NCBI GenBank assembly: GCA_030524055.1
Contig: JAUNHH010000001.1
Location: 172,156-236,155 of the forward strand
Reading direction: 5' to 3'
Origin: Actinomycetaceae bacterium
Lineage (GTDB): Bacteria; Actinomycetota; Actinomycetes; Actinomycetales; Actinomycetaceae
Length of the DNA: 64,000 nt
Shown one piece after another: positions 1-64,000 of this stretch; position 1 is the first letter of the stretch; each line of letters begins with the position of its first letter. A model generated the notes under the pieces. That model ran no database searches and had not been told where the DNA came from. It was given only the letters and a program-made list of their open reading frames with translations. The position numbers and the translations under genes were made by a program.

Positions 1-92
1 GGCATAGTTGCGCGCTCAAGGCACCGTAAATTCGCCTTTTAACGCTGCCTTGAGGCACAAAGTATGCCCTGAGATAAAAACTCTGCCTTGAG
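1..92. repeat. Mirrored 19-bp-period array, copy 1 (cut by window edge)
   Basis: A 9-bp word CTCAAGGCA (first copy cut by the window edge, bases 1-4; second at 15-23) is followed by a 22-bp centre (24-45) and then by its reverse complement TGCCYTGAG at 46-54, 65-73 and 84-92. Adjacent words on each side are separated by exactly 10 bp, so the period is 19 bp. The centre holds a small palindrome (GTAAA..TTTAAC). Right-hand spacers tend to read nnnCAAAGTA. The same architecture, with the same centre length and period, recurs at 22604-22757. Function unknown. Confidence 0.85.
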
Positions 93-139
93 CGCCAGCG
101 CAGGCACACCAACACCTATCACATTGACAACAGTGGAAA

Positions 140-168
140 GCCCGCCCTCGTCAATGACGAGAGCGGGC
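140..168 (-). terminator. Hairpin behind htrA built from the ACGAGGGCGGG word
   Basis: Arms GCCCGCCCTCGT (140-151) and ACGAGAGCGGGC (157-168) pair with one mismatch around a 5-nt loop, about 20 bp beyond the stop codon of the protease gene. Its position and GC-rich stem fit a transcription terminator. One arm is a copy of the word dispersed over the window. Confidence 0.6.
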
Positions 169-190
169 CCACCCACAATGCCTGCCCCAC

Positions 191-2293
191 TTACTGGGCA
201 GCTGCCTGCAACTTAGCTTTGACCTCTTGAGACTTACCGTCACGAATAAAGGTCACTGTCACTTCCGAACCCACGGTGTAGCGACGGATAAAGCCTGACA
301 GCGCCTTAGACGAAGACACCTCATTGCCATCAACGGCAACAATCACGTCACCTGCTTTCAGGCCTGCGGTATCTGCTGCTCCACCTGGGGACACAGTTTC
401 CACTCGCGCACCGGCTTTGGTCACACCATTAGCGGTCACCGCGTCGGTCGCAATAGTCACACCCAGCGCTGCGTGATCCACAGTGCCATCAGCAATCAGA
501 TCCTTGACCACTGACACCACTAAATCAGCGGGAATCGCAAAACCAAGACCAATCGACCCGGAAACTTGCGACGCAGACACACGATCATTCAACGAGGCAA
601 TCGACGAATTAATGCCAATCACAGAACCGCTCGCATCAAAAAGCGGGCCACCAGAGTTCCCTGGGTTAATTGAGGCGTCAACCTGAATAGCATTGGTAAT
701 CACAGAATCACTCATTGCAGGAGCTTTCTGAGAATTCCCACCTTCCGGGAGTTGCCCAAAAGGATCCTCCGGATTATTCGGAGATTGCTGATTCGGAGAG
801 GGCTCTTCCCCACCTTCAGTGGCAACTTCCACTGGGCGGTCCAGCGCCGAAATAATGCCCGTAGTCACGGTATTCGACAAGCCTAAGGGCGAACCAATGG
901 CCATCACCTGCTGGCCGACTTTCAGTTCTGCGGAAGTACCGAAAGTCCCCACCGTGAGATCATTTGGCGCATCAACCAGGCGAATAACTGCAAGGTCCGT
1001 GGTTTTATCATGGCCCACAATATCGGCTTTATAAATCCGCCCATCAGCCAGCGTCACGGAAATCGCTTCTTTCGCGCCAATCGCTGAAGCAATCACGTGA
1101 TAATTGGTGACAATATTGCCCTCCGCGTCATAAATCACGCCAGAGCCAACACCCGCAGCAGAATCCGTTGCCACATTAATTGTCACCACCGCGGGGGATA
1201 CTGCAGCAGCAACTGCCTGCCAGTCCGCAGTTTTACCGGTAGCGTCAACCTTAGGCACCGTATGTGAGGTCGCCTCAGCTGGGGACGCTCCGCCGCCGCG
1301 AGCGCCCTCACCAACTCCACCGCCGCCAACAACAGCCAGCGTCGTCCCTACCGTGACCAGCGCGGTCACCACCATGGCAGTACCGAGAGCCAGCCAACCG
1401 GGGCCTTTTCGTTCAGAATTTCCTTGCGAGGGCGCAGCGCCAGAGCCTGAAGAGGCGCCTGCAGCCGCAAAAGCCGAGGAGCCCTGCACGCCCTGATCAC
1501 CTGACACGCCCGGGCGGCCATTACGGTCAGTGGCCTGCCAATTTTCCCACTGCCCATAGGGCTGCCCCTGCGGCGCAGGCAACGGTGTTGGCGCGCTATT
1601 AGGTGACGGCGCAGGCAACGGGGCCGCATTTGCTGCCACCGGCGGAGTCTGCGTGGGCGCACCCCCCGCAGCAGAATTGTCGAGGGCGGGGCCCGCAACT
1701 GACGCAGCATCTGGCGCTGGCAGGTCAGTTGTGGGCTGTGCAGCCTCAGAAGCGGCAGGGGTAGTGGCGGTATAGCTCTGCGAGGTCTCACCATAGGCAG
1801 AAACTGGGCGGTTATCCCACGTCACTGGTTGAGCAGCGGCATCAGGACTATAGGTGCCGGTCCCGGGAGTCAGTGACTCCCACGCTGAGGCCGCAGAGTG
1901 AGAAGGTGCAGGGGGTGTACTTGCAGCGGATGCCGATGATGACGATACCGACAGCACAGTCGTTGTCTCGTCCTGAGAATCCCCGTCAAGACGTGCGTCA
2001 TGAGGATAGGTCCGGTGAATCCTGCGAATCTGCGTATTTTCGTCAACGGGTGCGGATGCAGCGGATGCAGTCTCTGTGGCATCAGCAGCGACTGTGGCTC
2101 CCGCATCAGCGTCAGGCGTCGCAGCGTTAGCGCCTGAACTGTCAGCAGGAGAGTCAGTAGCGTTTTCGGCCCCGCCCTCGTACATGGTTCCGCCCGCATC
2201 CGCACGATCGCCGCCGGAGTGCCCATCCTCGAATGGGTTGTCGAAAGTCTGCGCTGGCCATCGGGGGACGGTATCTTCAGGGCGGTCAGTCAT
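191..2293 (-). CDS. HtrA/DegP-type membrane serine protease with PDZ domain
   Basis: This is an S1C trypsin-like protease that should degrade or process misfolded envelope proteins outside the membrane. The 700-residue product begins with about 300 residues rich in Ala, Pro, Ser and Thr and without a signal peptide, so this part is probably cytosolic. One transmembrane segment follows (about 302-325), then the protease domain with catalytic His399 (NYHVI), Asp433 (TTDLAVI) and Ser547 (GNSGGP), then a C-terminal PDZ domain (about 605-695). The start follows a clear AAGGA site 5-10 bases upstream. The long low-complexity cytosolic arm is larger than in most actinobacterial HtrA proteins and holds copies of the dispersed word (for example at 1681 and 2169). 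Whether it is the HtrA, PepD or DegQ orthologue cannot be told from sequence alone. Confidence 0.93.
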   Translation of the reverse strand: MTDRPEDTVPRWPAQTFDNPFEDGHSGGDRADAGGTMYEGGAENATDSPADSSGANAATPDADAGATVAADATETASAASAPVDENTQIRRIHRTYPHDARLDGDSQDETTTVLSVSSSSASAASTPPAPSHSAASAWESLTPGTGTYSPDAAAQPVTWDNRPVSAYGETSQSYTATTPAASEAAQPTTDLPAPDAASVAGPALDNSAAGGAPTQTPPVAANAAPLPAPSPNSAPTPLPAPQGQPYGQWENWQATDRNGRPGVSGDQGVQGSSAFAAAGASSGSGAAPSQGNSERKGPGWLALGTAMVVTALVTVGTTLAVVGGGGVGEGARGGGASPAEATSHTVPKVDATGKTADWQAVAAAVSPAVVTINVATDSAAGVGSGVIYDAEGNIVTNYHVIASAIGAKEAISVTLADGRIYKADIVGHDKTTDLAVIRLVDAPNDLTVGTFGTSAELKVGQQVMAIGSPLGLSNTVTTGIISALDRPVEVATEGGEEPSPNQQSPNNPEDPFGQLPEGGNSQKAPAMSDSVITNAIQVDASINPGNSGGPLFDASGSVIGINSSIASLNDRVSASQVSGSIGLGFAIPADLVVSVVKDLIADGTVDHAALGVTIATDAVTANGVTKAGARVETVSPGGAADTAGLKAGDVIVAVDGNEVSSSKALSGFIRRYTVGSEVTVTFIRDGKSQEVKAKLQAAAQ

Positions 2294-2398
2294 ATCCTTA
2301 TCCTTCTCAGGAGGGTTCTTTTATAGAGTCATAGTGTGTTGGCTCGATAAGTGGAGAGCCTGGATGCAAGCTGTGGGCGGACTGTGGAGAAACCGCTC

Positions 2399-4183
2399 TC
2401 ACTGCCCGGCCCGCCGCAGAGCCACGAAAAGCTCAGGATCAGGGGCAACACGCAGGTGCACGACCTCGATCCCGCGGGGCCGCTGCGCAAGCACAGCAGG
2501 CAACTCCCCCACCTCACATTGACGGTAGCGCACCTTGTAGGCGCTGCACAGGTCTAATAGCGATATATTTTGTGGCGTTTGAAACCATCGCTGATAAACC
2601 TCAGGGGTGGCCCGGCCATGTTCCAAGGTCGAAAAAATCGACCCACCCCCATCATCCACCACAATAATACGCAGGTCAGGAATGGTTTCATCAGCGGGAA
2701 TAGCCAGCGCTGCCGCATCGTGGAAAAAGGTCAGGTCCCCCATCAGCGCATGGGTCGCCTCCCCTGAAGCCAACGCCACCCCAATAGCTGTGGCCACCGT
2801 CCCGTCAATCCCGGCCAACCCGCGGTTAGCAATTGCCTTTCGCGGGCCAGGTCCATCAGCAACGAGGTCGAGGGCCCGAATAATTGACGACGCCCCGACA
2901 ATCAACGGCCCCCCGCCGCAGGCATTCCACACATGCCGCGCACTATGAGCCGCACCCGGCACGCCGCTTTCAAGAAGCCCACTCATCGCCACGCGAATCC
3001 GCTCGCATTCACTGATCCACCGCTGAAGCCACGACACAGGAGGCACGGCAGTTCCTGAAGGCGACGCAAAATGCTCGTCATGCGGCGCCTCCGCAGGTTC
3101 CAAAGCTGCCACAACCAAGGCAGCACGTCCCGCAACATCGGTCCACGTTGAATACGGACACTGGACGACAATCCGCAGATCCTCACGCGCAAGCAGCGCA
3201 GATACCGTTCGCGACAAGGTCGGTCGCCCCGTAACAACCACCTGCTGCACCTCATCTGCCAACGACGACGAAAGCAGGCTTTGCTCGAAAGGCAAGAAAT
3301 TCGCCGCCCCCGCCACACCCGACGTTGGTTCGCCCATAAGAGGGATCTGCGCAGCCTCCGCCCACTGGGGAGCCACAGGATCTGCCCCCTCACCTGCAAG
3401 AATAATAGTGCGCAATGCGGGGTCAACTGCCCCAATCCACGCAGTAGCACATGGGGCAGCAGGCACAACCGTCGTAGAGCGCGCCCAATCGACGAGGGCG
3501 GGGCCAGGCCTTTGAGGCGCGTGGTCATCGGCTGGGTCTGGCTGGCGGGCGCTCGCGGGCGGCCCTAAGGGGTCACGGAAAGCGACATTGATCTGGACTG
3601 GGCCGGGTTCCCCTGTGGGGTAACCGCAGGCAAGAGCAATAGCCCGAGTCAGCGTTGAGCGCACATCGTGACCACGTTGACCTGCTGGAATATCCCAGTG
3701 TGCGCGCACATGAGAAGCAAAAATCCCGACCTGATTAGTGGTTTGTGAGGCGCCTACTCCACGCATTTCAAAGGGCCGGTCAGCGCTAATGACAATCAGT
3801 GGAACCCGGCTGTGGCTCGCTTCAGCTACTCCTGCGTGAAGTTCAGCCACTGCCCCACCTGAGGTGGTGACAATCGCAACAGGAGTGGGTGTGGTCAGTT
3901 CGTGGGCGTCCGCGGGCCCAGTGCTGCCCCTGGATAATCCGAGGGCTAAAAAGGCTGCTGAGCGTTCATCAAGGCGAATATGTGCACGGATCTGACCGGC
4001 AGAAACAGCCTCGTGCAGCGCATAGGCCATAGGGGCGCTGCGCGAACCTGGGCAATAGACCACATCATGTACTCCGCCTTCAATCAGTGCTGCGGTCAGT
4101 GCTCGGGCGCATTCTATTGACGCTGAATCACTGGTTGGCGCGTGAGGATTTCCGGCCCCGGCCTCGTTATTCATCGTCATCAT
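2399..4183 (-). CDS. menD: 2-succinyl-5-enolpyruvyl-6-hydroxy-3-cyclohexene-1-carboxylate synthase (MenD)
   Basis: MenD is a thiamine-diphosphate enzyme of the menaquinone pathway; it adds 2-oxoglutarate-derived succinic semialdehyde to isochorismate. The product carries the N-terminal CPGSRSAP motif, the GDLTFFHD segment of the ThDP/Mg site and the GGGSIF stretch typical of the family, and its length of about 600 residues is normal. I prefer the ATG at 4183, preceded by a strong AGGGGAGAAG site. An in-frame ATG at 4225 lies 1 bp after the menC stop and could also be used through coupling. The gene is directly downstream of menC and is probably co-transcribed with it. Between menD and htrA lie 105 bp holding the htrA ribosome site. 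Confidence 0.94.
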   Translation of the reverse strand: MMTMNNEAGAGNPHAPTSDSASIECARALTAALIEGGVHDVVYCPGSRSAPMAYALHEAVSAGQIRAHIRLDERSAAFLALGLSRGSTGPADAHELTTPTPVAIVTTSGGAVAELHAGVAEASHSRVPLIVISADRPFEMRGVGASQTTNQVGIFASHVRAHWDIPAGQRGHDVRSTLTRAIALACGYPTGEPGPVQINVAFRDPLGPPASARQPDPADDHAPQRPGPALVDWARSTTVVPAAPCATAWIGAVDPALRTIILAGEGADPVAPQWAEAAQIPLMGEPTSGVAGAANFLPFEQSLLSSSLADEVQQVVVTGRPTLSRTVSALLAREDLRIVVQCPYSTWTDVAGRAALVVAALEPAEAPHDEHFASPSGTAVPPVSWLQRWISECERIRVAMSGLLESGVPGAAHSARHVWNACGGGPLIVGASSIIRALDLVADGPGPRKAIANRGLAGIDGTVATAIGVALASGEATHALMGDLTFFHDAAALAIPADETIPDLRIIVVDDGGGSIFSTLEHGRATPEVYQRWFQTPQNISLLDLCSAYKVRYRQCEVGELPAVLAQRPRGIEVVHLRVAPDPELFVALRRAGQ

Positions 4184-4226
4184 TGTCTCTTCTCCCCTAC
4201 CGTGGATCCTCATCACCCCTTTCATA

Positions 4227-5339
4227 TCAGGCGCCTACCTTTTCTTGCACATCACTCAAATAGGTGCAGATCTCTTCGAGGCGCCTGAGCCAGCGTTGCT
4301 CAAGGTCGCGAGTAGCGGGGTCGGTGGAGGCCGCCACAATACGGTCTTCATCTGGGGAAATATCACGCAACGCTAGGCGCCCATTCTCGGCAATCAGAGG
4401 CTGGGTTGTGACATCAGCAGCTAAAAGGGAGGCAGTACCCAAACCGCAGGCCGTTTCCGCATCGGTTGCGAGGCTGGCGGCCAATGCCCCGGCCTGCAAT
4501 CCTACTGAGGACTCCAATGCGGAAGACAGCACGACGTCAAGCCCAGTTTCACGCGCAATGGACACAGCCCGCATCACCCCACCAAGGGGGGCCACTTTAA
4601 TAATGGCCACATCCGCAGCCTGACTACGGGCAACTTTCAGGGGGTCTTCCGCACGGCGAATGGACTCGTCAGCGGCAATACGTACCCCGCTTTTCTGGCG
4701 GACTGCGGCGAGCTGTTCAATACTGGGGCAGGGCTGTTCAACATATTCCAGGCCACCTATTGCGTGGGCAGCGTGGTTAAGTTCGCGAATCGCCTGCAGT
4801 GCAGCGTCCTCATCCCAGGCGGCATTGGCATCCACACGGATTTTTCCGGGCACAGCGGCGCGCGCCCCTGAGTCCGCGTCCTCGCGAGCGGCAAAAAAAC
4901 CAGCGACGGCTTCGATCCGCTCACAGTCCTCATGCAGCGAGCTATTTGGATCAGCGACTTTAATTTTCGCTGTGGACGCTCCACTTGCTGCCACAATCGC
5001 CACCGCCTTTTCTGGCGAACACACGGGAATGGTGGCATTAATGGCGACGAAATCACGTGGGGGCGTCATTCGTGGGCGGCGGGCGCCATCCAGGGCGCTA
5101 CGCAACCACCAGGAGGATTCGGCTGGCCCATATTCCCAAAAAGGCGCAGCCTCACCCCACCCATTTTCACCATGAAGGAGAAGACCTTCCCGGGCGGTCA
5201 CTCCGCGGAAACGCATACGCATAGGCACCTGATAGACCAGAACCCGGTCAATTCCGTCGAGAATTCTCCGGATGGCTGTAGGAAGTTCACTGTCGTGCCA
5301 CTCGCGTATCAGGGCTGCGCTTGCAGCGGGGGATGTCAT
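4227..5339 (-). CDS. menC: o-Succinylbenzoate synthase (MenC)
   Basis: This enolase-superfamily enzyme dehydrates the MenH/MenD product to o-succinylbenzoate. The 370-residue protein shows the superfamily signature in order: the KIKVAD lysine strand, RVDANAAWD (first metal ligand), EQPC (second), AADES (third) and the IIKVAPLGG lysine strand. It is somewhat longer than the usual 320-340 residues, mainly at the N terminus, where an in-frame later start is conceivable (near MRMRFRG). It precedes menD with a 1-bp gap. The 16-bp inverted repeat immediately upstream of its start codon may affect expression. Confidence 0.9.
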   Translation of the reverse strand: MTSPAASAALIREWHDSELPTAIRRILDGIDRVLVYQVPMRMRFRGVTAREGLLLHGENGWGEAAPFWEYGPAESSWWLRSALDGARRPRMTPPRDFVAINATIPVCSPEKAVAIVAASGASTAKIKVADPNSSLHEDCERIEAVAGFFAAREDADSGARAAVPGKIRVDANAAWDEDAALQAIRELNHAAHAIGGLEYVEQPCPSIEQLAAVRQKSGVRIAADESIRRAEDPLKVARSQAADVAIIKVAPLGGVMRAVSIARETGLDVVLSSALESSVGLQAGALAASLATDAETACGLGTASLLAADVTTQPLIAENGRLALRDISPDEDRIVAASTDPATRDLEQRWLRRLEEICTYLSDVQEKVGA

Positions 5340-5355
5340 GGGGACTATTGTCCCC
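5340..5355. promoter_or_regulatory. Inverted repeat abutting the menC start codon
   Basis: GGGGAC-TATT-GTCCCC lies immediately upstream of the menC ATG in the 212-bp divergent region shared with the gene at 5552. As RNA it would form a 6-bp stem over the position of the menC ribosome site; as DNA it could be an operator. No regulator can be named. Confidence 0.35.
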
Positions 5356-5551
5356 TATGGCGAGGATTGAACGTCGGCGTGGCGGGCAGTATTGCTCACA
5401 TATTTGCGTATAACTACAGTGACATCTGGGCGTGGTGCCGCTTCTTTGCTAGTCTGCAGAGTATTACGTCCGGATCACCTAGTGATGTGGACTGCGCCCA
5501 CCAATACCTCGCACCCAATGGGTACGCCACCTGGACGGAGTTCGATAGCAG

Positions 5552-6313
5552 ATGGTTAATACATTGCGGAGAAGTGGTGTTGCGGCGTTGGTTATTGCCG
5601 GTGTGGGGATTGTATTTGGCACTCAATCCCCCACGGCAGCCGCTTTGCCCGCAGCACAAGGTCAGTGGGCGCTTCCTTCTTCTGACGCTTCAGTTCCTTC
5701 CCCCATTGACGAGGACGAGGACCTGACGTCACCACAATCGGCGGATCAGGAGCGCGCTCCCGCAGGCGACGATGCGCCGCAGTCAGCGCCGCCCAGCGAA
5801 GATCCTGATACCCCTCTTTCTGATGGCAATACTGGGCAGTCGGATACGGATACTGGTCAGGCGGATGACAGTGGTGTTGCTGATAGTGGCCAATCGCAGG
5901 CAGCATCGCCAGGAAATACAGCGCCATCAGCGGGCTCATCGGCATCACATTCTGGCCAGACTCAGTCGAGTACGCCGCCGGGAACCCTGGCAAATAATTC
6001 CTCTGGCACCAATGGCTCTGGTGACCCTCAGCGTTCGGCGGAAAATTCAGCAAATCCCACTTCCCCTCTTGAGTCTGCTACGCCTGAGGAAGGCGTAGGG
6101 CCAGCGTCCGTTCCGCGTGAAGCTACTCGGATTGCACGCTCAGAAGAGGCCTTGGCCAAAGCCCAGTCCGCTGAGCCGATTATCGCCTCTCGTATTGCAC
6201 GTACTGGTGAGCCCATTACCAGCGTGATTCTTGGCGCTGCCGCGCTCACTGTAGTTGCCGCAGCAGCACTATTTGCCCGCCAGTATTTCGCGCGAAAGTC
6301 ACAGGGCCGCTAA
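5552..6313 (+). CDS. Secreted low-complexity protein with C-terminal membrane anchor
   Basis: I do not recognise a family. The 253-residue product starts with a basic patch and a hydrophobic signal peptide (about 5-32, ending near TAAALPAA). About 150 residues dominated by Ser, Pro, Asp, Gly, Gln and Thr follow, then a hydrophobic segment (about 222-243) and a short basic tail (RKSQGR). This is the layout of a protein held at the cell surface by its C terminus, but it lacks an LPXTG motif, so it is probably a bitopic membrane protein rather than a sortase substrate. It stands alone on the plus strand between menC and the helicase gene and interrupts the menaquinone genes. Function unknown; a flexible stalk is one possibility. 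Confidence 0.75.
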   Translation: MVNTLRRSGVAALVIAGVGIVFGTQSPTAAALPAAQGQWALPSSDASVPSPIDEDEDLTSPQSADQERAPAGDDAPQSAPPSEDPDTPLSDGNTGQSDTDTGQADDSGVADSGQSQAASPGNTAPSAGSSASHSGQTQSSTPPGTLANNSSGTNGSGDPQRSAENSANPTSPLESATPEEGVGPASVPREATRIARSEEALAKAQSAEPIIASRIARTGEPITSVILGAAALTVVAAAALFARQYFARKSQGR

Positions 6314-6369
6314 GTAGGGGCCGGGGCACACGAGGCGCGGGCCCCGCCCTCGTCCCTAGGGCATTGTGC

Positions 6370-9300
6370 CTATACCCAGTGACTTCGCTGGCGCGCACTG
6401 GTCCGCGATCCCCCACGATTTTGGGTGCGGGCTGCATGAAGAACCTCCATTGCGCGCGGGTGCGAGCGCGTATCAATGACCGTTGCTGGGCCAACCGCCC
6501 TATTCCACGCTTTTTGGAAAGCCGCCGCGCATACTTTTTTATTCCCTACCACTACAGGCACCGCTAAATAGTGGTGTCGGCCTTGCACTACCCAATTCAC
6601 TACTTCTGCTGTCATATTTGTCAACGGATCGACCATTTCCAGCATTTTCGAGGAAAACTCCGGCACATGACCGATTTCTAGAATATGCCGAGGCCGACCC
6701 ACGCTAATGGGGGTAAAAAGCTCCGTTAATGCTTCCTGAAATAGGCGGCGTTCTTTTTCTGAACCCGCATTGAGACTCACGTGAATATACGCCGATTCGG
6801 TGACGGAAATAGAGCTGGGATCAATTACCGCAGAGATCACTCCCGCTTCCTGCATTGCGGCTAAAAGCGCATGTGCGGCTTGCCGATAAACAGCAGCAGG
6901 AAAGGCCCTACTCTTCCACGAAAGAATAAGCATACGCCACGTATTCATACCCACAAGTAGGGCACCAAGGAGTATTCCTCCAAGGAATAGCAAAAGAATA
7001 ACCCGCAGGGGCAAAACCACTAATAGGCGTGGATTGCGCGCAAAAATATAGACCCCCATCATCACCACAAAAGTCACAGCCGTGACTATTCCGAACAACA
7101 CCACTAGAGGGGTATGCGCTGACATAAAAGCAAAACGCGGTTTCTTCGACAGGACAGTTTCTTCATGCGGCTGCGAGCCCACAGGCCCAGTTCCCCACAT
7201 TCTTTTCACCGATTCTCGCGGCACTAAACCCGCAATAGTGGCTGTATTCAACCTCCCAATAGGATCACGTTGTTCATGTGGGGTAATCTCAGCGTATCCG
7301 CCCGCAAGGTGATCTACTACTAATTGCTGGCGATAATCTAAAACGGCATCCCGCCCAGAAACAATCACGCCATTGTCAAAAACAGCGCCCTGATCGGCGT
7401 TAAGGCTCTTCTTATCGAAATCAACACGGCTTGGCCCCCATAAATGCTCGACTTTTTGCGATAATCGACGCAGTTCGGGCGTATTATCAATCCCCGAATT
7501 GTGGCCAGCCACCGTGACAACAATCCAATTATGAGCAGCTTTATTCGGTGCGGCAGGATCTAGACGCAGCGCACGCCCATGTAATTGTTCCACCGCGGTG
7601 CGGGTTGTCACCGACGTCAGGTCAATCACGGTGTTCAGGCTTGGGCAGTCCCAGCCCTCGCCGAGCAAACCGCGCGTCCCCACCAGCAGGTGGACCTTGC
7701 CTGCTTCCATTAAGTCCGCGAGCGCCGCCACCATTGCCGCTGAACTCGCGCCTCGAGTATCGACATGAAGAATCTCTTCTCCAGGATTTGTCACGGGCAG
7801 TTCCGCGCCTACCACTGCGCGCAGATCCTCAAGAAGATGCTGATCGTCGGCCAGAAGGCGGCAGTGTTTCGCGGTGATCAGCACCGGATGCATTCCGCGC
7901 ACTTCAGGTGCGGCAGTAATCACTCGGAAACAGCGCAGGGCGCCGCCACGATTCAGATCATTGTCACGTTTTTCCTGCTCAGCTAGGACTGTACGTTCGT
8001 TATATTCCGCTAAGTCAGCGACAACGGCAGCTTTCAGGCCAGCCCCAAAATAGCGCTGTTCCAGTGAAAGAATCTCAATGACAGCGTCTTCTTTTGCCCG
8101 CGAACGTGACAGTGTGACCTCCATTGGATTACGACCTTTGCGCAGTCCCCGATCGGTGAGGTGGTAGCCGTAGGGGCGCAGCAGCGAGCGGATCTCCTCC
8201 CACTGGCCACGCTTTTGCGGGTCGGTCAGTAGGCGCGTGAGCGCATAGCGGGCAAGGAGAAGGAGTCGATCATCAACTGTGGGACGTCCGTCGTCAGGCA
8301 GACGCTCAACAACGGCTCTTTCGAAGGTGGTCAGTGTTTGTGGGGATTGGCGGGCAAGGAATCGTGATGCCGCCAAGGTCAGATAGGGGTCAGTTTCCAT
8401 TGCGCCAGCAATCCTGGCGTCAATTTCTTTCGACGAGGGCGGGGCGTCACCTTCCCCACCTTCGGAGCCAAGAACGGCGCAGAGAAGAAAATCCCTCCCC
8501 ACCTCAGAATCAAAAATCCGCTCAATATGCCCAGTGAGCTGCCCGGCATGTTTATTGAGGAATGTCATCTCCTCACGGGTGGGTTTCGTAAACCAAGCCC
8601 AGGTCCGATACGGCGCAAGATCGCCTGCGCGAATCACAGCAGGTGTGGGCACTTCATGGTCAATATCGCCCAATAGTCCCTCATAATTCGCGACCTGACC
8701 TGGGGTGGAAGGCTCCGGGTGGGTGGCAGTCAAGCCAATCAGTAACGGAGTTAGCCCCGACTGCAAAATTTCACTGCGTAAAAGAGTGACTACCAGCGCC
8801 CAATGATCAAGTAAATGGTGGCATTCATCCAAAACAATAGTGCGGACACCATGGGCAACGAGGGCGGAAATACATTCACGTGCGCCTGGGTGCAAGGTCA
8901 TTTTCAGAATATCCGGGTCCAGGCTTCGCATTGTTTTCCGTAAAGCGGCCGCCCTTTTCCTCAGGCCCTCGTTATAGGCGTCAGGATTATTCTTTTCGAG
9001 GGTGACCAACCATTCTTCGGCGATTTTCTCACTGGACCGGGCTACTCCCACTTCGCGGAGCCATTCGGCACGGGCGAGGTCAAGAAAAGGGTTATTTTTG
9101 TCAACCACGCTAAGGCGCTGGTAGGTAATGATCGTAATATCGCCAAGATTATCCGGGTCAGTACTAATAAGGGGAGCTACCCCGCTGCCCTGGGGGTCGT
9201 CACCTGAGGTGGGAGAAAAGTATTCGCGGGCCTGGGCAGCCCATTGATCCCTGATTACTGTGGTGGGCGCCAGGACCAGCGCACGCGACCCCGCTCTGAC

Positions 9301-9534
9301 GGCAAGCAACAGACCGAGGAGTGTTTTTCCGCTCCCAGGTGGAGCAACCAGATGGATAGCCTGGTTGCCGTCCTCGCCGCCATGCAGCTCCTCGTCAGTG
9401 ACTTCATCCAGGACGGTGCGTTGGTAAGAACGCAGGGTTCCAGTGAAGGTCAGGTGCTGCAAAGGAAGGGACGAGGGCGGGGCGTCAGTCACTCCTTCAG
9501 AGTAATGCGTGAGGGTCTGCCCCGCCCTCGTCAA
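6370..9534 (-). CDS. Superfamily 2 DEAD/DEAH-type helicase with membrane-spanning C-terminal region
   Basis: The 1054-residue product has the SF2 helicase motifs: Walker A APPGSGKT near residue 65, the Walker B variant DECHH, motif III LTATH, and a C-terminal RecA-like half with GLLGEGWDCP and a QLHGRALR arginine-finger motif. After the helicase core, about residues 805-870 hold two hydrophobic segments, followed by about 180 residues that read as a soluble domain. A helicase with membrane anchors is unusual. The 5' end is uncertain: the longest frame starts at a TTG within an inverted pair of the dispersed word (9471-9532), 3 bp after menB, and the GTG at 9492 is an alternative. The substrate is unknown. 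It might act in defence, in DNA uptake or in RNA handling at the membrane; the sequence does not decide. Confidence 0.85.
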   Translation of the reverse strand: MTRAGQTLTHYSEGVTDAPPSSLPLQHLTFTGTLRSYQRTVLDEVTDEELHGGEDGNQAIHLVAPPGSGKTLLGLLLAVRAGSRALVLAPTTVIRDQWAAQAREYFSPTSGDDPQGSGVAPLISTDPDNLGDITIITYQRLSVVDKNNPFLDLARAEWLREVGVARSSEKIAEEWLVTLEKNNPDAYNEGLRKRAAALRKTMRSLDPDILKMTLHPGARECISALVAHGVRTIVLDECHHLLDHWALVVTLLRSEILQSGLTPLLIGLTATHPEPSTPGQVANYEGLLGDIDHEVPTPAVIRAGDLAPYRTWAWFTKPTREEMTFLNKHAGQLTGHIERIFDSEVGRDFLLCAVLGSEGGEGDAPPSSKEIDARIAGAMETDPYLTLAASRFLARQSPQTLTTFERAVVERLPDDGRPTVDDRLLLLARYALTRLLTDPQKRGQWEEIRSLLRPYGYHLTDRGLRKGRNPMEVTLSRSRAKEDAVIEILSLEQRYFGAGLKAAVVADLAEYNERTVLAEQEKRDNDLNRGGALRCFRVITAAPEVRGMHPVLITAKHCRLLADDQHLLEDLRAVVGAELPVTNPGEEILHVDTRGASSAAMVAALADLMEAGKVHLLVGTRGLLGEGWDCPSLNTVIDLTSVTTRTAVEQLHGRALRLDPAAPNKAAHNWIVVTVAGHNSGIDNTPELRRLSQKVEHLWGPSRVDFDKKSLNADQGAVFDNGVIVSGRDAVLDYRQQLVVDHLAGGYAEITPHEQRDPIGRLNTATIAGLVPRESVKRMWGTGPVGSQPHEETVLSKKPRFAFMSAHTPLVVLFGIVTAVTFVVMMGVYIFARNPRLLVVLPLRVILLLFLGGILLGALLVGMNTWRMLILSWKSRAFPAAVYRQAAHALLAAMQEAGVISAVIDPSSISVTESAYIHVSLNAGSEKERRLFQEALTELFTPISVGRPRHILEIGHVPEFSSKMLEMVDPLTNMTAEVVNWVVQGRHHYLAVPVVVGNKKVCAAAFQKAWNRAVGPATVIDTRSHPRAMEVLHAARTQNRGGSRTSARQRSHWV
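9471..9532 (-). repeat. Inverted pair of the ACGAGGGCGGGGC word behind menB
   Basis: One copy reads forward at 9471-9483 and one reads reverse at 9520-9532, just beyond the menB stop codon. The two could pair into a stem of about 13 bp and act as a terminator or attenuator for menB transcripts. The called start of the downstream helicase lies at the edge of this pair, which makes that start suspect. Confidence 0.7.
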
Positions 9535-9537
9535 TCC

Positions 9538-10518
9538 CTAGAAGTAGTAGGGATAATCGGACCAATCTGGGTCGCGCCGCTGCAAAAACGCATCCCGGCC
9601 TTCTTGGGCTTCCGCCGTCATATACGCCATTCGCGTCGCTTCACCGGCGAAAACCTGCTGACCGGCAATCCCATCATCAGCCAAGTTAAAGGCAAACTTC
9701 AGCATCCGAATCGCCTGCGGCGACTTCGAGCACACAGTTCGCGCCCACTCCACCGCCACTTCTTCGAGCTGTTCATGATCGACCGAGCGATTCACCACGC
9801 CCCAACGCTCGGCCGTGTCAGCGTCATAACGCTCAGCAAGGAAGAAGATTTCGCGGGCACGGCGATCGCCTACTTGACGCGCCAAAAGCGCAGACCCATA
9901 GCCCGCATCGAAAGAGCCAACATTGGCGTCGGTTTGCATAAATGCCGCGTGCTGGCGCGATGCCACTGACAAATCCGCAACCACATTGAGGGAATGCCCT
10001 CCTCCGGCAGCCCACCCGGGCACCGCGGCAATCACCACTTTAGGCATTGTGCGAATCAGGCGCTGGACCTCCAGAATGTGAAGACGCCCCGCCCGGGCTG
10101 GGTCCATTTGCTCGCGGCGCTGGTCGGTCCCGGCCTGCGGGTCGGCGCCCTCAACCTCATAGCGATAGCCGTCTGAGCCGCGGACCCGCTGGTCACCACC
10201 AGAACAGAAAGAGTAGCCGCCGTCCTTGGGCGATGGCCCATTACCAGTGAGGATGACAGCGCCCACATCTCCGCTTTGCCGGGCGTGATCAAGCGCGCGA
10301 TACAGTTCGTCAACGGTGAGCGGCCGGAAAGCATTACGGATTTCAGGGCGGTCAAAGGCAATGCGCACCCACGGCAGGTCCGCGCCAGCAGGACGCCCGT
10401 CCAGATCGGGGCCTCGTGAAATTCCACGGTGATAGGTAATGTCGGAAAAGTCGAACCCGGGCACCTCACGCCAGCGGGAAGGGTCAAAGGTGTCAGACAC
10501 GAAATCCAGTGCGCTCAT
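9538..10518 (-). CDS. menB: 1,4-Dihydroxy-2-naphthoyl-CoA synthase (MenB)
   Basis: MenB is a crotonase-fold enzyme that closes the second ring of the naphthoquinone from o-succinylbenzoyl-CoA. The sequence is very close to mycobacterial MenB throughout, including RNAFRPLTVDELY, GNGPSPKDGGYSFCSGGDQR, GWAAGGGHS, the GSFDAGYGS active-site loop and the C-terminal EGRDAFLQRR. I place the start at 10518 (product 326 residues) because family similarity begins there. The frame stays open to 10692, but that extension contains the terminator of the upstream transpeptidase gene (10594-10626). No good ribosome site precedes 10518, so the ATG at 10542 remains possible. Confidence 0.95.
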   Translation of the reverse strand: MSALDFVSDTFDPSRWREVPGFDFSDITYHRGISRGPDLDGRPAGADLPWVRIAFDRPEIRNAFRPLTVDELYRALDHARQSGDVGAVILTGNGPSPKDGGYSFCSGGDQRVRGSDGYRYEVEGADPQAGTDQRREQMDPARAGRLHILEVQRLIRTMPKVVIAAVPGWAAGGGHSLNVVADLSVASRQHAAFMQTDANVGSFDAGYGSALLARQVGDRRAREIFFLAERYDADTAERWGVVNRSVDHEQLEEVAVEWARTVCSKSPQAIRMLKFAFNLADDGIAGQQVFAGEATRMAYMTAEAQEGRDAFLQRRDPDWSDYPYYF

Positions 10519-10593
10519 GAGACCAGGATACGTGGGTGTCATGAGAAGAACGGTGTACGAGGGCGGGGCCGCCATTTGCCGTGAATAAAAGAA

Positions 10594-10626
10594 AGCGCCC
10601 TGCAGAAGCAAACTCTGCAGGGCGCT
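10594..10626 (-). terminator. Rho-independent terminator of the L,D-transpeptidase gene
   Basis: Perfect 12-bp arms AGCGCCCTGCAG (10594-10605) and CTGCAGGGCGCT (10615-10626) surround a 9-nt loop. On the minus strand the stem is followed by CTTTTATTC, a T-rich tail. It lies about 70 bp beyond the transpeptidase stop and separates that gene from menB. Confidence 0.9.
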
Positions 10627-10692
10627 CCTTCGTCTTTGGCGCACCGCCACTATGGATGGCCAGAAAGTGGCAGGTGCAGACTGGCACGGCAC

Positions 10693-12129
10693 TTAGTAGT
10701 GCGAGGTCACCGCAGTTCCAATACCTGCCCAGTGGAAGATCCACTCAGCGTCACCTGGCGGTAGATTCACACACCCATGCGACCCATTCACGGATCCACG
10801 GCCGAACTCATCCACCCAGGGCGCACCGTGTAAGGCGTAGGAGCCCTCAAAGTAGGTCACCCAGGGAACGTCTTTCGCGCAGTAGTCCCATTCAGGTGTA
10901 CATCCCATATCCTGAGCCTCGTATTGCAGGTAGGTGTGGAAAACACCGGTGACAGTTTCATGCCCGGGCTTACCGTGATTCATGGCAATCGGCCCGTGGA
11001 CGACTTTCAGCCCTTCATAGGCGGTCATCGTATTTTTCGTCAGGTCAACGTCAATCCACTTTTCGCCTTCATGGGCGCGATAGGGGAATTTTTCTGACCC
11101 GGGCAGGACTGGCCGCGTCTCAAATGACTGCGCCACATCGTCGTAATTGAAAGAGGTATTCACAGCCTCTCCCTTTGCCAATGAAGCAACAACCTGGGCA
11201 GTCACGGCAGGCGCATTATTGACCACCATGCCTTTTTTGCCGGGGCGAGATTCAGCGACGACTTTACCGCTGGCATCAACATTATTAATGCCAGACTGCG
11301 GAGCAACATTTGTCGATTCCGCGAGTTTTTCTACCCACGCACTGACTTTTGCTTTGTCAACAACGGGTTCGCCAAGTTTCTCCCCTTCAGCGGGCAGAGC
11401 AATCCATGACGCTTTATCAGCAGGCTCCGGTGAGAAGGTGTCAATCCCATCGGAGATTTCAACGTCTTGGGAGACAATAGCGGAGGCTTTATCAGCAAAA
11501 GCCTTAGCCTGGGCGGTAGTGACCGTTGGCTCCTTCTCAGTCAATTGAATGGTCGCATTGACTGGCGACAAGGTCGTCACAGCCTTATCAACTGCGGCCT
11601 CAACCTCAGAAATATCGGCACTCTTGCCCGCAACTGACTCAGTCACAGCAAAAGACCCATCGGGCTTAACGGTGATCGTTGCGTCAGTGACCACGGGCCC
11701 CGCAGAAGAAGACAGTGTCTTCACTGTTTTTTCGAGGGCGGACTGGTCCCGATCAACCACCAGCGGCACCTGGGTTGAACCCACCAATGCTTGGAAGCGA
11801 CTCACCACTGAGGAGTTCGGTGCCAAAACAGCATCAGCGGTGGCCTCAGCGTCAATGGTCACGCCAAAATCCGCCAGTGTTGATGTGGTGGATGTGCCCG
11901 CCACATCAGTGGTCACTGTTGCTTGAGCCCCAAGGTCATTAATCAGGGCGACAATTTCGTCGCGCGTTTTCCCTCCGACATCCTGACCGGATACCGTAGT
12001 ACCAGGCAGGGCATGCTCAGCGTAGTGGACCGCATATGCGGCTCCACCTCCGCCAGCAAGTAATACCAGCGTTAGCGCCACCCCTGAAGCAATGAGGGGC
12101 GCACGTAATTTTTTCTTGCCATCCATCAT
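10693..12129 (-). CDS. L,D-transpeptidase (YkuD domain), membrane-anchored
   Basis: This enzyme should make 3-3 cross-links in peptidoglycan or attach proteins to it, outside the membrane. Residues 1-35 hold a basic start and one transmembrane segment. The middle 300 residues resemble two peptidoglycan-binding domains of the PG_binding_4 type (repeated patterns such as ALINDLGAQATVTTD and TVTTAQAKAFADKA). The C terminus is a YkuD catalytic domain with the SHGCVNL motif, catalytic Cys453, and the upstream HG of YALHGAPW. The frame is open to a TTG at 12147, but the ATG pair at 12129/12126 before GKKKLRAP is the more natural start. A perfect terminator lies downstream. Confidence 0.92.
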   Translation of the reverse strand: MMDGKKKLRAPLIASGVALTLVLLAGGGGAAYAVHYAEHALPGTTVSGQDVGGKTRDEIVALINDLGAQATVTTDVAGTSTTSTLADFGVTIDAEATADAVLAPNSSVVSRFQALVGSTQVPLVVDRDQSALEKTVKTLSSSAGPVVTDATITVKPDGSFAVTESVAGKSADISEVEAAVDKAVTTLSPVNATIQLTEKEPTVTTAQAKAFADKASAIVSQDVEISDGIDTFSPEPADKASWIALPAEGEKLGEPVVDKAKVSAWVEKLAESTNVAPQSGINNVDASGKVVAESRPGKKGMVVNNAPAVTAQVVASLAKGEAVNTSFNYDDVAQSFETRPVLPGSEKFPYRAHEGEKWIDVDLTKNTMTAYEGLKVVHGPIAMNHGKPGHETVTGVFHTYLQYEAQDMGCTPEWDYCAKDVPWVTYFEGSYALHGAPWVDEFGRGSVNGSHGCVNLPPGDAEWIFHWAGIGTAVTSHY

Positions 12130-12357
12130 TTCCCATGCTAACGGCAAGAAGACGTATTGTCATGAGTATTCCGTCAATTGTTCAGGACTTGAGACCCAGA
12201 TTCTGAAGGTTGAGACCCCCTCCTTTTCACCCCCGAACACTTCACGCAGCTCAAACCCAAGCAATACAACCTTCAACAAGAGTAAGGTTGCCCCTAGGGC
12301 CTTAGGCCCTATTATTATTTCTGCCGATGTGACCTCCCCAACCTGGAAGGACCCAGC

Positions 12358-13674
12358 ATGTCAATGACACGTGTTCTTGTTGTGCCCGGTGGTACCTCCG
12401 TTGGCGGCGTCGCCCTCGCACATGCGGCAATCCATAAACTCATCGAAATCCACGAAGCCCGCCAGCGCGACCCAGATACTGCGCCTGCCCGGATGGTCGT
12501 GGCTATTCGAGATCCGCGAAGCGTCCCGCCCTCGTCCCTTCGTGGCGCAGCCACCTCCCCCACTGAAGCCTTCCCCGCAGATGTCTTCCCTGAGTTTGCT
12601 GCTCACGTTGACAACCCCGACTTTTTTGACGGTATTGATCTGATCCTGGCGACCTCCGGATCGTCAGCGGGCAAGCCTCGTTTGGTGGGCCTGTCCACGC
12701 AGGCACTGATTGCCTCCGCTGAAGCCACCGCCCATGCCCTTGGTGGCCACGGACGCTGGATTTTAGCCCTACCCGCCCACCACATTGGTGGGGCAATGGT
12801 CCTTGCCCGCAATGTCATTGCTGGACGGAGCCCACTCATTGTTGATACCAGCAATGGGTTTACGCCCGCCGATTTGCTCCCAGCCTTGCGCGCCGCCCGC
12901 GATACCACCGAGTATCCAACATATCTCTCCCTCGTTCCCCTGCAACTACGGTCCTGCCTCGATGCAGATGAGGACGTCCTTGACGGCCTGCGACACCTCA
13001 AAGCAATCCTGGTCGGCGGGTCAGCATCAGACCCGGATCTTTTGGCGCGCGCCCGTGACGCTGGCCTGACCATTGTCGAGTCCTATGGGATGACAGAAAC
13101 CTCCGGAGGCTGCGTCTACGATGGGCATCCCCTAGCTGGGGTCACTGTGCGCGCTATGGATATTGATGGCCAACCGCGCCTGGCCATTTCAGGGCGCACT
13201 CTCCTGACCCGCTACCTTGATGGTGATACCCCCACGATTGACGAGGGCGGGATCCGCTGGTTATTAACGGGTGATTTGGGGCGGATTAGTGCGTCGGGTC
13301 AGGTTGAGGTTTTTGGGCGAGCTGACGATGTGATTGTGTCGGGTGGGCTCAATATTGCGCCAGCTCCTGTCCGTATTGCCTTGAATTCTCACCCGGATGT
13401 GTCGGATTCGTGGGTGCTGGGCACTGAGGATACGAAATGGGGGCAGGTGGTCACTGCTGTTGTTGTGCCCTCTGCGGGTAGTGCGCACCCGCCTCTGGCT
13501 GAGTTCGGGCCGCGTCTGCGTGACCATGTGGGGTCGGTTTTGGGACGCCCGCAGGCGCCTCGCCGCCTCATTGTGGTGGATTCTTTGCCGCACCTGCCCT
13601 CAGGGAAAGTCGATCGGCTCAGCGTGCGCGCAATTGCGGAAATCCCTAGTGAGGGCACCGAGTGGCGACGGTAA
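12358..13674 (+). CDS. menE: o-Succinylbenzoate-CoA ligase (MenE)
   Basis: MenE adenylates o-succinylbenzoate and transfers it to CoA, supplying the MenB substrate. The 438-residue product belongs to the ANL adenylating superfamily: ATSGSSAGKPRLVGL is the P-loop-like A3 motif, ESYGMTETSGG is A5, LLTGDLGRI is A7, and LPSGKVDR carries the catalytic lysine of A10. The ATG at 12358 has an AAGGA site about 11 bp upstream. The gene overlaps menA by 13 bp, so the two are translated from one transcript. The copy of the dispersed word at 12523-12536 lies in the region between the N-terminal patch and the A3 motif. Confidence 0.92.
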   Translation: MSMTRVLVVPGGTSVGGVALAHAAIHKLIEIHEARQRDPDTAPARMVVAIRDPRSVPPSSLRGAATSPTEAFPADVFPEFAAHVDNPDFFDGIDLILATSGSSAGKPRLVGLSTQALIASAEATAHALGGHGRWILALPAHHIGGAMVLARNVIAGRSPLIVDTSNGFTPADLLPALRAARDTTEYPTYLSLVPLQLRSCLDADEDVLDGLRHLKAILVGGSASDPDLLARARDAGLTIVESYGMTETSGGCVYDGHPLAGVTVRAMDIDGQPRLAISGRTLLTRYLDGDTPTIDEGGIRWLLTGDLGRISASGQVEVFGRADDVIVSGGLNIAPAPVRIALNSHPDVSDSWVLGTEDTKWGQVVTAVVVPSAGSAHPPLAEFGPRLRDHVGSVLGRPQAPRRLIVVDSLPHLPSGKVDRLSVRAIAEIPSEGTEWRR

Positions 13675-14609
13675 ATACTTCTTCAGGCTCACCGCACTCC
13701 ACGCCGCCTTCAGCTGTCAAAGCCTGGATTGAAGGGGCTCGCCTGCGTACCCTTCCTGCGGCGGCGGCTCCCGTGGCCGTGGGCACTGCAGCCGCGGTAC
13801 AGCTGGGCCAGTGGGCTCCGGGGCGGGCAGCCCTGGCATTGATTGTGGCGCTGGCTTTGCAGGTGGGCGTCAACTACTCCAATGACTATTCCGATGGGAT
13901 TCGTGGAACTGATGACCATCGCACTGGCCCACCGCGCCTGACGGGCGGCGGAATGGCAAAACCCCGCACCGTTCTTGCAGCGGCACTGGGGTGTTTTGCC
14001 CTAGCGGGCCTAGCGGGACTGGTATTGCTGTGGCTGTCAGGCCAGTGGTGGATGCTCATTGCTGGCATTGCTGCGGTAATTGCTGCCTGGTTTTATACCG
14101 GCGGACGCACTCCCTACGGTTATATGGGCATTGGGCTTTCTGAAGCCCTGGTTTTTGTCTTTTTTGGACTGATGGCCTGTGCGGGCACCACGTGGACACA
14201 GATTCAGCAGGCACCCTGGTGGCTGTGGATGCTGGCGAGTGCTTTAGGGGCGAATTCTGTCGCAATGCTGGTGGTGAATAATCTTCGTGATATTCCCACC
14301 GATACGATCGCCGGGAAACGGACTTTAGCTGTGCGAATGGGAGATAATCGCACCCGCTGGTTTTATGCGATCCTTATGATAATCCCCACCCCAGTACTGG
14401 CTATTTTGGGATTACATATGCCAATAACGCCTCTCATTGTTGCTCTTTTAGTGGCAATTACGGCGATTATTGCGTGGCAACCAATTGGCATTGTTGCTGG
14501 TGGCGCCATAGGGCGCGACCTTATTGCCGCATTAAAGTGGACGGGTTTATCAATGGTGTGGTGGGCAGTGGCTATTTGTCTTCTCCTGGTCACCCCTACC
14601 CTTGCCTAA
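13662..14609 (+). CDS. menA: 1,4-Dihydroxy-2-naphthoate polyprenyltransferase (MenA)
   Basis: MenA is an integral membrane UbiA-family prenyltransferase that attaches the isoprenoid tail to DHNA. The 315-residue product has about eight hydrophobic segments and both aspartate-rich motifs: NDYSDGIRGTDD in the first cytosolic loop and NNLRDIPTDTIAGKRTLAVR in the second. Translation starts at a GTG inside the end of menE (13-bp overlap). No menG/ubiE methyltransferase or menF is seen in the window, so those steps must be encoded elsewhere. Confidence 0.94.
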   Translation: MATVNTSSGSPHSTPPSAVKAWIEGARLRTLPAAAAPVAVGTAAAVQLGQWAPGRAALALIVALALQVGVNYSNDYSDGIRGTDDHRTGPPRLTGGGMAKPRTVLAAALGCFALAGLAGLVLLWLSGQWWMLIAGIAAVIAAWFYTGGRTPYGYMGIGLSEALVFVFFGLMACAGTTWTQIQQAPWWLWMLASALGANSVAMLVVNNLRDIPTDTIAGKRTLAVRMGDNRTRWFYAILMIIPTPVLAILGLHMPITPLIVALLVAITAIIAWQPIGIVAGGAIGRDLIAALKWTGLSMVWWAVAICLLLVTPTLA

Positions 14610-14675
14610 CGAAAACACCAGACCACTTTTGCGCTTTCACCTGCATTCTCGGCAACTTCCGAATACCATCATGGG

Positions 14676-15308
14676 GTGGCCCGAATACTTCTGTTCGTTA
14701 TCTGGATCGCCCTGACTATTTACGCAGTGGCGGATTGGGCGCGCACGCCCGAAAACGAGATCCCGGGTCGTATCCCTAAGCCCATGTGGCTGGCCATTAT
14801 TATCTTTACCGCGCCAACCTTTTCCATTGGCGCCATTGTGTGGATTGTTTTGAGGCTGGTTGCTGCGGCAGAAGCTGGAAATTCCTCCACTGGCTCCTCG
14901 CCCCGTTCTGGCGGTGGGTCAGCTAGCCCATTGCCTTCGTTGACAGATCTTTTCCCTGGGGCTGGGGGTGGCCGGAAATCGTCTCAGGCGAAGAGCGGCG
15001 CACCTGACGACGATCCAGATTTCCTTTTCCAGCTTCAGCGTGAAATCCACCGTAAGCGCACAAAAGAAGCCAAGAAAGCAGAGCGCTCGGGAGCTTCTTC
15101 TCCTATGAACGAGGGCGGGGCCTCTAGCGAGGCTACAGCGCCCGGCGAATCTGCCGTCTCCTCACCAACTAGTGCCGCGAGCACTCATCCAGGTGCGGAT
15201 AGCGCCTCCCCAACTAGCGCCCCTGCTGACTCAGACGCAGAGCCACATAGCCGCGACCAGTCCACAGATCCTGATCAGGGCTCTGACACGCTGGACAACG
15301 GGCAGTAA
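14676..15308 (+). CDS. Small membrane protein, PLDc_N-like
   Basis: The 210-residue product starts at a GTG. It has two closely spaced transmembrane segments (about 1-20 and 36-60) that resemble the PLD nuclease N-terminal domain (PLDc_N) common in actinobacterial small membrane proteins. A charged and Ser/Ala-rich cytosolic tail of about 140 residues follows, part of it basic and probably helical (EIHRKRTKEAKKAERS). The tail includes MNEGGAS, encoded by a copy of the dispersed word at 15108. It lies 66 bp downstream of menA and could belong to the same transcript. No catalytic motif is seen; function unknown. Confidence 0.7.
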   Translation: MARILLFVIWIALTIYAVADWARTPENEIPGRIPKPMWLAIIIFTAPTFSIGAIVWIVLRLVAAAEAGNSSTGSSPRSGGGSASPLPSLTDLFPGAGGGRKSSQAKSGAPDDDPDFLFQLQREIHRKRTKEAKKAERSGASSPMNEGGASSEATAPGESAVSSPTSAASTHPGADSASPTSAPADSDAEPHSRDQSTDPDQGSDTLDNGQ

Positions 15309-15413
15309 AGGCGGGGCAGTAAAGGCACTGGCCCGCAGTCTGCGCACCCGCGCGCCCCTCAAGGTTGGCAGGCGCCCCGCCCTCGTTCATGAGGGCGAAG
15401 CGCAAGGCAGCGA

Positions 15414-16079
15414 CTAACGCCGCACCCCGGCCGCGGAATCCCCGGGCGTCATATCTAAAGCGCCCTCCAGTAGATGAGCCGCGGGCTCTTCATAGGTCAT
15501 CCCCACCAGGGTGGAGTCCTGGAAGATCAGCGATGTCACCGACGCAAGCGAACAGTGCCGCGTAAAAGGCGAATGCGGCAGGGCCTTTTTCTGGGCGAAA
15601 CGCGTCAGCGTCACAATCGGCATTTGGTGGGACACTAAAACGGCTTCATGTCCAGCAGCTTGGCGCAAAGCAGCCGAGACAGCCGCACGCATCCGTGAGG
15701 CAACCTCGGTATAGGACTCACCCCAAGAGGGTTGAAGCGGCCGCAGGAAATGCCGCCAATTTTTCGGGTGCGCCATGATTTTCGGGTCGCTATTAATACG
15801 CTGTCCTTCAAAAACATTGGCGGATTCAATGAGGCGCGGGTCGCATTCGACCTCTAAGCCGTAGGCGCGAGCAATGGGCGCCGCCGTTTGTTGGGCGCGC
15901 AGCAGAGGTGAAGCGATAACAGCAACCACGTCGTTGCCGCGCTCATGGAAAGATTCGGCCACTTCCCGGGCCATATAGTGTCCGCGCCGCGTCAGTCCAA
16001 AAGCCGGGAGGCGCCCATAAAGGACACCCTCAGGGTTATCGACTTCGCCGTGGCGGACAATGTGAATCGTCGTCGTCAT
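15414..16079 (-). CDS. Histidine phosphatase (phosphoglycerate mutase-like) family protein
   Basis: The 221-residue product has the family signature VRHGE near residue 9 (phospho-accepting His), the arginine in PLLRAQQTA and the second histidine in VLVSHQMPI. Such proteins are phosphatases or mutases with very varied substrates, and the sequence does not tell which. In many actinobacteria a relative of this type sits beside menaquinone or cytochrome-biogenesis genes, so a housekeeping role is likely. It converges with the PLDc_N-like gene; the 105 bp between them hold a copy of the dispersed word (15372-15385). Confidence 0.88.
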   Translation of the reverse strand: MTTTIHIVRHGEVDNPEGVLYGRLPAFGLTRRGHYMAREVAESFHERGNDVVAVIASPLLRAQQTAAPIARAYGLEVECDPRLIESANVFEGQRINSDPKIMAHPKNWRHFLRPLQPSWGESYTEVASRMRAAVSAALRQAAGHEAVLVSHQMPIVTLTRFAQKKALPHSPFTRHCSLASVTSLIFQDSTLVGMTYEEPAAHLLEGALDMTPGDSAAGVRR

Positions 16080-16186
16080 AGGTGAATTGTGGCACGAGGT
16101 CGGGGCTGGGAGCTCACTCTATGGGCGGCAACCGCAGTTTCACGCCCCGCCCTCGTTAATGATCTGCACACCCCGCAGGCAAAGCG

Positions 16187-16216
16187 TAAGGGCCCAACTG
16201 TGCAGTTGGACCCTTA
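16187..16216 (-). terminator. Terminator hairpin behind the bS22 gene
   Basis: TAAGGGCCCAACTG (16187-16200) and CAGTTGGACCCTTA (16203-16216) pair with one mismatch across a 2-nt gap, 33 bp beyond the bS22 stop. It may serve transcription from either side. A copy of the dispersed word lies at 16143-16156. Confidence 0.65.
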
Positions 16217-16248
16217 TGCTCAGCCATGAATGTACCGTATGCGGCAGC

Positions 16249-16347
16249 TCACTTCTTATTGCGACGCTGGTGGCGTGTTTTCCGCAGCAACTTGCGGTGC
16301 TTCTTCTTTGCCATGCGCTTGCGACGCTTCTTAATAACGGAGCCCAC
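16249..16347 (-). CDS. Small basic ribosomal protein bS22 / AURKAIP1-COX24 domain protein
   Basis: A 32-residue, extremely basic protein starting GSVIKKRRKRMAKKKH and ending RHQRRNKK. It matches the short actinobacterial protein annotated as AURKAIP1/COX24-domain protein and identified in mycobacterial 30S subunits as bS22. The start is a GTG preceded by GGGAGGAA at 4-5 bp, a strong ribosome site. It is transcribed alone between the BldC-like gene upstream and its own terminator. Confidence 0.9.
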   Translation of the reverse strand: MGSVIKKRRKRMAKKKHRKLLRKTRHQRRNKK

Positions 16348-16439
16348 GGGGTTCCTCCCTCTAGTTTGTGTTCACCTCGCGGCAGAGGTCCCCACCGCTA
16401 GTATCTGTCTGGCATGCCTGAAGGCACAGTGGCTCTATA

Positions 16440-16658
16440 TTACCCGCCCAGGCCGAAGGCTTGTTCCTCAGTGTGTTCAGTGAGACCGGCAGCAATAAGT
16501 TGACCAACCGCAGCTTCGGGGACGCGGAAGCTCTTCCCGACCCGAATTGCGGGCATCTCTCCAGAGTGAATTAGCCGGTAAACCGTCATCCGAGAAACGC
16601 GCATGAGGTCCGCCACTTCCGACACTGTCATGAAACGTGGGGCGGACTTCTGTTCCAT
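16440..16658 (-). CDS. BldC-like MerR-type helix-turn-helix DNA-binding protein
   Basis: The 72-residue protein consists almost entirely of an excisionase/MerR-type winged helix: FMTVSEVADLMRVSRMTVYRLIHSGEMPAIRVGKSFRVPEA. That pattern, the short length and the location just upstream of bS22 match BldC, the small developmental regulator conserved in actinobacteria. I infer orthology from context; an ordinary excisionase-family protein is less likely because no integrase is near. It probably binds DNA as an asymmetric oligomer, as known for BldC. Confidence 0.85.
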   Translation of the reverse strand: MEQKSAPRFMTVSEVADLMRVSRMTVYRLIHSGEMPAIRVGKSFRVPEAAVGQLIAAGLTEHTEEQAFGLGG

Positions 16659-16948
16659 GGATGACTCCTGTGAGTTTAGAGACGGCGGGACCCTGCGTCC
16701 GCTCCTGCGATCTCTCGCCCTCTAATAATGAAGCAATTGATACGGCTGGGGCAACTCCTAGAGAGATGTGTCGTCCAAGCCTCGTTACTCACATTGGTCT
16801 CATCGGCCACATTACGCCCAAAAGACTCAGGTATCTCACATAATCCTGCCCACGATTTAAGATGGCGGTGGGTTGTGCGGACAGTGCAGCAACCCGCGGC
16901 TATTGTCGCTCTGCACAGTCATTGCCAATATGGAGGAAGGAGGAGACA

Positions 16949-18631
16949 GTGGCGCAACACGATGATCAGGATCCACGAGCTTCCTCACAGCCTTCTGCGC
17001 CTTCTCCTCCCGTCACACCTTCGTCAGCGTCTGCCCCGTCTGCATCGCGGTGGCACAGGGGTGCGGGCGCTCAGAATGCGGGGTCGTCGTCGCGCCACGC
17101 AGGTACCAGTAGTTCAGGTGTGTCTCATCACACGAGGGCGGGGCGTCCTTCTTCGGGGGCACCTTCTCGCCCACGTTCCTCGCGGATAGTAACTCCCGAG
17201 GATTTGCCCTCGGCGACTGGCGCCCAGGTCCGCCCCGTTGGCCATGACGCCAGGGCACATATGCGGCGCACCAGTTCTGAAACCTTCCGCGTGTGGTTTA
17301 CGCAGGCTGCCCGAAATTCTCCGTCCCGTCTTGCGGTTGGCATTTTTGCCGGGATTATTGCCATTGAAACAGCGCTTTTGGCGCTGCCCATTTCTTCGGC
17401 AAATGGCCAGCCACCCAATTTCGTGGATATTCTTTTTACTGCCGTGTCTACCGTGTGCGTCACTGGGTTGACCACTGTTGACACTGCCACCCAATGGTCC
17501 ACTTTTGGACATGCGGTGATTGCTATTGGGGTGCTTATTGGCGGTCTGGGAGTCATGACATTAGCCTCCATTTTGGGTATGGCTGTGTCACGGCATTTAG
17601 GTCTGACCCAGCGAATGCTGGCCGCCCAAGAAACCAAACAGGACGATATGAGTCGCCTTTCTGGGCTGCTTGTCGCTGTTCTTGTCACCTCTTTAACCGC
17701 CCAGGGTCTCCTCTTTTGCTTCTTCTTCCCGCGCTTTTTATCGCTAGGGGGATATACCTGGGGGCAGGCCGCTTGGGAAGCCACTTTTATGTCGATTTCG
17801 GTGTTTAATAATGCCGGTTTTACGATTATGCGCGGAGGCCTGGCGCCTTTTGTTAACGACTGGTGGATGCTTTTCCCGATTATTATCGGGTCGGCTGTAG
17901 GCGCTGTCGGTTTCCCTGTCATTCAGGATCTCGCTAAACGGTGGCGCCGCCCCCAAACCTGGGCGCTCCACACGAAATTAACTCTGGCTGTCTATTTAAC
18001 GCTGACATTTATTGGCGCCGTGATGTTGGGCCTAACAGAATGGTCAAATCCGCATACTTTGGGTGCTCTTGATATTCCCTCACGCACATTAAATGTGCTT
18101 CTTGCCGGGGTAAATACCCGTTCTTCTGGACTGTCTGCATTAGACGTTGGCGCGATGCGCACGCAAACGCACTTTGTTCAGGACATTCTCATGATGATTG
18201 GGGGCGGGTCGGCCTCCACCGCTGGCGGCATTAAGGTGACGACTTTTGCGGTGCTCCTGCTGGCCGTGTGGGCTGAAGCCCGAGGTGACCGCGATATTGA
18301 GGTCTTCCACCGGCGTATTCCGCCAACGGTTGTGCGCCTGGCTGTGGCCGTCACACTGATGGGCATCGCCCTCGTATCTGTTTCTGTCACCCTCCTGCTA
18401 ACGCTGACAGACCTGTCCCTAGACATTGTTCTCTTTGAGACGATTTCTGCTTTTGCCACCGTTGGCCTGTCCACAGGTGTCACCCCTGCCCTACCAGATC
18501 CAGCAAAGTATGTCCTTATTGCCCTGATGTTTGCGGGGCGAACGGGAACAATGACAGTAGCAGCAGCCCTGGCCCTACGGGAAGGCACGCGGGTTATCCG
18601 TATGCCTGAAGAGCGCCCGATTATTGGCTAG
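16949..18631 (+). CDS. TrkH/KtrB-family potassium uptake membrane protein
   Basis: This is the ion-conducting subunit of a Trk/Ktr potassium transporter. After a low-complexity cytosolic N terminus of about 100 residues come repeated membrane-pore-membrane units. Their selectivity-loop sequences are visible: TVCVTGLTT, FNNAGFT, VNTRSSGLS and FATVGLSTG. The frame opens at 16862, but I choose the GTG at 16949 because GGAAGGAGG lies 6 bp upstream; the product is then 560 residues. The trkA-type gating subunit is encoded 80 bp downstream. The N-terminal arm includes a copy of the dispersed word (17131). Confidence 0.94.
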   Translation: MAQHDDQDPRASSQPSAPSPPVTPSSASAPSASRWHRGAGAQNAGSSSRHAGTSSSGVSHHTRAGRPSSGAPSRPRSSRIVTPEDLPSATGAQVRPVGHDARAHMRRTSSETFRVWFTQAARNSPSRLAVGIFAGIIAIETALLALPISSANGQPPNFVDILFTAVSTVCVTGLTTVDTATQWSTFGHAVIAIGVLIGGLGVMTLASILGMAVSRHLGLTQRMLAAQETKQDDMSRLSGLLVAVLVTSLTAQGLLFCFFFPRFLSLGGYTWGQAAWEATFMSISVFNNAGFTIMRGGLAPFVNDWWMLFPIIIGSAVGAVGFPVIQDLAKRWRRPQTWALHTKLTLAVYLTLTFIGAVMLGLTEWSNPHTLGALDIPSRTLNVLLAGVNTRSSGLSALDVGAMRTQTHFVQDILMMIGGGSASTAGGIKVTTFAVLLLAVWAEARGDRDIEVFHRRIPPTVVRLAVAVTLMGIALVSVSVTLLLTLTDLSLDIVLFETISAFATVGLSTGVTPALPDPAKYVLIALMFAGRTGTMTVAAALALREGTRVIRMPEERPIIG

Positions 18632-18712
18632 TGCCCACTGACAGGTCAAACAAGACTCTTACGCCGCGCCCGCCGCTCCCCTCCTCGCCTCAACCAGTGC
18701 GAGAATAGGCCT

Positions 18713-19381
18713 ATGGCTGAGGAAAAGGATCTGTCGTCGGGCACACTCGTCATTGGGCTGGGCCGTTTTGGTTCTGCCGTTGCGGTGACCCTCGAAAAGT
18801 TGGGGTATGACATCCTCGCTGTCGAGCGTTCGCCCCGCCGCGTCCAACAATTCGCGGGCCGTTTTCCGCTGGTCGAAGCGGACGCCTCCTCTATGGAAGC
18901 ATTGGAACAGGTGGGGGCGCGCGAATTCCAGTCAGTGGTTGTGGGCATTGGCTCGTCACTGGAGGCGTCAGTACTAATCACCGCAAATTTGGTGGATATT
19001 GGGATGCCGAATATTTGGGCGAAAGCCACCAGCCGGGAACATGGTCGTATTTTGCGGCGGATTGGCGCCCACCATGTGGTGTATCCGGAATTCGATGCGG
19101 GACATCGCACGGCTCACCTGGTGGGTGGGCGAATGATGGACTATATCGAAATGGAAAAAGGCGGTTTCGCGATTATGAAATTGCGTCCGCCTAAAGAAGT
19201 CATTGGCTTTACTTTAGAAGAGCTCGATTTGCCGGGCCGATATGGGGTCAATATGTTGGGCGTTTTACGTCCCGGCGAGCCTTTTGAGTATTCTGCTCCG
19301 CATACTCGTATTCAGAAGGATGACATTATTATTGTGTCTGGAGATGCGAGCCTTTTAGAGTATTTCGCGCATCGCCCATAA
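18713..19381 (+). CDS. TrkA/KtrA-family potassium channel regulatory (RCK) protein
   Basis: The cytosolic, nucleotide-binding gating ring of the potassium uptake system. The 222-residue product has one RCK_N Rossmann domain (VIGLGRFGSAVA, then the acidic strand end AVERS) and one RCK_C domain at about 135-222 ending in DDIIIVSGD. This single-unit layout is KtrA-like rather than the double TrkA of E. coli. It forms a pair with the TrkH-type gene just upstream. The c-di-AMP cyclase disA lies just downstream on the other strand. RCK_C domains of this type are known c-di-AMP targets in other Gram-positives, so a regulatory link is plausible but unproven here. Confidence 0.94.
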   Translation: MAEEKDLSSGTLVIGLGRFGSAVAVTLEKLGYDILAVERSPRRVQQFAGRFPLVEADASSMEALEQVGAREFQSVVVGIGSSLEASVLITANLVDIGMPNIWAKATSREHGRILRRIGAHHVVYPEFDAGHRTAHLVGGRMMDYIEMEKGGFAIMKLRPPKEVIGFTLEELDLPGRYGVNMLGVLRPGEPFEYSAPHTRIQKDDIIIVSGDASLLEYFAHRP

Positions 19382-19395
19382 TTCTTTTCCTATTC

Positions 19396-19507
19396 ACGAG
19401 GGCGGGGCGCACTGATACCACCGCGGGAAGAATTCACAGCGCCTACTATGCGCAGGTGGCGCGCCAGCGATGGTGCTTCGCCTGTGAAAACTGCGCCCCG
19501 CCCTCGT
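19396..19507. terminator. Long inverted repeat between convergent trkA-like and disA genes
   Basis: Perfect 16-bp arms ACGAGGGCGGGGCGCA (19396-19411) and TGCGCCCCGCCCTCGT (19492-19507) enclose 80 bp that contain a second, inner inverted pair (TTCACAG / CTGTGAA). It sits between two convergent genes, the place for a two-way terminator, and both arms are full copies of the dispersed word. Confidence 0.75.
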
Positions 19508-19521
19508 TAATGAATGCGGAC

Positions 19522-20592
19522 CTACCAGCCCACTAAACCTGAGGATGCCATTGCATACTGGTGTTCCAGGCTTTCCTGAATGAGCTTTGCCCGATAGGGG
19601 CCAATCCCTTCAATGGCCTGCAATTCTTCTGGGGACGCATCGCGTAACTCTGCCAGGGTCGCCCAATGGGTAGAGATTTCTTTAATGACGCTCCACGGAA
19701 GGCGCGGCACCAGCGACAGGGCGCGAATCCCTCGAGGCAGAATCGTCCGATCCAAATCAGCCGGGTCTAAAATCCCCAGGCCCAAAACATTGGCAATCGC
19801 CGACAGATCCACCAGATTCTCGCTGGGCAGCTCCGATAGGTGTGCTTCAACGGCGCCCACCGCGCTAGCGTCACGCGTGTAATCGCGCAATACCAGGGCC
19901 CGCTCGGAGGCCGAACCGCGCACCAGGTCATCAACCTGAAGGGCCAAGAGGCGCCCAGAGGAGCCCAGTTCCTCTAAATACCCATTGATTTCCGTGGTAA
20001 TCCGGCGGATCATTTCCATGCGCTGCAAAACGGTGGCCACATCACGCACAGTGGCGGCGTCACGCATTTCCAAAACGGTGAGAGTCTGAAGGACCTCATC
20101 AAGGCGCTGGCTATAACGATCCAAGGTATCCACAGCCAGATTCGCGCGGGACAGCAAAGCCTCAGGCTCTTCTACGAAGTGATGCTCATTGCCCACATAC
20201 ACCGAAATCATCCGCATTGAGGCCGACACGGACAGGACCGGCAAGCCCGTTTGGCGGGCAGTGCGCTGGGCGGTGCGGTGACGCATCCCGGATTCATCGG
20301 TGGGAATATCCGAGTCTGGCAGGAGCTGCACATTTGCTTTACGGATCCGCAGATTCTCCATATCGAGAATCACCGCGCCATCCATTTTGCACAGTTCACG
20401 CAGACGGGAAGCAGTGAACTCCACATCAAGGTCGAAACCGCCAGAGCAGATGGCCTCAACTTCTGGGCCATACCCCAAAACAATCAATGCCCCCGTGTGG
20501 GAACGCTGGATACGCTGGAGCCCTTCGCGGAGGGCTGTTCCTGGCGCAACGGCCTGGAGGGCCCTGCGCAACACCGCTTGGGCAGATGTCAT
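19522..20592 (-). CDS. disA: DNA integrity scanning protein DisA, diadenylate cyclase
   Basis: DisA makes c-di-AMP from two ATP and senses branched DNA. The 356-residue product has the DAC domain (about 1-145) with the catalytic DGA (KMDGAVILD) and RHR (GMRHRTAQRTA) motifs, a helical spine, and C-terminal helix-hairpin-helix motifs (LQAIEGIGPYRAKLIQ) that bind DNA junctions. Length and order of domains are normal. It lies 41 bp downstream of radA on the same strand, the common actinobacterial and firmicute pairing. Confidence 0.96.
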   Translation of the reverse strand: MTSAQAVLRRALQAVAPGTALREGLQRIQRSHTGALIVLGYGPEVEAICSGGFDLDVEFTASRLRELCKMDGAVILDMENLRIRKANVQLLPDSDIPTDESGMRHRTAQRTARQTGLPVLSVSASMRMISVYVGNEHHFVEEPEALLSRANLAVDTLDRYSQRLDEVLQTLTVLEMRDAATVRDVATVLQRMEMIRRITTEINGYLEELGSSGRLLALQVDDLVRGSASERALVLRDYTRDASAVGAVEAHLSELPSENLVDLSAIANVLGLGILDPADLDRTILPRGIRALSLVPRLPWSVIKEISTHWATLAELRDASPEELQAIEGIGPYRAKLIQESLEHQYAMASSGLVGW

Positions 20593-20633
20593 GCCAGCAC
20601 TCCTTTTGAGCTCACGAGAAAGAACACTACAGG

Positions 20634-22004
20634 TCAGCCTAACCCAAGCGTGACCCGAATTGCCGTTGACAGATCAGACACCGGCATAATATCGATTCCA
20701 GGGATCGCACGGAGCTCTTCGGAACCTTGAGCTGGGATAACAGCCATAGTAAAGCCTAAACGCGCCGCTTCTTGGAGGCGCCGCTGAAGGCCAGTACAGG
20801 CACGCACATCACCTGAAAGTCCCAATTCGCCAATAACGACACAACCAGGCCTGACGGGTCGGATTGCTGCCGCTGATTTCACCGCAATAGCTGTGGCCAG
20901 ATCCACTGCAGGTTCCTGGGTTCGTGCCCCACCAACGGTAGACACATACACGTCAAGATTCGCGGTTTGCGTTCCGGCGCGTGCCTCTAAAACCGCCAAA
21001 ATCATGGCGACCCGCGAATGATCCACGCCGGAAGTGGTGCGCCGGGGAGATCCGCCGCTGCCATGAGAAGTCAACGCCTGGATTTCGGTAGGCATCGGGC
21101 GGCGGCCCTCTAATGTGACTGTCACACAGGACCCAGAGGTGTCCTTACTTGTGTGGGATAGGAAGAGGCCAGAAGGGTCGGGAAGTCCGTGAATACCGGC
21201 GTCATCAAGTTCAAAACAGCCGACCTCGTCGGTCGGGCCATAGCGATTTTTTACTGCCCGCAATAGGCGCAGCCGAGAATGCCGGTCCCCTTCAAATTGG
21301 CAGACCACATCCACCAGGTGTTCTAAAACCCTCGGCCCTGCAATTCCCCCATCTTTAGTCACATGGCCAACCAGAATCACCGGCAGATTCCGGGTTTTCG
21401 CCACACGAATCAGCGCCGAGGCCACCGCCCGCACCTGAGTAGTCCCACCCGCGCCGCCCTCTACTGACGAAGACTGGATAGTTTGCACCGAATCCACTAG
21501 GAGGAATGAGGGAGAGGTGGCTTCAATATGGCCCAGAATTGTCGCTAAATCATTTTCGTCAGTGAGGTAGAGATTGTCGTGCAGTGCCCCAATACGAGCA
21601 GCACGCATCTGTACCTGCGAAGAGGATTCTTCCCCGGTGATATACAAAACCGGGGCATCCGGCGTGGTGTCAGCAGCCATTCGCGCGGCAATGTCAAGCA
21701 GAAGAGTCGATTTTCCTACCCCGGGTTCCCCAGCGAGGAGCACCACCGCGCCCGCTACCAATCCGCCGCCGAGAACCCGGTCAAACTCACCGGCGCCAGT
21801 GGGCTGGTGCTGAGCAATACCGCCTTTAATGGTGCTGATTGGGACAGCTGCACGCGCCGGTGTGCGTGTGGAAGGGAGGGCAGCCTCACTGGCGCCGATT
21901 TCTTCAAGAGAGCCCCACGCCTGGCATTGGCGGCATTGGCCCAGCCATTTTGCTGAGGTCCACCCGCATTCGCTGCAGTGGTAGGTTGCCCGATCTTTAG
22001 CCAT
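20634..22004 (-). CDS. radA: DNA repair and recombination ATPase RadA
   Basis: RadA is a RecA-like ATPase that promotes branch migration and is needed for repair and, in several naturally competent bacteria, transformation. The 456-residue product has the N-terminal zinc finger CSECG..CRQC, Walker A GEPGVGKST, the RadA-specific KNRYG motif (KNRFG in most family members) and a C-terminal Lon-like domain. The open frame runs to 22139, but the ATG at 22004 before AKDRATYHCSECG is where the family begins. It is followed by disA. Confidence 0.96.
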   Translation of the reverse strand: MAKDRATYHCSECGWTSAKWLGQCRQCQAWGSLEEIGASEAALPSTRTPARAAVPISTIKGGIAQHQPTGAGEFDRVLGGGLVAGAVVLLAGEPGVGKSTLLLDIAARMAADTTPDAPVLYITGEESSSQVQMRAARIGALHDNLYLTDENDLATILGHIEATSPSFLLVDSVQTIQSSSVEGGAGGTTQVRAVASALIRVAKTRNLPVILVGHVTKDGGIAGPRVLEHLVDVVCQFEGDRHSRLRLLRAVKNRYGPTDEVGCFELDDAGIHGLPDPSGLFLSHTSKDTSGSCVTVTLEGRRPMPTEIQALTSHGSGGSPRRTTSGVDHSRVAMILAVLEARAGTQTANLDVYVSTVGGARTQEPAVDLATAIAVKSAAAIRPVRPGCVVIGELGLSGDVRACTGLQRRLQEAARLGFTMAVIPAQGSEELRAIPGIDIMPVSDLSTAIRVTLGLG

Positions 22005-22094
22005 GGAACCACAGTAGCGGGGGCCACCCACATCTGAGTGCGGCCGGCAGGTGGGGCGCGGGGGTCTTTTTCTTTTCGACGAGGGCGGGGCGCG

Positions 22095-22195
22095 ATTTGT
22101 GCAGGTCCGAATTTTCGGTCCCACAGCCTTGACTGACAAAGCGCGCTCATGACGACAATTGCGGCTGGAAAATGCGTCCTCGCGGCGCTTTGTCC
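22095..22195 (+). repeat. 101-bp direct repeat, first copy
   Basis: Aligns without gaps to 22241-22341. The first 10-13 and last 23 bases are identical, while the middle has diverged (about 70 percent identity overall by eye). Its last 64 bp (22132-22195) are a copy of the 64-bp family whose ends are inverted (GACAAAGCGC / GCGCTTTGTC). Confidence 0.8.
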
Positions 22196-22240
22196 GCCTG
22201 GCCCGGTGCGGATAGGCGCCTGGCTACCAAGTCTGTACCT

Positions 22241-22341
22241 ATTTGTGCAGGTCACTAATTCCAGACCCGCAGCCCCGACTGACAACCCGCCACCACAACA
22301 AGATTGTGCCGCTAAAAACACGTCCTCGCGGCGCTTTGTCC
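22241..22341 (+). repeat. 101-bp direct repeat, second copy
   Basis: Second copy of the unit at 22095-22195, starting ATTTGTGCAGGTC and ending CTCGCGGCGCTTTGTCC. Its last 64 bp (22278-22341) are the second member of the 64-bp family; its left inverted end has drifted to GACAACCCGCC. Confidence 0.8.
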
Positions 22342-22437
22342 TGAAGAGCACCCTCGGGCCAGATGCAAATCAGCTGCAAAAAACATGTCCCAACACCGGT
22401 TCGCACTCCAACAGCACTAGCCCGCGACAAGAATCGC

Positions 22438-22511
22438 GACACCACACGTGCAAACGGCGACAAAAAAGCCCGATTTCAGGCAAAAATGTCGCCCAATGAC
22501 CGTCTGGTGCA
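22438..22511 (+). repeat. 74-bp dispersed repeat, copy 1
   Basis: Gapless match of about 86 percent (by eye) to the reverse complement of 61176-61249. It contains an internal inverted pair GGCGACA / TGTCGCC with A-rich flanks around a CAGG centre, and its outer ends are GACACCAC and TGGTGCA. It lies in the repeat-rich gap upstream of radA. Confidence 0.85.
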
Positions 22512-22603
22512 TCCAACCACCAAAAACCCACAATTCTGCCGTTAACCCCGATTTTCACAGCCGGAAGGCTCGTTCTGGGCGCGCTGTGTGTGGGCGGCGG
22601 GCG

Positions 22604-22757
22604 CTCAAGGCAGCGTTTCTTTCTCAAGGCATAGTTCTAGGCTCAAGGCAGCGTTAAATCGTCATTTAACGGTGCCTTGAGGGGCAAAGTATGCCCTGAG
22701 CACCAAACTGTGCCCTGAGAAGAAAACTATGCCTTGAGCCGCAAAGTATGCCTTGAA
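22604..22757. repeat. Mirrored 19-bp-period array, copy 2 (complete)
   Basis: Three copies of CTCAAGGCA (22604, 22623, 22642), a 22-bp centre with the palindrome CGTTAAA..TTTAACG (22651-22672), then five copies of TGCCYTGAG or a one-base variant (22673, 22692, 22711, 22730, 22749). Every neighbouring pair on each side is spaced exactly 10 bp (19-bp period). The right spacers share the pattern nnnnAAARTA. As a single strand the left words can pair with the right words into a long interrupted hairpin. Copy 1 is at the left edge of the window. Confidence 0.9.
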
Positions 22758-22940
22758 CACAATGCGCGTTAATGAACTCCCGCCGCGCACTCAATCCTCA
22801 CGGTTTCTTGGCCACGCCACCTACACACAGGAGGCACAGTGAATTCCACGGTTACCTGGCCACACCCCGCCCTCGTACAACCCACACCCCGGCCTCGCAA
22901 ATTGGTGCCTGAGGCGGGACACCTCGCGTATTGCCCGAAC

Positions 22941-23708
22941 CTACTTAACGTTAAAACTCACCTCATCACCCACCGCGTTTTCGCCAGAAAAAATCTGCAA
23001 GCGGTAGGTGCCGGGCAGGGCCGGATCAGCAGCTCCATTTCCATCGGAATCAACCGGAGCACACCCATTATGGCGCGTTCCATTCCATGTCAGATTCCCT
23101 GTCCACTGTGTTTTAGGGGAAAGTAATAACGGCGTTGCGGCAGGGTCTATTCCTTCGCATTTCCGACCGTCATAAATCGTGTCCTCCCCCGATTTCACGA
23201 CTAATGCATATCCGCCGAAAGTCGTCGAACAGGCAATATCAGAGCTATTCGTTAATACCACTGGCGTCGTCAATGGTTTACCTGCGGCAACATCCCCGAC
23301 CTCAACTTTAATGTCGAGATGATCTCCACTGCATTCGGGAATCTGCACGGGCCCATCATCAATAACAATGCCGTCTTTTGAACGCTCTTCTACGGGCCCA
23401 GCAGATTGACTTGCCGTCGTGTCACGCGGCGCCAATAATGCAGAAATTCCCGCCCATATTCCCCATATGAGGAGGCTAAGAATAAGCAGCGCACCACCAC
23501 CGGTAATAATGCGCCTGGGCCACAAATTCACAGGCCGTTTTTTCTTGCCTCGCCCATTTCCGCCGCGTCCACCGCCACGACCTTGCGCAGTGGCCCCACT
23601 AGGCGCAGTTGCACTGCCCGCAGACGACGCGCCCGCCCGCCGGGACGCAGAAGCACCAGTGGCTGATGCACTGTTTTTCTTTGTGGGCCGCCGCCGTGAA
23701 CTCGACAT
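22941..23708 (-). CDS. Single-pass membrane protein with secreted domain, unknown function
   Basis: I do not recognise a family. The 255-residue product has a basic, Ser/Ala/Gly-rich cytosolic arm (about 1-60), one transmembrane helix (about 68-92) and an outer domain of about 150 residues. The outer domain holds four cysteines (PECSGD, IACST, RKCEG, NGCAP) that could form two disulfides, and its alternating strands look like an immunoglobulin-type sandwich. It lies downstream of the DUF3180 gene with a 50-bp gap and may close the folate operon transcript. Confidence 0.75.
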   Translation of the reverse strand: MSSSRRRPTKKNSASATGASASRRAGASSAGSATAPSGATAQGRGGGRGGNGRGKKKRPVNLWPRRIITGGGALLILSLLIWGIWAGISALLAPRDTTASQSAGPVEERSKDGIVIDDGPVQIPECSGDHLDIKVEVGDVAAGKPLTTPVVLTNSSDIACSTTFGGYALVVKSGEDTIYDGRKCEGIDPAATPLLLSPKTQWTGNLTWNGTRHNGCAPVDSDGNGAADPALPGTYRLQIFSGENAVGDEVSFNVK

Positions 23709-23758
23709 AGATGTGACGCTACCTGCCTTGCGTATCTGTGCGAAATGGACGCGCTGCC

Positions 23759-24250
23759 TTAAGCGGGGGTGGGACTCGTGTCATCGGCAATAGGGCCTTC
23801 ACGTGGGTCGTCATCATCGGCGTCACGCACGCACCAGCGTTCAACCACAGCCCCCGCCACAGTCCACGCCAAGGAACACAGCGCCAACCCCATTGATGTC
23901 AGTGCAGCATGCAGCAGGTATTCGGCTTCGGCCCGCACAAAAAATACTAACCCTGTCCCAATCAGGAACCCGGTCATCATCGAGCCAACAATCGTGCTCG
24001 CCCGGGACATTGCCGCCACACGCACCGCCACCAGCGGGTGCATCCATGTGTCTTCACGCCGACGCATTTTCCGCACATGAATTCCGCACCACCACAGGGC
24101 AATAGCCAGTCCCACGGAGAGTAGGCCCATAAAAGGCGTATACGCAGGCGGGGTATGCCCCATTGCCATGAGGACGGCAACCAGTGCAGCTCCTACGCCG
24201 GCGGCAACGGTGGCCGCGAGCGCAAGGCTCAGCACCGGAATAGGTTTCAC
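23759..24250 (-). CDS. DUF3180 family membrane protein
   Basis: The 163-residue product has four hydrophobic segments (about 5-27, 38-56, 86-107 and 112-135) and a short acidic C-terminal tail. Its size, topology and position directly after folK match the actinobacterial DUF3180 family, whose function is unknown. It overlaps the end of the folB-folK gene by 4 bp, so it is translated from the same message. Confidence 0.88.
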   Translation of the reverse strand: MKPIPVLSLALAATVAAGVGAALVAVLMAMGHTPPAYTPFMGLLSVGLAIALWWCGIHVRKMRRREDTWMHPLVAVRVAAMSRASTIVGSMMTGFLIGTGLVFFVRAEAEYLLHAALTSMGLALCSLAWTVAGAVVERWCVRDADDDDPREGPIADDTSPTPA

Positions 24251-26922
24251 CGGCGTTCATTCCCCCGGCGAGGCACGGGCACCTGGCCGGTCACGGTGGG
24301 ACGCACCGTCATATTACGCAGCACGGTAGTGGCCGAGTCTTCAGTTGGGTCCAATGCACCAACAGGAGTGCCTTCTGGCAGGTTGGGCTCTAAAACGGTG
24401 CGGCTGGAATCAACAATTGCGGTGCGCGGAGGGGTTTGGACCACAACGGTGTCAAGAATCCGCACTTCACCGGTGGAGAATCGCCAATCCGGCAAGGGGT
24501 GGCGGGAATGGTGGTTGCCTTGAGCAGCAGAGGAGTCATACCACGGCCCCTCGCCCTGGGCGGGTTCCTCACTGTCCCCAGCATGCCATTGGCTGGCGTT
24601 ATGCCCGCCGCCAGCGTCATGTCCTGAGGGCGAAGCAGCGCCCTGGGTGGGGCCGCCCATGGCTTGTTGCGGGAAGGTCCTCCCCTGTCCGCTGGGGGAT
24701 CCAGGTCCTTGCTGGCCTCCAACGTAGTGGCTGCCCTGGTAATTCGCGGATACACCGTGTTGGTCATATTGGCGTGCGTTATAAGGCTGATCGCCGTGAC
24801 CTGCGTGTTCCTGTGCGGGTGCCCCTTGAGCTCCCTGGGCCCCTTGGGCGGGGTCACGCTGAACGTGCCATGTCGGAGCAGGCCCGGACTGGCCAAAACG
24901 GATTTGCTCAGCGGGGGTAGGCGCGCGTCCTTGAGCGGGTTCAGGCTCGGTTGGTTGGTCATAGGTCGGGTCGTAGGCGCCGGGTGTCGCCTGCCCTCCA
25001 GTGACGGGCCGAGCAAGAGTCGGGATGGCTCCGGTTAGTGCCGCGTAGGTGGCGGAGGGGCGCCCGCCCTCGTCGGTTTCATAAGACGACTTACCCCACT
25101 GCCTGGGCCAGGACTCAGCCCGTGACGAGTAGCCATCTGCAGATTCGCCGCTGCCTTCAGCGTGCCCCCATTGCCCCTGGCTGGCGGCCATTTCTTGGGG
25201 GAGGATCGGTGGCCGGATCTGCGTATCCGTCACCGAATCGGCGTGATAGCCGCCACGCACAGAAGTATCAACCGGGGGGTTGGCGGTAATCGGGGCGGCA
25301 GCGCCGTGCCCTGAAGGGTTCATTGACGAGGCCGGGGCTCCGCCTTCACTACCGGGCAGCTGATCGAGGTTGTGCGCTGCGCGTTCTGCTGCGCCCTGGC
25401 GGCGGCGTGAACGGCGTACTGACTCGCGGGTAGGAGCAGGGGCAGGCTGTGGGGGCGCCGCGGGTGCTTCCGCTTCAGGAGCGGTGTCTTCAGGTGCGAG
25501 GCCGCCCTGGTCGATGTCCTGGGCGGCGCCTTCCTCAGGGGCAGCACCTACGCCACTATTTTCCGCAATACCCGCGTCACCAGGTGTCTTATCTGCAGCA
25601 ACTGGAGTATCACTGCGCGGTGTGGCTGCCGCATGACGGTACTCAGCGTTCAGGCGCGCATCGGAAATCCCCATCACCGAGGCCGGGTCAATCAGCCATT
25701 CTTCGGCGCCATCAACAATGCCTTCAAGGTCAGGCGCGTCCATAAAGAGGTCAGCGATGCGCCCGTGACCAGGCAGGACTGCGTCCTCGTCAATGAGCCC
25801 CCACGGGACGAGGACGAAGGCACGTTCATGGGCGCGCGGGTGCGGCAGAGTCAGTTCAGGCGTATTCAGAATGACGCCTTCGTATTCAATAATGTCAATA
25901 TCGACGGTGCGTGGCGCCCACTTTTCGGTCCGTGCCCGCCCATGTGTGCCCTCCAGGAACGCCGTCAACGACAGCAACTCTTGGGGGGTGAAAGTCGTAT
26001 TAATAATGACGACGGCATTCCAGTAGTCATCCTGGGGGGCCTGGTTGGAATCCAGTACTGGCTTGGTGCGCAGAATCGGCGAAATATCGAGGATCGACAC
26101 TTCTGGGGTGTCAATCAGCGACTCGATGACATCACGCAGCGTTGAGGGCACGTCGCCCACATTTCCGCCAAGGGACAGGACAACGCGGCTAATTCCGCGT
26201 GGCGCTGCCGCAGAGTTTTCGGCGGCTCGGCGTTCGGCTTGTTCTTGGGCGCGTGAGCGTGGGCGCGCACTATCAACGAGGGCGGGGGCGCCTGCGGCCT
26301 CATCTTCACCAGCCGGCGCTACTGCACTGTCAGTGATGCTGGGCGCCTCGGCGGCAGGTGCGTCGGCAGCGGCGGCACTGTCACCGTCCTCATCCACGCC
26401 AATTCCGAGGTCAGCCCACCCCTGGTTACTCTTACGGCCAGCCGCAGGAAGGGAGGTCGCGCCCATTGTGGGGCCGTCCTGGGCGGCGTCTGCATCCACC
26501 AATTGGGTGGAAATGGGGGTCAGTTCGTGGGCGGCGAGAACCACGCGGTGCGGTACGGCGCCGCGCGCTGTTGAAACGGAAACGTCGCCGAATTCATGGC
26601 CGAGCGGCGCCTGCGGTTTATGGACGGTGACCTCAACACCCACAACGCCATCAATGGCGTGGATGCTGTCAGCAATCCTGGCGGCGAGGGTTTCAATCAG
26701 GCGTACTGACGGGCCTGTAATAACTGCGACCACATCGTCAGCGACCCGCGCATAGGACACGGTGTCTGAAATATCGTCGCTGGAATGTGCTGCGGAGGCG
26801 TCAACCCACAGGCACAGGTCCACAATAAAGGGCTGTGGGGTGTCCTTCTCATGGTCGAGGACCCCGTGGATCCCCTCTGCACGCAACCCCTTGAGGGTGA
26901 TGACGTCGAGGTGGGTAGTCAC
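24247..26922 (-). CDS. Fused dihydroneopterin aldolase and HPPK (FolB-FolK) with long disordered tail
   Basis: Residues 1-125 form a FolB domain (ISDTVSYARVADDV; VHKPQAPLGHEFGDV), which cleaves dihydroneopterin to hydroxymethyl-dihydropterin. An Ala/Asp-rich linker follows. Residues about 243-400 form a FolK domain (LSLGGNVGD, RTVDIDIIEYEG, LPHPRAHERAFVLVPW) that pyrophosphorylates the FolB product. The last 490 residues are rich in Gly, Gln, Pro, Ala and His, with no recognisable domain, and look disordered. FolB-FolK fusions are known, but a tail longer than both enzymes is odd; I checked that the frame stays open through it. The gene lies 4 bp after folP and overlaps the DUF3180 gene. Copies of the dispersed word occur in the linker and tail. 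Confidence 0.9.
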   Translation of the reverse strand: MTTHLDVITLKGLRAEGIHGVLDHEKDTPQPFIVDLCLWVDASAAHSSDDISDTVSYARVADDVVAVITGPSVRLIETLAARIADSIHAIDGVVGVEVTVHKPQAPLGHEFGDVSVSTARGAVPHRVVLAAHELTPISTQLVDADAAQDGPTMGATSLPAAGRKSNQGWADLGIGVDEDGDSAAAADAPAAEAPSITDSAVAPAGEDEAAGAPALVDSARPRSRAQEQAERRAAENSAAAPRGISRVVLSLGGNVGDVPSTLRDVIESLIDTPEVSILDISPILRTKPVLDSNQAPQDDYWNAVVIINTTFTPQELLSLTAFLEGTHGRARTEKWAPRTVDIDIIEYEGVILNTPELTLPHPRAHERAFVLVPWGLIDEDAVLPGHGRIADLFMDAPDLEGIVDGAEEWLIDPASVMGISDARLNAEYRHAAATPRSDTPVAADKTPGDAGIAENSGVGAAPEEGAAQDIDQGGLAPEDTAPEAEAPAAPPQPAPAPTRESVRRSRRRQGAAERAAHNLDQLPGSEGGAPASSMNPSGHGAAAPITANPPVDTSVRGGYHADSVTDTQIRPPILPQEMAASQGQWGHAEGSGESADGYSSRAESWPRQWGKSSYETDEGGRPSATYAALTGAIPTLARPVTGGQATPGAYDPTYDQPTEPEPAQGRAPTPAEQIRFGQSGPAPTWHVQRDPAQGAQGAQGAPAQEHAGHGDQPYNARQYDQHGVSANYQGSHYVGGQQGPGSPSGQGRTFPQQAMGGPTQGAASPSGHDAGGGHNASQWHAGDSEEPAQGEGPWYDSSAAQGNHHSRHPLPDWRFSTGEVRILDTVVVQTPPRTAIVDSSRTVLEPNLPEGTPVGALDPTEDSATTVLRNMTVRPTVTGQVPVPRRGNERR

Positions 26923-26926
26923 GCCC

Positions 26927-27817
26927 TTACCTGCCTTCCTTTTTGTGGGAGTTTACGCTTCCTCTCACGACCGCGGCATTAGCTGCGACCTCATGGACGC
27001 GTAGCGCCCACACCCCGGCTCGGACCGCTAGGTCAGTGATTTCCACTGTGGCGATATCCGGGTGGGACTCAGAATAGTTCGTTAGGAATCGCTTGCGCGA
27101 GGCGCCCAGAAGAACCGGACGACCAATTTCGGTAAAGGCATCGAGAGAATTCACTACCTCAACGCACTGTTCATTCGTCAAAGAAAAGCCGAGACCAGGG
27201 TCAATAATGAGTTGATCTTCATCCAGGCCGCCCGCAATGGCGTCATCGCATTGCGCGCCGATCCGCAATATTAGTTCTCCGACTAAGTTTGTGCCGTAGT
27301 CGAAGTGTTCGCCTTTACTGCCTGGCAGGGCACGGTAATGCTGGACAACGAAGGCTGCACCACCAGCGGCAACGGTGGCGATCATGTCAGGATCCCACCG
27401 CCCACCAGAAACGTCATTGACGATCGCTACCCCTGCCTCACAGGCTTTGCGGGCAGTTGAGGCGTGAAGGGTGTCAATACTGAGGGCAACGCCCGCGCCA
27501 GCTGGGTCACGGTTAAGGTCTGCAGCCAGGTGGCGGATGACCTCGCCAACGCGACGCCACTCTTCCTCGGCGCTAATACGCGTGGAGTTGGGCCGGGTGG
27601 ATTCGCCGCCAATATCAATAATGTCTGCGCCCTGGTCAATCATGTGATGAGCGCGGGTCAGGGCAGAGTCCAGCGCAGTAAAACGACCCCCATCTGAAAA
27701 AGAGTCGGGAGTCACATTAAGGATGCCCATTACCAGGGACCGCCCTACAGGTAGGGCGGCACCTTCCGGTAACCGAGGCGAGGGCGGGGTGGGTATATCA
27801 GGCTCCGAGGTGCTCAT
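26927..27817 (-). CDS. folP: Dihydropteroate synthase (FolP)
   Basis: FolP condenses hydroxymethyl-dihydropterin pyrophosphate with p-aminobenzoate and is the sulfonamide target. The 296-residue product has the family signatures [17 protein letters not shown] and [12 protein letters not shown] near its start, DPGLGFSL, and ASRKRFL for substrate phosphates. It overlaps folE by 4 bp and is followed 4 bp later by folB-folK. Confidence 0.96.
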
Positions 27818-28380
27818 CGGGGACCTCCCAGGACCAGGGCCATCATTTCAGCGCGGGTTGTTCCGTCATTCATAATCCCCCGCAATGCGGAGGTCACTGT
27901 TGAGGCGCCCGGCTTCGAGATTCCCCGCATTGACATGCACATATGTTCGGCTTCAATCACGACAATCACGCCCTGCGGGTTGAGGACTTCGTGTAGAGCA
28001 TCAGCAATTTGTGCAGTGAGACGTTCTTGAACCTGGGGGCGGCGGGCATAGCCTTCGACCACGCGGGCCAGTTTGGATAGGCCTGTCACCCGACCGCCTC
28101 GCGGAATATAACCAACATGGGCATGGCCATAGAAAGGCAGCAGGTGGTGTTCGCACACTGAGTGGAAGTCAATATCGCGCACAAGCACCAATTCGTCGGT
28201 GCCCGCCTCAAAAACGGTGCGTAAATGCTCGCGGGGGTCTTCCTCAAGGCCAGAAAGGAGTTCTTTCCAGGCCCGGCCTACGCGACTAGGAGTGTCACGT
28301 AGGCCGTCACGAGAAGGGTCTTCCCCAATGGCGGCCAGTAAGGCACGGGTGGCCTCGACAACGCCGTCCTCGTCATACAT
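27814..28380 (-). CDS. folE: GTP cyclohydrolase I (FolE)
   Basis: FolE opens GTP to dihydroneopterin triphosphate, the first step of folate synthesis. The 188-residue product carries the zinc/active-site segment [21 protein letters not shown] (Cys and two His) and the C-terminal [13 protein letters not shown] with the second zinc cysteine. Its start codon touches the end of ftsH and it overlaps folP by 4 bp, so ftsH-folE-folP-folB/K are tightly coupled. Confidence 0.97.
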
Positions 28381-30494
28381 TACTGAGGCTCCGATCCATC
28401 ACGGTGCGGGGCATCCTGGGATTCGGGGCTCTGCGGCGTGGGGGCGGATTCGCGTGCGCCCTGCACCTCGGCAGATTCAGGCAACTCTGTAGATTCAGGC
28501 AACTTTGTAGATGCGGGGGCCGCTGCTGGACTTTGTGCCCCGCCCTCGTTGATCCCTTTCGGGTTGCCAAAAACGGCACCGGGAATGGCTGCTTCAGACA
28601 GGTAATTCCACAGTGGACGGTCAGGCTGTTTGCGTACGGGAGCAAAGATTTCCGCCAAAGCAGACTCGTCCAGGGTCTCCTCTTCCAGCAGCCGCTGGGC
28701 AAGGGTGTCCAAAACGTCGCGATTGCGGGTAAGGATTTCCCAGGCTTCGCGGGTCGCATTATCCAAGAGCTCGCGGACCTGGCCATCAACGACGGCCGCG
28801 ACAGCGTCAGAGTAGCTGCGCGAGGAGCCACGGCCCATATCGCGCCCAAGGAAGGGGTCAGTGTCAGCTTGACCCAGCTTCACATTCCCCACCAGGGAGG
28901 ACATGCCGTAGTCAGTGACCATAGCGCGCGCCGTTTCGGTGGCTTTTTGGATGTCATTGGACGCGCCCGTAGACGGGTCACGGAAAATGAGTTCCTCAGC
29001 GACGCGCCCACCCATGGCGTACACCAGATTGTCGAGCAGCTGGTTCCGTGTCTTGGAATAGCGGTCCTCAGTGGGCATCACCATGGTGTAACCCAGGGCG
29101 CGGCCACGCGGAAGAATGGTCACCTTGGTGACCGGATCTGAGTGGTTCAGGGCAGCCGCACACAGCGCGTGACCGGCCTCGTGATAGGCAGTGACGGCCT
29201 TATCGTGGTCATTCATCACGCGAGTGCGTTTTTGCGGGCCAGCAATCACACGGTCAATGGCCTCGTCAATCGCGCGGTTATCAATCAGATCCGCATTTGA
29301 CCGGGCAGTAAGCAGGGCGGCTTCATTGAGGACATTAGCCAGGTCTGCACCAGTAAATCCGGGGGTGCGTTTCGCGACCTGACGCAAATCGACATCCGAG
29401 GTCAGTGGCTTGCCAGAAGAATGGACTTTCAAAATGGCTTCGCGGCCCTTTAAGTCGGGGGCTTCAACGGCAATTTGTCGGTCAAAACGCCCTGGACGTA
29501 AGAGGGCGGGGTCCAAAATATCTGGACGGTTGGTGGCCGCAATCAAAATGACATTTTCCCGGTCATCAAAGCCGTCCATTTCGACGAGCATCTGATTGAG
29601 GGTCTGTTCGCGTTCGTCATTTCCGCCGCCAATACCGGAGCCACGGTGGCGACCAACCGCATCGATTTCATCGACGAAAATAATGGCGGGGGCTGTCTTT
29701 TTGGCACGCGCAAAAAGGTCGCGCACACGGGAGGCGCCCACGCCGACATACATTTCGAGGAAATCAGAGCCGGAAATAGAGAAGAAAGGAACGCCTGCTT
29801 CACCAGCAACGGCTTTAGCTAGCAGGGTTTTACCGGTTCCTGGAGGGCCGTAGAGCAAAACGCCGCGAGGGATTTTTGCGCCGACTTTCCGGAACTTGTC
29901 GGGGGCAGCGAGGAATTCTCGGATCTCTTCGAGTTCTTCCACGGCCTCATCTTCGCCAGCCACGTCGGCGAAAGTAATTTCCGGGTTCTCCTGGTTAAAC
30001 TCTTTCGCCCGGGATTGCCCGAAGGCGCCCATCATTCGGCCACCAGACATTCGGGACATAATGAACCAAAATGCCGCCAGCAAAATCAGAATAGGCAGGA
30101 GAAGCTGGACAAGGAAAGAGACTAAGGAGGATTGCGGGTAATGCGCATTCCATCCGCGGGCTGGATCTAATTTGGCTACCGTATCCAGCACATTTTGCGA
30201 CTGGATACGCGCGTAGGTGAAAGAGATTTCCCGGCCAAGATTCTTTTCAGGATCATCCGCGCCTGTACTCTTATGGACCCAATCCGCATTGAGTGTCAGA
30301 TTGACCTGTTGAATAGCGTCATTGACGACGACTTTCTCAACAGTGGTGCCCTTGAGGATTTCCAAACCTTCTGAGGTGTCTACTCGCGCTGGTTGGAAAT
30401 AGCCCCACAGCATCCACATGGCAATGAGAAGTACCGTAAAAGGCACTGTCACCCATGCCCAATTGACAGCCTTTTTCTTCGAGGTATCAGCCAC
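28380..30494 (-). CDS. ftsH: ATP-dependent zinc metalloprotease FtsH
   Basis: FtsH is a membrane-bound AAA+ protease that removes misfolded membrane proteins. The 704-residue product has two transmembrane helices (about 10-30 and 125-145) flanking a small outer domain. The AAA module has Walker A GPPGTGKT, Walker [12 protein letters not shown] and the SRH region [16 protein letters not shown]. The zinc protease motif is HEAGH. The C-terminal tail of about 80 residues is Pro/Ser/Glu-rich and contains NEGGA, encoded by a dispersed-word copy at 28538. It is 13 bp downstream of hpt. Confidence 0.97.
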
Positions 30495-30507
30495 AGATAT
30501 CCTTTGT

Positions 30508-31062
30508 TCAGCCGCCGTAAACGTGCGGCGCTAGGGTGCCTACAAAAGGCAGGTTGCGGTAATTCTCCGCATAGTCGAGGCCGTAGCCCACAACAAACTC
30601 ATTGGGGATTTCAAATCCCACATAGGTCACGTCAACATCTACTTTTGCGGCTTCCGGTTTACGTAGCAGCGTGGCAATACGCACCGAGGCCGCACCCCGG
30701 GATTCCAGATTCATCCGCAGCCACGACAGCGTCAGACCGGAGTCAATAATGTCTTCGACAATCAGGACGTGACGGTCATGCACATCAGTGTCGAGGTCCT
30801 TAAGGATGCGCACCACACCGGAAGATTTTGTGCCCGAACCGTAGGAGGAGACTGCCATCCAGTCCATCCGTAGCGGGGTGTGGAGTTTGCGTGACAGATC
30901 CGCCATCACCATGACGGCGCCGCGCAGTACGCCAACGAGAAGAATTTCTTTGCCCACGTAATCTTTGTCGATTTGGGCAGCCATCTCTGTTAAACGATGG
31001 TCGATCTCATCCGAATCTACCAGGATGTTTTTGAGATCGTCCCCCATGTCGGTGGCGTCCAC
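30508..31062 (-). CDS. hpt: Hypoxanthine phosphoribosyltransferase
   Basis: This purine-salvage enzyme makes IMP or GMP from the free base and PRPP. The 184-residue product has the PRPP-binding motif VLIVEDIIDSGLTL, the flexible-loop region SYGSGTKSSG and the base-recognition strand VDVTYVGFEIP. The length is normal. It sits between tilS and ftsH, its standard place in actinobacteria and firmicutes. Confidence 0.96.
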   Translation of the reverse strand: MDATDMGDDLKNILVDSDEIDHRLTEMAAQIDKDYVGKEILLVGVLRGAVMVMADLSRKLHTPLRMDWMAVSSYGSGTKSSGVVRILKDLDTDVHDRHVLIVEDIIDSGLTLSWLRMNLESRGAASVRIATLLRKPEAAKVDVDVTYVGFEIPNEFVVGYGLDYAENYRNLPFVGTLAPHVYGG

Positions 31063-31165
31063 ACCGTCTCCTCTTCACACAAGGTTTGCCGCAGTCCGGG
31101 AGTGGAAAGCGACCCATTCAAGGGTGCCACACTTCCACCCTCTGGCGCATAGCCGATTCGCCCCT

Positions 31166-32230
31166 TCACGGTGTGGTCATGACCATGACGGGGCCTGCCT
31201 CACTGGACTTGCGCGCAATATGGAGGCCGGGGATATGAATCGGACCCTGCCCCCTCCAGTGGGTAATCAGGCCACATACGGCTTCAATATGCGCAAAAGT
31301 CAGATCTCCGGGGCGCGCGCCACCATGCAAGAGTGCCTGGCGGACACTCCGTCGAAGCACTCCTTTCGGGAGCAACGTGAGGGGTCCCACGAGGAAAGAG
31401 AGGGCTCCATCACAAGTTTCGATTTCCCCAAGAGCTGTGCGCGCCACCTCCTCCAGGGCATCATCATCCTCAGCAAGAAGGGCAGCACTACGCACGAGGG
31501 CGGGGGCCGGATCCATACCCAATGCCCGCTCTAATGCAGGTAGTGCCCACTCGCGCACTGCAGCCCGGCGCAGAGGTGAGCCATCAGCGCTATGCCACGG
31601 CCCGTCAACAGCATTTGAGGGATCGTCTTCCCATTCAACACCGAGGTCAACCAGAGCCTGGCGAAGGGTTGCACGGCGCACACTCAGAAGCGGGCGCAAC
31701 CATAGGGTGCCATCATCGTCATGTACTTGCGGGCTCATTGCCCGTAGTGAATGGGCTCCAGATCCGCGAGCGAGCCGTAAAAGCACTGTTTCTGCCTGGT
31801 CATCCAGGGTGTGACCCAGCAAAATCGGGCAGCCACCGAGGTCCCGAGAGGCTGCTTTTAACGCTTCGCGCCGGGCCAGGCGCGCCCCGCCCTCGGGCCC
31901 AGCATCTCGCGAAATATCGACGCGCACACTGCTGGCCACAGCCCCCCAGGACGTGGCGCGGGCACGCACGCGGGCTGCTTCCTCCTGAGATTCGGCGCGC
32001 AGCCCATGATCCACGGTCAGGGTATGGACGCGCATTCCGGCGCGCCCAGCGCAGTCAATGGCTGCTAAGGCCAGGGCAGTGGAGTCGGCGCCGCCAGATA
32101 GGCCAATAAGGAGGTCCCCGCCCTCGTGCATTACTGGCTGTAGGGCTGTGCGCACCGCGAGGGACACGTCCCGGGCAGCCCCGCGCGGGTTGGGGCCGAA
32201 AAGTGCGCTGGCAGGCGGCAGGTTAGACAC
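31166..32230 (-). CDS. tilS: tRNA(Ile)-lysidine synthetase (TilS)
   Basis: TilS converts the wobble cytidine of the CAU-anticodon tRNA-Ile to lysidine, letting it read AUA. The 354-residue product has the N-type ATP pyrophosphatase P-loop SGGADSTA and the GHTLDDQAETVLLRL motif. It is short, lacking most of the C-terminal domain of the E. coli enzyme, which is usual in actinobacteria. It overlaps the DUF2342-like gene upstream by 8 bp, and a 103-bp gap separates it from hpt. Confidence 0.95.
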   Translation of the reverse strand: MSNLPPASALFGPNPRGAARDVSLAVRTALQPVMHEGGDLLIGLSGGADSTALALAAIDCAGRAGMRVHTLTVDHGLRAESQEEAARVRARATSWGAVASSVRVDISRDAGPEGGARLARREALKAASRDLGGCPILLGHTLDDQAETVLLRLARGSGAHSLRAMSPQVHDDDGTLWLRPLLSVRRATLRQALVDLGVEWEDDPSNAVDGPWHSADGSPLRRAAVREWALPALERALGMDPAPALVRSAALLAEDDDALEEVARTALGEIETCDGALSFLVGPLTLLPKGVLRRSVRQALLHGGARPGDLTFAHIEAVCGLITHWRGQGPIHIPGLHIARKSSEAGPVMVMTTP

Positions 32231-33083
32231 GGGAGGTCACTCGTGCCAGCCAGGCAGCGGGGTCAGCGTATTCGGCGGCAGTGGGCAGTGTGTCAGGTGA
32301 GGAGAAAAGGTGGCCAACCGCCCCTTCGGCTACCGCCTCGTCTGCGAAGGCGCGGGCCTGGGCGAAAGCGTGGAGAAGGCGCGAATCGGATTGGGTGAGC
32401 CCTGAGGCGATGAGTTGATATTCCGCTTGCTCCAAACTGCCATGATGGGCTTGAATCCAGCCTGCTGATGGCAGATCTACTGTTGTTAAGTCTTTCATCT
32501 GCGCGGTGGCGACAAGATGGGGCAAAATCACCAACTCAACAATTTCTGTGGTGGTCGCAGGCAATCCTGGGAGCAGATCAACAATGCGCTGACAGATATG
32601 GGGGGCGCGGAGGTGATGGGCAGCGACAATACTGGTCCGCAGAGCCACCCACCTGCACCAATCATTTTGGTCGAGGTCAAGCAGACGCGTTTGGGTCAAC
32701 ACATTGGGCGCAACGAGGACCCTCACTCCCCTATTGAGATCCCATCCTCCTGCCACCAACTGGGCCAGACGGCGCACAACGAAGGCCGCATGGGCGCGTT
32801 GACGCAGAGTCAAAGAGACCTCAGCAAGATCAGTGAGATCGACCACAGCATCGGTCCATACGTGCAGCGCAGAGCGCCGGTCAAGGATTTCCGCTCGAGT
32901 CAATGCCACCTGTTCATAGACGCCAGGTTCGTCAATAAAGCGAGGTAATTGCTCATGAGACCAGGACAGGGCTCGGCGGAGACGGGCAACGACGCCGCCA
33001 GCTTGAGTTACTGACACGCGCGGGCCCGGCACGAGAGTAGCCGCAGAAAGACGAGTAAGGCCCTCAGTCACCGTCAAGGTCAT
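32223..33083 (-). CDS. Degenerate DUF2342 (zinc metalloprotease-like) protein
   Basis: The 286-residue product occupies the place between dacB and tilS that in most actinobacteria encodes the DUF2342 putative zinc-dependent metalloprotease (also named F420 biosynthesis-associated). Parts of the family pattern are still visible, such as VLVAPNVL and CRWVALR. However, where the family has WVALHE.TH, the zinc-binding HExxH-type motif, this protein reads WVALRTSIVAAHHL, so the glutamate and first histidine are gone. It is probably a non-catalytic derivative. I place the start at the ATG at 33083 rather than at the open-frame start 33155. Assignment is mainly by position and partial similarity. 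Confidence 0.65.
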   Translation of the reverse strand: MTLTVTEGLTRLSAATLVPGPRVSVTQAGGVVARLRRALSWSHEQLPRFIDEPGVYEQVALTRAEILDRRSALHVWTDAVVDLTDLAEVSLTLRQRAHAAFVVRRLAQLVAGGWDLNRGVRVLVAPNVLTQTRLLDLDQNDWCRWVALRTSIVAAHHLRAPHICQRIVDLLPGLPATTTEIVELVILPHLVATAQMKDLTTVDLPSAGWIQAHHGSLEQAEYQLIASGLTQSDSRLLHAFAQARAFADEAVAEGAVGHLFSSPDTLPTAAEYADPAAWLARVTSRV

Positions 33084-33125
33084 GGCACCAGTGTAGGCGC
33101 GTGCGGCATGGGGAGAAATTCTTCG

Positions 33126-33197
33126 ACGAGGGCGGGGCGCACTGCCAAAAGCCACACAGGTGCTGCGCGTATTTATATGGCGCAGCCCCGCCCTCGT
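33126..33197 (-). terminator. Inverted pair of the dispersed word behind dacB
   Basis: ACGAGGGCGGGGC (33126-33138) and its reverse complement (33185-33197) flank 46 bp that hold further GC-rich pairing (GGCGCA / CTGCGC). The pair begins 3 bp after the dacB stop codon on the minus strand. It would split dacB from the downstream operon, at least in part. Confidence 0.65.
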
Positions 33198-33200
33198 AAA

Positions 33201-34583
33201 TTACGCATCAGCGAGGCCCTGAATAAAGGTATCTATTGCCCCTCGCGTCGCCCATCCATTTTCTGGAATCCCGTCATTTCCGACGACGAAAATTAATGTC
33301 TGCCCGCCAGAGGTTGTCACTACTCCCGCTAATGTCGAAACGGATGCTAAAGACCCCGTTTTTGCCTGCACATTCGCCTTAACAGACCCCTCATTCAGCC
33401 GATTTTTTAGGGTCCCTTGCCAGCCACCCCACGGCAACGACCGCATCAAATCACCCAATGCTGCATTATCGGAAGACAAAGACACCTGCATTGTCTGGAC
33501 AAGTGTTTGACCCGAAAGACGATTTCCTGTGGACAGCCCCGAACAATCTTCTAAGCTCATTCCTTCCACGGAAATCCCCGCATCCGACAACGTCTTTTTC
33601 ACCAATCCTGCGGAACCCTGGTAGGAGGTTGGCGCCCCTGCGGCGCGGGCAGCAAGACGGCAATATTGGTCGGCCATCGTATTGTCTGAGGTTGCCAGGA
33701 AATAGCGGACCTGTTGGGCTACCGTCGCCGATTCCACACGTCCCAATTGCTGTGCCCCTTCCGTGGGTGCAGCAGCAGGGGAACCAACCTCGACATTCAC
33801 ACCTTGGTCGCGTAGGTGCTGGGCGAAAGTTTGCGTTGCCACGCCGGCGGGATCGGGCTGGAACCCCTCAGCCACAGTGGGATCAAGGCGGCCTGAAGCA
33901 ATCGCCATTGCCGCCACGCGGCCCTCATACTCGGTCACTTCCTGGCCTTGCCACGCAGGCAAATGGGCATCCCCTTCAAAAGGTTGCGGCGCTCCATGGA
34001 GGGTCACCGAGGCCACGCCCGCCTCTTTGAGGCGCGCAGCGGTAGAGGTCGCTAAATCTTTCAGGCCAGCCCGGCCATTGACCGCATTCTCATTGCCTTC
34101 ATTGGCAGCTAGGAGTAGATCTCCCTCGCCCCACAGGTAAAGATCGCTACCCGCCAAGGAGGTACCGGTGTTCAGGCGCGCAGATGGGTCCAGGTGCGTC
34201 AGGGCAGTAAATGCCGTGACGATTTTGGTAATTGAGGCTGGGGTACGCGGCGCTGTGGCCCCAGAATCCAACAGAACATCGCCAGTTTCCGCATCGACCA
34301 CTATCCCCCAGGATTGGTATTTACCCTCAGCTGCGGCCTGCATGACGGGGGCCCATAGTCCTTCAACCGCGCCAGACGTGACGGGCTTCACTTCTGGGGT
34401 GGTGGGAGTGGGCAGTAGCGGCGCGGATTGTGGGGTAAGTGCCGGCGGAGCCGCCGGAGTGGGGTGGGCAGTCCGCGTGAAAATCCCAGGGACAGCGTCG
34501 GCCGCATCTGCCGCCACGTAGATGCCGGCAGTGGCGACCAGTGCGGTTGCGCCTAGAATCGCTCCAACAGTCCTGCGTCGCAT
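33201..34583 (-). CDS. dacB: D-alanyl-D-alanine carboxypeptidase/endopeptidase (PBP4 type)
   Basis: A peptidase-S13 penicillin-binding protein that trims or cleaves peptidoglycan cross-links outside the membrane. The three active-site motifs are present: SITK (serine and lysine), SDN (ATSDNTMAD) and KTG (QAKTGSLAS). A signal or anchor segment lies at about residues 5-27, followed by a Pro-rich linker. I choose the ATG at 34583, preceded by GGGAGGA; the frame is open to 34616. It heads the dacB - DUF2342-like - tilS - hpt - ftsH - fol run and is divergent from ppa. Confidence 0.95.
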   Translation of the reverse strand: MRRRTVGAILGATALVATAGIYVAADAADAVPGIFTRTAHPTPAAPPALTPQSAPLLPTPTTPEVKPVTSGAVEGLWAPVMQAAAEGKYQSWGIVVDAETGDVLLDSGATAPRTPASITKIVTAFTALTHLDPSARLNTGTSLAGSDLYLWGEGDLLLAANEGNENAVNGRAGLKDLATSTAARLKEAGVASVTLHGAPQPFEGDAHLPAWQGQEVTEYEGRVAAMAIASGRLDPTVAEGFQPDPAGVATQTFAQHLRDQGVNVEVGSPAAAPTEGAQQLGRVESATVAQQVRYFLATSDNTMADQYCRLAARAAGAPTSYQGSAGLVKKTLSDAGISVEGMSLEDCSGLSTGNRLSGQTLVQTMQVSLSSDNAALGDLMRSLPWGGWQGTLKNRLNEGSVKANVQAKTGSLASVSTLAGVVTTSGGQTLIFVVGNDGIPENGWATRGAIDTFIQGLADA

Positions 34584-34692
34584 AGTGGGTCCTCCCGAGT
34601 GTTGATCGGCTCTCACATTAGCGTCTGGCGCGGGTTACGTCTGGCCAATAGAGCCTTCGCTGCGCGGAGGTGACCGCGAGAGGAGTAGACCC

Positions 34693-35199
34693 ATGATGGA
34701 ATTCGATGTGACCATTGAGATTCCCAAAGGTAACCGCAATAAATACGAGATTGATCATGTTACTGGGCGGATTCGCCTGGATCGAATGCTCTTCACCTCC
34801 ACCCGTTACCCCGATGACTATGGGTTTATTGATGACACCCTTGGGGAAGATGGGGATCCTTTGGATGCATTGGTGTTGCTGGAGGAGCCCACTTTCCCGG
34901 GGTGCGTGATTCGCTGTCGCGCGCTGGGTATGTTCCGAATGCGGGATGAAAAAGGCGGGGATGACAAGGTGCTGTGTGTGCCTGCGTCTGATCAGCGGGC
35001 GTCATGGAGGACGGAAATCGAGGATGTCTCCGAGTTCCACCGTCTCGAAATCCAGCACTTTTTCGAGGTGTACAAGGATTTGGAGCCTGGGAAGTCGGTG
35101 GAGGGCGCCCACTGGGTGGGTCGGGAAGCCGCCGAGGAAGAAATTCGTCGTTCCTATCAGCGTTTGAAGGATGCTCAGGCATCGGGCGAGCATCACTGA
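34693..35199 (+). CDS. ppa: Inorganic pyrophosphatase (family I)
   Basis: This cytosolic enzyme hydrolyses pyrophosphate and drives biosynthetic reactions forward. The 168-residue product has the family I pattern: [13 protein letters not shown] at the start, the metal-binding signature [12 protein letters not shown] (here [13 protein letters not shown]) and [10 protein letters not shown]. Length is normal for the bacterial type. The ATG at 34693 follows GAGGAG. It is divergent from dacB, as in many actinobacteria. Confidence 0.97.
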
Positions 35200-35256
35200 G
35201 TTTTGTGGCGAGTTGGCCCAGGCGAGTTCCGCCGGGCTTACTTCTGCCACTTTTTA

Positions 35257-35324
35257 CGAGGGCGGGGCGCGTTTTTGATGAGGTAACTTCCGGGTTGCCT
35301 TACGAGGGCGGGCCCCGCCCTCGT
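35257..35324 (+). terminator. Composite inverted repeat behind ppa
   Basis: A full copy of the dispersed word at 35257-35269 followed by a T run, then an almost perfect 23-bp palindrome at 35302-35324: ACGAGGGCGGG, one C, CCCGCCCTCGT, followed by TTGTTTT. The palindrome is two head-to-head copies of the word. Position 58-125 bp beyond ppa fits transcription termination. Confidence 0.7.
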
Positions 35325-35670
35325 TGTTTTCTGTGCGTGGGATGTGGTTGGTGCGCGCACTGCCAGCCAGCGCGCACTGACAAAGCGCCACGACAACGTG
35401 CCTGCGGCAGCAAAAGTTCATCTTGGCGGCGGTTTGTCCAGCCACGCCACGCCCAGCCCCACTCCCCCACCCTTTCACCCGGTCTCATTTTCTAGACATC
35501 ACCCCACCAAAATATATGATCTGCATCATATTTTTTGCCCATCTTCCGCGACTTTCCGCGATTTTGCCATTTCTTTGCTTTTTCAAGTTCCACTTGTTGT
35601 GGGCGCCCTATGCAATAGTTCTTTTGTTTCCGAAGTAAATTCTTATGCGAAGCAGGGAAGGCGTTACCTC
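35325..35670 (+). promoter_or_regulatory. Leader region upstream of the Rhs toxin gene
   Basis: This 346-bp stretch carries a 64-bp family repeat (35376-35439) and, further down, the inverted repeat ATATGAT-CTGC-ATCATAT (35514-35531) followed by six T. The latter could be an operator or a small attenuator. The open frame of the toxin runs back through it to a GTG at 35344. The lower-GC composition, the hydrophobic nonsense translation and the AGGGAAGG site before 35671 argue that it is not coding. No promoter can be assigned with confidence. Confidence 0.5.
35376..35439 (+). repeat. 64-bp dispersed repeat, copy 3
   Basis: It starts ACTGACAAAGCGCC and ends GGCGGTTTGTCC, exactly 64 bp as in the copies at 22132-22195 and 22278-22341. 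The terminal inverted pair is GACAAAGCGCC / GGCGGTTTGTC. The interior differs among the three copies more than the ends do. Confidence 0.75.
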
Positions 35671-38600
35671 ATGGAAATGACCGCTGAGAATGCGGGCGCG
35701 CTGCGCGGGCTCGCTGATGTGGAGTATGACTTTGGCGTGTCTGCGGCGGTAGCGGGCGCATTTAAAGCAGCGTCACTGACGTTACGCGAACAGCGCGGTG
35801 GGCGCACTTCTGCTCGGGATAAAGGCCGCGAGGAGTTCCGCGGTTTTTATGCGGATCTGTATATTGCCAATGGAAGTGTGCAGATCCAAGATATGGGCGA
35901 GATTGGCGACTTCTTAATGAGTGTCTCGCGCCAGATAGAGCGGGTGGATCAGGCGGCGCGTGAGGAGAATGCGCGGCGGCGGCAGGCTCGGGAGTGGGCA
36001 CAGCGCCAGGCGAATCGCAACCTGGCTGACCATATCGTCGGGATTTTCACCGGGGGTGAGGATCCGCCTTTCCAGTCCATTGACACTGCTTCTCGTGGTC
36101 CGGCAACGACGGTGCCCGCTCGCCAACCTCATGAGCGTCAGCCCCTGTCTGGTAGTGGTGGGGATGGGACAACCTCCGCTATTGCGGCAAATCTGCGTTC
36201 TTTTGCCTCCTCCACGCGGGGTATGGACGGGGCGGTCAGGGACCTGCCAGGGAAGTTGCAGGGACATACGGAAGATTTTGCTGCTTCGTGCCGGTGGGCC
36301 ACTTTGGATGCGTCCAGTGTGATTTCAGCGCTGCGTGCGTGGGTTGCGCAAAATGAGCAGGACGCTAGGTGGGCTGATGTTGTTGCCGACGCTTTTGAGG
36401 CAGCTGGCAGTGAAGGCGTAATGACGTTGCCTGATGCGACCATTGATGCCTCACTTCGTAATGCGGGTGTAAGTCAGGCGCGCGCAGATTTGCAGGTGGA
36501 CCCGCCGAGTGCTTTTGGCTCTCCTCCAACCACGGGTTATGCCGATGATCCGGTCAATACTGCCTCGGGCGGGTTTGTCGAGTTCGAGGTTGATGTGTCT
36601 TTTGCTGGGCGGGCTCAGGTGGCCTCCTGGAAGCGCGCCTATTCGTCTTTGAACCCTGATGTTGGGGCTTTTGGGGTTGGGTGGTCTTCCTGGGCTGATG
36701 CGGGACTATCTATGAACGAGGGCGGGGCGCGCCTGCGCCTCATGGATGGCCGGGTCATTTCTTTCCCTCGTGACGGCACTGGTTGGGGCAGGGCAACTGG
36801 GGAAAGTCTGTGGCTGCACACTGCTGGCGGTGCAGGCCAGGCGGACGCTGCCACCGACGCCACTACGGACGCTGACGCCCAGCTTGGTGCGGGTTTTGTG
36901 GTGTCTTCTCCGTGGGGTTTGCGCGGGCATTTTGACGCATCTGGGCGCGTGGTGTCCTGGTGTGAGAATGGCACGACGCTGCGTTTTTCCTACGGCGACG
37001 ACGGCTCTTTGGAGGGGGTGACCACCGAGGCTGGGCGTGGGGTGCGCCTGGTCTGGAACTCGGGCCGTATCACCGAAGTGGTGGCCTCTGATGGGCGGCG
37101 CGCCAAGTATTCCTATGACGAGGGTGGTCGCCTGACCAGGGTGGATGGCCCTGGCGGGCGCCGCGAATACCACTATGGGGCTTCTGGTCTGATTGAACGC
37201 GTTGTTGATGGCGATGGCGTTGTGGAAGTGGATAACACTTTCGACGATAGTGGGCGGGTTGCCTTTCAGACTTCGCCGCTTGGGCGGCGCACAAAGTATG
37301 CGTATATCCCTGGTGGGATTACTGTCACTAGTGACGAGGACGCTACGCGGGCTAATACGTGGATTCATGATGGGCGCGGCCGCCTACTGGGCATTATTGA
37401 TGCTGATGGACGCCGCCAATCCATGTCCTATGACCGGTGGGGCAATACTGTGCTGGTACGAGGGCGGGACGGCCGTCTGGAAGCCAGTGAGTATGACGAT
37501 CGGGGCAGGCCCACCCAACGCAAACTCACCACGGGTGCCCGGCTTGCCTGGACTTGGGACAGTTTGGATCGCCTGACCGAGTTGCGGGTTTTGTCAGCCC
37601 CAGATGCCACCCCAGCGGTGACGCATTTCGAGTACGAGGGCGAGGCTACCAACCCATCCGTCGTTGTTGATGCTGAGGGCGGCGTTACGCGCATGGAGTG
37701 GGACGGGCCCCTTTTAGCGCGGGTGGTGGATCCGACTGGTGTTGAGGTGCGCTTTGCGTATGACGCCTTTGGGGATCTGATCAGCACAACGGATGCTTAT
37801 GGGGCGACCGCTCGCTTGGAACGCGATGAGGCAGGCCGTATTGTCGCTGCGATGACCCCGATGGGCCACCGCACTACCTTCACCTACGACGGGGCGGGGA
37901 ATCTGGTGGCGCGCCGCGCCCCTGATGGTGGAATCACCCGGTGGGAGTACACAGCTGGGGGCCGCCTTGCGGCGGAGGTGGACGCGGAAGGGGGCCGCAC
38001 CCTCGTTGAGCATGACGAATCTGGCCAGGAGAGCGCCACTATTGACCCCCTGGGTGGCAGACTCGAAAAAACGTGGGATGACCTGGGTAATCTTGCTAGC
38101 GTCTCTCTGCCTGATGGGAGCACGTGGCAGCTGACCAGCGATGCGAACTCGCGTCTGACGGAGATTACTGATCCAACGGGTGCGCAGTGGTCCATGACCT
38201 ATGGGCCGACCGGCACGGTGTTAAGTGTGTGCGACCCGCTTGGGCAGCACCGCGTGGTCGAGCGTAACGGCCAGGGCCAACCCACTGCTGTGTTTGATGG
38301 CGATGAGACGATCCGCGGGCAGTACGACACTCTTGGCCGTCTCCTGTCCATTACGGGTAGTGATGGCACTACTCAGGTGGTGCAGTATGACCGTTTAGGC
38401 CGCATTGTTGAAACTGTGGACGCCTGTGGGGCGGCGCGGCGTATCAAGCGAGATGCTGCCGGCCGTATTGTGGCGGTCACTCACCCTGATGGGCGGGTGC
38501 ACCGTTATGAGTACGACTTGGCTGGCCGGTGGTGTGCGACGATTTCTACTGGTGGGGATAGGTATGAGTTCCACTATGACGTGGACTCGAATCTGGTTGG

Positions 38601-41600
38601 GGAAACCTGGCCCACCGGGGATCGCGTGACGACGACTTTTGATGAGTGCGCACGCATCACGTCCAGGCGGGAGCCTGGCCGAGGTCTGGTCACTATTGCC
38701 TATGACAAGTGCGGGCGGATCATCAGGATGCGCGACCCGTTTAACGGTCCCCGCCGTTTCACCTACGACGCAGCTGGACGCATGACCAGTGCCACCAATG
38801 CTCTTGGTGGTGTCACGCGTTTTGGTTATGACCAGTCGGGCCGTCAAAGTACGGTCACAGACCCTCTTGGTGGCACACTGACCCGCACTTTTGATGCCGC
38901 AGGCAGGGTCACCTCCCTCACGGACGCTATAGGGCGGACCACAACCTTCACGTGGGATGGCCTGGGGCACCTGACCAGTCGGACCAGTCCCACTGGCACT
39001 AGTGTTGCCTACACGTGGGACAAGGGGCGACTGACCTTCACTACGGTAGATGGGCGGCTGCACAGCAGTAGTACGCATGATCCGGCGACACGCACCACCC
39101 GCACCACCATGGCAGCCACGGGTGAAGTCCTGGAAACTGTGCTGGACCCTGTTGGGCGGCTCGCGTCGCGCACCCGCGATGGGGTTGGTGTCTCCTATGG
39201 GTATAACGCTTCTGGTCACCGGACCTTTATGCGTCGCCCTGATGGGAGCGTCACCACCTATGAACACAATACAAATGGGCATATTACCCAGGTTCACGAC
39301 CCGCGCACTGGCACCATCGCCTTAGAGCGGGACGCACTCGGCAGGGTCACCAGTATCGAGGGCGAAGGGCTAACAGCATCCTTTAGCTACACCGGTGCGG
39401 GCCTAGAAAGTAGTGTCATTAATCGGGGTGGGTTTATTCAACGCACGTCCAGCACCCGCGATGATGATGACCGGGTCGTGGCCCACACTGTGGATGGCAT
39501 TACCGTCTCCTACTCATTTGACGAGGCCGGACAGCTGGCCAGCGCGACGTCCAGTGAGGGCCACACCACCCACTATTCGTGGGATGCTGCGGGCCGTCTG
39601 GCAGAAGAACTCACCAATGGGCATTCCACCACTTATCACTATGACGCAGCTGGACAGTTACTGTCCTCAAAGGGCCCTGCCGGGTCAGTTCACTACACCT
39701 ATGACGCCCAAGGGCGCCGCACCGCGCAGCGTGCTGGTAGCACCGAACGGCGGTATTCGTGGGACCACCGCAGTTACCTGACTGCGATTACTGACATTGA
39801 CCATGATGGGGATACTCCTGCCGTGCGGCGCACCCCGATCACGGTGGACGCTGGCGGAGAACTTGCCACTGTTGGCACGCAGGACGTGTATTGGGATAGC
39901 GCTGCGGGTCTGCCTACCTTGGCGGCTTATGGCGCCAATATTGTCGTGGATGCCTTTGCTGCCACCAGTGTGCACGCCACAGCCGCTGAAGGCACCTGGC
40001 TCATCCCTGGAATCGACCCAGACCTGGACCTCACCCCACAGCCTGCCGCTGCCCACGCAGTGGCAGGTGGTGCGGTGCCAAGCGTAGATGGGGTTCCTGG
40101 CGTGGCAGGTGCCAGCGTTGCTGGCCTCTCCGAGGTAGCGGGTTCTGGGGTTTCGCGCCCCGCCCTCGTCCATGATGCGCTGCCACTAGGGATCACCGCA
40201 GGGGCCACACCCACCTTGGATGGGGCTGAATGGATGGGCCGGCGTGTCCTTGACCCCGCCACTCACGCATTCTTATCCCCTGACCCGCTCCGGCCAGTGC
40301 TGGGTTCGGCGTGGGTCGGCAACCCCTATTCCTACGCGGGAAACAACCCCGTCACCATGAGTGACCCACTGGGATTGTCGCCTGTGACGGAAGCAGAACT
40401 GCGCGCTTACGCCGACAGCAACAACGGGGTCCTACACAACACTGCCCAATGGGTGGGCGACAACTGGGAATACATTGCCGCGGGCGCCATGATTATCGGC
40501 GGAATCGCTGTCATGTGCACCGGAGTTGGCGGGCCCGTTGGCGCTGCAATGATTGCTGGTGGGCTCTTCGGAGGTGGCGGCTCGATCGGTGTACAGAAAT
40601 GGACCACCGGGAAAGTTGACTGGGGCAAAGTCGGTGTCGATACCGTCATCGGCACCGTATCTGGACTGGCTGGCGGTGGGGCAGGCACTCTGCTCCGCAA
40701 TGGCACCACCCAAATGACCAACTGCCTCGGGCGCAACATTTTGGTTGGTACTGGAGAAAGTATCGTTGAAGGCGGCGTCTCCAACGCGCTGAACTACGTG
40801 ACAGGCCCGGGCCCACACACCGCAAGCGGCTTATTCCAGGCCACCACCTCCAGCCTTGGGATGGATGCTCTGCTTGGCGCAGGTGGCGGCGCATTAGACA
40901 AATTCACTGGAGCCTCACGGATTGGCTGCTTCACCGCCGATACTCCCGTGCTTATGGCGGACGGGACAAGTAAGCCCATTAGCGACGTCGCTGTTGGTGA
41001 TGAAGTGTCCAGCGTTGACCCCGCTACGGGCGAAACTGTGCCCGCGATGGTGGAAAATGTCCTCATCCACGAGGACGTGCCCACCATGGTGGTCACCACC
41101 AGTGATGGCACGATTGAAACCACGGCCACCCACCCCTTCTATGTGCAAGGGTATGGATTTACTCCTGCTGAGGATCTGCGTGAAGGCGACCGCCTACGCA
41201 GCTCCGACGGGCAAGAAATCACCGTGGTGGCCATTGAAGCCACCGGCCAAACCCACACCGTCTACAACCTCACCACCACAACCCACACCTACCACGTCCA
41301 CACCGAAAACGGGGTGGCAGTACTGGTGCACAATGAGTGCGGTACCGGCGGAGCGGACACGCCAGGGTCTGGTGGAGGCAGTGGAGGGCACGGGACACCA
41401 CCTGGCGGGAGCAATAATCCTGACGGTGGAGAGTTCCCCGACTGGAATGGAAGAGTTACTTTCGGAGAGCTCAATGAACATGGCCAAGCCACTGGGATGA
41501 GCGCGATTATCAATGGTGACATGCTGACCCACGGCACGAAAGCGAATTCAAGTATCGAACCTCCTGGTTGGGACGGGCCAAATCTATTTGATAGAGGACA

Positions 41601-41871
41601 TCTCCTGGCCAACGTTCTAGGAGGAACGGGTGATGACCCACGTAACTTAGTCACAATGCTCCCCGGAAAAAATAGGGGGCAGATGCGTGTCTTCGAAGAA
41701 CGGGTTCGGCAACTCGTGGAAGAAAAAGGGGAAGTTCTCTACACTGCCACGCCAATATATGATGACACCGGAAAACCAATTCTCATTGAATTGGAGGCAA
41801 TCACCGAAGATGGAATACACATACGCGATGTTATAGACAACAGCGGACCACCGAGGAGGAGGACTAGATGA
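35671..41871 (+). CDS. Rhs/YD-repeat polymorphic toxin with Hint domain and C-terminal nuclease
   Basis: A 2066-residue contact-type toxin. Order of parts: an alpha-helical N-terminal region without signal peptide (1-285), reminiscent of ESX/WXG100-exported proteins; a DUF6531 domain (about 291-365, VNTASGGFVEFEVD); some 1,000 residues of YD/RHS repeats (about 430-1500) that should form a hollow shell; the Rhs-associated core (about 1520-1570, YSYAGNNPVTMSDPLGL); a Gly-rich hydrophobic stretch (about 1595-1690); a Hint self-cleaving domain starting at Cys1753 (GCFTADTPV) and ending at VLVHN1888; and a variable tip of 178 residues. The tip has D1974-RGH-LLANVLGG and later NRGQM, the pattern of DNA/RNA non-specific (His-Me finger) endonucleases. 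I start it at 35671 (AGGGAAGG site). Its stop overlaps the next gene by 4 bp (ATGA). The secretion route is not encoded here. Confidence 0.93.
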   Translation: MEMTAENAGALRGLADVEYDFGVSAAVAGAFKAASLTLREQRGGRTSARDKGREEFRGFYADLYIANGSVQIQDMGEIGDFLMSVSRQIERVDQAAREENARRRQAREWAQRQANRNLADHIVGIFTGGEDPPFQSIDTASRGPATTVPARQPHERQPLSGSGGDGTTSAIAANLRSFASSTRGMDGAVRDLPGKLQGHTEDFAASCRWATLDASSVISALRAWVAQNEQDARWADVVADAFEAAGSEGVMTLPDATIDASLRNAGVSQARADLQVDPPSAFGSPPTTGYADDPVNTASGGFVEFEVDVSFAGRAQVASWKRAYSSLNPDVGAFGVGWSSWADAGLSMNEGGARLRLMDGRVISFPRDGTGWGRATGESLWLHTAGGAGQADAATDATTDADAQLGAGFVVSSPWGLRGHFDASGRVVSWCENGTTLRFSYGDDGSLEGVTTEAGRGVRLVWNSGRITEVVASDGRRAKYSYDEGGRLTRVDGPGGRREYHYGASGLIERVVDGDGVVEVDNTFDDSGRVAFQTSPLGRRTKYAYIPGGITVTSDEDATRANTWIHDGRGRLLGIIDADGRRQSMSYDRWGNTVLVRGRDGRLEASEYDDRGRPTQRKLTTGARLAWTWDSLDRLTELRVLSAPDATPAVTHFEYEGEATNPSVVVDAEGGVTRMEWDGPLLARVVDPTGVEVRFAYDAFGDLISTTDAYGATARLERDEAGRIVAAMTPMGHRTTFTYDGAGNLVARRAPDGGITRWEYTAGGRLAAEVDAEGGRTLVEHDESGQESATIDPLGGRLEKTWDDLGNLASVSLPDGSTWQLTSDANSRLTEITDPTGAQWSMTYGPTGTVLSVCDPLGQHRVVERNGQGQPTAVFDGDETIRGQYDTLGRLLSITGSDGTTQVVQYDRLGRIVETVDACGAARRIKRDAAGRIVAVTHPDGRVHRYEYDLAGRWCATISTGGDRYEFHYDVDSNLVGETWPTGDRVTTTFDECARITSRREPGRGLVTIAYDKCGRIIRMRDPFNGPRRFTYDAAGRMTSATNALGGVTRFGYDQSGRQSTVTDPLGGTLTRTFDAAGRVTSLTDAIGRTTTFTWDGLGHLTSRTSPTGTSVAYTWDKGRLTFTTVDGRLHSSSTHDPATRTTRTTMAATGEVLETVLDPVGRLASRTRDGVGVSYGYNASGHRTFMRRPDGSVTTYEHNTNGHITQVHDPRTGTIALERDALGRVTSIEGEGLTASFSYTGAGLESSVINRGGFIQRTSSTRDDDDRVVAHTVDGITVSYSFDEAGQLASATSSEGHTTHYSWDAAGRLAEELTNGHSTTYHYDAAGQLLSSKGPAGSVHYTYDAQGRRTAQRAGSTERRYSWDHRSYLTAITDIDHDGDTPAVRRTPITVDAGGELATVGTQDVYWDSAAGLPTLAAYGANIVVDAFAATSVHATAAEGTWLIPGIDPDLDLTPQPAAAHAVAGGAVPSVDGVPGVAGASVAGLSEVAGSGVSRPALVHDALPLGITAGATPTLDGAEWMGRRVLDPATHAFLSPDPLRPVLGSAWVGNPYSYAGNNPVTMSDPLGLSPVTEAELRAYADSNNGVLHNTAQWVGDNWEYIAAGAMIIGGIAVMCTGVGGPVGAAMIAGGLFGGGGSIGVQKWTTGKVDWGKVGVDTVIGTVSGLAGGGAGTLLRNGTTQMTNCLGRNILVGTGESIVEGGVSNALNYVTGPGPHTASGLFQATTSSLGMDALLGAGGGALDKFTGASRIGCFTADTPVLMADGTSKPISDVAVGDEVSSVDPATGETVPAMVENVLIHEDVPTMVVTTSDGTIETTATHPFYVQGYGFTPAEDLREGDRLRSSDGQEITVVAIEATGQTHTVYNLTTTTHTYHVHTENGVAVLVHNECGTGGADTPGSGGGSGGHGTPPGGSNNPDGGEFPDWNGRVTFGELNEHGQATGMSAIINGDMLTHGTKANSSIEPPGWDGPNLFDRGHLLANVLGGTGDDPRNLVTMLPGKNRGQMRVFEERVRQLVEEKGEVLYTATPIYDDTGKPILIELEAITEDGIHIRDVIDNSGPPRRRTR

Positions 41872-43019
41872 ATACTCTACAACAGGTACTTGATAGTTTC
41901 CCGCCACTAAATGAGCCTATTTATGGTGAGGGGCCGACGTATTTTGGCGACCTGAGCGAGTGGGATTTTCCTGCGGACTATTTGACGCTTCTCAAGGCTT
42001 ATGGCGAAGGAAGAATCTGGGATTACATAACGCTATTTTCTCCATTCACTCCTTCCTTTTATAGGAACAGCTTTATATGTCGAGATGACCACCTAAACTA
42101 TGCTTTACAGTACAGCTCGTGGACGAGAGGAATGCCTAACCACATTGATTCCTATGCCAATCTTTATCCATGGGCTGGTTCTGACGATGCTGACACATTC
42201 TTTTGGATGTGGACAAATAAGGAGGCGGGAGAATACATTGTTGTACTCCACAACCCAAAGACCTACACGTGGGAGATTCACGACCTGACAATTACTGAAT
42301 TCCTCTACCGCCTATGGAGTGGAACCCTGGAATCAAAAGAATACTACCCCGGCTTTTTAAGCGGGCCTGACTATTTTATTTCCGCACAAACTTACAGTGA
42401 CTCCGGTGATGAGACTCCGCCATATAGCGATGCAATTCAGATCATTCCCTCAAAAGAACACTCCGACGACACCGGACTCACTCAACTCAATTCCCTATGC
42501 CTGCCGCCATCTAGGCCTGTCCTTTACGATCACCGGATTCGATTCAGCGAACTACTTCCCCATGCTTTACCGGCTGATTATTTAGAGCTAGTAGACGCTT
42601 ACGGGGATGGAACATTTAACGATCTGATCACCCTATTTTCACCCTACTGCCTTCTCAGCGAGAGAAGCTATTTTCTGATTAACCAGCAGAGATTGGAGGA
42701 TTTGGAGGCCGAACCCAGTTATACTGCTCCCCCCTCTTTTCCTTACACACTCATCGAATTGCGCCTGTGGGCAGAATCAGACAACGACGATTTCTTCTAT
42801 TGGGCCTGGAGCGATCAAGCGAAAGGCGAGTACACCATTGTGGTTCGCAACCCTAGTGAGGAACAGGCATGGGAAATCCACCATCTAACCTTTGCCAGTT
42901 TCCTGCATCAACTCCTGAGCGGGACATTGGAAACGGAGATGGTCTCACTCGCATGTATTGATACACCACCCTCGTTCACCCCGATTTACAGTGACTACAG
43001 TTATCTGACACGGCGTTAA
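41868..43019 (+). CDS. SUKH/SMI1-like protein, probable cognate immunity protein (A1)
   Basis: Two SUKH (SMI1/KNR4) domains in tandem: about 1-175 (GEGPTYFGDLSEWDFPADY, LLKAYGEGRIWDYI, LFSPF, then DTFFWMWTNKEAGEYIVV) and about 205-375 (RFSELLPHALPADYLELVDAYGDG, LFSPYCL, DDFFYWAWSD, ending in SFLHQLLSGTLE). SUKH proteins are the commonest immunity proteins of polymorphic toxins and bind the toxin tip directly. Its ATG overlaps the toxin stop (ATGA at 41868), so the two are translationally coupled. That makes it the best candidate to neutralise the DRGH nuclease. It is acidic and aromatic-rich. Binding is inferred, not shown. Confidence 0.88.
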   Translation: MNTLQQVLDSFPPLNEPIYGEGPTYFGDLSEWDFPADYLTLLKAYGEGRIWDYITLFSPFTPSFYRNSFICRDDHLNYALQYSSWTRGMPNHIDSYANLYPWAGSDDADTFFWMWTNKEAGEYIVVLHNPKTYTWEIHDLTITEFLYRLWSGTLESKEYYPGFLSGPDYFISAQTYSDSGDETPPYSDAIQIIPSKEHSDDTGLTQLNSLCLPPSRPVLYDHRIRFSELLPHALPADYLELVDAYGDGTFNDLITLFSPYCLLSERSYFLINQQRLEDLEAEPSYTAPPSFPYTLIELRLWAESDNDDFFYWAWSDQAKGEYTIVVRNPSEEQAWEIHHLTFASFLHQLLSGTLETEMVSLACIDTPPSFTPIYSDYSYLTRR

Positions 43020-43070
43020 GAGTTAACCCCTCAGTTTCTAACTGCAACACTCACAGCCTAAGGAATGCTC

Positions 43071-43226
43071 ATGACACATTTGACTCTTAATGGCTCTGCC
43101 ATTTCTGGTCTTGCACTGAACAAACCAAGCAGAGTGCTTAATAGTGGCATCTATACCGAGCCATTCCGACCCACGCCTCTTTCTCATAAGGATTCCCGAT
43201 CAATGAAACATACGGGACTTCCATGA
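43071..43226 (+). CDS. Small ORF coupled to the second SUKH gene
   Basis: A 51-residue frame (starts MTHLTLNGSAISG, ends SMKHTGLP) lies in the 203-bp gap between A1 and A2. It has an AAGGA site 6 bp before its ATG, and its TGA overlaps the ATG of A2 (ATGA). I do not recognise it, and it is not similar to any of the three array families by eye. It may be a genuine leader peptide or small protein, a relic of a toxin tip or other gene, or chance. Confidence 0.35.
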   Translation: MTHLTLNGSAISGLALNKPSRVLNSGIYTEPFRPTPLSHKDSRSMKHTGLP

Positions 43227-44386
43227 GCGGCACGACTGATTCATATTTATCAACGCTTATACAGCGTTTCCCAGCGGTAGATGAGCCGATTTATGGTGAA
43301 GGACCGACGTATTTTGGCGATCTGGGTGAGTGGGATTTTCCTGCGGATTACTTGGCATTCCTCAAAGCTTATGGTGAGGGGCGGATTTGGGATTACATCA
43401 CCCTTCTGTCACCTTTCACCCCCGCCCCTCACAGGAACTCTTTTGCCTATAGGGGAGAAAATCTTAACTACGCATTACAAGGGCATTTATGGACAGAAGA
43501 CATGCCAGACTGCATCGATTCCTATGCCAATCTCTACCCTTGGGCCGATTCTGATGTAGCAGACACGTTCTTTTGGATGTGGACAAATAAGGAAGAAGGG
43601 GAATACGTCGTCGTACTCCACAACCCCAAAAATATTATTTGGGAAGTCCACAACCTGACCATTACCGAGTTCCTCTACCGACTATGGGATGGAACCCTGA
43701 ATTCAAAAGAATACTATCCGGGCCGTTTATATGGAGACGATTATTTCGTCTCCGCACGAGACTATAGTATGCCCACTGATATTCTCCCTTATAACAGCAT
43801 AAAGCAGACTGTCTTACACAACGCAGGTTCCTCCGGCAGCTTTATGACTCACCTTCAAAGCCTGTGCCCACCACCAGCCACTCCCGTTCTTTGGGATAAT
43901 AAGATCCGCTTCAGCGAATTTCTCCCTCACGCTTTGTCAGCCGATTATTTGGAACTAGCATCCACTTATGGCGATGGCGCATTTAACGATCTCATCACGT
44001 TATATTCCCCCTATTGCCTAATCAGAGAACGAAACTACTTCACCCTTAACCAGCTAAGATTACTCAGACTCGAAAATAAGCGAGATGAGCCTACTCCCCC
44101 ACCTTTTCCATGCGCATTAAACGACTTGCACCAGTGGGCGCGATCCGATAACCAAGACTCCTTCTACTGGATGTGGACCGACGAATCAGCGGGCGAATAT
44201 GCCATCGTCGTCCATAATCAGACAGAAGAAATCCCCTGGGAAATCCACCACCTCACCTTCACAGAGTTTCTCTACCAGCTACTCAGCGGCACCCTAAAAA
44301 CAGAAATGGTCTCCCTCATTTGCATCGACCCTCCAGCCTCGTTCACCCCCATCTACACCAACGACGACTTCCTGAGGCAGCGTTAA
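43223..44386 (+). CDS. SUKH/SMI1-like protein, probable immunity paralogue (A2)
   Basis: A 387-residue paralogue of A1 with the same two-domain layout: GEGPTYFGDLGEWDFPADY in the first domain, FSEFLPHALSADYLELASTYGDGAFNDLITL in the second, then FLYQLLSGTLKTEMVSLICID. N-terminal sequences of the family are nearly identical, while the second halves and the linker (about 180-210) differ more, as expected where toxin specificity lies. It has no toxin partner next to it, so it may protect against toxin tips of other strains. The region after it holds an AAGGA site for the next gene. Confidence 0.82.
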   Translation: MSGTTDSYLSTLIQRFPAVDEPIYGEGPTYFGDLGEWDFPADYLAFLKAYGEGRIWDYITLLSPFTPAPHRNSFAYRGENLNYALQGHLWTEDMPDCIDSYANLYPWADSDVADTFFWMWTNKEEGEYVVVLHNPKNIIWEVHNLTITEFLYRLWDGTLNSKEYYPGRLYGDDYFVSARDYSMPTDILPYNSIKQTVLHNAGSSGSFMTHLQSLCPPPATPVLWDNKIRFSEFLPHALSADYLELASTYGDGAFNDLITLYSPYCLIRERNYFTLNQLRLLRLENKRDEPTPPPFPCALNDLHQWARSDNQDSFYWMWTDESAGEYAIVVHNQTEEIPWEIHHLTFTEFLYQLLSGTLKTEMVSLICIDPPASFTPIYTNDDFLRQR

Positions 44387-44445
44387 GAACCAGCCCGCAC
44401 CGCCTCCCCCATAGATAAGCTCAGGCCGGACACTTAAGGACTTTT

Positions 44446-45555
44446 ATGCACGAAACCATTCTCACTGAAACAGCAGAAACATACATGCATGCGCGGCAAG
44501 TCCTTAATGACGATATACCCCCCTCAACCTGGGAAAGTGTTTGTCATTACTGGTTAAGTAGCAATGAAATAGACTCGCTCCCTTTCTCTCCTGAATATTT
44601 CGTATGGAAAACTGCCCACCTCGTGAACTTTAAGGCAATCCACCCACTCGGCTCTCTACTCACAGAAAAAGGGTGGCCACTCGTTTATAAATCCCGATCC
44701 GCCCGCCCATTAGCGTGTTTTGGCGCCTATGAACGAGCAACACTTCTTATCCAGCACATCGAGAAGACTCTTGCAGATACGAAACGCAGCCCAGGAGAGC
44801 ACTGGGATGTCGCCGAGAGCCTCAACGCAATTGGCGCATACTCCTACATACCAACAATCACACTCCACGCACTGAGTCACCCCGATAAGAAAATACAAGA
44901 AGATGGTCACGAGATCATCGAGTTTTTCCTTCCTGAAACGACCTACCCACCAGCACTTCCACACATCGACACCACTCTGGCGAAATTTGACCCGTCGCAC
45001 CCTCCACTACCTGATCCAGACACATACCAGAAAGTCATAAGTCGCGCCAACGACATTTACGACTCGATTCACGCAACCTTTATTCCATTCGGGAAGATCT
45101 ACAACGACCCCCGTACGGACGATACCATCCGCGACTGGCTCACTCTCTCCGCTCATGGAGATCAGCGAAAAGTGACAATGGCACTCGAAATACTGAGTCG
45201 CACAGGTCCGGGCTATGTTGCGCGCTTTATTGAGCAACTCCTTCCACTGGCAGTAGATGACACCCACTCACCACACGCCCTACAGTTACTCGCCTACGCA
45301 CATTACGGCCGCATACGCCAGGCCAGTTCAACGTTCCTTGGTAACTGGCTCAACAACGGTGACGAAGACTCTCCACAGCGCGTCGCAAAAGTAGGACACG
45401 CCTACTCCTTCCTTGGCCTTGTCACAGACCTAGAAAAACTCACAATTTCCGCCCTCGCCTCCACAGACCCCACCATTCGCACCATAGGACTAGAACTCGC
45501 CAAAGACCCATTCCTTCACCCCCGCCACTACCTCGCGCTCAACCCCACGCAGTGA
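44446..45555 (+). CDS. Alpha-helical array protein, family B (B1)
   Basis: I cannot place this 369-residue protein in a named family. It is predicted, from its pattern of short amphipathic stretches, to be almost entirely helical, in the manner of HEAT or similar repeats. Landmarks shared with B2, B3 and B4: IGAYSYIP near residue 130, EDGHEIIEF, a PSHPPLPDPDTYQKVI segment, LLPLAVDD.HSPHALQLLAYAHYG, and the C-terminal VGHAYSFLGLVTDLEKLTISAL. It has no signal peptide or membrane segment, so it should be cytosolic. It starts 6 bp after AAGGA and ends 9 bp before C1. Its repeated linkage to SUKH genes behind an Rhs toxin suggests an immunity role. B1 is the most divergent of the four. Confidence 0.8.
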   Translation: MHETILTETAETYMHARQVLNDDIPPSTWESVCHYWLSSNEIDSLPFSPEYFVWKTAHLVNFKAIHPLGSLLTEKGWPLVYKSRSARPLACFGAYERATLLIQHIEKTLADTKRSPGEHWDVAESLNAIGAYSYIPTITLHALSHPDKKIQEDGHEIIEFFLPETTYPPALPHIDTTLAKFDPSHPPLPDPDTYQKVISRANDIYDSIHATFIPFGKIYNDPRTDDTIRDWLTLSAHGDQRKVTMALEILSRTGPGYVARFIEQLLPLAVDDTHSPHALQLLAYAHYGRIRQASSTFLGNWLNNGDEDSPQRVAKVGHAYSFLGLVTDLEKLTISALASTDPTIRTIGLELAKDPFLHPRHYLALNPTQ

Positions 45556-45564
45556 GAGAAAACC

Positions 45565-46320
45565 ATGGCACTTCAAATTCGACCGAACACTAATACCCTG
45601 GGTAAAGCTCTTGACCCAGACGGGACTTTATCCCATGAGCAGTTGCGAGGTGAGGATTTTAGTGGTCTGAAATTCGATAATCTCGATATTTGGGATTCCA
45701 CATTTGAGGACTGCTGTTTCGACCGGATCAAAGCGCGCGTATTTGGCGCGGCTGCAGGTGGGAAAGTCAGCGAATTTATTGACTGCACTTTTCGTAGGGC
45801 CATGTTAAGCAAATTGGCTCTTGGTGGCCGGGCACGTTTTATTATTTGCTCTTTCGACAACGCGCGCCTGACAAACTGGATCTGCGAATCAGTGGACTTT
45901 ATCGATTGCACTTTCGATGGGGCTTCACTCCGTAGCATGCAAATCTGGGGTTCCATTAACGAACCGGCCATTGGAAAATCCCCCGCCAAACACTGGACAA
46001 ACGACATCTCCGGGAACGACTTCTCCCAGGCAAAAATCTGCGATATCGACTTCCGCACAGGAGTGGATTTAACCCAGCAAAAACTCCCCACCGGCCCGGA
46101 CTACCTCTACACAGAAAACGTCCCCGCCGCCCTGGACAGGGGCCATCAAGTCCTTGCTTCCCTTCCACCAGGATTGGCCCACGACACTGTAGAGTTCCTG
46201 CTCGAATGGATCGACACGCAATATCAGGACGGCCAACTCCACGCATTTCACCCCCGCCTGAAAACCTACCCCGACGAAATGTGGATCCCCCTGCACGAAG
46301 CCATGAACGAAGCGCTGTAA
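45565..46320 (+). CDS. Pentapeptide-like beta-helix array protein, family C (C1)
   Basis: This 251-residue protein is conserved with C2 and C3. Residues about 24-125 repeat a five-residue rhythm with central Phe/Leu (LRGEDFSGLKFDNLDIWDS, FEDCCFDRIKARVF, SEFIDCTF, ARFIICSFDNARLTNW, VDFIDCTFDGASL). This is typical of pentapeptide-repeat right-handed beta-helices. The C-terminal 90 residues are helical (TRGVDLTQQKLPTGPDYL-like, LLEWIDTQYQDGQ) and end YPDEMWIPLHEAM. Pentapeptide proteins can mimic DNA, which would suit neutralising a nuclease, but this is speculation. Cytosolic, no signal. The gap to B1 is 9 bp. Confidence 0.82.
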   Translation: MALQIRPNTNTLGKALDPDGTLSHEQLRGEDFSGLKFDNLDIWDSTFEDCCFDRIKARVFGAAAGGKVSEFIDCTFRRAMLSKLALGGRARFIICSFDNARLTNWICESVDFIDCTFDGASLRSMQIWGSINEPAIGKSPAKHWTNDISGNDFSQAKICDIDFRTGVDLTQQKLPTGPDYLYTENVPAALDRGHQVLASLPPGLAHDTVEFLLEWIDTQYQDGQLHAFHPRLKTYPDEMWIPLHEAMNEAL

Positions 46321-46374
46321 CCCACACTTCCCGCTCGACGCCCAAGCAACGCAAAATAAGGAAAACGGACAATG

Positions 46375-47665
46375 GCATGAACGATTCGCACAACCATGCT
46401 AGACACATTATTGGAATGCCGATACCTACATAAACTCAGGAAGAAGAACAGGCCATGGTGGAAGAAACACTGAAAGCATGCGCGAAGAAATATGGCAAGG
46501 CGCAGGAGATTCTCCGCAGCGCAGCGGACAATGCTGCCTATGCCGCGACCTTGCAATATCTATTGACCTGCGATAAAAATGAACGCGAGCATCTTCCTTT
46601 CGATGCGAAAGCAACAGTAGTGCATTGCGGCCCTCTTCTCCCAGCCGAGGCACTGCTTCCTATACGTTTTACACTCATGCAGCTATCTTGGTCGCTTTCA
46701 GTAAGCGTTCAAATCCTCCCTCTTCTCGCTCGAATTGGCGCCTATTCTCGCCTAGAAGCAATTCTTCAGTACACCGCAAGTCATTTCAATTCAAAACGGC
46801 CTAGCATTCCTTTTTTTGCCACAGAATTACTGGATATTGTCGGCGCCTATAGCTATGTGCCCGGATTAGCAATTGATGCCCTAAAGTCATCTGATAAGTA
46901 CATATATGAGGATGGGGAGTTCATTGTTGAATTCCACATGTCAGACAGCCCGTACCGAGTTAAGCCCATCTCCTATTCCCCGCACGACGAAAACACACTA
47001 CCCAGTTTCGATACAGTCGATAAAGACACTTACAGGGACATCATTACTGCCCTCGAACACGCCTACACACTCATCTCTTCCACTTTTATCCCATTCGCTA
47101 AAAATTACCGCGGCTCTGAGGGGCGAAAGATCGTGAGCAAATGGCTCACCCCTATCCACGGTAGATACGATGCGGAAACCGTCACTATGGCCTGCCACCT
47201 ACTCATTCACGAGGGCCCTGGAGGTCTCTGGCCATTCACTAAACTTTTAGCCCCTCTCGCGCTCGACGACGAACATACTGAACGAGCACTGCACCTCCTC
47301 GCGTACACGCCTTTTATGCATATGTATAACCCGACCACTAAGGTCCTCAGCGAATGGCTCACTAATTGCCCCGGTGAATATGCCCCGCGCGTAGAAAAAG
47401 CCGCACACATCTACTCCTTCCTTGGCCTAACCACGCCCCTACAGAAACTCACCATCAGCTGCCTCCTGTCAAAAGAACCCAACATTCGCGCCATCGGGCT
47501 ACGTTTAACCAAAGACCCCTTCTTCACAAACGACCCCCTCTTCTTCACCACGCAGGGCAAATAGAAGACACCAGCCCACCCAAGCCCTCTACTCAGCCCC
47601 ACTCCCTCCATCCGCACTCCGCCCTCGCCAATCACAGCCACAAATGCACACAGGCAGCGACAATA
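46375..47665 (+). repeat. Segmental duplication unit, left copy (gene B2 with flanks)
   Basis: The B2 gene together with about 60 bp upstream (GCTAGACACA.TATTGGAA.GCCGATACCTA.ATAAACTCAGG) and about 100 bp downstream (GCCAATCAC.GCCACAAA.GCACACAGGC) is repeated around B4 at about 54133-55409. Similarity stops abruptly outside these limits, so the duplicated block is about 1.3 kb. Confidence 0.8.
46455..47564 (+). CDS. Alpha-helical array protein, family B (B2)
   Basis: A 369-residue family B protein, about 80 percent identical by eye to B4. Landmarks: YSRLEAILQY near residue 95, VPGLAIDALKSSD, YEDGEFIVEFHMSD, SYSPHDENTLPSFDTVDKDTYRDII, LAPLALDDEHTERALHLLAY and the C-terminal AHIYSFLGLTTPLQKLTISCLL. 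The start follows AGGAAGAAG. There is no signal sequence or catalytic motif; the fold is probably an all-helical repeat. Its flanks are duplicated together with it. Function unknown; an immunity or accessory role is inferred from context only. Confidence 0.8.
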   Translation: MVEETLKACAKKYGKAQEILRSAADNAAYAATLQYLLTCDKNEREHLPFDAKATVVHCGPLLPAEALLPIRFTLMQLSWSLSVSVQILPLLARIGAYSRLEAILQYTASHFNSKRPSIPFFATELLDIVGAYSYVPGLAIDALKSSDKYIYEDGEFIVEFHMSDSPYRVKPISYSPHDENTLPSFDTVDKDTYRDIITALEHAYTLISSTFIPFAKNYRGSEGRKIVSKWLTPIHGRYDAETVTMACHLLIHEGPGGLWPFTKLLAPLALDDEHTERALHLLAYTPFMHMYNPTTKVLSEWLTNCPGEYAPRVEKAAHIYSFLGLTTPLQKLTISCLLSKEPNIRAIGLRLTKDPFFTNDPLFFTTQGK

Positions 47666-47706
47666 GGCAATTTCCCGTAGCCCACGTGACACAAATAAGG
47701 ATCGCC

Positions 47707-50013
47707 ATGAGCAACCTAACGAATGCACATTTGTTAACGCTAGTGCAGCGTTTCCCGCCGAAAGATGAGCCTATTTATGGTGAGGGCCCGACATATTTTG
47801 GGGAGTTGGGCGAGTGGGATTTTCCTGCGGATTACTTGGCGCTGCTTCGATCCTATGGTGAGGGGCGGATTTGGGATTACATTACCTTGCTGTCGCCATT
47901 TAGTCCGAGCCCTTACCGGAATAGTTTTACGCGCAGAGAGTTTAATCTAGAACTTGGGCGCCAATCTGATTCATGGACGAGAGGCATGCCTGAACGCATT
48001 GCTTCCTATGGGGATCTTTACCCGTGGGCCGATTCCGACGATGCGGATACCTTCTTTTGGATGTGGACGAATAAAGAGGCAGGGGAATACGTTGTTGTAC
48101 TCCACAACCCGAAGACCTCCACATGGGAGATTCATGACCTGACAATCACTGAGTTCCTTTACCACCTATGGGGCGGAACCCTGGAATCAAAAGAATACTA
48201 CCCCGGCTTTTTAAGCGGACCTAACTATTTTATTTCCGCACGCACCTATGACACCGTGGAAAATACTCCTCCCTATGACGGTAGTGTTGAGACTCGATCC
48301 CAACAGTCAGATTCTGCTTCTGACTTTTTGCCTCAACTAACAGCATTATGTCCGCCTCCGCCCACCCCTATTCTTTATGACCAGAGAATCCGGTTCAGCG
48401 AGTTCTGTCCTCATATTGTGCCAGCGGATTATATGGAACTGGTTAATACCTATGGTGACGGTAGCTTTAATAAGGTCATCTCTTTACATTCACCCTACTG
48501 TTTAACCGGAGAACGGAATTACTTTGCCGTTAATCACCTGAGAGTAGACACTACAGAGGACGAAACAGACTCCGCTGCTGCGCCGTACAAGTTGACTGAC
48601 TTACACTTGTGGGCAGAGTCAGATAATGACGATTTTTTCTACTGGACATGGACTAATGAAGCGGCGGGTGAATACGCCATCGTGGTCTATAACCCAACTG
48701 AGGAGCATCCTTGGGAGGCCTACCACCTGGCTTTCGCTGAGTTCCTGCACCAACTCCTAAGCGGCACCCTCGAAACAGAAATGGTTTCCCTTGTCTGCAT
48801 TGACGGGAAACCCTCCTTCACCCCACGCTATGGCATCGACTACTTCCTATTAACGCGCTCACCACTCGACGCACTTATTGCTGTGTGCCCACCCCCAAAC
48901 ACCCCAGTGACGTACGGGGAGTTGATGCGTTTCAATGAGTTTAGTGATCTAGTGCTGCCAGAGGACTATATTGAGGTCGCCCGTACCTATGGAGAGGGCC
49001 GCTTCAACGACTCATTCTCATTGTCCACCCCGTTCTCAGTATTTCTGGGAAGCAACGTTTTCCATAAGCAAAAGTACCTGCAGGAAGAATACCGGGAGCA
49101 TCCTCTTTGGCTGGAAAACACGCCACCTGAAATAGGCGACTATGCGGATCTGTATGTGTGGGCAAAATCGGGGTATCGGGACAACTTCATGTGGATGTGG
49201 ACCGACCAACCCGGCGGAGACTACGTCATCGTGGTACACAATATTGAGAAACGCCAATGGGAATTCCACCACCTGACCTTCGCAGAATTCCTCGCACGCG
49301 TGACCACCCGCACGCTGAACACGCACATGTCCCACTTCAAACGAATAAGCCAACCCGCCAGATTCGAAGCACCCACCAAAAACGACGCCCACCTCACCCT
49401 TGAACATGACAGACAGGCATACGAGCCGTACCAGCCGGACTACACCCAAGACACCGTACCCACACCCGACAAAGCTCTCGACGCCTTAACTGCACTCTGC
49501 CCACCACCGGCCTCTCCCTACAGTGGCGATAACAGGTTCTGGTTCAACTACGACGGCAACTGGGACTTCCCCGCGGACTACCTCGCTCTACTATCCCGCT
49601 ACGGTATCGGCCGATTCTGCGACTACATGAACATCTACAGCCCCTACATCCGCTACCCCGCATGGAACTGCCACGTCCAGAAGAGGAATTTCACGGAACT
49701 GTCAAGAGAGAACTTTTTCTGGAATAGCAATATGCCCGAGGATATTGCGTCATACGCCGATCTTTACCCCTGGGGGCAATCAGATATTGGAGTGATGTAT
49801 TACTGGCGATGGATCAACAAGGACAAAGGCACCTATCAAACCATCCTGCACGCTGGGAAAGGCAGCCAGTGGGAAGTGTATGACATGACCATTACCGAAG
49901 TCCTCTACCACCTCCTCACCGACCAACTCCCCACCGACTTCTTCCCAGACGACCTTCTCTGGGACGGCGCCACCTACAACGCACTACACGCACCCACGGA
50001 AACACAAGAATAA
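47707..50013 (+). CDS. Four-domain SUKH/SMI1-like protein (A3)
   Basis: A 768-residue protein with four SUKH domains, twice the size of A1, A2 and A4. Domain 1 (about 1-170) and domain 2 (about 210-385) match the usual pair. Domain 3 (about 400-560) opens with RFNEFSDLVLPEDYIEVARTYGEG and has DNFMWMWTDQPGGDYVIV. Domain 4 (about 600-765) opens with WDFPADYLALLSRYGIGRF and has GVMYYWRWINKDKGTYQTIL. It looks like a head-to-tail fusion of two array genes, or a domain duplication within one. The ATG at 47707 follows AAGGA at 6 bp; the frame is open from 47644. Multi-domain SUKH proteins could neutralise more than one toxin. Confidence 0.85.
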   Translation: MSNLTNAHLLTLVQRFPPKDEPIYGEGPTYFGELGEWDFPADYLALLRSYGEGRIWDYITLLSPFSPSPYRNSFTRREFNLELGRQSDSWTRGMPERIASYGDLYPWADSDDADTFFWMWTNKEAGEYVVVLHNPKTSTWEIHDLTITEFLYHLWGGTLESKEYYPGFLSGPNYFISARTYDTVENTPPYDGSVETRSQQSDSASDFLPQLTALCPPPPTPILYDQRIRFSEFCPHIVPADYMELVNTYGDGSFNKVISLHSPYCLTGERNYFAVNHLRVDTTEDETDSAAAPYKLTDLHLWAESDNDDFFYWTWTNEAAGEYAIVVYNPTEEHPWEAYHLAFAEFLHQLLSGTLETEMVSLVCIDGKPSFTPRYGIDYFLLTRSPLDALIAVCPPPNTPVTYGELMRFNEFSDLVLPEDYIEVARTYGEGRFNDSFSLSTPFSVFLGSNVFHKQKYLQEEYREHPLWLENTPPEIGDYADLYVWAKSGYRDNFMWMWTDQPGGDYVIVVHNIEKRQWEFHHLTFAEFLARVTTRTLNTHMSHFKRISQPARFEAPTKNDAHLTLEHDRQAYEPYQPDYTQDTVPTPDKALDALTALCPPPASPYSGDNRFWFNYDGNWDFPADYLALLSRYGIGRFCDYMNIYSPYIRYPAWNCHVQKRNFTELSRENFFWNSNMPEDIASYADLYPWGQSDIGVMYYWRWINKDKGTYQTILHAGKGSQWEVYDMTITEVLYHLLTDQLPTDFFPDDLLWDGATYNALHAPTETQE

Positions 50014-50044
50014 ATACCTTCGATCACATTGGCAGGTGAGAAAA

Positions 50045-50800
50045 ATGGGACTAGAAACACGTCCAAGCAGTGGTGCTTACGCGAGGGCGGACGAGCCTCA
50101 CGGCTCGCTTGCTCACGAGCAGTTGCGCGGTGAGGATTTTAGTGGCCTGAAGTTCGATAACTTCAACATTTGGGATTCCACGTTAGAAGAGTGCAAATTC
50201 GACCGCATAAAAACACGCGTATTTGCTGCTGCTGCCGGAGGAAAGGTCACCGAATTTATTGACTGTACTTTCCATCGAGCAGCATTAAATCTGCTGATAG
50301 CCGGCGGCCGGGTCCGTTTTATCAATTGCTCATTTACCAATGCGCGACTCACAGACTGGTCTTGCGAGTCGGTGGACTTTATCGACTGCACATTCGAGGG
50401 GACATCCCTACGCAGCATACAAATCTGGGGCTCCCTAGATGAACCCGCTTTCGGCAGTATCCCCGAGAAAAAATGGACCAACGACATCCGCGGGAACGAC
50501 TTCTCCCAAGCTAAGATTCTCAACGTTGAATTCCGCGCAGGAGTCGATTTAACACAGCAACAACTCCCCGCCGGCCCGGACTACATCTACATCGAAGACA
50601 TACCCAAAGCCCTCGAAAAAGGCCATCAACTCCTGCCACAGCTACCAGAAGGCAGACCGCAAGAAGCCGCAGCATTCCTTCTCGAAAGGATCGAAACCCA
50701 CTACCAACTAGGACAACACCAAGCATTCCGCCACCGCCTCAAAACCTACCCCGACGAAATGTGGGTTCCCCTACGCGAAGCCTTAAACGACACACCTTAG
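50045..50800 (+). CDS. Pentapeptide-like beta-helix array protein, family C (C2)
   Basis: A 251-residue paralogue of C1 and C3: the LRGEDFSGLKFDNFNIWDS start of the beta-helix, FIDCTFHRAALN, FINCSFTNARLTDW, FIDCTFEGTSL, then the helical C terminus ending YPDEMWVPLREAL. I place the start at the ATG at 50045 behind AGGTGAG rather than at the GTG at 50036. The N terminus has RPSSGAYARADEPHGSLAHEQ, nearly identical in C3 but different in C1, so C2 and C3 are the closer pair. Confidence 0.82.
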   Translation: MGLETRPSSGAYARADEPHGSLAHEQLRGEDFSGLKFDNFNIWDSTLEECKFDRIKTRVFAAAAGGKVTEFIDCTFHRAALNLLIAGGRVRFINCSFTNARLTDWSCESVDFIDCTFEGTSLRSIQIWGSLDEPAFGSIPEKKWTNDIRGNDFSQAKILNVEFRAGVDLTQQQLPAGPDYIYIEDIPKALEKGHQLLPQLPEGRPQEAAAFLLERIETHYQLGQHQAFRHRLKTYPDEMWVPLREALNDTP

Positions 50801-50879
50801 AAGCGCTGTGCCATTCAGCAACTCATCCGACTGCATTGTCTTCCAGTTAAGGAAAGCCTCCACGAAATAAAGGAGCATC

Positions 50880-52046
50880 GTGGGCACCATATTGACTAGA
50901 TCGTCTTTAGCGAAGCTTTTAGAACACTTCCCGCCAGCAGATCCTCCTATTTATAGTGAGGGACCAACCTATTTCGGAGAACTGGGCGAGTGGGATTTTC
51001 CGTCGGACTACCTCGCCTTTTTAAAGGCATATGGGGATGGAAGAATTTGGGATTACATCACCCCACTGTCCCCGTTTTACCCGAGCTGGTATACGAATAA
51101 TTTTCTTCAGCGCGCTGAAGGGATTGAGATTGCCAGAGAATACGACGGCGTGACGAAAGGAATGCCAGAGCGTATTAAATCCTATGCCGATCTTTACCCG
51201 TGGGCTCAATCCGATGTTGTGGACACATTCTTTTGGATGTGGACCAATAAAGAAGCCGGCGAATATGTCGTAGTGCTCCACAACCCTAAAGTATATGTCT
51301 GGGAAATCCACGACCTGACTACCACCGAATTCCTTTTCCAACTGTGGAGCGGAACCTTAGATTCAAAAGAATACCACCCCGGCCGTTTAGGAGGTGACGA
51401 CTACTTCGTCTCCACTGCAAGGCTTGGCCCTCCTGATGATATTCCTTCATATAGCGGCACAGTGGACACGATCTCTGGACAAGTAAACTCTGGGACTGAG
51501 TCTTTAACCCACCTTCAAGCATTATGCCCACCACCGCCCTCTCCTGTTCTTTATGAGAACCGGATCCGTTTCAGCGAAATCCTCTCTGAACCTATTCCAG
51601 CCGATTATTTAGAACTAGCAGCCACCTACGGTGATGGAGCTTTTAATGACCTCATCACGATGTATTCACCATACTGCCCGGTGACGCGTAGGAATTACTT
51701 TGCACTGAATGACATCAGGCTGGATGAGCTCAACAGCAATTCTAATGACGTCCCTCCCCTATCTATCGCCCAATCCCCACACGAGCTACGCATTTGGGCA
51801 CGATCCGCAAATCGAGATAGGTTCTATTGGATGTGGACCGATGAAGCGGCAGGCGAATATGCCATCGTCGTCCACAACCGGACAGAAGAAATCCCCTGGG
51901 AAATCCACCACCTCACCTTCACAGAGTTTCTCTACCAGCTCCTCAGCGGCACCCTCAAAACAGAAATGGTCTCCCTGTTCTGTTTTGATCCCCCACCCTC
52001 GTTTATCCCCCTCTACACCAACGACGACTTCCTGAGGCAACGGTAG
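50880..52046 (+). CDS. SUKH/SMI1-like protein, probable immunity paralogue (A4)
   Basis: A 388-residue, two-domain SUKH protein. Domain 1 has GEWDFPSDYLAFLKAYGDGRIWDYI and DTFFWMWTNKEAGEYVVV; domain 2 has FSEILSEPIPADYLELAATYGDGAFNDLIT and FYWMWTDEAAGEYAIVVH. Its second domain and last 60 residues (IPWEIHHLTFTEFLYQLLSGTLKTEMVSL) are closest to A2, which points to recent duplication or gene conversion. It begins at a GTG behind AAAGGAG. No toxin gene adjoins it. Confidence 0.82.
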   Translation: MGTILTRSSLAKLLEHFPPADPPIYSEGPTYFGELGEWDFPSDYLAFLKAYGDGRIWDYITPLSPFYPSWYTNNFLQRAEGIEIAREYDGVTKGMPERIKSYADLYPWAQSDVVDTFFWMWTNKEAGEYVVVLHNPKVYVWEIHDLTTTEFLFQLWSGTLDSKEYHPGRLGGDDYFVSTARLGPPDDIPSYSGTVDTISGQVNSGTESLTHLQALCPPPPSPVLYENRIRFSEILSEPIPADYLELAATYGDGAFNDLITMYSPYCPVTRRNYFALNDIRLDELNSNSNDVPPLSIAQSPHELRIWARSANRDRFYWMWTDEAAGEYAIVVHNRTEEIPWEIHHLTFTEFLYQLLSGTLKTEMVSLFCFDPPPSFIPLYTNDDFLRQR

Positions 52047-52127
52047 GACGCGGCAATACTCCTGCCTCACGGGAATTCTTGTGACACAATCTAAATGCAA
52101 TGTCGCCACAACCAAGAGGGGAAGGAA

Positions 52128-52883
52128 ATGCCATTACAAACGCGACCAAGCAGTGGTGCTGCCGCGAGGGCGGACGAACCTCACGGCTCGCTTGCTCACG
52201 AGCAGTTGCGAGGCGAGGATTTTAGTGGCCTGAAATTCGATAATCTCGATATTTGGGACTCCACATTAGAAGAGTGCAATTTCGACCGTGTAAAGACACG
52301 CGTATTTGCTCCTGCCGCCGGAGGGAAAACCACTGAATTCATTAACTGCACCTTTAACCAGGCAACACTAAGGCATTTAATCACAGGAGGGCGAACTCGT
52401 TTTATGAATTGCTCTTTTCACAACGCACGCCTGACAAACTGGACCTGCAAATCGGTGGACTTTATCGACTGCACATTCGAGGGGGCGTCCCTACGCAACG
52501 TACAAATCTGGGGCTCCATTAACGAACCCGCCTTTGGAAGCTTCCCGGCCCGAATATGGACTAATGACATCCATGGAAATGACTTTTCTCAGGCCAAGAT
52601 TTGCGACGTTGAATTCCGCGCAGGAGTGGATTTAACCCGGCAGAAACTCCCCACCGGGCCGAACTACCTCTACATCGAAAACATACCCGCAGCCCTAGAC
52701 AGGGGCCACCAGATCCTGCCACAACTACCAGAAGGCGAGCCACAAGAAGACGCTATGTTCCTGCTCGAACGAATTCGAGAACACTACGTGTCAGGACAGC
52801 ACCAAGCATTCCGCCATCGCCTCAAATCCTATCCTGACGAAATGTGGATCCCCATCCACGAAGCAATGAATGCGACCTCATAA
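52128..52883 (+). CDS. Pentapeptide-like beta-helix array protein, family C (C3)
   Basis: A 251-residue paralogue of C1 and C2. The N-terminal 30 residues match C2, while the C-terminal third (VDLTRQKLPTGPNYLYIENIPAALDRGHQ, YPDEMWIPIHEAM) is nearer to C1. This mosaic suggests recombination between copies. The ATG at 52128 has GGGAAGGA just upstream; an in-frame ATG at 52095 lacks such a site. Same inferred fold and role as C1. Confidence 0.82.
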   Translation: MPLQTRPSSGAAARADEPHGSLAHEQLRGEDFSGLKFDNLDIWDSTLEECNFDRVKTRVFAPAAGGKTTEFINCTFNQATLRHLITGGRTRFMNCSFHNARLTNWTCKSVDFIDCTFEGASLRNVQIWGSINEPAFGSFPARIWTNDIHGNDFSQAKICDVEFRAGVDLTRQKLPTGPNYLYIENIPAALDRGHQILPQLPEGEPQEDAMFLLERIREHYVSGQHQAFRHRLKSYPDEMWIPIHEAMNATS

Positions 52884-52947
52884 CAGGCACCGGTGCTGTC
52901 TTTAAGTGAGCTCTGGTTAGAAACACAGCAAATGCGGGAGGAAGGTC

Positions 52948-54132
52948 ATGCTTGAGGAGACGTTTATCGTGGATGCTGAGAAGCTTATTAAGGCGAAGAA
53001 GATTTTGCGCGGCGCTGCTGATAGCGTCTCATATACGGCAGTCTTGCATTATTGGCTGACCAGCAACAGCGAGACACTGGAGCACTTACCATTTCACTCA
53101 AATCTGTGGGCCGTGACGTGGAGTTGCGCTGAACTAGTCGTTCCCGAAGCACTGCAACCACTGGCATACACGCTAGTAGCGGCAGGTTGGCCGATAGTGC
53201 ACAAGGGCTACTCCCGACGCACACTCGCCAATCTCGACGCCTATTCTCGTTTAGAAGCTGTATTGCAATACATCGCAACACGGCACGGTCAAAAAGAGCA
53301 TCACCTGGCCGACTATTTGTCTGACGCGGAAGATTTATCGTATATAGGCGCCGATAGCTATCTTCCGGGGATCGTTATCCAGGCTCTACGTTCCCCATAT
53401 AAGCAAATGCGCGAGGACGGGGAATTTATCACCGAATACCTCATGACCGATGAAGACATACATATAAAACCCATTACCCCATCTCCTTACAATAAACGGG
53501 ATATCCCCCAATTCGAGACAGTCGAAAAAGATACCTATAGGGAAATTATTACTGCCGCCGAGCAGGCCTCCAAACGCATATTCTCCATCTCACCAGAGTT
53601 GAGAAATAGCACTAAGTTCCCACAGTTTCGGCGGATTATTCGCAATTGCCTTACCCCAAATAATGGAGTTTATGAGTCCCAATCTGTCACAAGAGCGCTG
53701 CACCTTCTCGACAATGAAGGCCCTGGAGGAATTATCCCTTTCGCCCGCCTTTTAGCACCGCTAACTGTCCATGACGAGCATTCAGAACACGCATTGCAGC
53801 TACTGGCATACATGGGCTACCTAGAAACGGATATCGTTACACGCGAGCCTTTAGATAACTGGCTAAAAGGAGGCCCTGGGAAATATGCACACCGCTTAGA
53901 GAAAATCGCGCATATCTACTCATTCCTCGGTTTAACCGCGGACTTAGAAAAAGTCACCATCCAGGCGCTTTGCTCAAAAGACCCCACCATTCGCGCACTC
54001 GGATTACGTTTGACCGAAAACCCCTTCTTCACAAACGACCCACTATTCTTTCGTACAACGCCAGACTCCACAACTGGCGGAACAACATCTGGGAACCTGC
54101 TTCCAGGTGAAGAAAAGCATTGTCCAGGATGA
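52948..54132 (+). CDS. Alpha-helical array protein, family B (B3)
   Basis: A 394-residue family B protein sharing with B2 and B4 the YSRLEAVLQY, REDGEFITEYLMTD, PQFETVEKDTYREII, LAPLTVHDEHSEHALQLLAYMGY and AHIYSFLGLTADLEKVTIQAL blocks. It ends in about 25 residues without counterpart in B2 or B4 (after FFRTTPDS), Gly/Thr-rich. The start follows GGGAGGAAGG. Like the other B proteins it is probably cytosolic and helical; the function is unknown. Confidence 0.8.
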   Translation: MLEETFIVDAEKLIKAKKILRGAADSVSYTAVLHYWLTSNSETLEHLPFHSNLWAVTWSCAELVVPEALQPLAYTLVAAGWPIVHKGYSRRTLANLDAYSRLEAVLQYIATRHGQKEHHLADYLSDAEDLSYIGADSYLPGIVIQALRSPYKQMREDGEFITEYLMTDEDIHIKPITPSPYNKRDIPQFETVEKDTYREIITAAEQASKRIFSISPELRNSTKFPQFRRIIRNCLTPNNGVYESQSVTRALHLLDNEGPGGIIPFARLLAPLTVHDEHSEHALQLLAYMGYLETDIVTREPLDNWLKGGPGKYAHRLEKIAHIYSFLGLTADLEKVTIQALCSKDPTIRALGLRLTENPFFTNDPLFFRTTPDSTTGGTTSGNLLPGEEKHCPG

Positions 54133-55409
54133 GCCACGTAATTACGCTAGACACACTATTGGAACGCCGATACCTATATAAACTCAGGAAGAAGAACAGA
54201 CCATGGTGGAAGAAGCACTAAGAGAATGCGCGAAGAAATATGGCGAGGCACAGGAAATTCTCCGCGGGGCGGCAGATAACGCCGCCTATGCCGCGTCCTT
54301 GCAGCACCTATTAACCTGCGATAAAAACGAATGCGAATCGCTTCCATTCGATGCGGAAGCAGTGGTAACACATTGTGGCCCTCTCCTCCCAGCCGAGGCA
54401 CTGCATCCTATACGTTTTACGCTCATGCAACTAGCCTGGTCGCTTTCGGTAAGCGCTCAAGTCCTGCCTCTCCTTGCTCGAATCGGGGCCTATTCTCGTC
54501 TAGAAGCCATCCTTCAGTACGCCACAAGTGAATCCACTTCAAAACGACCCAGTCTTCCTATTTTTGCCGCGGAGATCCTGGATGTAGTTGGCGCCTATAA
54601 CTACATTCCCGGATTAGCAATTGATGCCCTAAAGTCCTCCGATAAGCAGATCTACGAGGACGGGGAATTCATTGTTGAATTCCACATGTCAGACGATCCT
54701 ATACGCGTAAAACCCATTTCCTACTCCCCGCACGACGAAGAAAAACTACCCAGTTTCGATACAATCGATAAAGACACCCACAGGGACATCATCACTGCCC
54801 TCGAACACGCCTACACACTGATCCAGTCGACTTTTATTCCACTCGCAAAGGTCCGGAAGGAGGCCAAAACGCGGGAAACTATTCTTAGGTGGCTCACCCC
54901 CATTCATGGCAGATACGACTCGGAGAAGGTCGCCATGGCCTGCCACCTACTTATTACTGGAGGACAATACACTCTCGGGCCATACGCGAAACTTTTAGCA
55001 CCTCTCGCACTCAATGATGAACATTCCGAGCGCGCGCTGCACGTTCTGGCTTACACGCCTTTTTCGCATATGTATAACCCGACCACAAAGGTCCTCAGCG
55101 ACTGGCTGACTAATTGCCCTGGCGAATACGCCCAACGAGTAGAAAAAGCCGCACACATCTACTCATTCCTTGGCCTCACCACGCCCCTAGAAAAACTCAC
55201 CATCAGCTGTCTCCTGGCAAAAGAACCCGAAATCTACGCACTCGGACTCAAATTCACCGAAGACCCATTCTTCACCGACGACCCACTCTTCTTCACCACC
55301 CAGGGCAAATAGAAGGCACCAACCCACCCAAACCCAAGCCCTCTGCTCACCCCCGCTCCTTCCACTCGCACCCCGCGCTCGCCAATCACTGCCACAAACG
55401 CACACAGGC
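54133..55409 (+). repeat. Segmental duplication unit, right copy (gene B4 with flanks)
   Basis: Counterpart of about 46375-47665. Shared upstream sequence includes GCTAGACACA and AACTCAGGAAGAAGAACAG; shared downstream sequence ends CACACAGGC at about 55409, exactly where the terminator of the opposing NlpC gene starts. The right end of the immunity array therefore coincides with the end of a duplicated block. Confidence 0.8.
54203..55312 (+). CDS. Alpha-helical array protein, family B (B4)
   Basis: A 369-residue protein, the last gene of the array, about 80 percent identical to B2 by eye. It differs from B2 mostly in the middle (after TFIPLAKV, and ITGGQYTLGPYAKLLAPLALN), where specificity might lie. 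It has the same AGGAAGAAG ribosome site and the same downstream sequence as B2. It converges with the NlpC/P60 gene, from which two terminator hairpins separate it. Confidence 0.8.
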   Translation: MVEEALRECAKKYGEAQEILRGAADNAAYAASLQHLLTCDKNECESLPFDAEAVVTHCGPLLPAEALHPIRFTLMQLAWSLSVSAQVLPLLARIGAYSRLEAILQYATSESTSKRPSLPIFAAEILDVVGAYNYIPGLAIDALKSSDKQIYEDGEFIVEFHMSDDPIRVKPISYSPHDEEKLPSFDTIDKDTHRDIITALEHAYTLIQSTFIPLAKVRKEAKTRETILRWLTPIHGRYDSEKVAMACHLLITGGQYTLGPYAKLLAPLALNDEHSERALHVLAYTPFSHMYNPTTKVLSDWLTNCPGEYAQRVEKAAHIYSFLGLTTPLEKLTISCLLAKEPEIYALGLKFTEDPFFTDDPLFFTTQGK

Positions 55410-55469
55410 GCCGATGGCTTTCACCATCGGCGCCCATGCTGGCCCTGCTGCTTCCCCGGCGGCAGGGCC
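55407..55469. terminator. Two adjacent terminator hairpins between the array and the NlpC gene
   Basis: Hairpin 1: GGCGCCGATGG (55407-55417) and CCATCGGCGCC (55424-55434), 11 bp perfect with a 6-nt loop. Hairpin 2: GGCCCTGC (55441-55448) and GCAGGGCC (55462-55469). They sit between convergent genes and should stop transcription from both sides, isolating the array. Confidence 0.8.
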
Positions 55470-55540
55470 AGAGTCTTGGCGGTTAGAGCGGCATCATCGG
55501 TCTCAGGGAACCTCAGCCGCCTAACCCTGCCCTGCTGGGA

Positions 55541-57238
55541 TCAGACCACACGCACTGCGTAAGGCATGACGTTATCCCAGTCGTAGATTGCGGTTTCGCG
55601 AACGGGAACTCCAAAGGTGGGAGCCTCGATAATCTGACCGTCACCTAAGTAGATGGCCACGTGGTAGACGGTGCCAACTCCACCCTCGCCCCAGAAGATC
55701 AGGTCACCTGGGATCGCTTCTTCAACGGGGACATGGGTACCTTCTTCGTACTGAGCAACAGACCAGTGGGTCAGCTCAATACCTTGGCTGCGGTAAGCAA
55801 CGGTGACCAGACCAGAGCAGTCGTATCCGGGGCCTTCACCGCCCCACACATACTCTGCGCCAAGCAGAGAACGGGCGTGGGCAATGGCGCCTTGAGCCTT
55901 ATCAGGGTTGTGAGCGGGCTCTTCGGGTTCAGGTTCCGGTTCTGGGGCCGGCTCAGGTTCGGGAGCAGGCTCTACAGGAACGTCTTCAGCCTGAGGTTGG
56001 TCAGGTGCTGGCTGTTCAGGTGCAGGAGCCGGGGCTGGCTCGGGTGCTGGCGCAGGAGCGGGTTCCGGTGCTGGCGCAGGAGCCGGCTCGGGTGTTGGCG
56101 CAGGCGCCGGAGCCGGCGTTTCCTCAGCCGCAGACTGGGGAGCCTGGTCGGCTGATTGAGCCGCAGCGTCGCTGGCAGACTGGGCCCCGCCCTCGTCACC
56201 TGATTGCGGAGCAGCGGACTGTGCGGCATCGTCTGAATCAACGCCAGCAGACGGCGCTTCGTCAGCAGCGGCAACGTCACTTTGTGCCGGATCGGAAGGC
56301 GCAGCATCAGACTGGGCAGCCCCACTTGCTCCGGCGCCTTCCTCCGCACGGGCAGCATTCTCCGCAGCCTCCCGTTCAGCAGCCTCACGCTCGGCAGCCT
56401 CAATACGTGCCCGCTCTTCGGCAGCATTCTTCAGGGCCTCTTCAGCAGCCGCCTTCTCGCGTTCCGCTTCAGCCGCGGTTTCACGCTCATTAATCGACGC
56501 AACCGTCGTATTTTCCTTGCGCGCCAACTCTGCAATCAGAACTTCACGGCGCACAGAGGTATCTTCGCGCTGAGCCACAGCCTTATCAGCAGTAGCCTTG
56601 GCGGCTTTGTAGCGTTCCTCCACCTTAGCGGTGTGGGCAGCCTGGTCTTCCTTAGCCTTCTGCGCGGACTCTGCCATCGCATTCTTGACCTGCTCAAGAG
56701 CAGTCAAGCGCTGCATTTTCGCGTCAGCATTCGCAGAGAATGAGTCCAAGGTATTCGCGCGGGTTTCCACCTCACGCAGGCCATCAGCCTTTAAATATGG
56801 ACTCAACGCATCTAGGCCACTAGAACCTTCACGGTAAGCCGTCTGCGCAATGGCAGCGATTTCCTTCTTCGCTGCCTCAAACTCTTCCTTCGCTGCCTGA
56901 GCTTCAGACTGCGCAGCCTCAGCCTTCTTGGTCGCTTCCTTCAGCGCAACGCGGGCGCCGTTGTATTCCTCGGCAGCTTTCTTGGCCTGGACAACGGCAT
57001 TCTCCGCAGAAGACTTTGCGTTAGCGAGTTCAACTTCGATCTGCGCAATGGACATCTTGGCGGCGTCTTGCGTCACCTTGCCCCGGTCGATTGCCTCACT
57101 GGGCGTTGCCGCATTCGCCATCGAGGGAATGGCGAGTGCAAACGTCGCAAGCACAGCCGCTACTGCACTGCGCCGCACCCTATGGGTCCGTTTCCTCGAT
57201 ACGTAGGTCACTGTTGTGCCACCTGTCGCTGTCGTCAC
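55541..57238 (-). CDS. Secreted NlpC/P60 peptidoglycan endopeptidase with coiled coil
   Basis: A 565-residue RipA-like cell-wall hydrolase that should cleave stem peptides during cell separation. A signal peptide covers about residues 1-43 (ending SMANAATP). A coiled coil rich in Ala, Glu and Lys (about 45-300), likely autoinhibitory as in related hydrolases, comes next. A Pro/Ala/Glu-rich spacer with repeated PAPAPEPAP runs from about 300 to 445. The NlpC/P60 domain is C-terminal, with catalytic Cys in YDCSGLV and His in VYHVAIYLGDG. The spacer includes DEGGAQS, encoded by a copy of the dispersed word (56183). Confidence 0.94.
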   Translation of the reverse strand: MTTATGGTTVTYVSRKRTHRVRRSAVAAVLATFALAIPSMANAATPSEAIDRGKVTQDAAKMSIAQIEVELANAKSSAENAVVQAKKAAEEYNGARVALKEATKKAEAAQSEAQAAKEEFEAAKKEIAAIAQTAYREGSSGLDALSPYLKADGLREVETRANTLDSFSANADAKMQRLTALEQVKNAMAESAQKAKEDQAAHTAKVEERYKAAKATADKAVAQREDTSVRREVLIAELARKENTTVASINERETAAEAEREKAAAEEALKNAAEERARIEAAEREAAEREAAENAARAEEGAGASGAAQSDAAPSDPAQSDVAAADEAPSAGVDSDDAAQSAAPQSGDEGGAQSASDAAAQSADQAPQSAAEETPAPAPAPTPEPAPAPAPEPAPAPAPEPAPAPAPEQPAPDQPQAEDVPVEPAPEPEPAPEPEPEPEEPAHNPDKAQGAIAHARSLLGAEYVWGGEGPGYDCSGLVTVAYRSQGIELTHWSVAQYEEGTHVPVEEAIPGDLIFWGEGGVGTVYHVAIYLGDGQIIEAPTFGVPVRETAIYDWDNVMPYAVRVV

Positions 57239-57701
57239 TAGGGAGCGCTGTCCTGTAGCGCACCGCCTTCGACCCTAGGTCAACATCAGCAACACGTGCA
57301 ACACCGTTTTACTTCGTTCTCAGAAGTCACACACACCCCAACAGACTCATTTGCCACTTATTTCGCTGCTCAGCCGTCACCCTGTCCCACTTGTTGGACA
57401 GTTACTCACTCAGTCTCGACACGCCGAATACCGTGGAGCCCATGTTGCGCCGAATGCCCCGCTGACTGCCCGTCAGCCGCCACGTCCCGTAGGTGAAAAT
57501 CGCCCAGGCACACCGTTGCCCAAGCAATCAGCCACCCAGGCACCTCATCACCCACACCTCGTGAAATATCAGGGCTGCCGTGCAGTCACCCCCATTTGCG
57601 GGAGTACACACGGCCACCATCGCGCCTATCTTTTTGCCGATTTGCGCCGCCGCAGTCGCGTCACTCCCGCTCCGCCAGAAACACCACTTCAAGGAGCTGA
57701 G
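57239..57701. other. 463-bp divergent region between NlpC/P60 and metY genes
   Basis: The region must hold promoters for both directions. I looked for an S-box/SAM-type riboswitch before metY and found no convincing match. No repeat of the window families lies here. The metY frame is open back to 57351, but the AAGGAG site before 57702 marks the real start. Confidence 0.5.
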
Positions 57702-59048
57702 ATGACCACCTTCCGCAACGCCGACAATTGGTCCTTTGAAACAAAGCAGATTCACGCCGGATGGGACCGTGACCCGGCTACGGGAGCCACCTCACTCCCC
57801 ATCCACCAGACCACTTCCTACGCATTCGACTCCGCCGAGCAAGCCGCCGCACGTTTTGCTCTGGAAGAACTTGGCCCTATTTACACGCGCATTACCAACC
57901 CCACTAATGACGCGGTTGAAGCGCGCATTGCTGCCCTCGAAGGGGGCGTTGGCGCCCTGATCGTGTCCTCAGGGCAGTCAGCTTCGGCACTAGCCATTAT
58001 TAATATTGGCTCCGCGGGAGACAATATTATTGCTTCTCCTTCGCTTTATGGCGGCTCGATTACTCTCTTGAAAAATACGTTGGGCCGGCTGGGAATTGAG
58101 ACCCGTTTCGTGACTAATCCAGACGATCCGCAGGAATGGAAATCCCTGGCCGATCAGCGCACCGTTGCTTTCTATGGCGAATCTATTCCTAATCCGAAAG
58201 GCGATATTCTCGATATTGAGCCTATTGCTGCCGCCGCTCACGAGGTCGGGGTCCCTCTGATTGTCGACAATACGGTCGCCACCCCGTATCTGATTCGTCC
58301 CTTTGAGTGGGGGGCAGATATTGTCGTCCATTCAGCGACGAAATATCTTGGCGGCCATGGAACAGCTATTGCTGGCGTTATTGTCGATGCTGGCACATTT
58401 GATTACACCGCTGACCCGCAGCGTTTCCCCTATTTCAATACCCCAGATCCTTCCTACAATGGCCTGGTTTTTGGCCGGGATCTTGGGACAAACTCGCCTT
58501 TTGGCGCCAACCTCTCCTATATTTTGCGCGCCCGCACCCTCGGCCAACGCGACCTTGGTTTTGCTGCCTCACCCTTCAACTCTTTCCTTATTGAGCAGGG
58601 AATCCAAACCCTGTCTTTGCGCGTGGAACGGCATGTGTCTAATGCGCAAGCTGTGGCCGAGTTCCTTAGTGAACATCCTCAAGTTGAGTCCGTGTCCTAT
58701 GCGGGTCTGCCCTCTTCTCCCTACTATGAGCGAGGAAAGAAATACGCTCCGAAGGGAGTTGGTGGCTTGCTCTCCTTTGTCATTAAAGGCGGATCTGAGG
58801 CAGGAAAAGCTTTTGCCTCCGGCCTCGAACTCTTGCCAACGGTTGCCAATATTGGTGACGTAAAGTCCCTGGTGATTCACCCAGCATCAACCACTCACTC
58901 ACAGCTCAGTGAAGAAGAATTACGCGCTGCTGGAATCGAAGGTGGAACTGTGCGCCTGTCTATTGGCATCGAATATATTGACGACATGATTGCCGATCTT
59001 GAGTTGGGTTTTGAGGCTGCTAGAGCGGTCTCAGGGCAGGCAGAGTAA
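57702..59048 (+). CDS. metY: O-acetylhomoserine sulfhydrylase (MetY)
   Basis: A PLP enzyme that makes homocysteine directly from O-acetylhomoserine and sulfide. The 448-residue product belongs to the Cys/Met metabolism family: the PLP lysine lies in VVHSATKYLGGHGT, and the N-terminal start FETKQIHAGWDRDPATGATSLPIHQTTSY and the long length (about 430-450) are those of MetY rather than MetB or MetC. The ATG at 57702 follows AAGGAG. It is 91 bp upstream of metX, which supplies its substrate. Confidence 0.95.
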   Translation: MTTFRNADNWSFETKQIHAGWDRDPATGATSLPIHQTTSYAFDSAEQAAARFALEELGPIYTRITNPTNDAVEARIAALEGGVGALIVSSGQSASALAIINIGSAGDNIIASPSLYGGSITLLKNTLGRLGIETRFVTNPDDPQEWKSLADQRTVAFYGESIPNPKGDILDIEPIAAAAHEVGVPLIVDNTVATPYLIRPFEWGADIVVHSATKYLGGHGTAIAGVIVDAGTFDYTADPQRFPYFNTPDPSYNGLVFGRDLGTNSPFGANLSYILRARTLGQRDLGFAASPFNSFLIEQGIQTLSLRVERHVSNAQAVAEFLSEHPQVESVSYAGLPSSPYYERGKKYAPKGVGGLLSFVIKGGSEAGKAFASGLELLPTVANIGDVKSLVIHPASTTHSQLSEEELRAAGIEGGTVRLSIGIEYIDDMIADLELGFEAARAVSGQAE

Positions 59049-59139
59049 AGCCGCGCCACTGACGCCAACCACACCCCCTGCTGTAAACCTACCCGCCCCC
59101 GCCCTCGCCCATTTTTCCGACCATGTTTTGGAGGCCACG

Positions 59140-60306
59140 ATGACATCGCGACGCGACCTTCCCCCTGCCCCGGTTTCTGGTGGCTGGCATGAAGGGCAGC
59201 CTGCCGCGTTCCGGCGTTTTGCGGATCTCGGTCCGCTGCGTTTGGAAAATGGCAGCACCTTGCCGTCAGTGCGTTTGGCCTATGAAACGTGGGGAACGCT
59301 GGCCAAGGACGGGGGCAATGCGGTTCTTATTGAGCATGCGCTGACGGGGGATGCGCACGTCACTGGCCCTGCGGCGCCGGGGCAGTCCACTCCGGGCTGG
59401 TGGTGTGACATTGTTGGGCCGGGCAAGATTATCGATACTGATCAGTATTTTGTTGTCGCGGCGAATGTGCTGGGCGGTTGTCAGGGGTCAACTGGACCGT
59501 CTTCGCTGGGGCCTGATGGCCGCGCGTGGGGGTCGCGTTTCCCGATTGTTTCTACGCGCGATCAGGTAGAAGCTGAGGTTCGTCTGGCCGATTTATTGGG
59601 GATTAATGCCTGGTCTTTGGTGATTGGAGCCTCCCTTGGGGGGCATCGCGCCATTGAGTGGGCGGTGGCCCATCCGCACCGGGTCGAGCGGCTGATCGTC
59701 GTGGCCTCTGGCGCACAAACTACGGCTGAGCAGGCCGCATGGGCGCATACACAGATTCGTGCGATTGAAATTGATCCGGCGTGGCATGGTGGAGATTATT
59801 ACGATCAGGGCGTTGGGCCGATTTCTGGTTTTTCTTTAGCACGCCAAATTGCACATACGACGTATCGTTCTCCTGAGGAATTAGATACGCGTTTTGGGCG
59901 CCTGCCGCAGCATGAAGAAGATCCTTTACATGGGGGTCGCCTCGCTGTTCAATCCTATTTGGATCACCATGGCGATAAGATTGTTCGCCGTTTTGATGCG
60001 GGCAGTTATGTGACCATTTCCCGCTCCATGATTTCCTTTGATGTGGGGCGTGATCGTGGTGGAGTTCGTGAAGCGCTGCGCGGGGTAACAGCCCGCACTT
60101 TAGTGGTTGCTGTCGATTCTGATCGCCTCTTTTTCCCCGAGCAAGTGGCACAAATTGCGCATGGGGTGGGTGGCGCTTTTTATCGGGAAATTCATTCCGA
60201 TCACGGCCATGATGGTTTCCTTATTGAATCCGATCAGTTGAGCGCTTTATTCGACGAGTTCCTCCATGAGAGGATTCCGGCACGTTCCTCGCATTTGCTT
60301 GGCTAG
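59140..60306 (+). CDS. metX: Homoserine O-acetyltransferase (MetX)
   Basis: MetX acetylates homoserine with acetyl-CoA, the committed step to methionine. The 388-residue alpha/beta-hydrolase has NVLGGCQGSTGPSS, the nucleophile elbow GASLGGHRAIEW (catalytic Ser), the acidic residue in VAVDSDRLFFP and the final catalytic His in DHGHDGFLIE. The ATG at 59140 follows TTGGAGG. The last 66 bp of the gene are part of a 95-bp direct repeat whose second copy lies downstream of the toxin-antitoxin cassette. Confidence 0.95.
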   Translation: MTSRRDLPPAPVSGGWHEGQPAAFRRFADLGPLRLENGSTLPSVRLAYETWGTLAKDGGNAVLIEHALTGDAHVTGPAAPGQSTPGWWCDIVGPGKIIDTDQYFVVAANVLGGCQGSTGPSSLGPDGRAWGSRFPIVSTRDQVEAEVRLADLLGINAWSLVIGASLGGHRAIEWAVAHPHRVERLIVVASGAQTTAEQAAWAHTQIRAIEIDPAWHGGDYYDQGVGPISGFSLARQIAHTTYRSPEELDTRFGRLPQHEEDPLHGGRLAVQSYLDHHGDKIVRRFDAGSYVTISRSMISFDVGRDRGGVREALRGVTARTLVVAVDSDRLFFPEQVAQIAHGVGGAFYREIHSDHGHDGFLIESDQLSALFDEFLHERIPARSSHLLG

Positions 60307-60335
60307 TTTTTTCTTCATGAACGAGGGCGGAGCCC
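60241..60335 (+). repeat. 95-bp direct repeat, copy 1 (3' end of metX)
   Basis: It covers the last 66 bp of metX and 29 bp beyond. It matches 61073-61167 without gaps, with 7 differences (93 percent). Six differences fall in the metX coding part; four of the five altered codons are synonymous and one is Ala to Val. It includes a near-copy of the dispersed word. Confidence 0.95.
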
Positions 60336-60417
60336 GAGCCAATACGGACACTTATCACGTTTATGAGGCCCACGGTAGACTCTTAGTCACACGCACTAAA
60401 GCCTGTGGAGGTGCCCC

Positions 60418-60675
60418 ATGGAAACCATTGCTCACTCTGATCTCATACATCACCCCGCAGAAATCCTCACCCGCGTTCAGACTGGCGAGTCCTTTGAGAT
60501 CACCGATCAAGGCAAAACTATCGCTGTATTGCAGCCTCCCAAGCCCTCACGCCTTGAGCAGCTTCGACAAAGCGGCAGGGTACGAGAAGCACAGCCTCTG
60601 GATTTCACCAACCTCAAGAGAACTCCCGGAGTTAATACTCAAGAACTCCTCGCGGACCTCCGGGCAGATCGATGA
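60418..60675 (+). CDS. Phd/YefM-type antitoxin
   Basis: An 85-residue type II antitoxin. The N-terminal Phd/YefM DNA-binding fold is visible in HSDLIHHPAEILTRVQTGESFEITDQGKTIAVLQPP. The C-terminal part (after RLEQL) should thread onto and block the toxin. It overlaps the toxin gene by 4 bp (ATGA), the usual coupling, and probably represses its own promoter in the 82-bp gap after the metX repeat. The pair is enclosed by the 95-bp repeats. Confidence 0.92.
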   Translation: METIAHSDLIHHPAEILTRVQTGESFEITDQGKTIAVLQPPKPSRLEQLRQSGRVREAQPLDFTNLKRTPGVNTQELLADLRADR

Positions 60676-61073
60676 CACAAGTCATTTACTTGGATACCTC
60701 CGCCGCCCTCAAACTTGTTTTCCAGGAGGCAGAGTCTCAGTTTCTTGCTCATTGGCTTAACGCAACCGCCAATTCCGGCGCTTCGATCTGTTCTTCATTT
60801 CTCCTTTATGTTGAGATGCACTGCGCCGCACGTCGGCGAACCAATTCTGTCCCGTCTTCCATTGAACAGCTCCTATCAGGAATTAGTCTGATCACCCTGT
60901 CTGATACACAACTCATTGATGCCGCCGCAAATTCTTATGGTCTACGTAGTGCTGACGCAATCCATCTCAGCGTTGCACGTTATATCGATTCAGATGCTCT
61001 AGTCACCTACGACAAGGAGATGATTCAAGCGGCAACTAAATCGGGGATTACAGTCGTTTCTCCTGGTGCTTAA
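60672..61073 (+). CDS. VapC-type PIN-domain ribonuclease toxin
   Basis: A 133-residue PIN-domain toxin that should cleave a structured RNA, often tRNA or rRNA. The four acidic metal ligands are in place: Asp8 (YLDTSA), Glu48 (YVEMH), Asp95 (LRSADAIHL) and Asp114 (VTYDKEM). The toxin is intact, so the module is probably active. Its stop codon TAA shares its last base with the start of the second copy of the metX repeat. Confidence 0.93.
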   Translation: MTQVIYLDTSAALKLVFQEAESQFLAHWLNATANSGASICSSFLLYVEMHCAARRRTNSVPSSIEQLLSGISLITLSDTQLIDAAANSYGLRSADAIHLSVARYIDSDALVTYDKEMIQAATKSGITVVSPGA

Positions 61074-61167
61074 GCGCTTTATTCGACGAGTTCCTCCATG
61101 AGAGAATCCCAGTGCGTTCTTCGCATTTGCTTGGCTAGTTTTTTCTTCATGAACGAGGGCGGGGCCC
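61073..61167 (+). repeat. 95-bp direct repeat, copy 2 (orphan metX 3' end)
   Basis: An orphan piece of metX: it still reads SALFDEFLHERIPVRSSHLLG-stop in frame. It begins at the last base of the toxin stop codon. With copy 1 it encloses the antitoxin-toxin pair exactly, which marks the cassette as an insertion at the end of metX. Confidence 0.95.
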
Positions 61168-61175
61168 AAGCACTG

Positions 61176-61249
61176 TGCACCAAACGGGCAAAGGGCGACA
61201 TTTTTGCCTGAAAATCGGCTTTTTTGTCGCCCTCTGCACGAGTGGTGTC
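61176..61249 (-). repeat. 74-bp dispersed repeat, copy 2 (reverse orientation)
   Basis: Reverse complement of the copy at 22438-22511, same length, about 10 mismatches. It contains the inverted pair GGCGACA / TGTCGCC. It lies 12 bp beyond the panC stop codon, where it could act as terminator for panC. Confidence 0.85.
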
Positions 61250-61260
61250 ACGCCGCAGCC

Positions 61261-62241
61261 CTATCCCTGGCCGTGCAGGGTAAAACCGTCATTATCAATC
61301 AGTCGGGTGGCACCTACTCGGGCAGCCACTAAAAGCCTCACCTGCGTATCCTCCAATGGATTGCTATCAGCGAGAATATTAGCCAGTCCCGCATCGCCTG
61401 GCTCATTGGCCACCACGGCCTCTTCAATATCAACCGCATTTCCTTTCGCCACCAGGATTGGCGTAAAAGTCGCATCCTCAACAAGGGCAACATAGTCAAT
61501 ATCCACCCCGCCCTCGCTGATCAGAATGTCGCGAGCGGTCCGCACACAATCAATGGCGCTGCCACCGCTGCTGGCCACCTGCGATCCGGCCCGTAAACTG
61601 CGCACTAAAGCACGCGCACTCACCCGCTGATCCGCAGTTAAATACTGATTTCTACTGGATAATGCGACCCCATCACTATCACGCATAATCGGGCCCGCAA
61701 TAATGCGCACAGGAATATCTAAATCCGCCACCACTTGCCGCAATACAGCCAATTGCTGCGCATCTTTCTGGCCGAAAATCGCAATATCTGGGCGAATAAT
61801 ATTCAGCACTTTCGTCACCACTAAGGCCACTCCAGCAAAATGGGTGGGCCGCGTGGCTCCTTCTAAAATCCGCGCAACAGCCCCAGCATCAATTGTCACT
61901 TCCGTACCGCCGCCATAAATATCCTCATTTGACGGCGCCCATACAAGCGTTGCTCCCGTGCCGGAAAGGGCCTCTATATCTGCATCCAATGTCCGCGGGT
62001 ACGCATCAAAATCTTCACCCGGCGCAAATTGAGTGGGGTTGACGAAAATCGTGACAATCACATTGTCAGCCATTTCTGCGACTCGTCGAACTAAGGATAA
62101 ATGTCCCTCATGTAATGCGCCCATTGTCATGACTAAAGCAGTCGTTCCAATAAGGGCGCTACGAGCCTCAAGAAAATCAGAGCGGGTATGAACCAGAGCA
62201 GGACGCAGTGTCATAGAGCCCATTGTCCCACCCGAGAGCAT
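61261..62241 (-). CDS. panC: Pantothenate synthetase (PanC)
   Basis: PanC joins pantoate and beta-alanine with ATP to make pantothenate, a CoA precursor. Motifs: MTMGALHEGHLSLV (HxGH nucleotidyltransferase signature), FVNPTQF, and SSRNQYL (KMSKS-like loop). The ATG at 62241 directly follows the TAA of the upstream gene, which suggests coupled translation; the ATG at 62214 (MTLRPALVH) is an equally good start by family length. PanB and PanD are not in the window. Confidence 0.94.
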   Translation of the reverse strand: MLSGGTMGSMTLRPALVHTRSDFLEARSALIGTTALVMTMGALHEGHLSLVRRVAEMADNVIVTIFVNPTQFAPGEDFDAYPRTLDADIEALSGTGATLVWAPSNEDIYGGGTEVTIDAGAVARILEGATRPTHFAGVALVVTKVLNIIRPDIAIFGQKDAQQLAVLRQVVADLDIPVRIIAGPIMRDSDGVALSSRNQYLTADQRVSARALVRSLRAGSQVASSGGSAIDCVRTARDILISEGGVDIDYVALVEDATFTPILVAKGNAVDIEEAVVANEPGDAGLANILADSNPLEDTQVRLLVAARVGATRLIDNDGFTLHGQG

Positions 62242-63138
62242 TTAAAGGGTATTCAGCGCCGCCAAAATCGCCTCCGCTGCCGTGTCGCTGAGCCGTCCCG
62301 CAGCGTGTAAACGCATCGTCGTGCGGCGAGTCATATAGGCGTAAGTATCGAGGATCTCGTCGGCCCCTTCGCCACCCGCAGCAAGGTCACCCAAGGCACG
62401 TATATGTTCAGCCACAGTGCCAGCGTCACCACGGGGGATCGGCCCTGAAATGGCGTTATCCCCTTCTCGCAAAGCCCGGTCGAGGGCAGCAGAAAAGAGG
62501 GGCGCCGCAAAATGGCCCGGCTCGTCAACTCCTGCAGCGCGCAAGGTGTCGAGGGATTGCAACACGAGTGTGGCCAGATGGTTGGCCCCGTGAGTGAGCG
62601 CCGCATGGTAGGCAACCCGATCATTTTCGGCGATATCGACGGGTTCGCCGCCAAGTTCGACCACAAGGGCATGCGCAATCGGCAGGAAAGGAGCAGGGGC
62701 GGTCACCGCAAAAGGCGTCCCCACCAGGCGCGCTACATCCGCAGACCAACCGGTAAACGTCATTGCCGGGTGGATAGCTAATGGAATCGCCCCTGCTCGC
62801 GTGGCCGGATCGAGTAAAGCAATCCCATGCGCTCCCGACAAATGCGCAACCAACTGTCCCACTTTCCACGCGCCCAAATCAGCCAGTCCCGAGACCAGGG
62901 GGCCAATTTGGTCGTCAGGCACAGCAAGGATGACCAATTCGGATTCATTGACGAGGGCGGGAACCTCTGTGATTGGAACGCCGGGCAGCATGGCGTCAGC
63001 ACGTTCACGAGACTCCGGCGACGAGGCGGATACGCCAATAATCTCGTGGCCAACCGAGCGTAAAGCGGAGGCAATAACCGGGCCCACATGTCCCATTCCG
63101 ATCACGCCAATACTGAGCCGCCCGCTGCGTTGTTGCAT
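62242..63138 (-). CDS. DUF2520-type Rossmann-like oxidoreductase
   Basis: A 298-residue protein with an N-terminal NAD(P)-binding Rossmann fold (IGVIGMGHVGPVIASAL) and a C-terminal helical DUF2520 domain (HPAMTFTG, AYHAALTHGANHLATL). Members sit beside panC in many actinobacteria and resemble ketopantoate reductase (PanE), so a role in pantoate supply is plausible but unproven. It is adjacent to panC (no gap) and follows the bPH2 gene by 1 bp. Confidence 0.88.
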   Translation of the reverse strand: MQQRSGRLSIGVIGMGHVGPVIASALRSVGHEIIGVSASSPESRERADAMLPGVPITEVPALVNESELVILAVPDDQIGPLVSGLADLGAWKVGQLVAHLSGAHGIALLDPATRAGAIPLAIHPAMTFTGWSADVARLVGTPFAVTAPAPFLPIAHALVVELGGEPVDIAENDRVAYHAALTHGANHLATLVLQSLDTLRAAGVDEPGHFAAPLFSAALDRALREGDNAISGPIPRGDAGTVAEHIRALGDLAAGGEGADEILDTYAYMTRRTTMRLHAAGRLSDTAAEAILAALNTL

Positions 63139-63139
63139 T

Positions 63140-64000
63140 CTAGAAACCGCCTGGTTGTGGTGTGCTGTCGCTATCGTGTCCCTGTTCGGGACCGATTGCC
63201 TGGACTACCCGTGCCATCCAATGTTCTGGCGGCTCGGCTGCACGGCGCTGCCTGGACATTTCCACAAGGCGCGCACTTAACACGCTCGCGCTCGCCACAT
63301 CAATATGCAGCACTTTCGCTTTAACAAGCCCCGCAACAAGGTCCATTCGCACATTCGCTAAACCTAGTTGCCGCAATATCGGCCCTTGATCAATGGTGGC
63401 GGATTGAAGGCGTTCAACGGGAGCCAGAACCAGGGTTTGATAAATGCGCCCATTACGAATAGCCAAAACAGTATCCGTTAAAGCAAATGCGCGACGCCCC
63501 TGCACAATGGGGTCAATAATTTTTGCCGAGGGCGGGGCAGCTCTAAACCACTGGCCGGAATTCTTCCCATTAAATGCCTCCTCTAAGAATGAGTGCGGAT
63601 CAGGAACACCTAAATCGCGCACTACCAGCCACAAAGCGAGTTCTGCTTCTTCACGTGTACCAACAGGGAGGAGCACTTGCTCGAGCATTTGGCTGTTTTC
63701 TTCATTGTGATCCACAGTGGCACCGGCTTTTAAAATGGTGACTCGATACCACCCTAAACGTCGCCATAATAGGGGCCGGGAAATCCGAATAGCGTGTACG
63801 CGGCGAGGGGGAATAGTTTGTGCACGCGTGTCGGTAAGCCCTCTACGCACGCGAATGCCGTCAGGAGAAACGGCCGCTTTAAAGCCGAACTCCCCGGCAA
63901 ATCGCGACCACATAAATGTGAGCGCACCAGCAAAGCCGCCAAACATACCCCATAGTGCATTCAGTGACGCCCAGCCCACGTGACTAAAGGCGATCACGAA
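63140..64000 (-). CDS. bPH2 (YdbT-like) membrane protein, partial at window end
   Basis: The 5' end lies beyond the window. The visible C-terminal part of about 285 residues starts in a hydrophobic segment, then shows one bacterial PH-like domain (AVSPDGIRVRRGLTDTRAQTIPPRRVHAIRISRPLLWRRLGWYRVTI) and a second (RRAFALTDTVLAIRNGRIYQTLVLAPVERLQSATIDQGPILRQLGLANVRMDLV). This is the layout of YdbT/YdbS bPH2 proteins that precede DUF2520 and panC in actinobacteria. Their function is unclear. A copy of the dispersed word lies inside (63527), between the two domains. Confidence 0.88.
   Translation of the reverse strand, partial: FVIAFSHVGWASLNALWGMFGGFAGALTFMWSRFAGEFGFKAAVSPDGIRVRRGLTDTRAQTIPPRRVHAIRISRPLLWRRLGWYRVTILKAGATVDHNEENSQMLEQVLLPVGTREEAELALWLVVRDLGVPDPHSFLEEAFNGKNSGQWFRAAPPSAKIIDPIVQGRRAFALTDTVLAIRNGRIYQTLVLAPVERLQSATIDQGPILRQLGLANVRMDLVAGLVKAKVLHIDVASASVLSARLVEMSRQRRAAEPPEHWMARVVQAIGPEQGHDSDSTPQPGGF

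Follow-up and report, generated by a model that had tools for sequence, protein, structure and literature searches.

A frequent 13-base word in an Actinomycetaceae genome: a putative DNA-uptake sequence with related words in other genera

To our knowledge, words that tag DNA as self for uptake are so far known from two proteobacterial families only. In genomes with such DUS or USS words, the motif occurs hundreds or thousands of times, often in inverted repeats that act as terminators, and the dialects share a fixed inner core (passages of PMC12616744 and PMC3630211). Inverted pairs are numerous in Neisseriaceae genomes whatever their dialect, according to a part of PMC3630211. In Micrococcus luteus, which possesses two tad-like clusters besides comEA and comEC, transformation requires Flp pili (excerpts of PMC6370729 and PMC4322843). 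No uptake word for M. luteus is described in these excerpts, and PMC4322843 uses neither 'uptake sequence' nor 'homologous DNA' nor 'heterologous'. At the level of titles and abstracts, subscription papers and preprints aside, no report of an uptake word in Actinobacteria or of transformation in Schaalia was found; a section of PMC10633639, the most pertinent paper, deals with the transformation of epibionts grown on such hosts.

The word in the window and in the host genome

The window, i.e. the whole stretch of 64,000 nucleotides analysed here, comes from an Actinomycetaceae bacterium of the Schaalia/Actinomyces group with a genome of 3.03 Mb. The sequence-only reading of this DNA had correctly assumed an actinobacterial host, the nearest named DisA being that of Schaalia suimastitidis (83%). 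It had counted 26 exact copies of the 12-mer CGAGGGCGGGGC by eye and expected well under one by chance. We retrieved the same 26, each at most one base from its first-listed place, against a chance count of 0.03 (100 dinucleotide shuffles, none of which reached 26). The full 13-mer, ACGAGGGCGGGGC, represents 23 of these copies and is distributed alike on both strands, as had been proposed (12 forward, 11 reverse). The near copies that had been noticed were confirmed at 15 further places one mismatch off the 13-mer, three of them being the 12-mer without its leading A. The preference for TGA or TTA on the 5' side is real and is best given as A-T-(T/G)-(G/A) before ACGAGG. The extended consensus is ATkrACGAGGGCGGGGC, with a conserved core and a semi-conserved AT-rich 5' flank that is weaker in coding copies (A 0.48, T 0.60) than in intergenic ones (A 0.76, T 0.77).

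Inside genes of the window, the word is found in either direction. The HtrA-like gene 191-2293 contains an antisense 12-mer without the leading A (1681..1692, + strand) and, in its 5' part, a sense 13-mer (2169..2181, -). Other antisense 13-mers are located in menD (2399-4174; copy at 3492..3504, +), in gene 6370-9492 (8433..8445, +) and in menB, in an N-terminal portion not covered by the homologue alignments (10557..10569, +). The large gene 35671-41871 presents one sense (36716..36728, +) and one antisense 13-mer (40157..40169, -), and gene 63140-63946 an antisense 12-mer (63527..63538, +). Sense copies are also present in the variable C-terminal tail of ftsH, where the 13-mer reads NEGGA (28537..28549, -), in gene 31166-32230 (12-mer, 31884..31895, -) and in gene 55541-57178 (13-mer, 56184..56196, -). 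Gene 14676-15308 carries a 13-mer in its variable C-terminal region (15109..15121, +), a site that is ungapped in two of the three homologues that span it.

Between genes, single 13-mers occupy a 56-bp convergent gap (6341..6353, -), other convergent gaps (15374..15386, -; 61153..61165, +), a tandem gap (16144..16156, -), a divergent gap in front of the start called for a trkH-like gene (17132..17144, +) and a place a little upstream of that called for a radA-like gene (22079..22091, +); the last two sites are inside the longest possible frame of the gene concerned. The inverted 13-mer pairs reported earlier are indeed present, at 9471/9519, 19396/19495, 33126/33185 and 35256/35312, each with its first member on the forward and its second on the reverse strand. 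The first stands behind menB (9471..9531), its copy at 9471 falling within the initial codons of the following gene, by its called start. The second (19396..19507) is flanked by gene 18713-19381 and disA, which converge on it, the third lies in a tandem gap (33126..33197), and the fourth (35256..35324) encloses a one-mismatch forward copy at 35302. The word-free stretch over the SUKH genes (40.2-56.2 kb) was considered as a recent acquisition and rejected, being only the third longest of 94 gaps; word spacing showed no clear difference from random (p 0.12).

A genome-wide count near the compositional expectation had been named beforehand as a refuting outcome, but ACGAGGGCGGGGC was found 727 times (363 forward, 364 reverse) versus 0 for the reversed word. 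Placement was determined in a sample of 451 kb of the host genome, 88% coding by a simple gene caller, with 112 copies: 27 sense, 15 antisense, 68 intergenic and 2 at a gene edge. The word had been described as scattered across genes and gaps; both are occupied, but the spread is not even, since 70 of the 112 sampled copies are intergenic or at a gene edge. The 68 intergenic copies compare with 0.005 expected under an order-2 Markov model. The intergenic bias recurs in a further 220 kb with 54 copies (34 intergenic, 13 sense, 7 antisense), at 2.47 copies per kb in convergent, 1.45 in tandem and 0.50 in divergent gaps. Inverted pairs of CGAGGGCGGG number 46 in the host genome and at most 2 in each of the other 212 genomes of the family. 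A phage origin was also considered and rejected: ATNNACGAGGGCGGGGC is present in 51 viral contigs with a single match each (raw count), so that no virus is enriched.

Related words in the Actinomycetaceae

A related word, TTTCCGAGGGCGG, occurs in and between genes of some species of two other Actinomycetaceae genera, on both strands roughly equally, with the core as in the host word and a changed flank. Both word types have the core CGAGGGCGG in common, with an AT-rich 5' side. This change of flank over a fixed core is likely analogous to the dialects of uptake sequences. Genome G182 has 130 copies of TTTCCGAGGGCGG (65/65). Genus g37 comprises eleven species, of which five have 73, 56, 34, 16 and 7 copies and the other six 0 or 1; no match to the reversed control was found in G182 and those five genomes. 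Coding copies number 14 in G182, 5 in G168, 6 in G174 and 5 in G171, versus 0 in 20 codon shuffles each. Opposed pairs are rare in this second dialect, with 1 among 91 core words in G182, while three g37 species show 1 among 40, none among 24 and none among 26. This near lack of pairing is contrary to what a part of PMC3630211 describes and speaks against the uptake reading.

Grouped by genus, without a species tree, each word type is confined to certain genera and is patchy inside them. The word is absent from S. suimastitidis, which by DisA is the closest relative with a name; among the genus-mates of the host, 22 of 34 have at most 4 copies and 7 only have 21-162. Orthologous sites in g37 gave 10 rows over 5 distinct loci, which is weak evidence: one word is retained in both species (G168/G171), one differs by substitutions without a gap (G170/G173), and three are in gapped, poorly aligned stretches, at one of which the 9-mer core is retained in one of two relatives. 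ACGAGGCCG and ACGAGGACG are not counted as further dialects; they are raised in some relatives, yet mostly in coding frames (in G013, 15 of 42 copies of ACGAGGACG are intergenic).

Other explanations for the word

The word could chiefly be a terminator stem, its paired copies giving RNA hairpins at gene ends and its solitary copies being half-sites or relics. Indeed, inverted pairs sit close behind stop codons, and the word is densest in convergent gaps (4.61 copies per kb in the sample, versus 0.90 in tandem and 0.62 in divergent gaps). Among convergent gaps of 20-250 bp, 27 of 48 contain the word with at most two mismatches, 15 of them as opposed pairs. We nevertheless consider this explanation unlikely. 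The 42 coding copies of the 112 sampled are mostly solitary, and a member lies inside a called gene in only one of the 12 close pairs of the sample. The flank is ATkr rather than a U-tract; paired copies fit a terminator in form only, and coding copies retain this AT flank, if more weakly. In addition, the second dialect is hardly paired yet strongly over-represented. It can be observed that the strong intergenic bias, strongest in convergent gaps, is as a terminator would give and in this respect runs against the uptake reading.

Chi and KOPS are 5-8 bases long. An asymmetric G-rich word present in hundreds of copies genome-wide, inside and outside genes, could likewise be bound by a protein acting in chromosome organisation, recombination or segregation, as a signal of the Chi, KOPS or nucleoid type. 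This is improbable too, as the word, with 13-17 bases, is longer than Chi and KOPS, and its flank differs among related genera. Sharp strand polarity had been named beforehand as the sign of such a role, and it is absent in two relatives. The best two-arm agreement is 59% in G007 versus a shuffled mean of 64% (49 of 69 places, among the matches listed), and 59% in A. provencensis versus 62% shuffled (all 80 places). On C3, the sole host contig examined (240 kb), 29 copies are forward and 20 reverse, with 9 of 12 bins mixed. A long run on the + strand among the matches listed for G013 was taken as an effect of listing order and rejected as a replication-polar signal. The word may be the site of a non-polar binding protein.

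Transposase-driven copying of a selfish repeat, REP-like or a MITE remnant, would agree with the intergenic bias and the inverted pairs, but is very unlikely. Copies are alike over about 17 bases only, no similarity among them having been found beyond. Nine of 25 coding sites of the 9-mer core could be checked against homologues; at each of the nine, one homologue or more is ungapped, as are 66 of the 110 site-homologue alignments in total, which speaks for origin by substitution. A Y1/REP-type transposase (PF01797) is present in none of nine word-bearing genomes, versus 5 of 14 in the control set. The selfish REP was rejected on account of this missing transposase and the ungapped coding sites. 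Finally, codon or composition bias (Asp-Glu-Gly-Gly-Ala, G+C-rich codons) is an extremely unlikely cause and is refuted for the host genome by codon shuffles (0 in each of 50 versus 42 observed): 19 of the 42 coding copies do read DEGGA or NEGGA and counts are moderate in relatives of 65-69% G+C, where this bias may account for a part, but the word also occurs antisense and in every frame, most copies are outside genes, and counts are at background in the genomes sampled from 19 other families of the order.

Competence machinery and comparison with known systems

Competence and pilus genes, suggested earlier as companions of an uptake word, were sought and found: comEA, encoding SLBB and HHH domains, adjoins comEC, and there are two Tad/Flp clusters, one with a Flp-like pilin. 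Small pilin-like ORFs of the two Tad clusters, in L247 (5094-6150) and L248 (13133-14678), are candidates for the receptor. Irrespective of the word, ComEC is encoded in 55 of 58 genomes, T2SSE ATPases in all 58 and ComEA-type HHH in 33 of 34, and in most genus-mates the machinery is present and the word missing. The machinery is therefore no predictor of the word, and no link between word and competence genes was seen across relatives because nearly all genomes carry those genes.

Pattern and machinery are in favour of the earlier uptake interpretation, and the extended consensus is quite probably the DNA-uptake sequence of a naturally transformable actinobacterium. This putative uptake sequence is best read as having evolved independently and as doubling as terminator stems. 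The word would be bound at the cell surface by a DNA receptor, most probably a Flp/TadE-like minor pilin, and this binding would favour DNA of the cell's own kind; the bound DNA would pass ComEA/ComEC and then recombine. Copies would accumulate by point mutation wherever the sequence tolerates it, chiefly between genes and behind stops, because fragments with a better word would enter more often. A word pair behind a stop codon could also act as a terminator stem. A reasonably probable wider reading is that uptake sequences originated a third time, independently, in the Actinomycetaceae, with a Tad/Flp-type pilus recognising self-DNA, at least two dialects as barriers to gene exchange between genera, and, in one species, co-option of the word as a frequent stem behind convergent genes. 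If true, this third case would mean that uptake sequences arose convergently in a Gram-positive phylum with Tad/Flp pili. It would also indicate that a group of host-associated bacteria is naturally transformable, and provide dialects for testing uptake preference as a shaper of genomes and of species barriers.

As in the Neisseriaceae DUS with its ComP receptor, there are very many copies, coding and intergenic, terminator-associated inverted pairs and fixed-core dialects (parts of PMC3630211 and PMC12616744). Unlike in that system, the sequence is unrelated, the host is an actinobacterium with Tad/Flp clusters, the receptors are candidates only, and the second dialect is hardly paired, whereas all DUS dialects are in the part cited. 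The Pasteurellaceae USS is similar in its many copies, its terminator inverted repeats and its two fixed-core types, with different cores, AAGTGCGGT and ACAAGCGGT (parts of PMC12616744); here, the motif is one continuous word with an AT-rich 5' side. With M. luteus, as presented in parts of PMC6370729 and PMC4322843, the host shares comEA and comEC as well as a pair of tad clusters, one of which includes a Flp-like pilin.

Abundance and consensus of the word

The sequence-only reading had counted 26 copies of the 12-mer CGAGGGCGGGGC in the window and put the chance expectation well under one. All 26 were recovered, each within one base of the position claimed, and 100 dinucleotide shuffles of the window held a mean of 0.03 copies. 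The full 13-mer ACGAGGGCGGGGC is present in 23 of the 26. The protein families matched in the window include MenB/C/D/E/A, DisA, TrkH and HtrA, besides an FtsH-type protein and others. The closest named DisA is that of Schaalia suimastitidis (83%), followed by those of Actinomyces and other Schaalia species, and A. provencensis is a genus-mate of the window's organism. The host genome, 98% complete, spans 3,034,260 bases over 47 contigs, with 55% G+C in a sample of it and 57% in the window. Two other regions of the window drew attention. A single 891-residue frame at 24247-26922 combines FolB and HPPK domains with a long remainder free of Pfam matches. At 35671-55312, a gene encoding over 2000 residues precedes a run of others, of which three were tested and two have SUKH-type domains; our guess is a putative polymorphic toxin with an immunity array. 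In this region TTCTTTTGGATGTGGA is found four times (42198, 43568, 48052 and 51228).

Genome-wide, ACGAGGGCGGGGC is present 727 times, the control (the word read backwards) giving 0 and 0, and the strand balance noticed in the window extends to the whole genome (363 forward, 364 reverse). A 451-kb sample, made of 387 kb plus the window, has the exact word 112 times and versions with one or two mismatches 107 and 109 times; the corresponding numbers are 0, 1 and 26 for the reversed word and 0, 12 and about 160 for two other control words. Positions 7, 11 and 13 account for 77 of the 107 single changes. In the same sample, the bases 5' of the core are, in order, A (0.65), T (0.71), T or G, and G or A. 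Split by location, this A and T reach 0.76 and 0.77 among the 70 non-genic copies, and 0.48 and 0.60 among the 42 coding ones.

Placement in genes and gaps

By simple gene calling, coding sequence makes up 88% of the 451-kb sample. Its 112 copies comprise 68 intergenic, 2 at an edge and 42 within genes (27 sense, 15 antisense), where all three frames are used in sense and antisense alike. Per kb of gap, density is 4.61 in convergent, 0.90 in tandem and 0.62 in divergent gaps (69 copies placed). Twelve of 106 neighbour pairs lie less than 150 bp apart, all in opposite orientation and 11 with the forward word first. Inverted pairs of this kind had been noticed earlier behind genes of the window; in the sample most occupy gaps between convergent genes and follow stop codons at a distance of between a few and some tens of bases. 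A second sample, 220 kb outside the 451 kb, consisted of eleven stretches, of which three were picked for competence or pilus genes and 20 kb (L164) had been scanned for the word beforehand. Of its 54 copies, 34 fall between genes and 20 in them (13 sense, 7 antisense), with densities of 2.47, 1.45 and 0.50 per kb of convergent, tandem and divergent gap. The intergenic bias therefore repeats, with a smaller convergent excess than in the 451-kb sample.

The window has 25 coding sites of the core CGAGGGCGG; the fetched relatives offer a spanning homologue for 9 of them and none for the other 16. All nine are ungapped at the word in at least one homologue, as are 66 of 110 site-homologue alignments, which points to an origin of the coding copies by substitution. 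Several words lie in variable parts or tails of proteins.

Putative dialects in the family Actinomycetaceae

In the 21-kb locus L042 of the Actinomycetaceae MAG S5R_St_27 (G182), CCGAGGGCG is in excess (16 versus 1.5). The related word TTTCCGAGGGCGG, a putative second dialect, was counted in 213 family genomes: 130 in G182, 13 in G233, 10 in the host genome, and 73, 56, 34, 16 and 7 in five of the 11 species of genus g37, the remaining six having 0 or 1. Its reversed control gave 0 in those eight genomes, and none of the 213 exceeded 2. Copies are both genic and intergenic in G182, G168 and G174; in G171 a first sample had three of three genic, and a larger one five genic and one intergenic. 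Aligned on CGAGGGCGG, both types show an A/T-T-T stretch 5' of the core. At the base adjoining the core, the host genome has A where G182 and g37 have C, and a 3' GGC is confined to the first type. Genus-mates rich in G+C, namely G007, G013, G014 and G015, show a weak 5' AT preference or none.

The joint pattern TTNMCGAGGGCGG reaches at least 20 copies in 21 of the 213 genomes: 470 in the host, 298 in G182, 168, 138, 83, 58 and 30 in g37, 44, 36 and 28 in genus g55, and 20-46 in eleven more, with reversed controls of at most 3 throughout. Among 183 genomes of 19 other families (198 drawn from the order), it does not exceed 11, with controls up to 6. Inverted pairs number 46 in the host genome, whereas none of the 212 other family genomes has more than 2; this form is special to the window's species.

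Other repeats were seen in relatives. GAACAGAGCGGACTTCG-type repeats, another family with many in short direct arrays, are present in L015 and in A. provencensis (G014, L140-L144), AGAGCGGACTTC among them 14 times in 100 kb (10 of 14 intergenic). G013 (L125-L129) has several mainly intergenic families, with AGTGTGCGATCC, CGAGACGGCGATCC and CGCGCTTGTTCA at 10, 13 and 14 copies in 100 kb, and G007 (L135-L139) has 5 copies of AAAGTGATGCTTTC in 100 kb, in short direct arrays between genes. In 21 kb of S. cardiffensis (L029), the near-palindromic AGGCTCCTG and AGGAGCCTG occur 9 times each (0.4-0.7 expected), and in 20 kb of G035 (L155), TACTTACTA 5 times (0.06 expected).

Competence genes, rival explanations and known uptake sequences

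In the host genome, comEA (SLBB and HHH domains) adjoins comEC (contig C46, L164 11585-14064). Two Tad clusters (L247 and L248) each encode T2SSE, T2SSF and a protein with a Tad domain. The small product of L247 5899-6150 (Pfam DUF4244), with a TTVEYAIG stretch, resembles the Micrococcus luteus Flp pilin displayed in part of PMC6370729. Passages of PMC6370729 and PMC4322843 report comEA, comEC and two tad-like clusters in M. luteus, whose transformation needs its Flp pili, and describe this combination as frequent in actinobacteria. Among the relatives searched these genes are near-universal (ComEC in 55 of 58 genomes, T2SSE in 58 of 58, ComEA-type HHH in 33 of 34). They make uptake possible, without explaining which genomes carry the word.

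Of the rival explanations, that of a pure terminator accounts for the inverted pairs but leaves the coding copies and the unpaired second dialect unexplained. A Chi/KOPS signal fails on orientation. The sharp strand polarity that the sequence-only reading would have taken as favouring such a role was not found, as no two-arm split fits better than shuffled labels in G007 (the 49 of 69 places listed) or in A. provencensis (80 of 80); in one 240-kb contig of the host genome, 29 copies are forward and 20 reverse, and 9 of 12 bins hold both orientations. A REP element fails too, with Y1/REP transposase absent from all nine genomes searched, as does codon usage, since 50 within-gene codon shuffles gave 0 copies versus 42 observed. 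A phage explanation failed its test.

Against an uptake function stand S. suimastitidis with 0 copies, 22 of 34 genus-mates with at most 4, and a second dialect that lacks pairs; in Neisseriaceae, by contrast, pairs occur in every dialect, according to part of PMC3630211. Among the papers found by searches on uptake sequences or transformation with Actinobacteria, Actinomycetaceae, Schaalia, Actinomyces, Arcanobacterium or Akkermansia, none describes such a word in its title and abstract. For known DUS/USS, passages of PMC3630211 and PMC12616744 report high copy number, strand balance, genic and intergenic copies, flanks that are conserved, inverted pairs downstream of genes, and dialects at family level that keep a fixed core. 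The word described here shares the features of abundance, strand balance, placement, flank and pairs, and has putative dialects. It is therefore probably a DNA-uptake sequence, which we hold to be the most likely reading; uptake, binding and a receptor are inferred.
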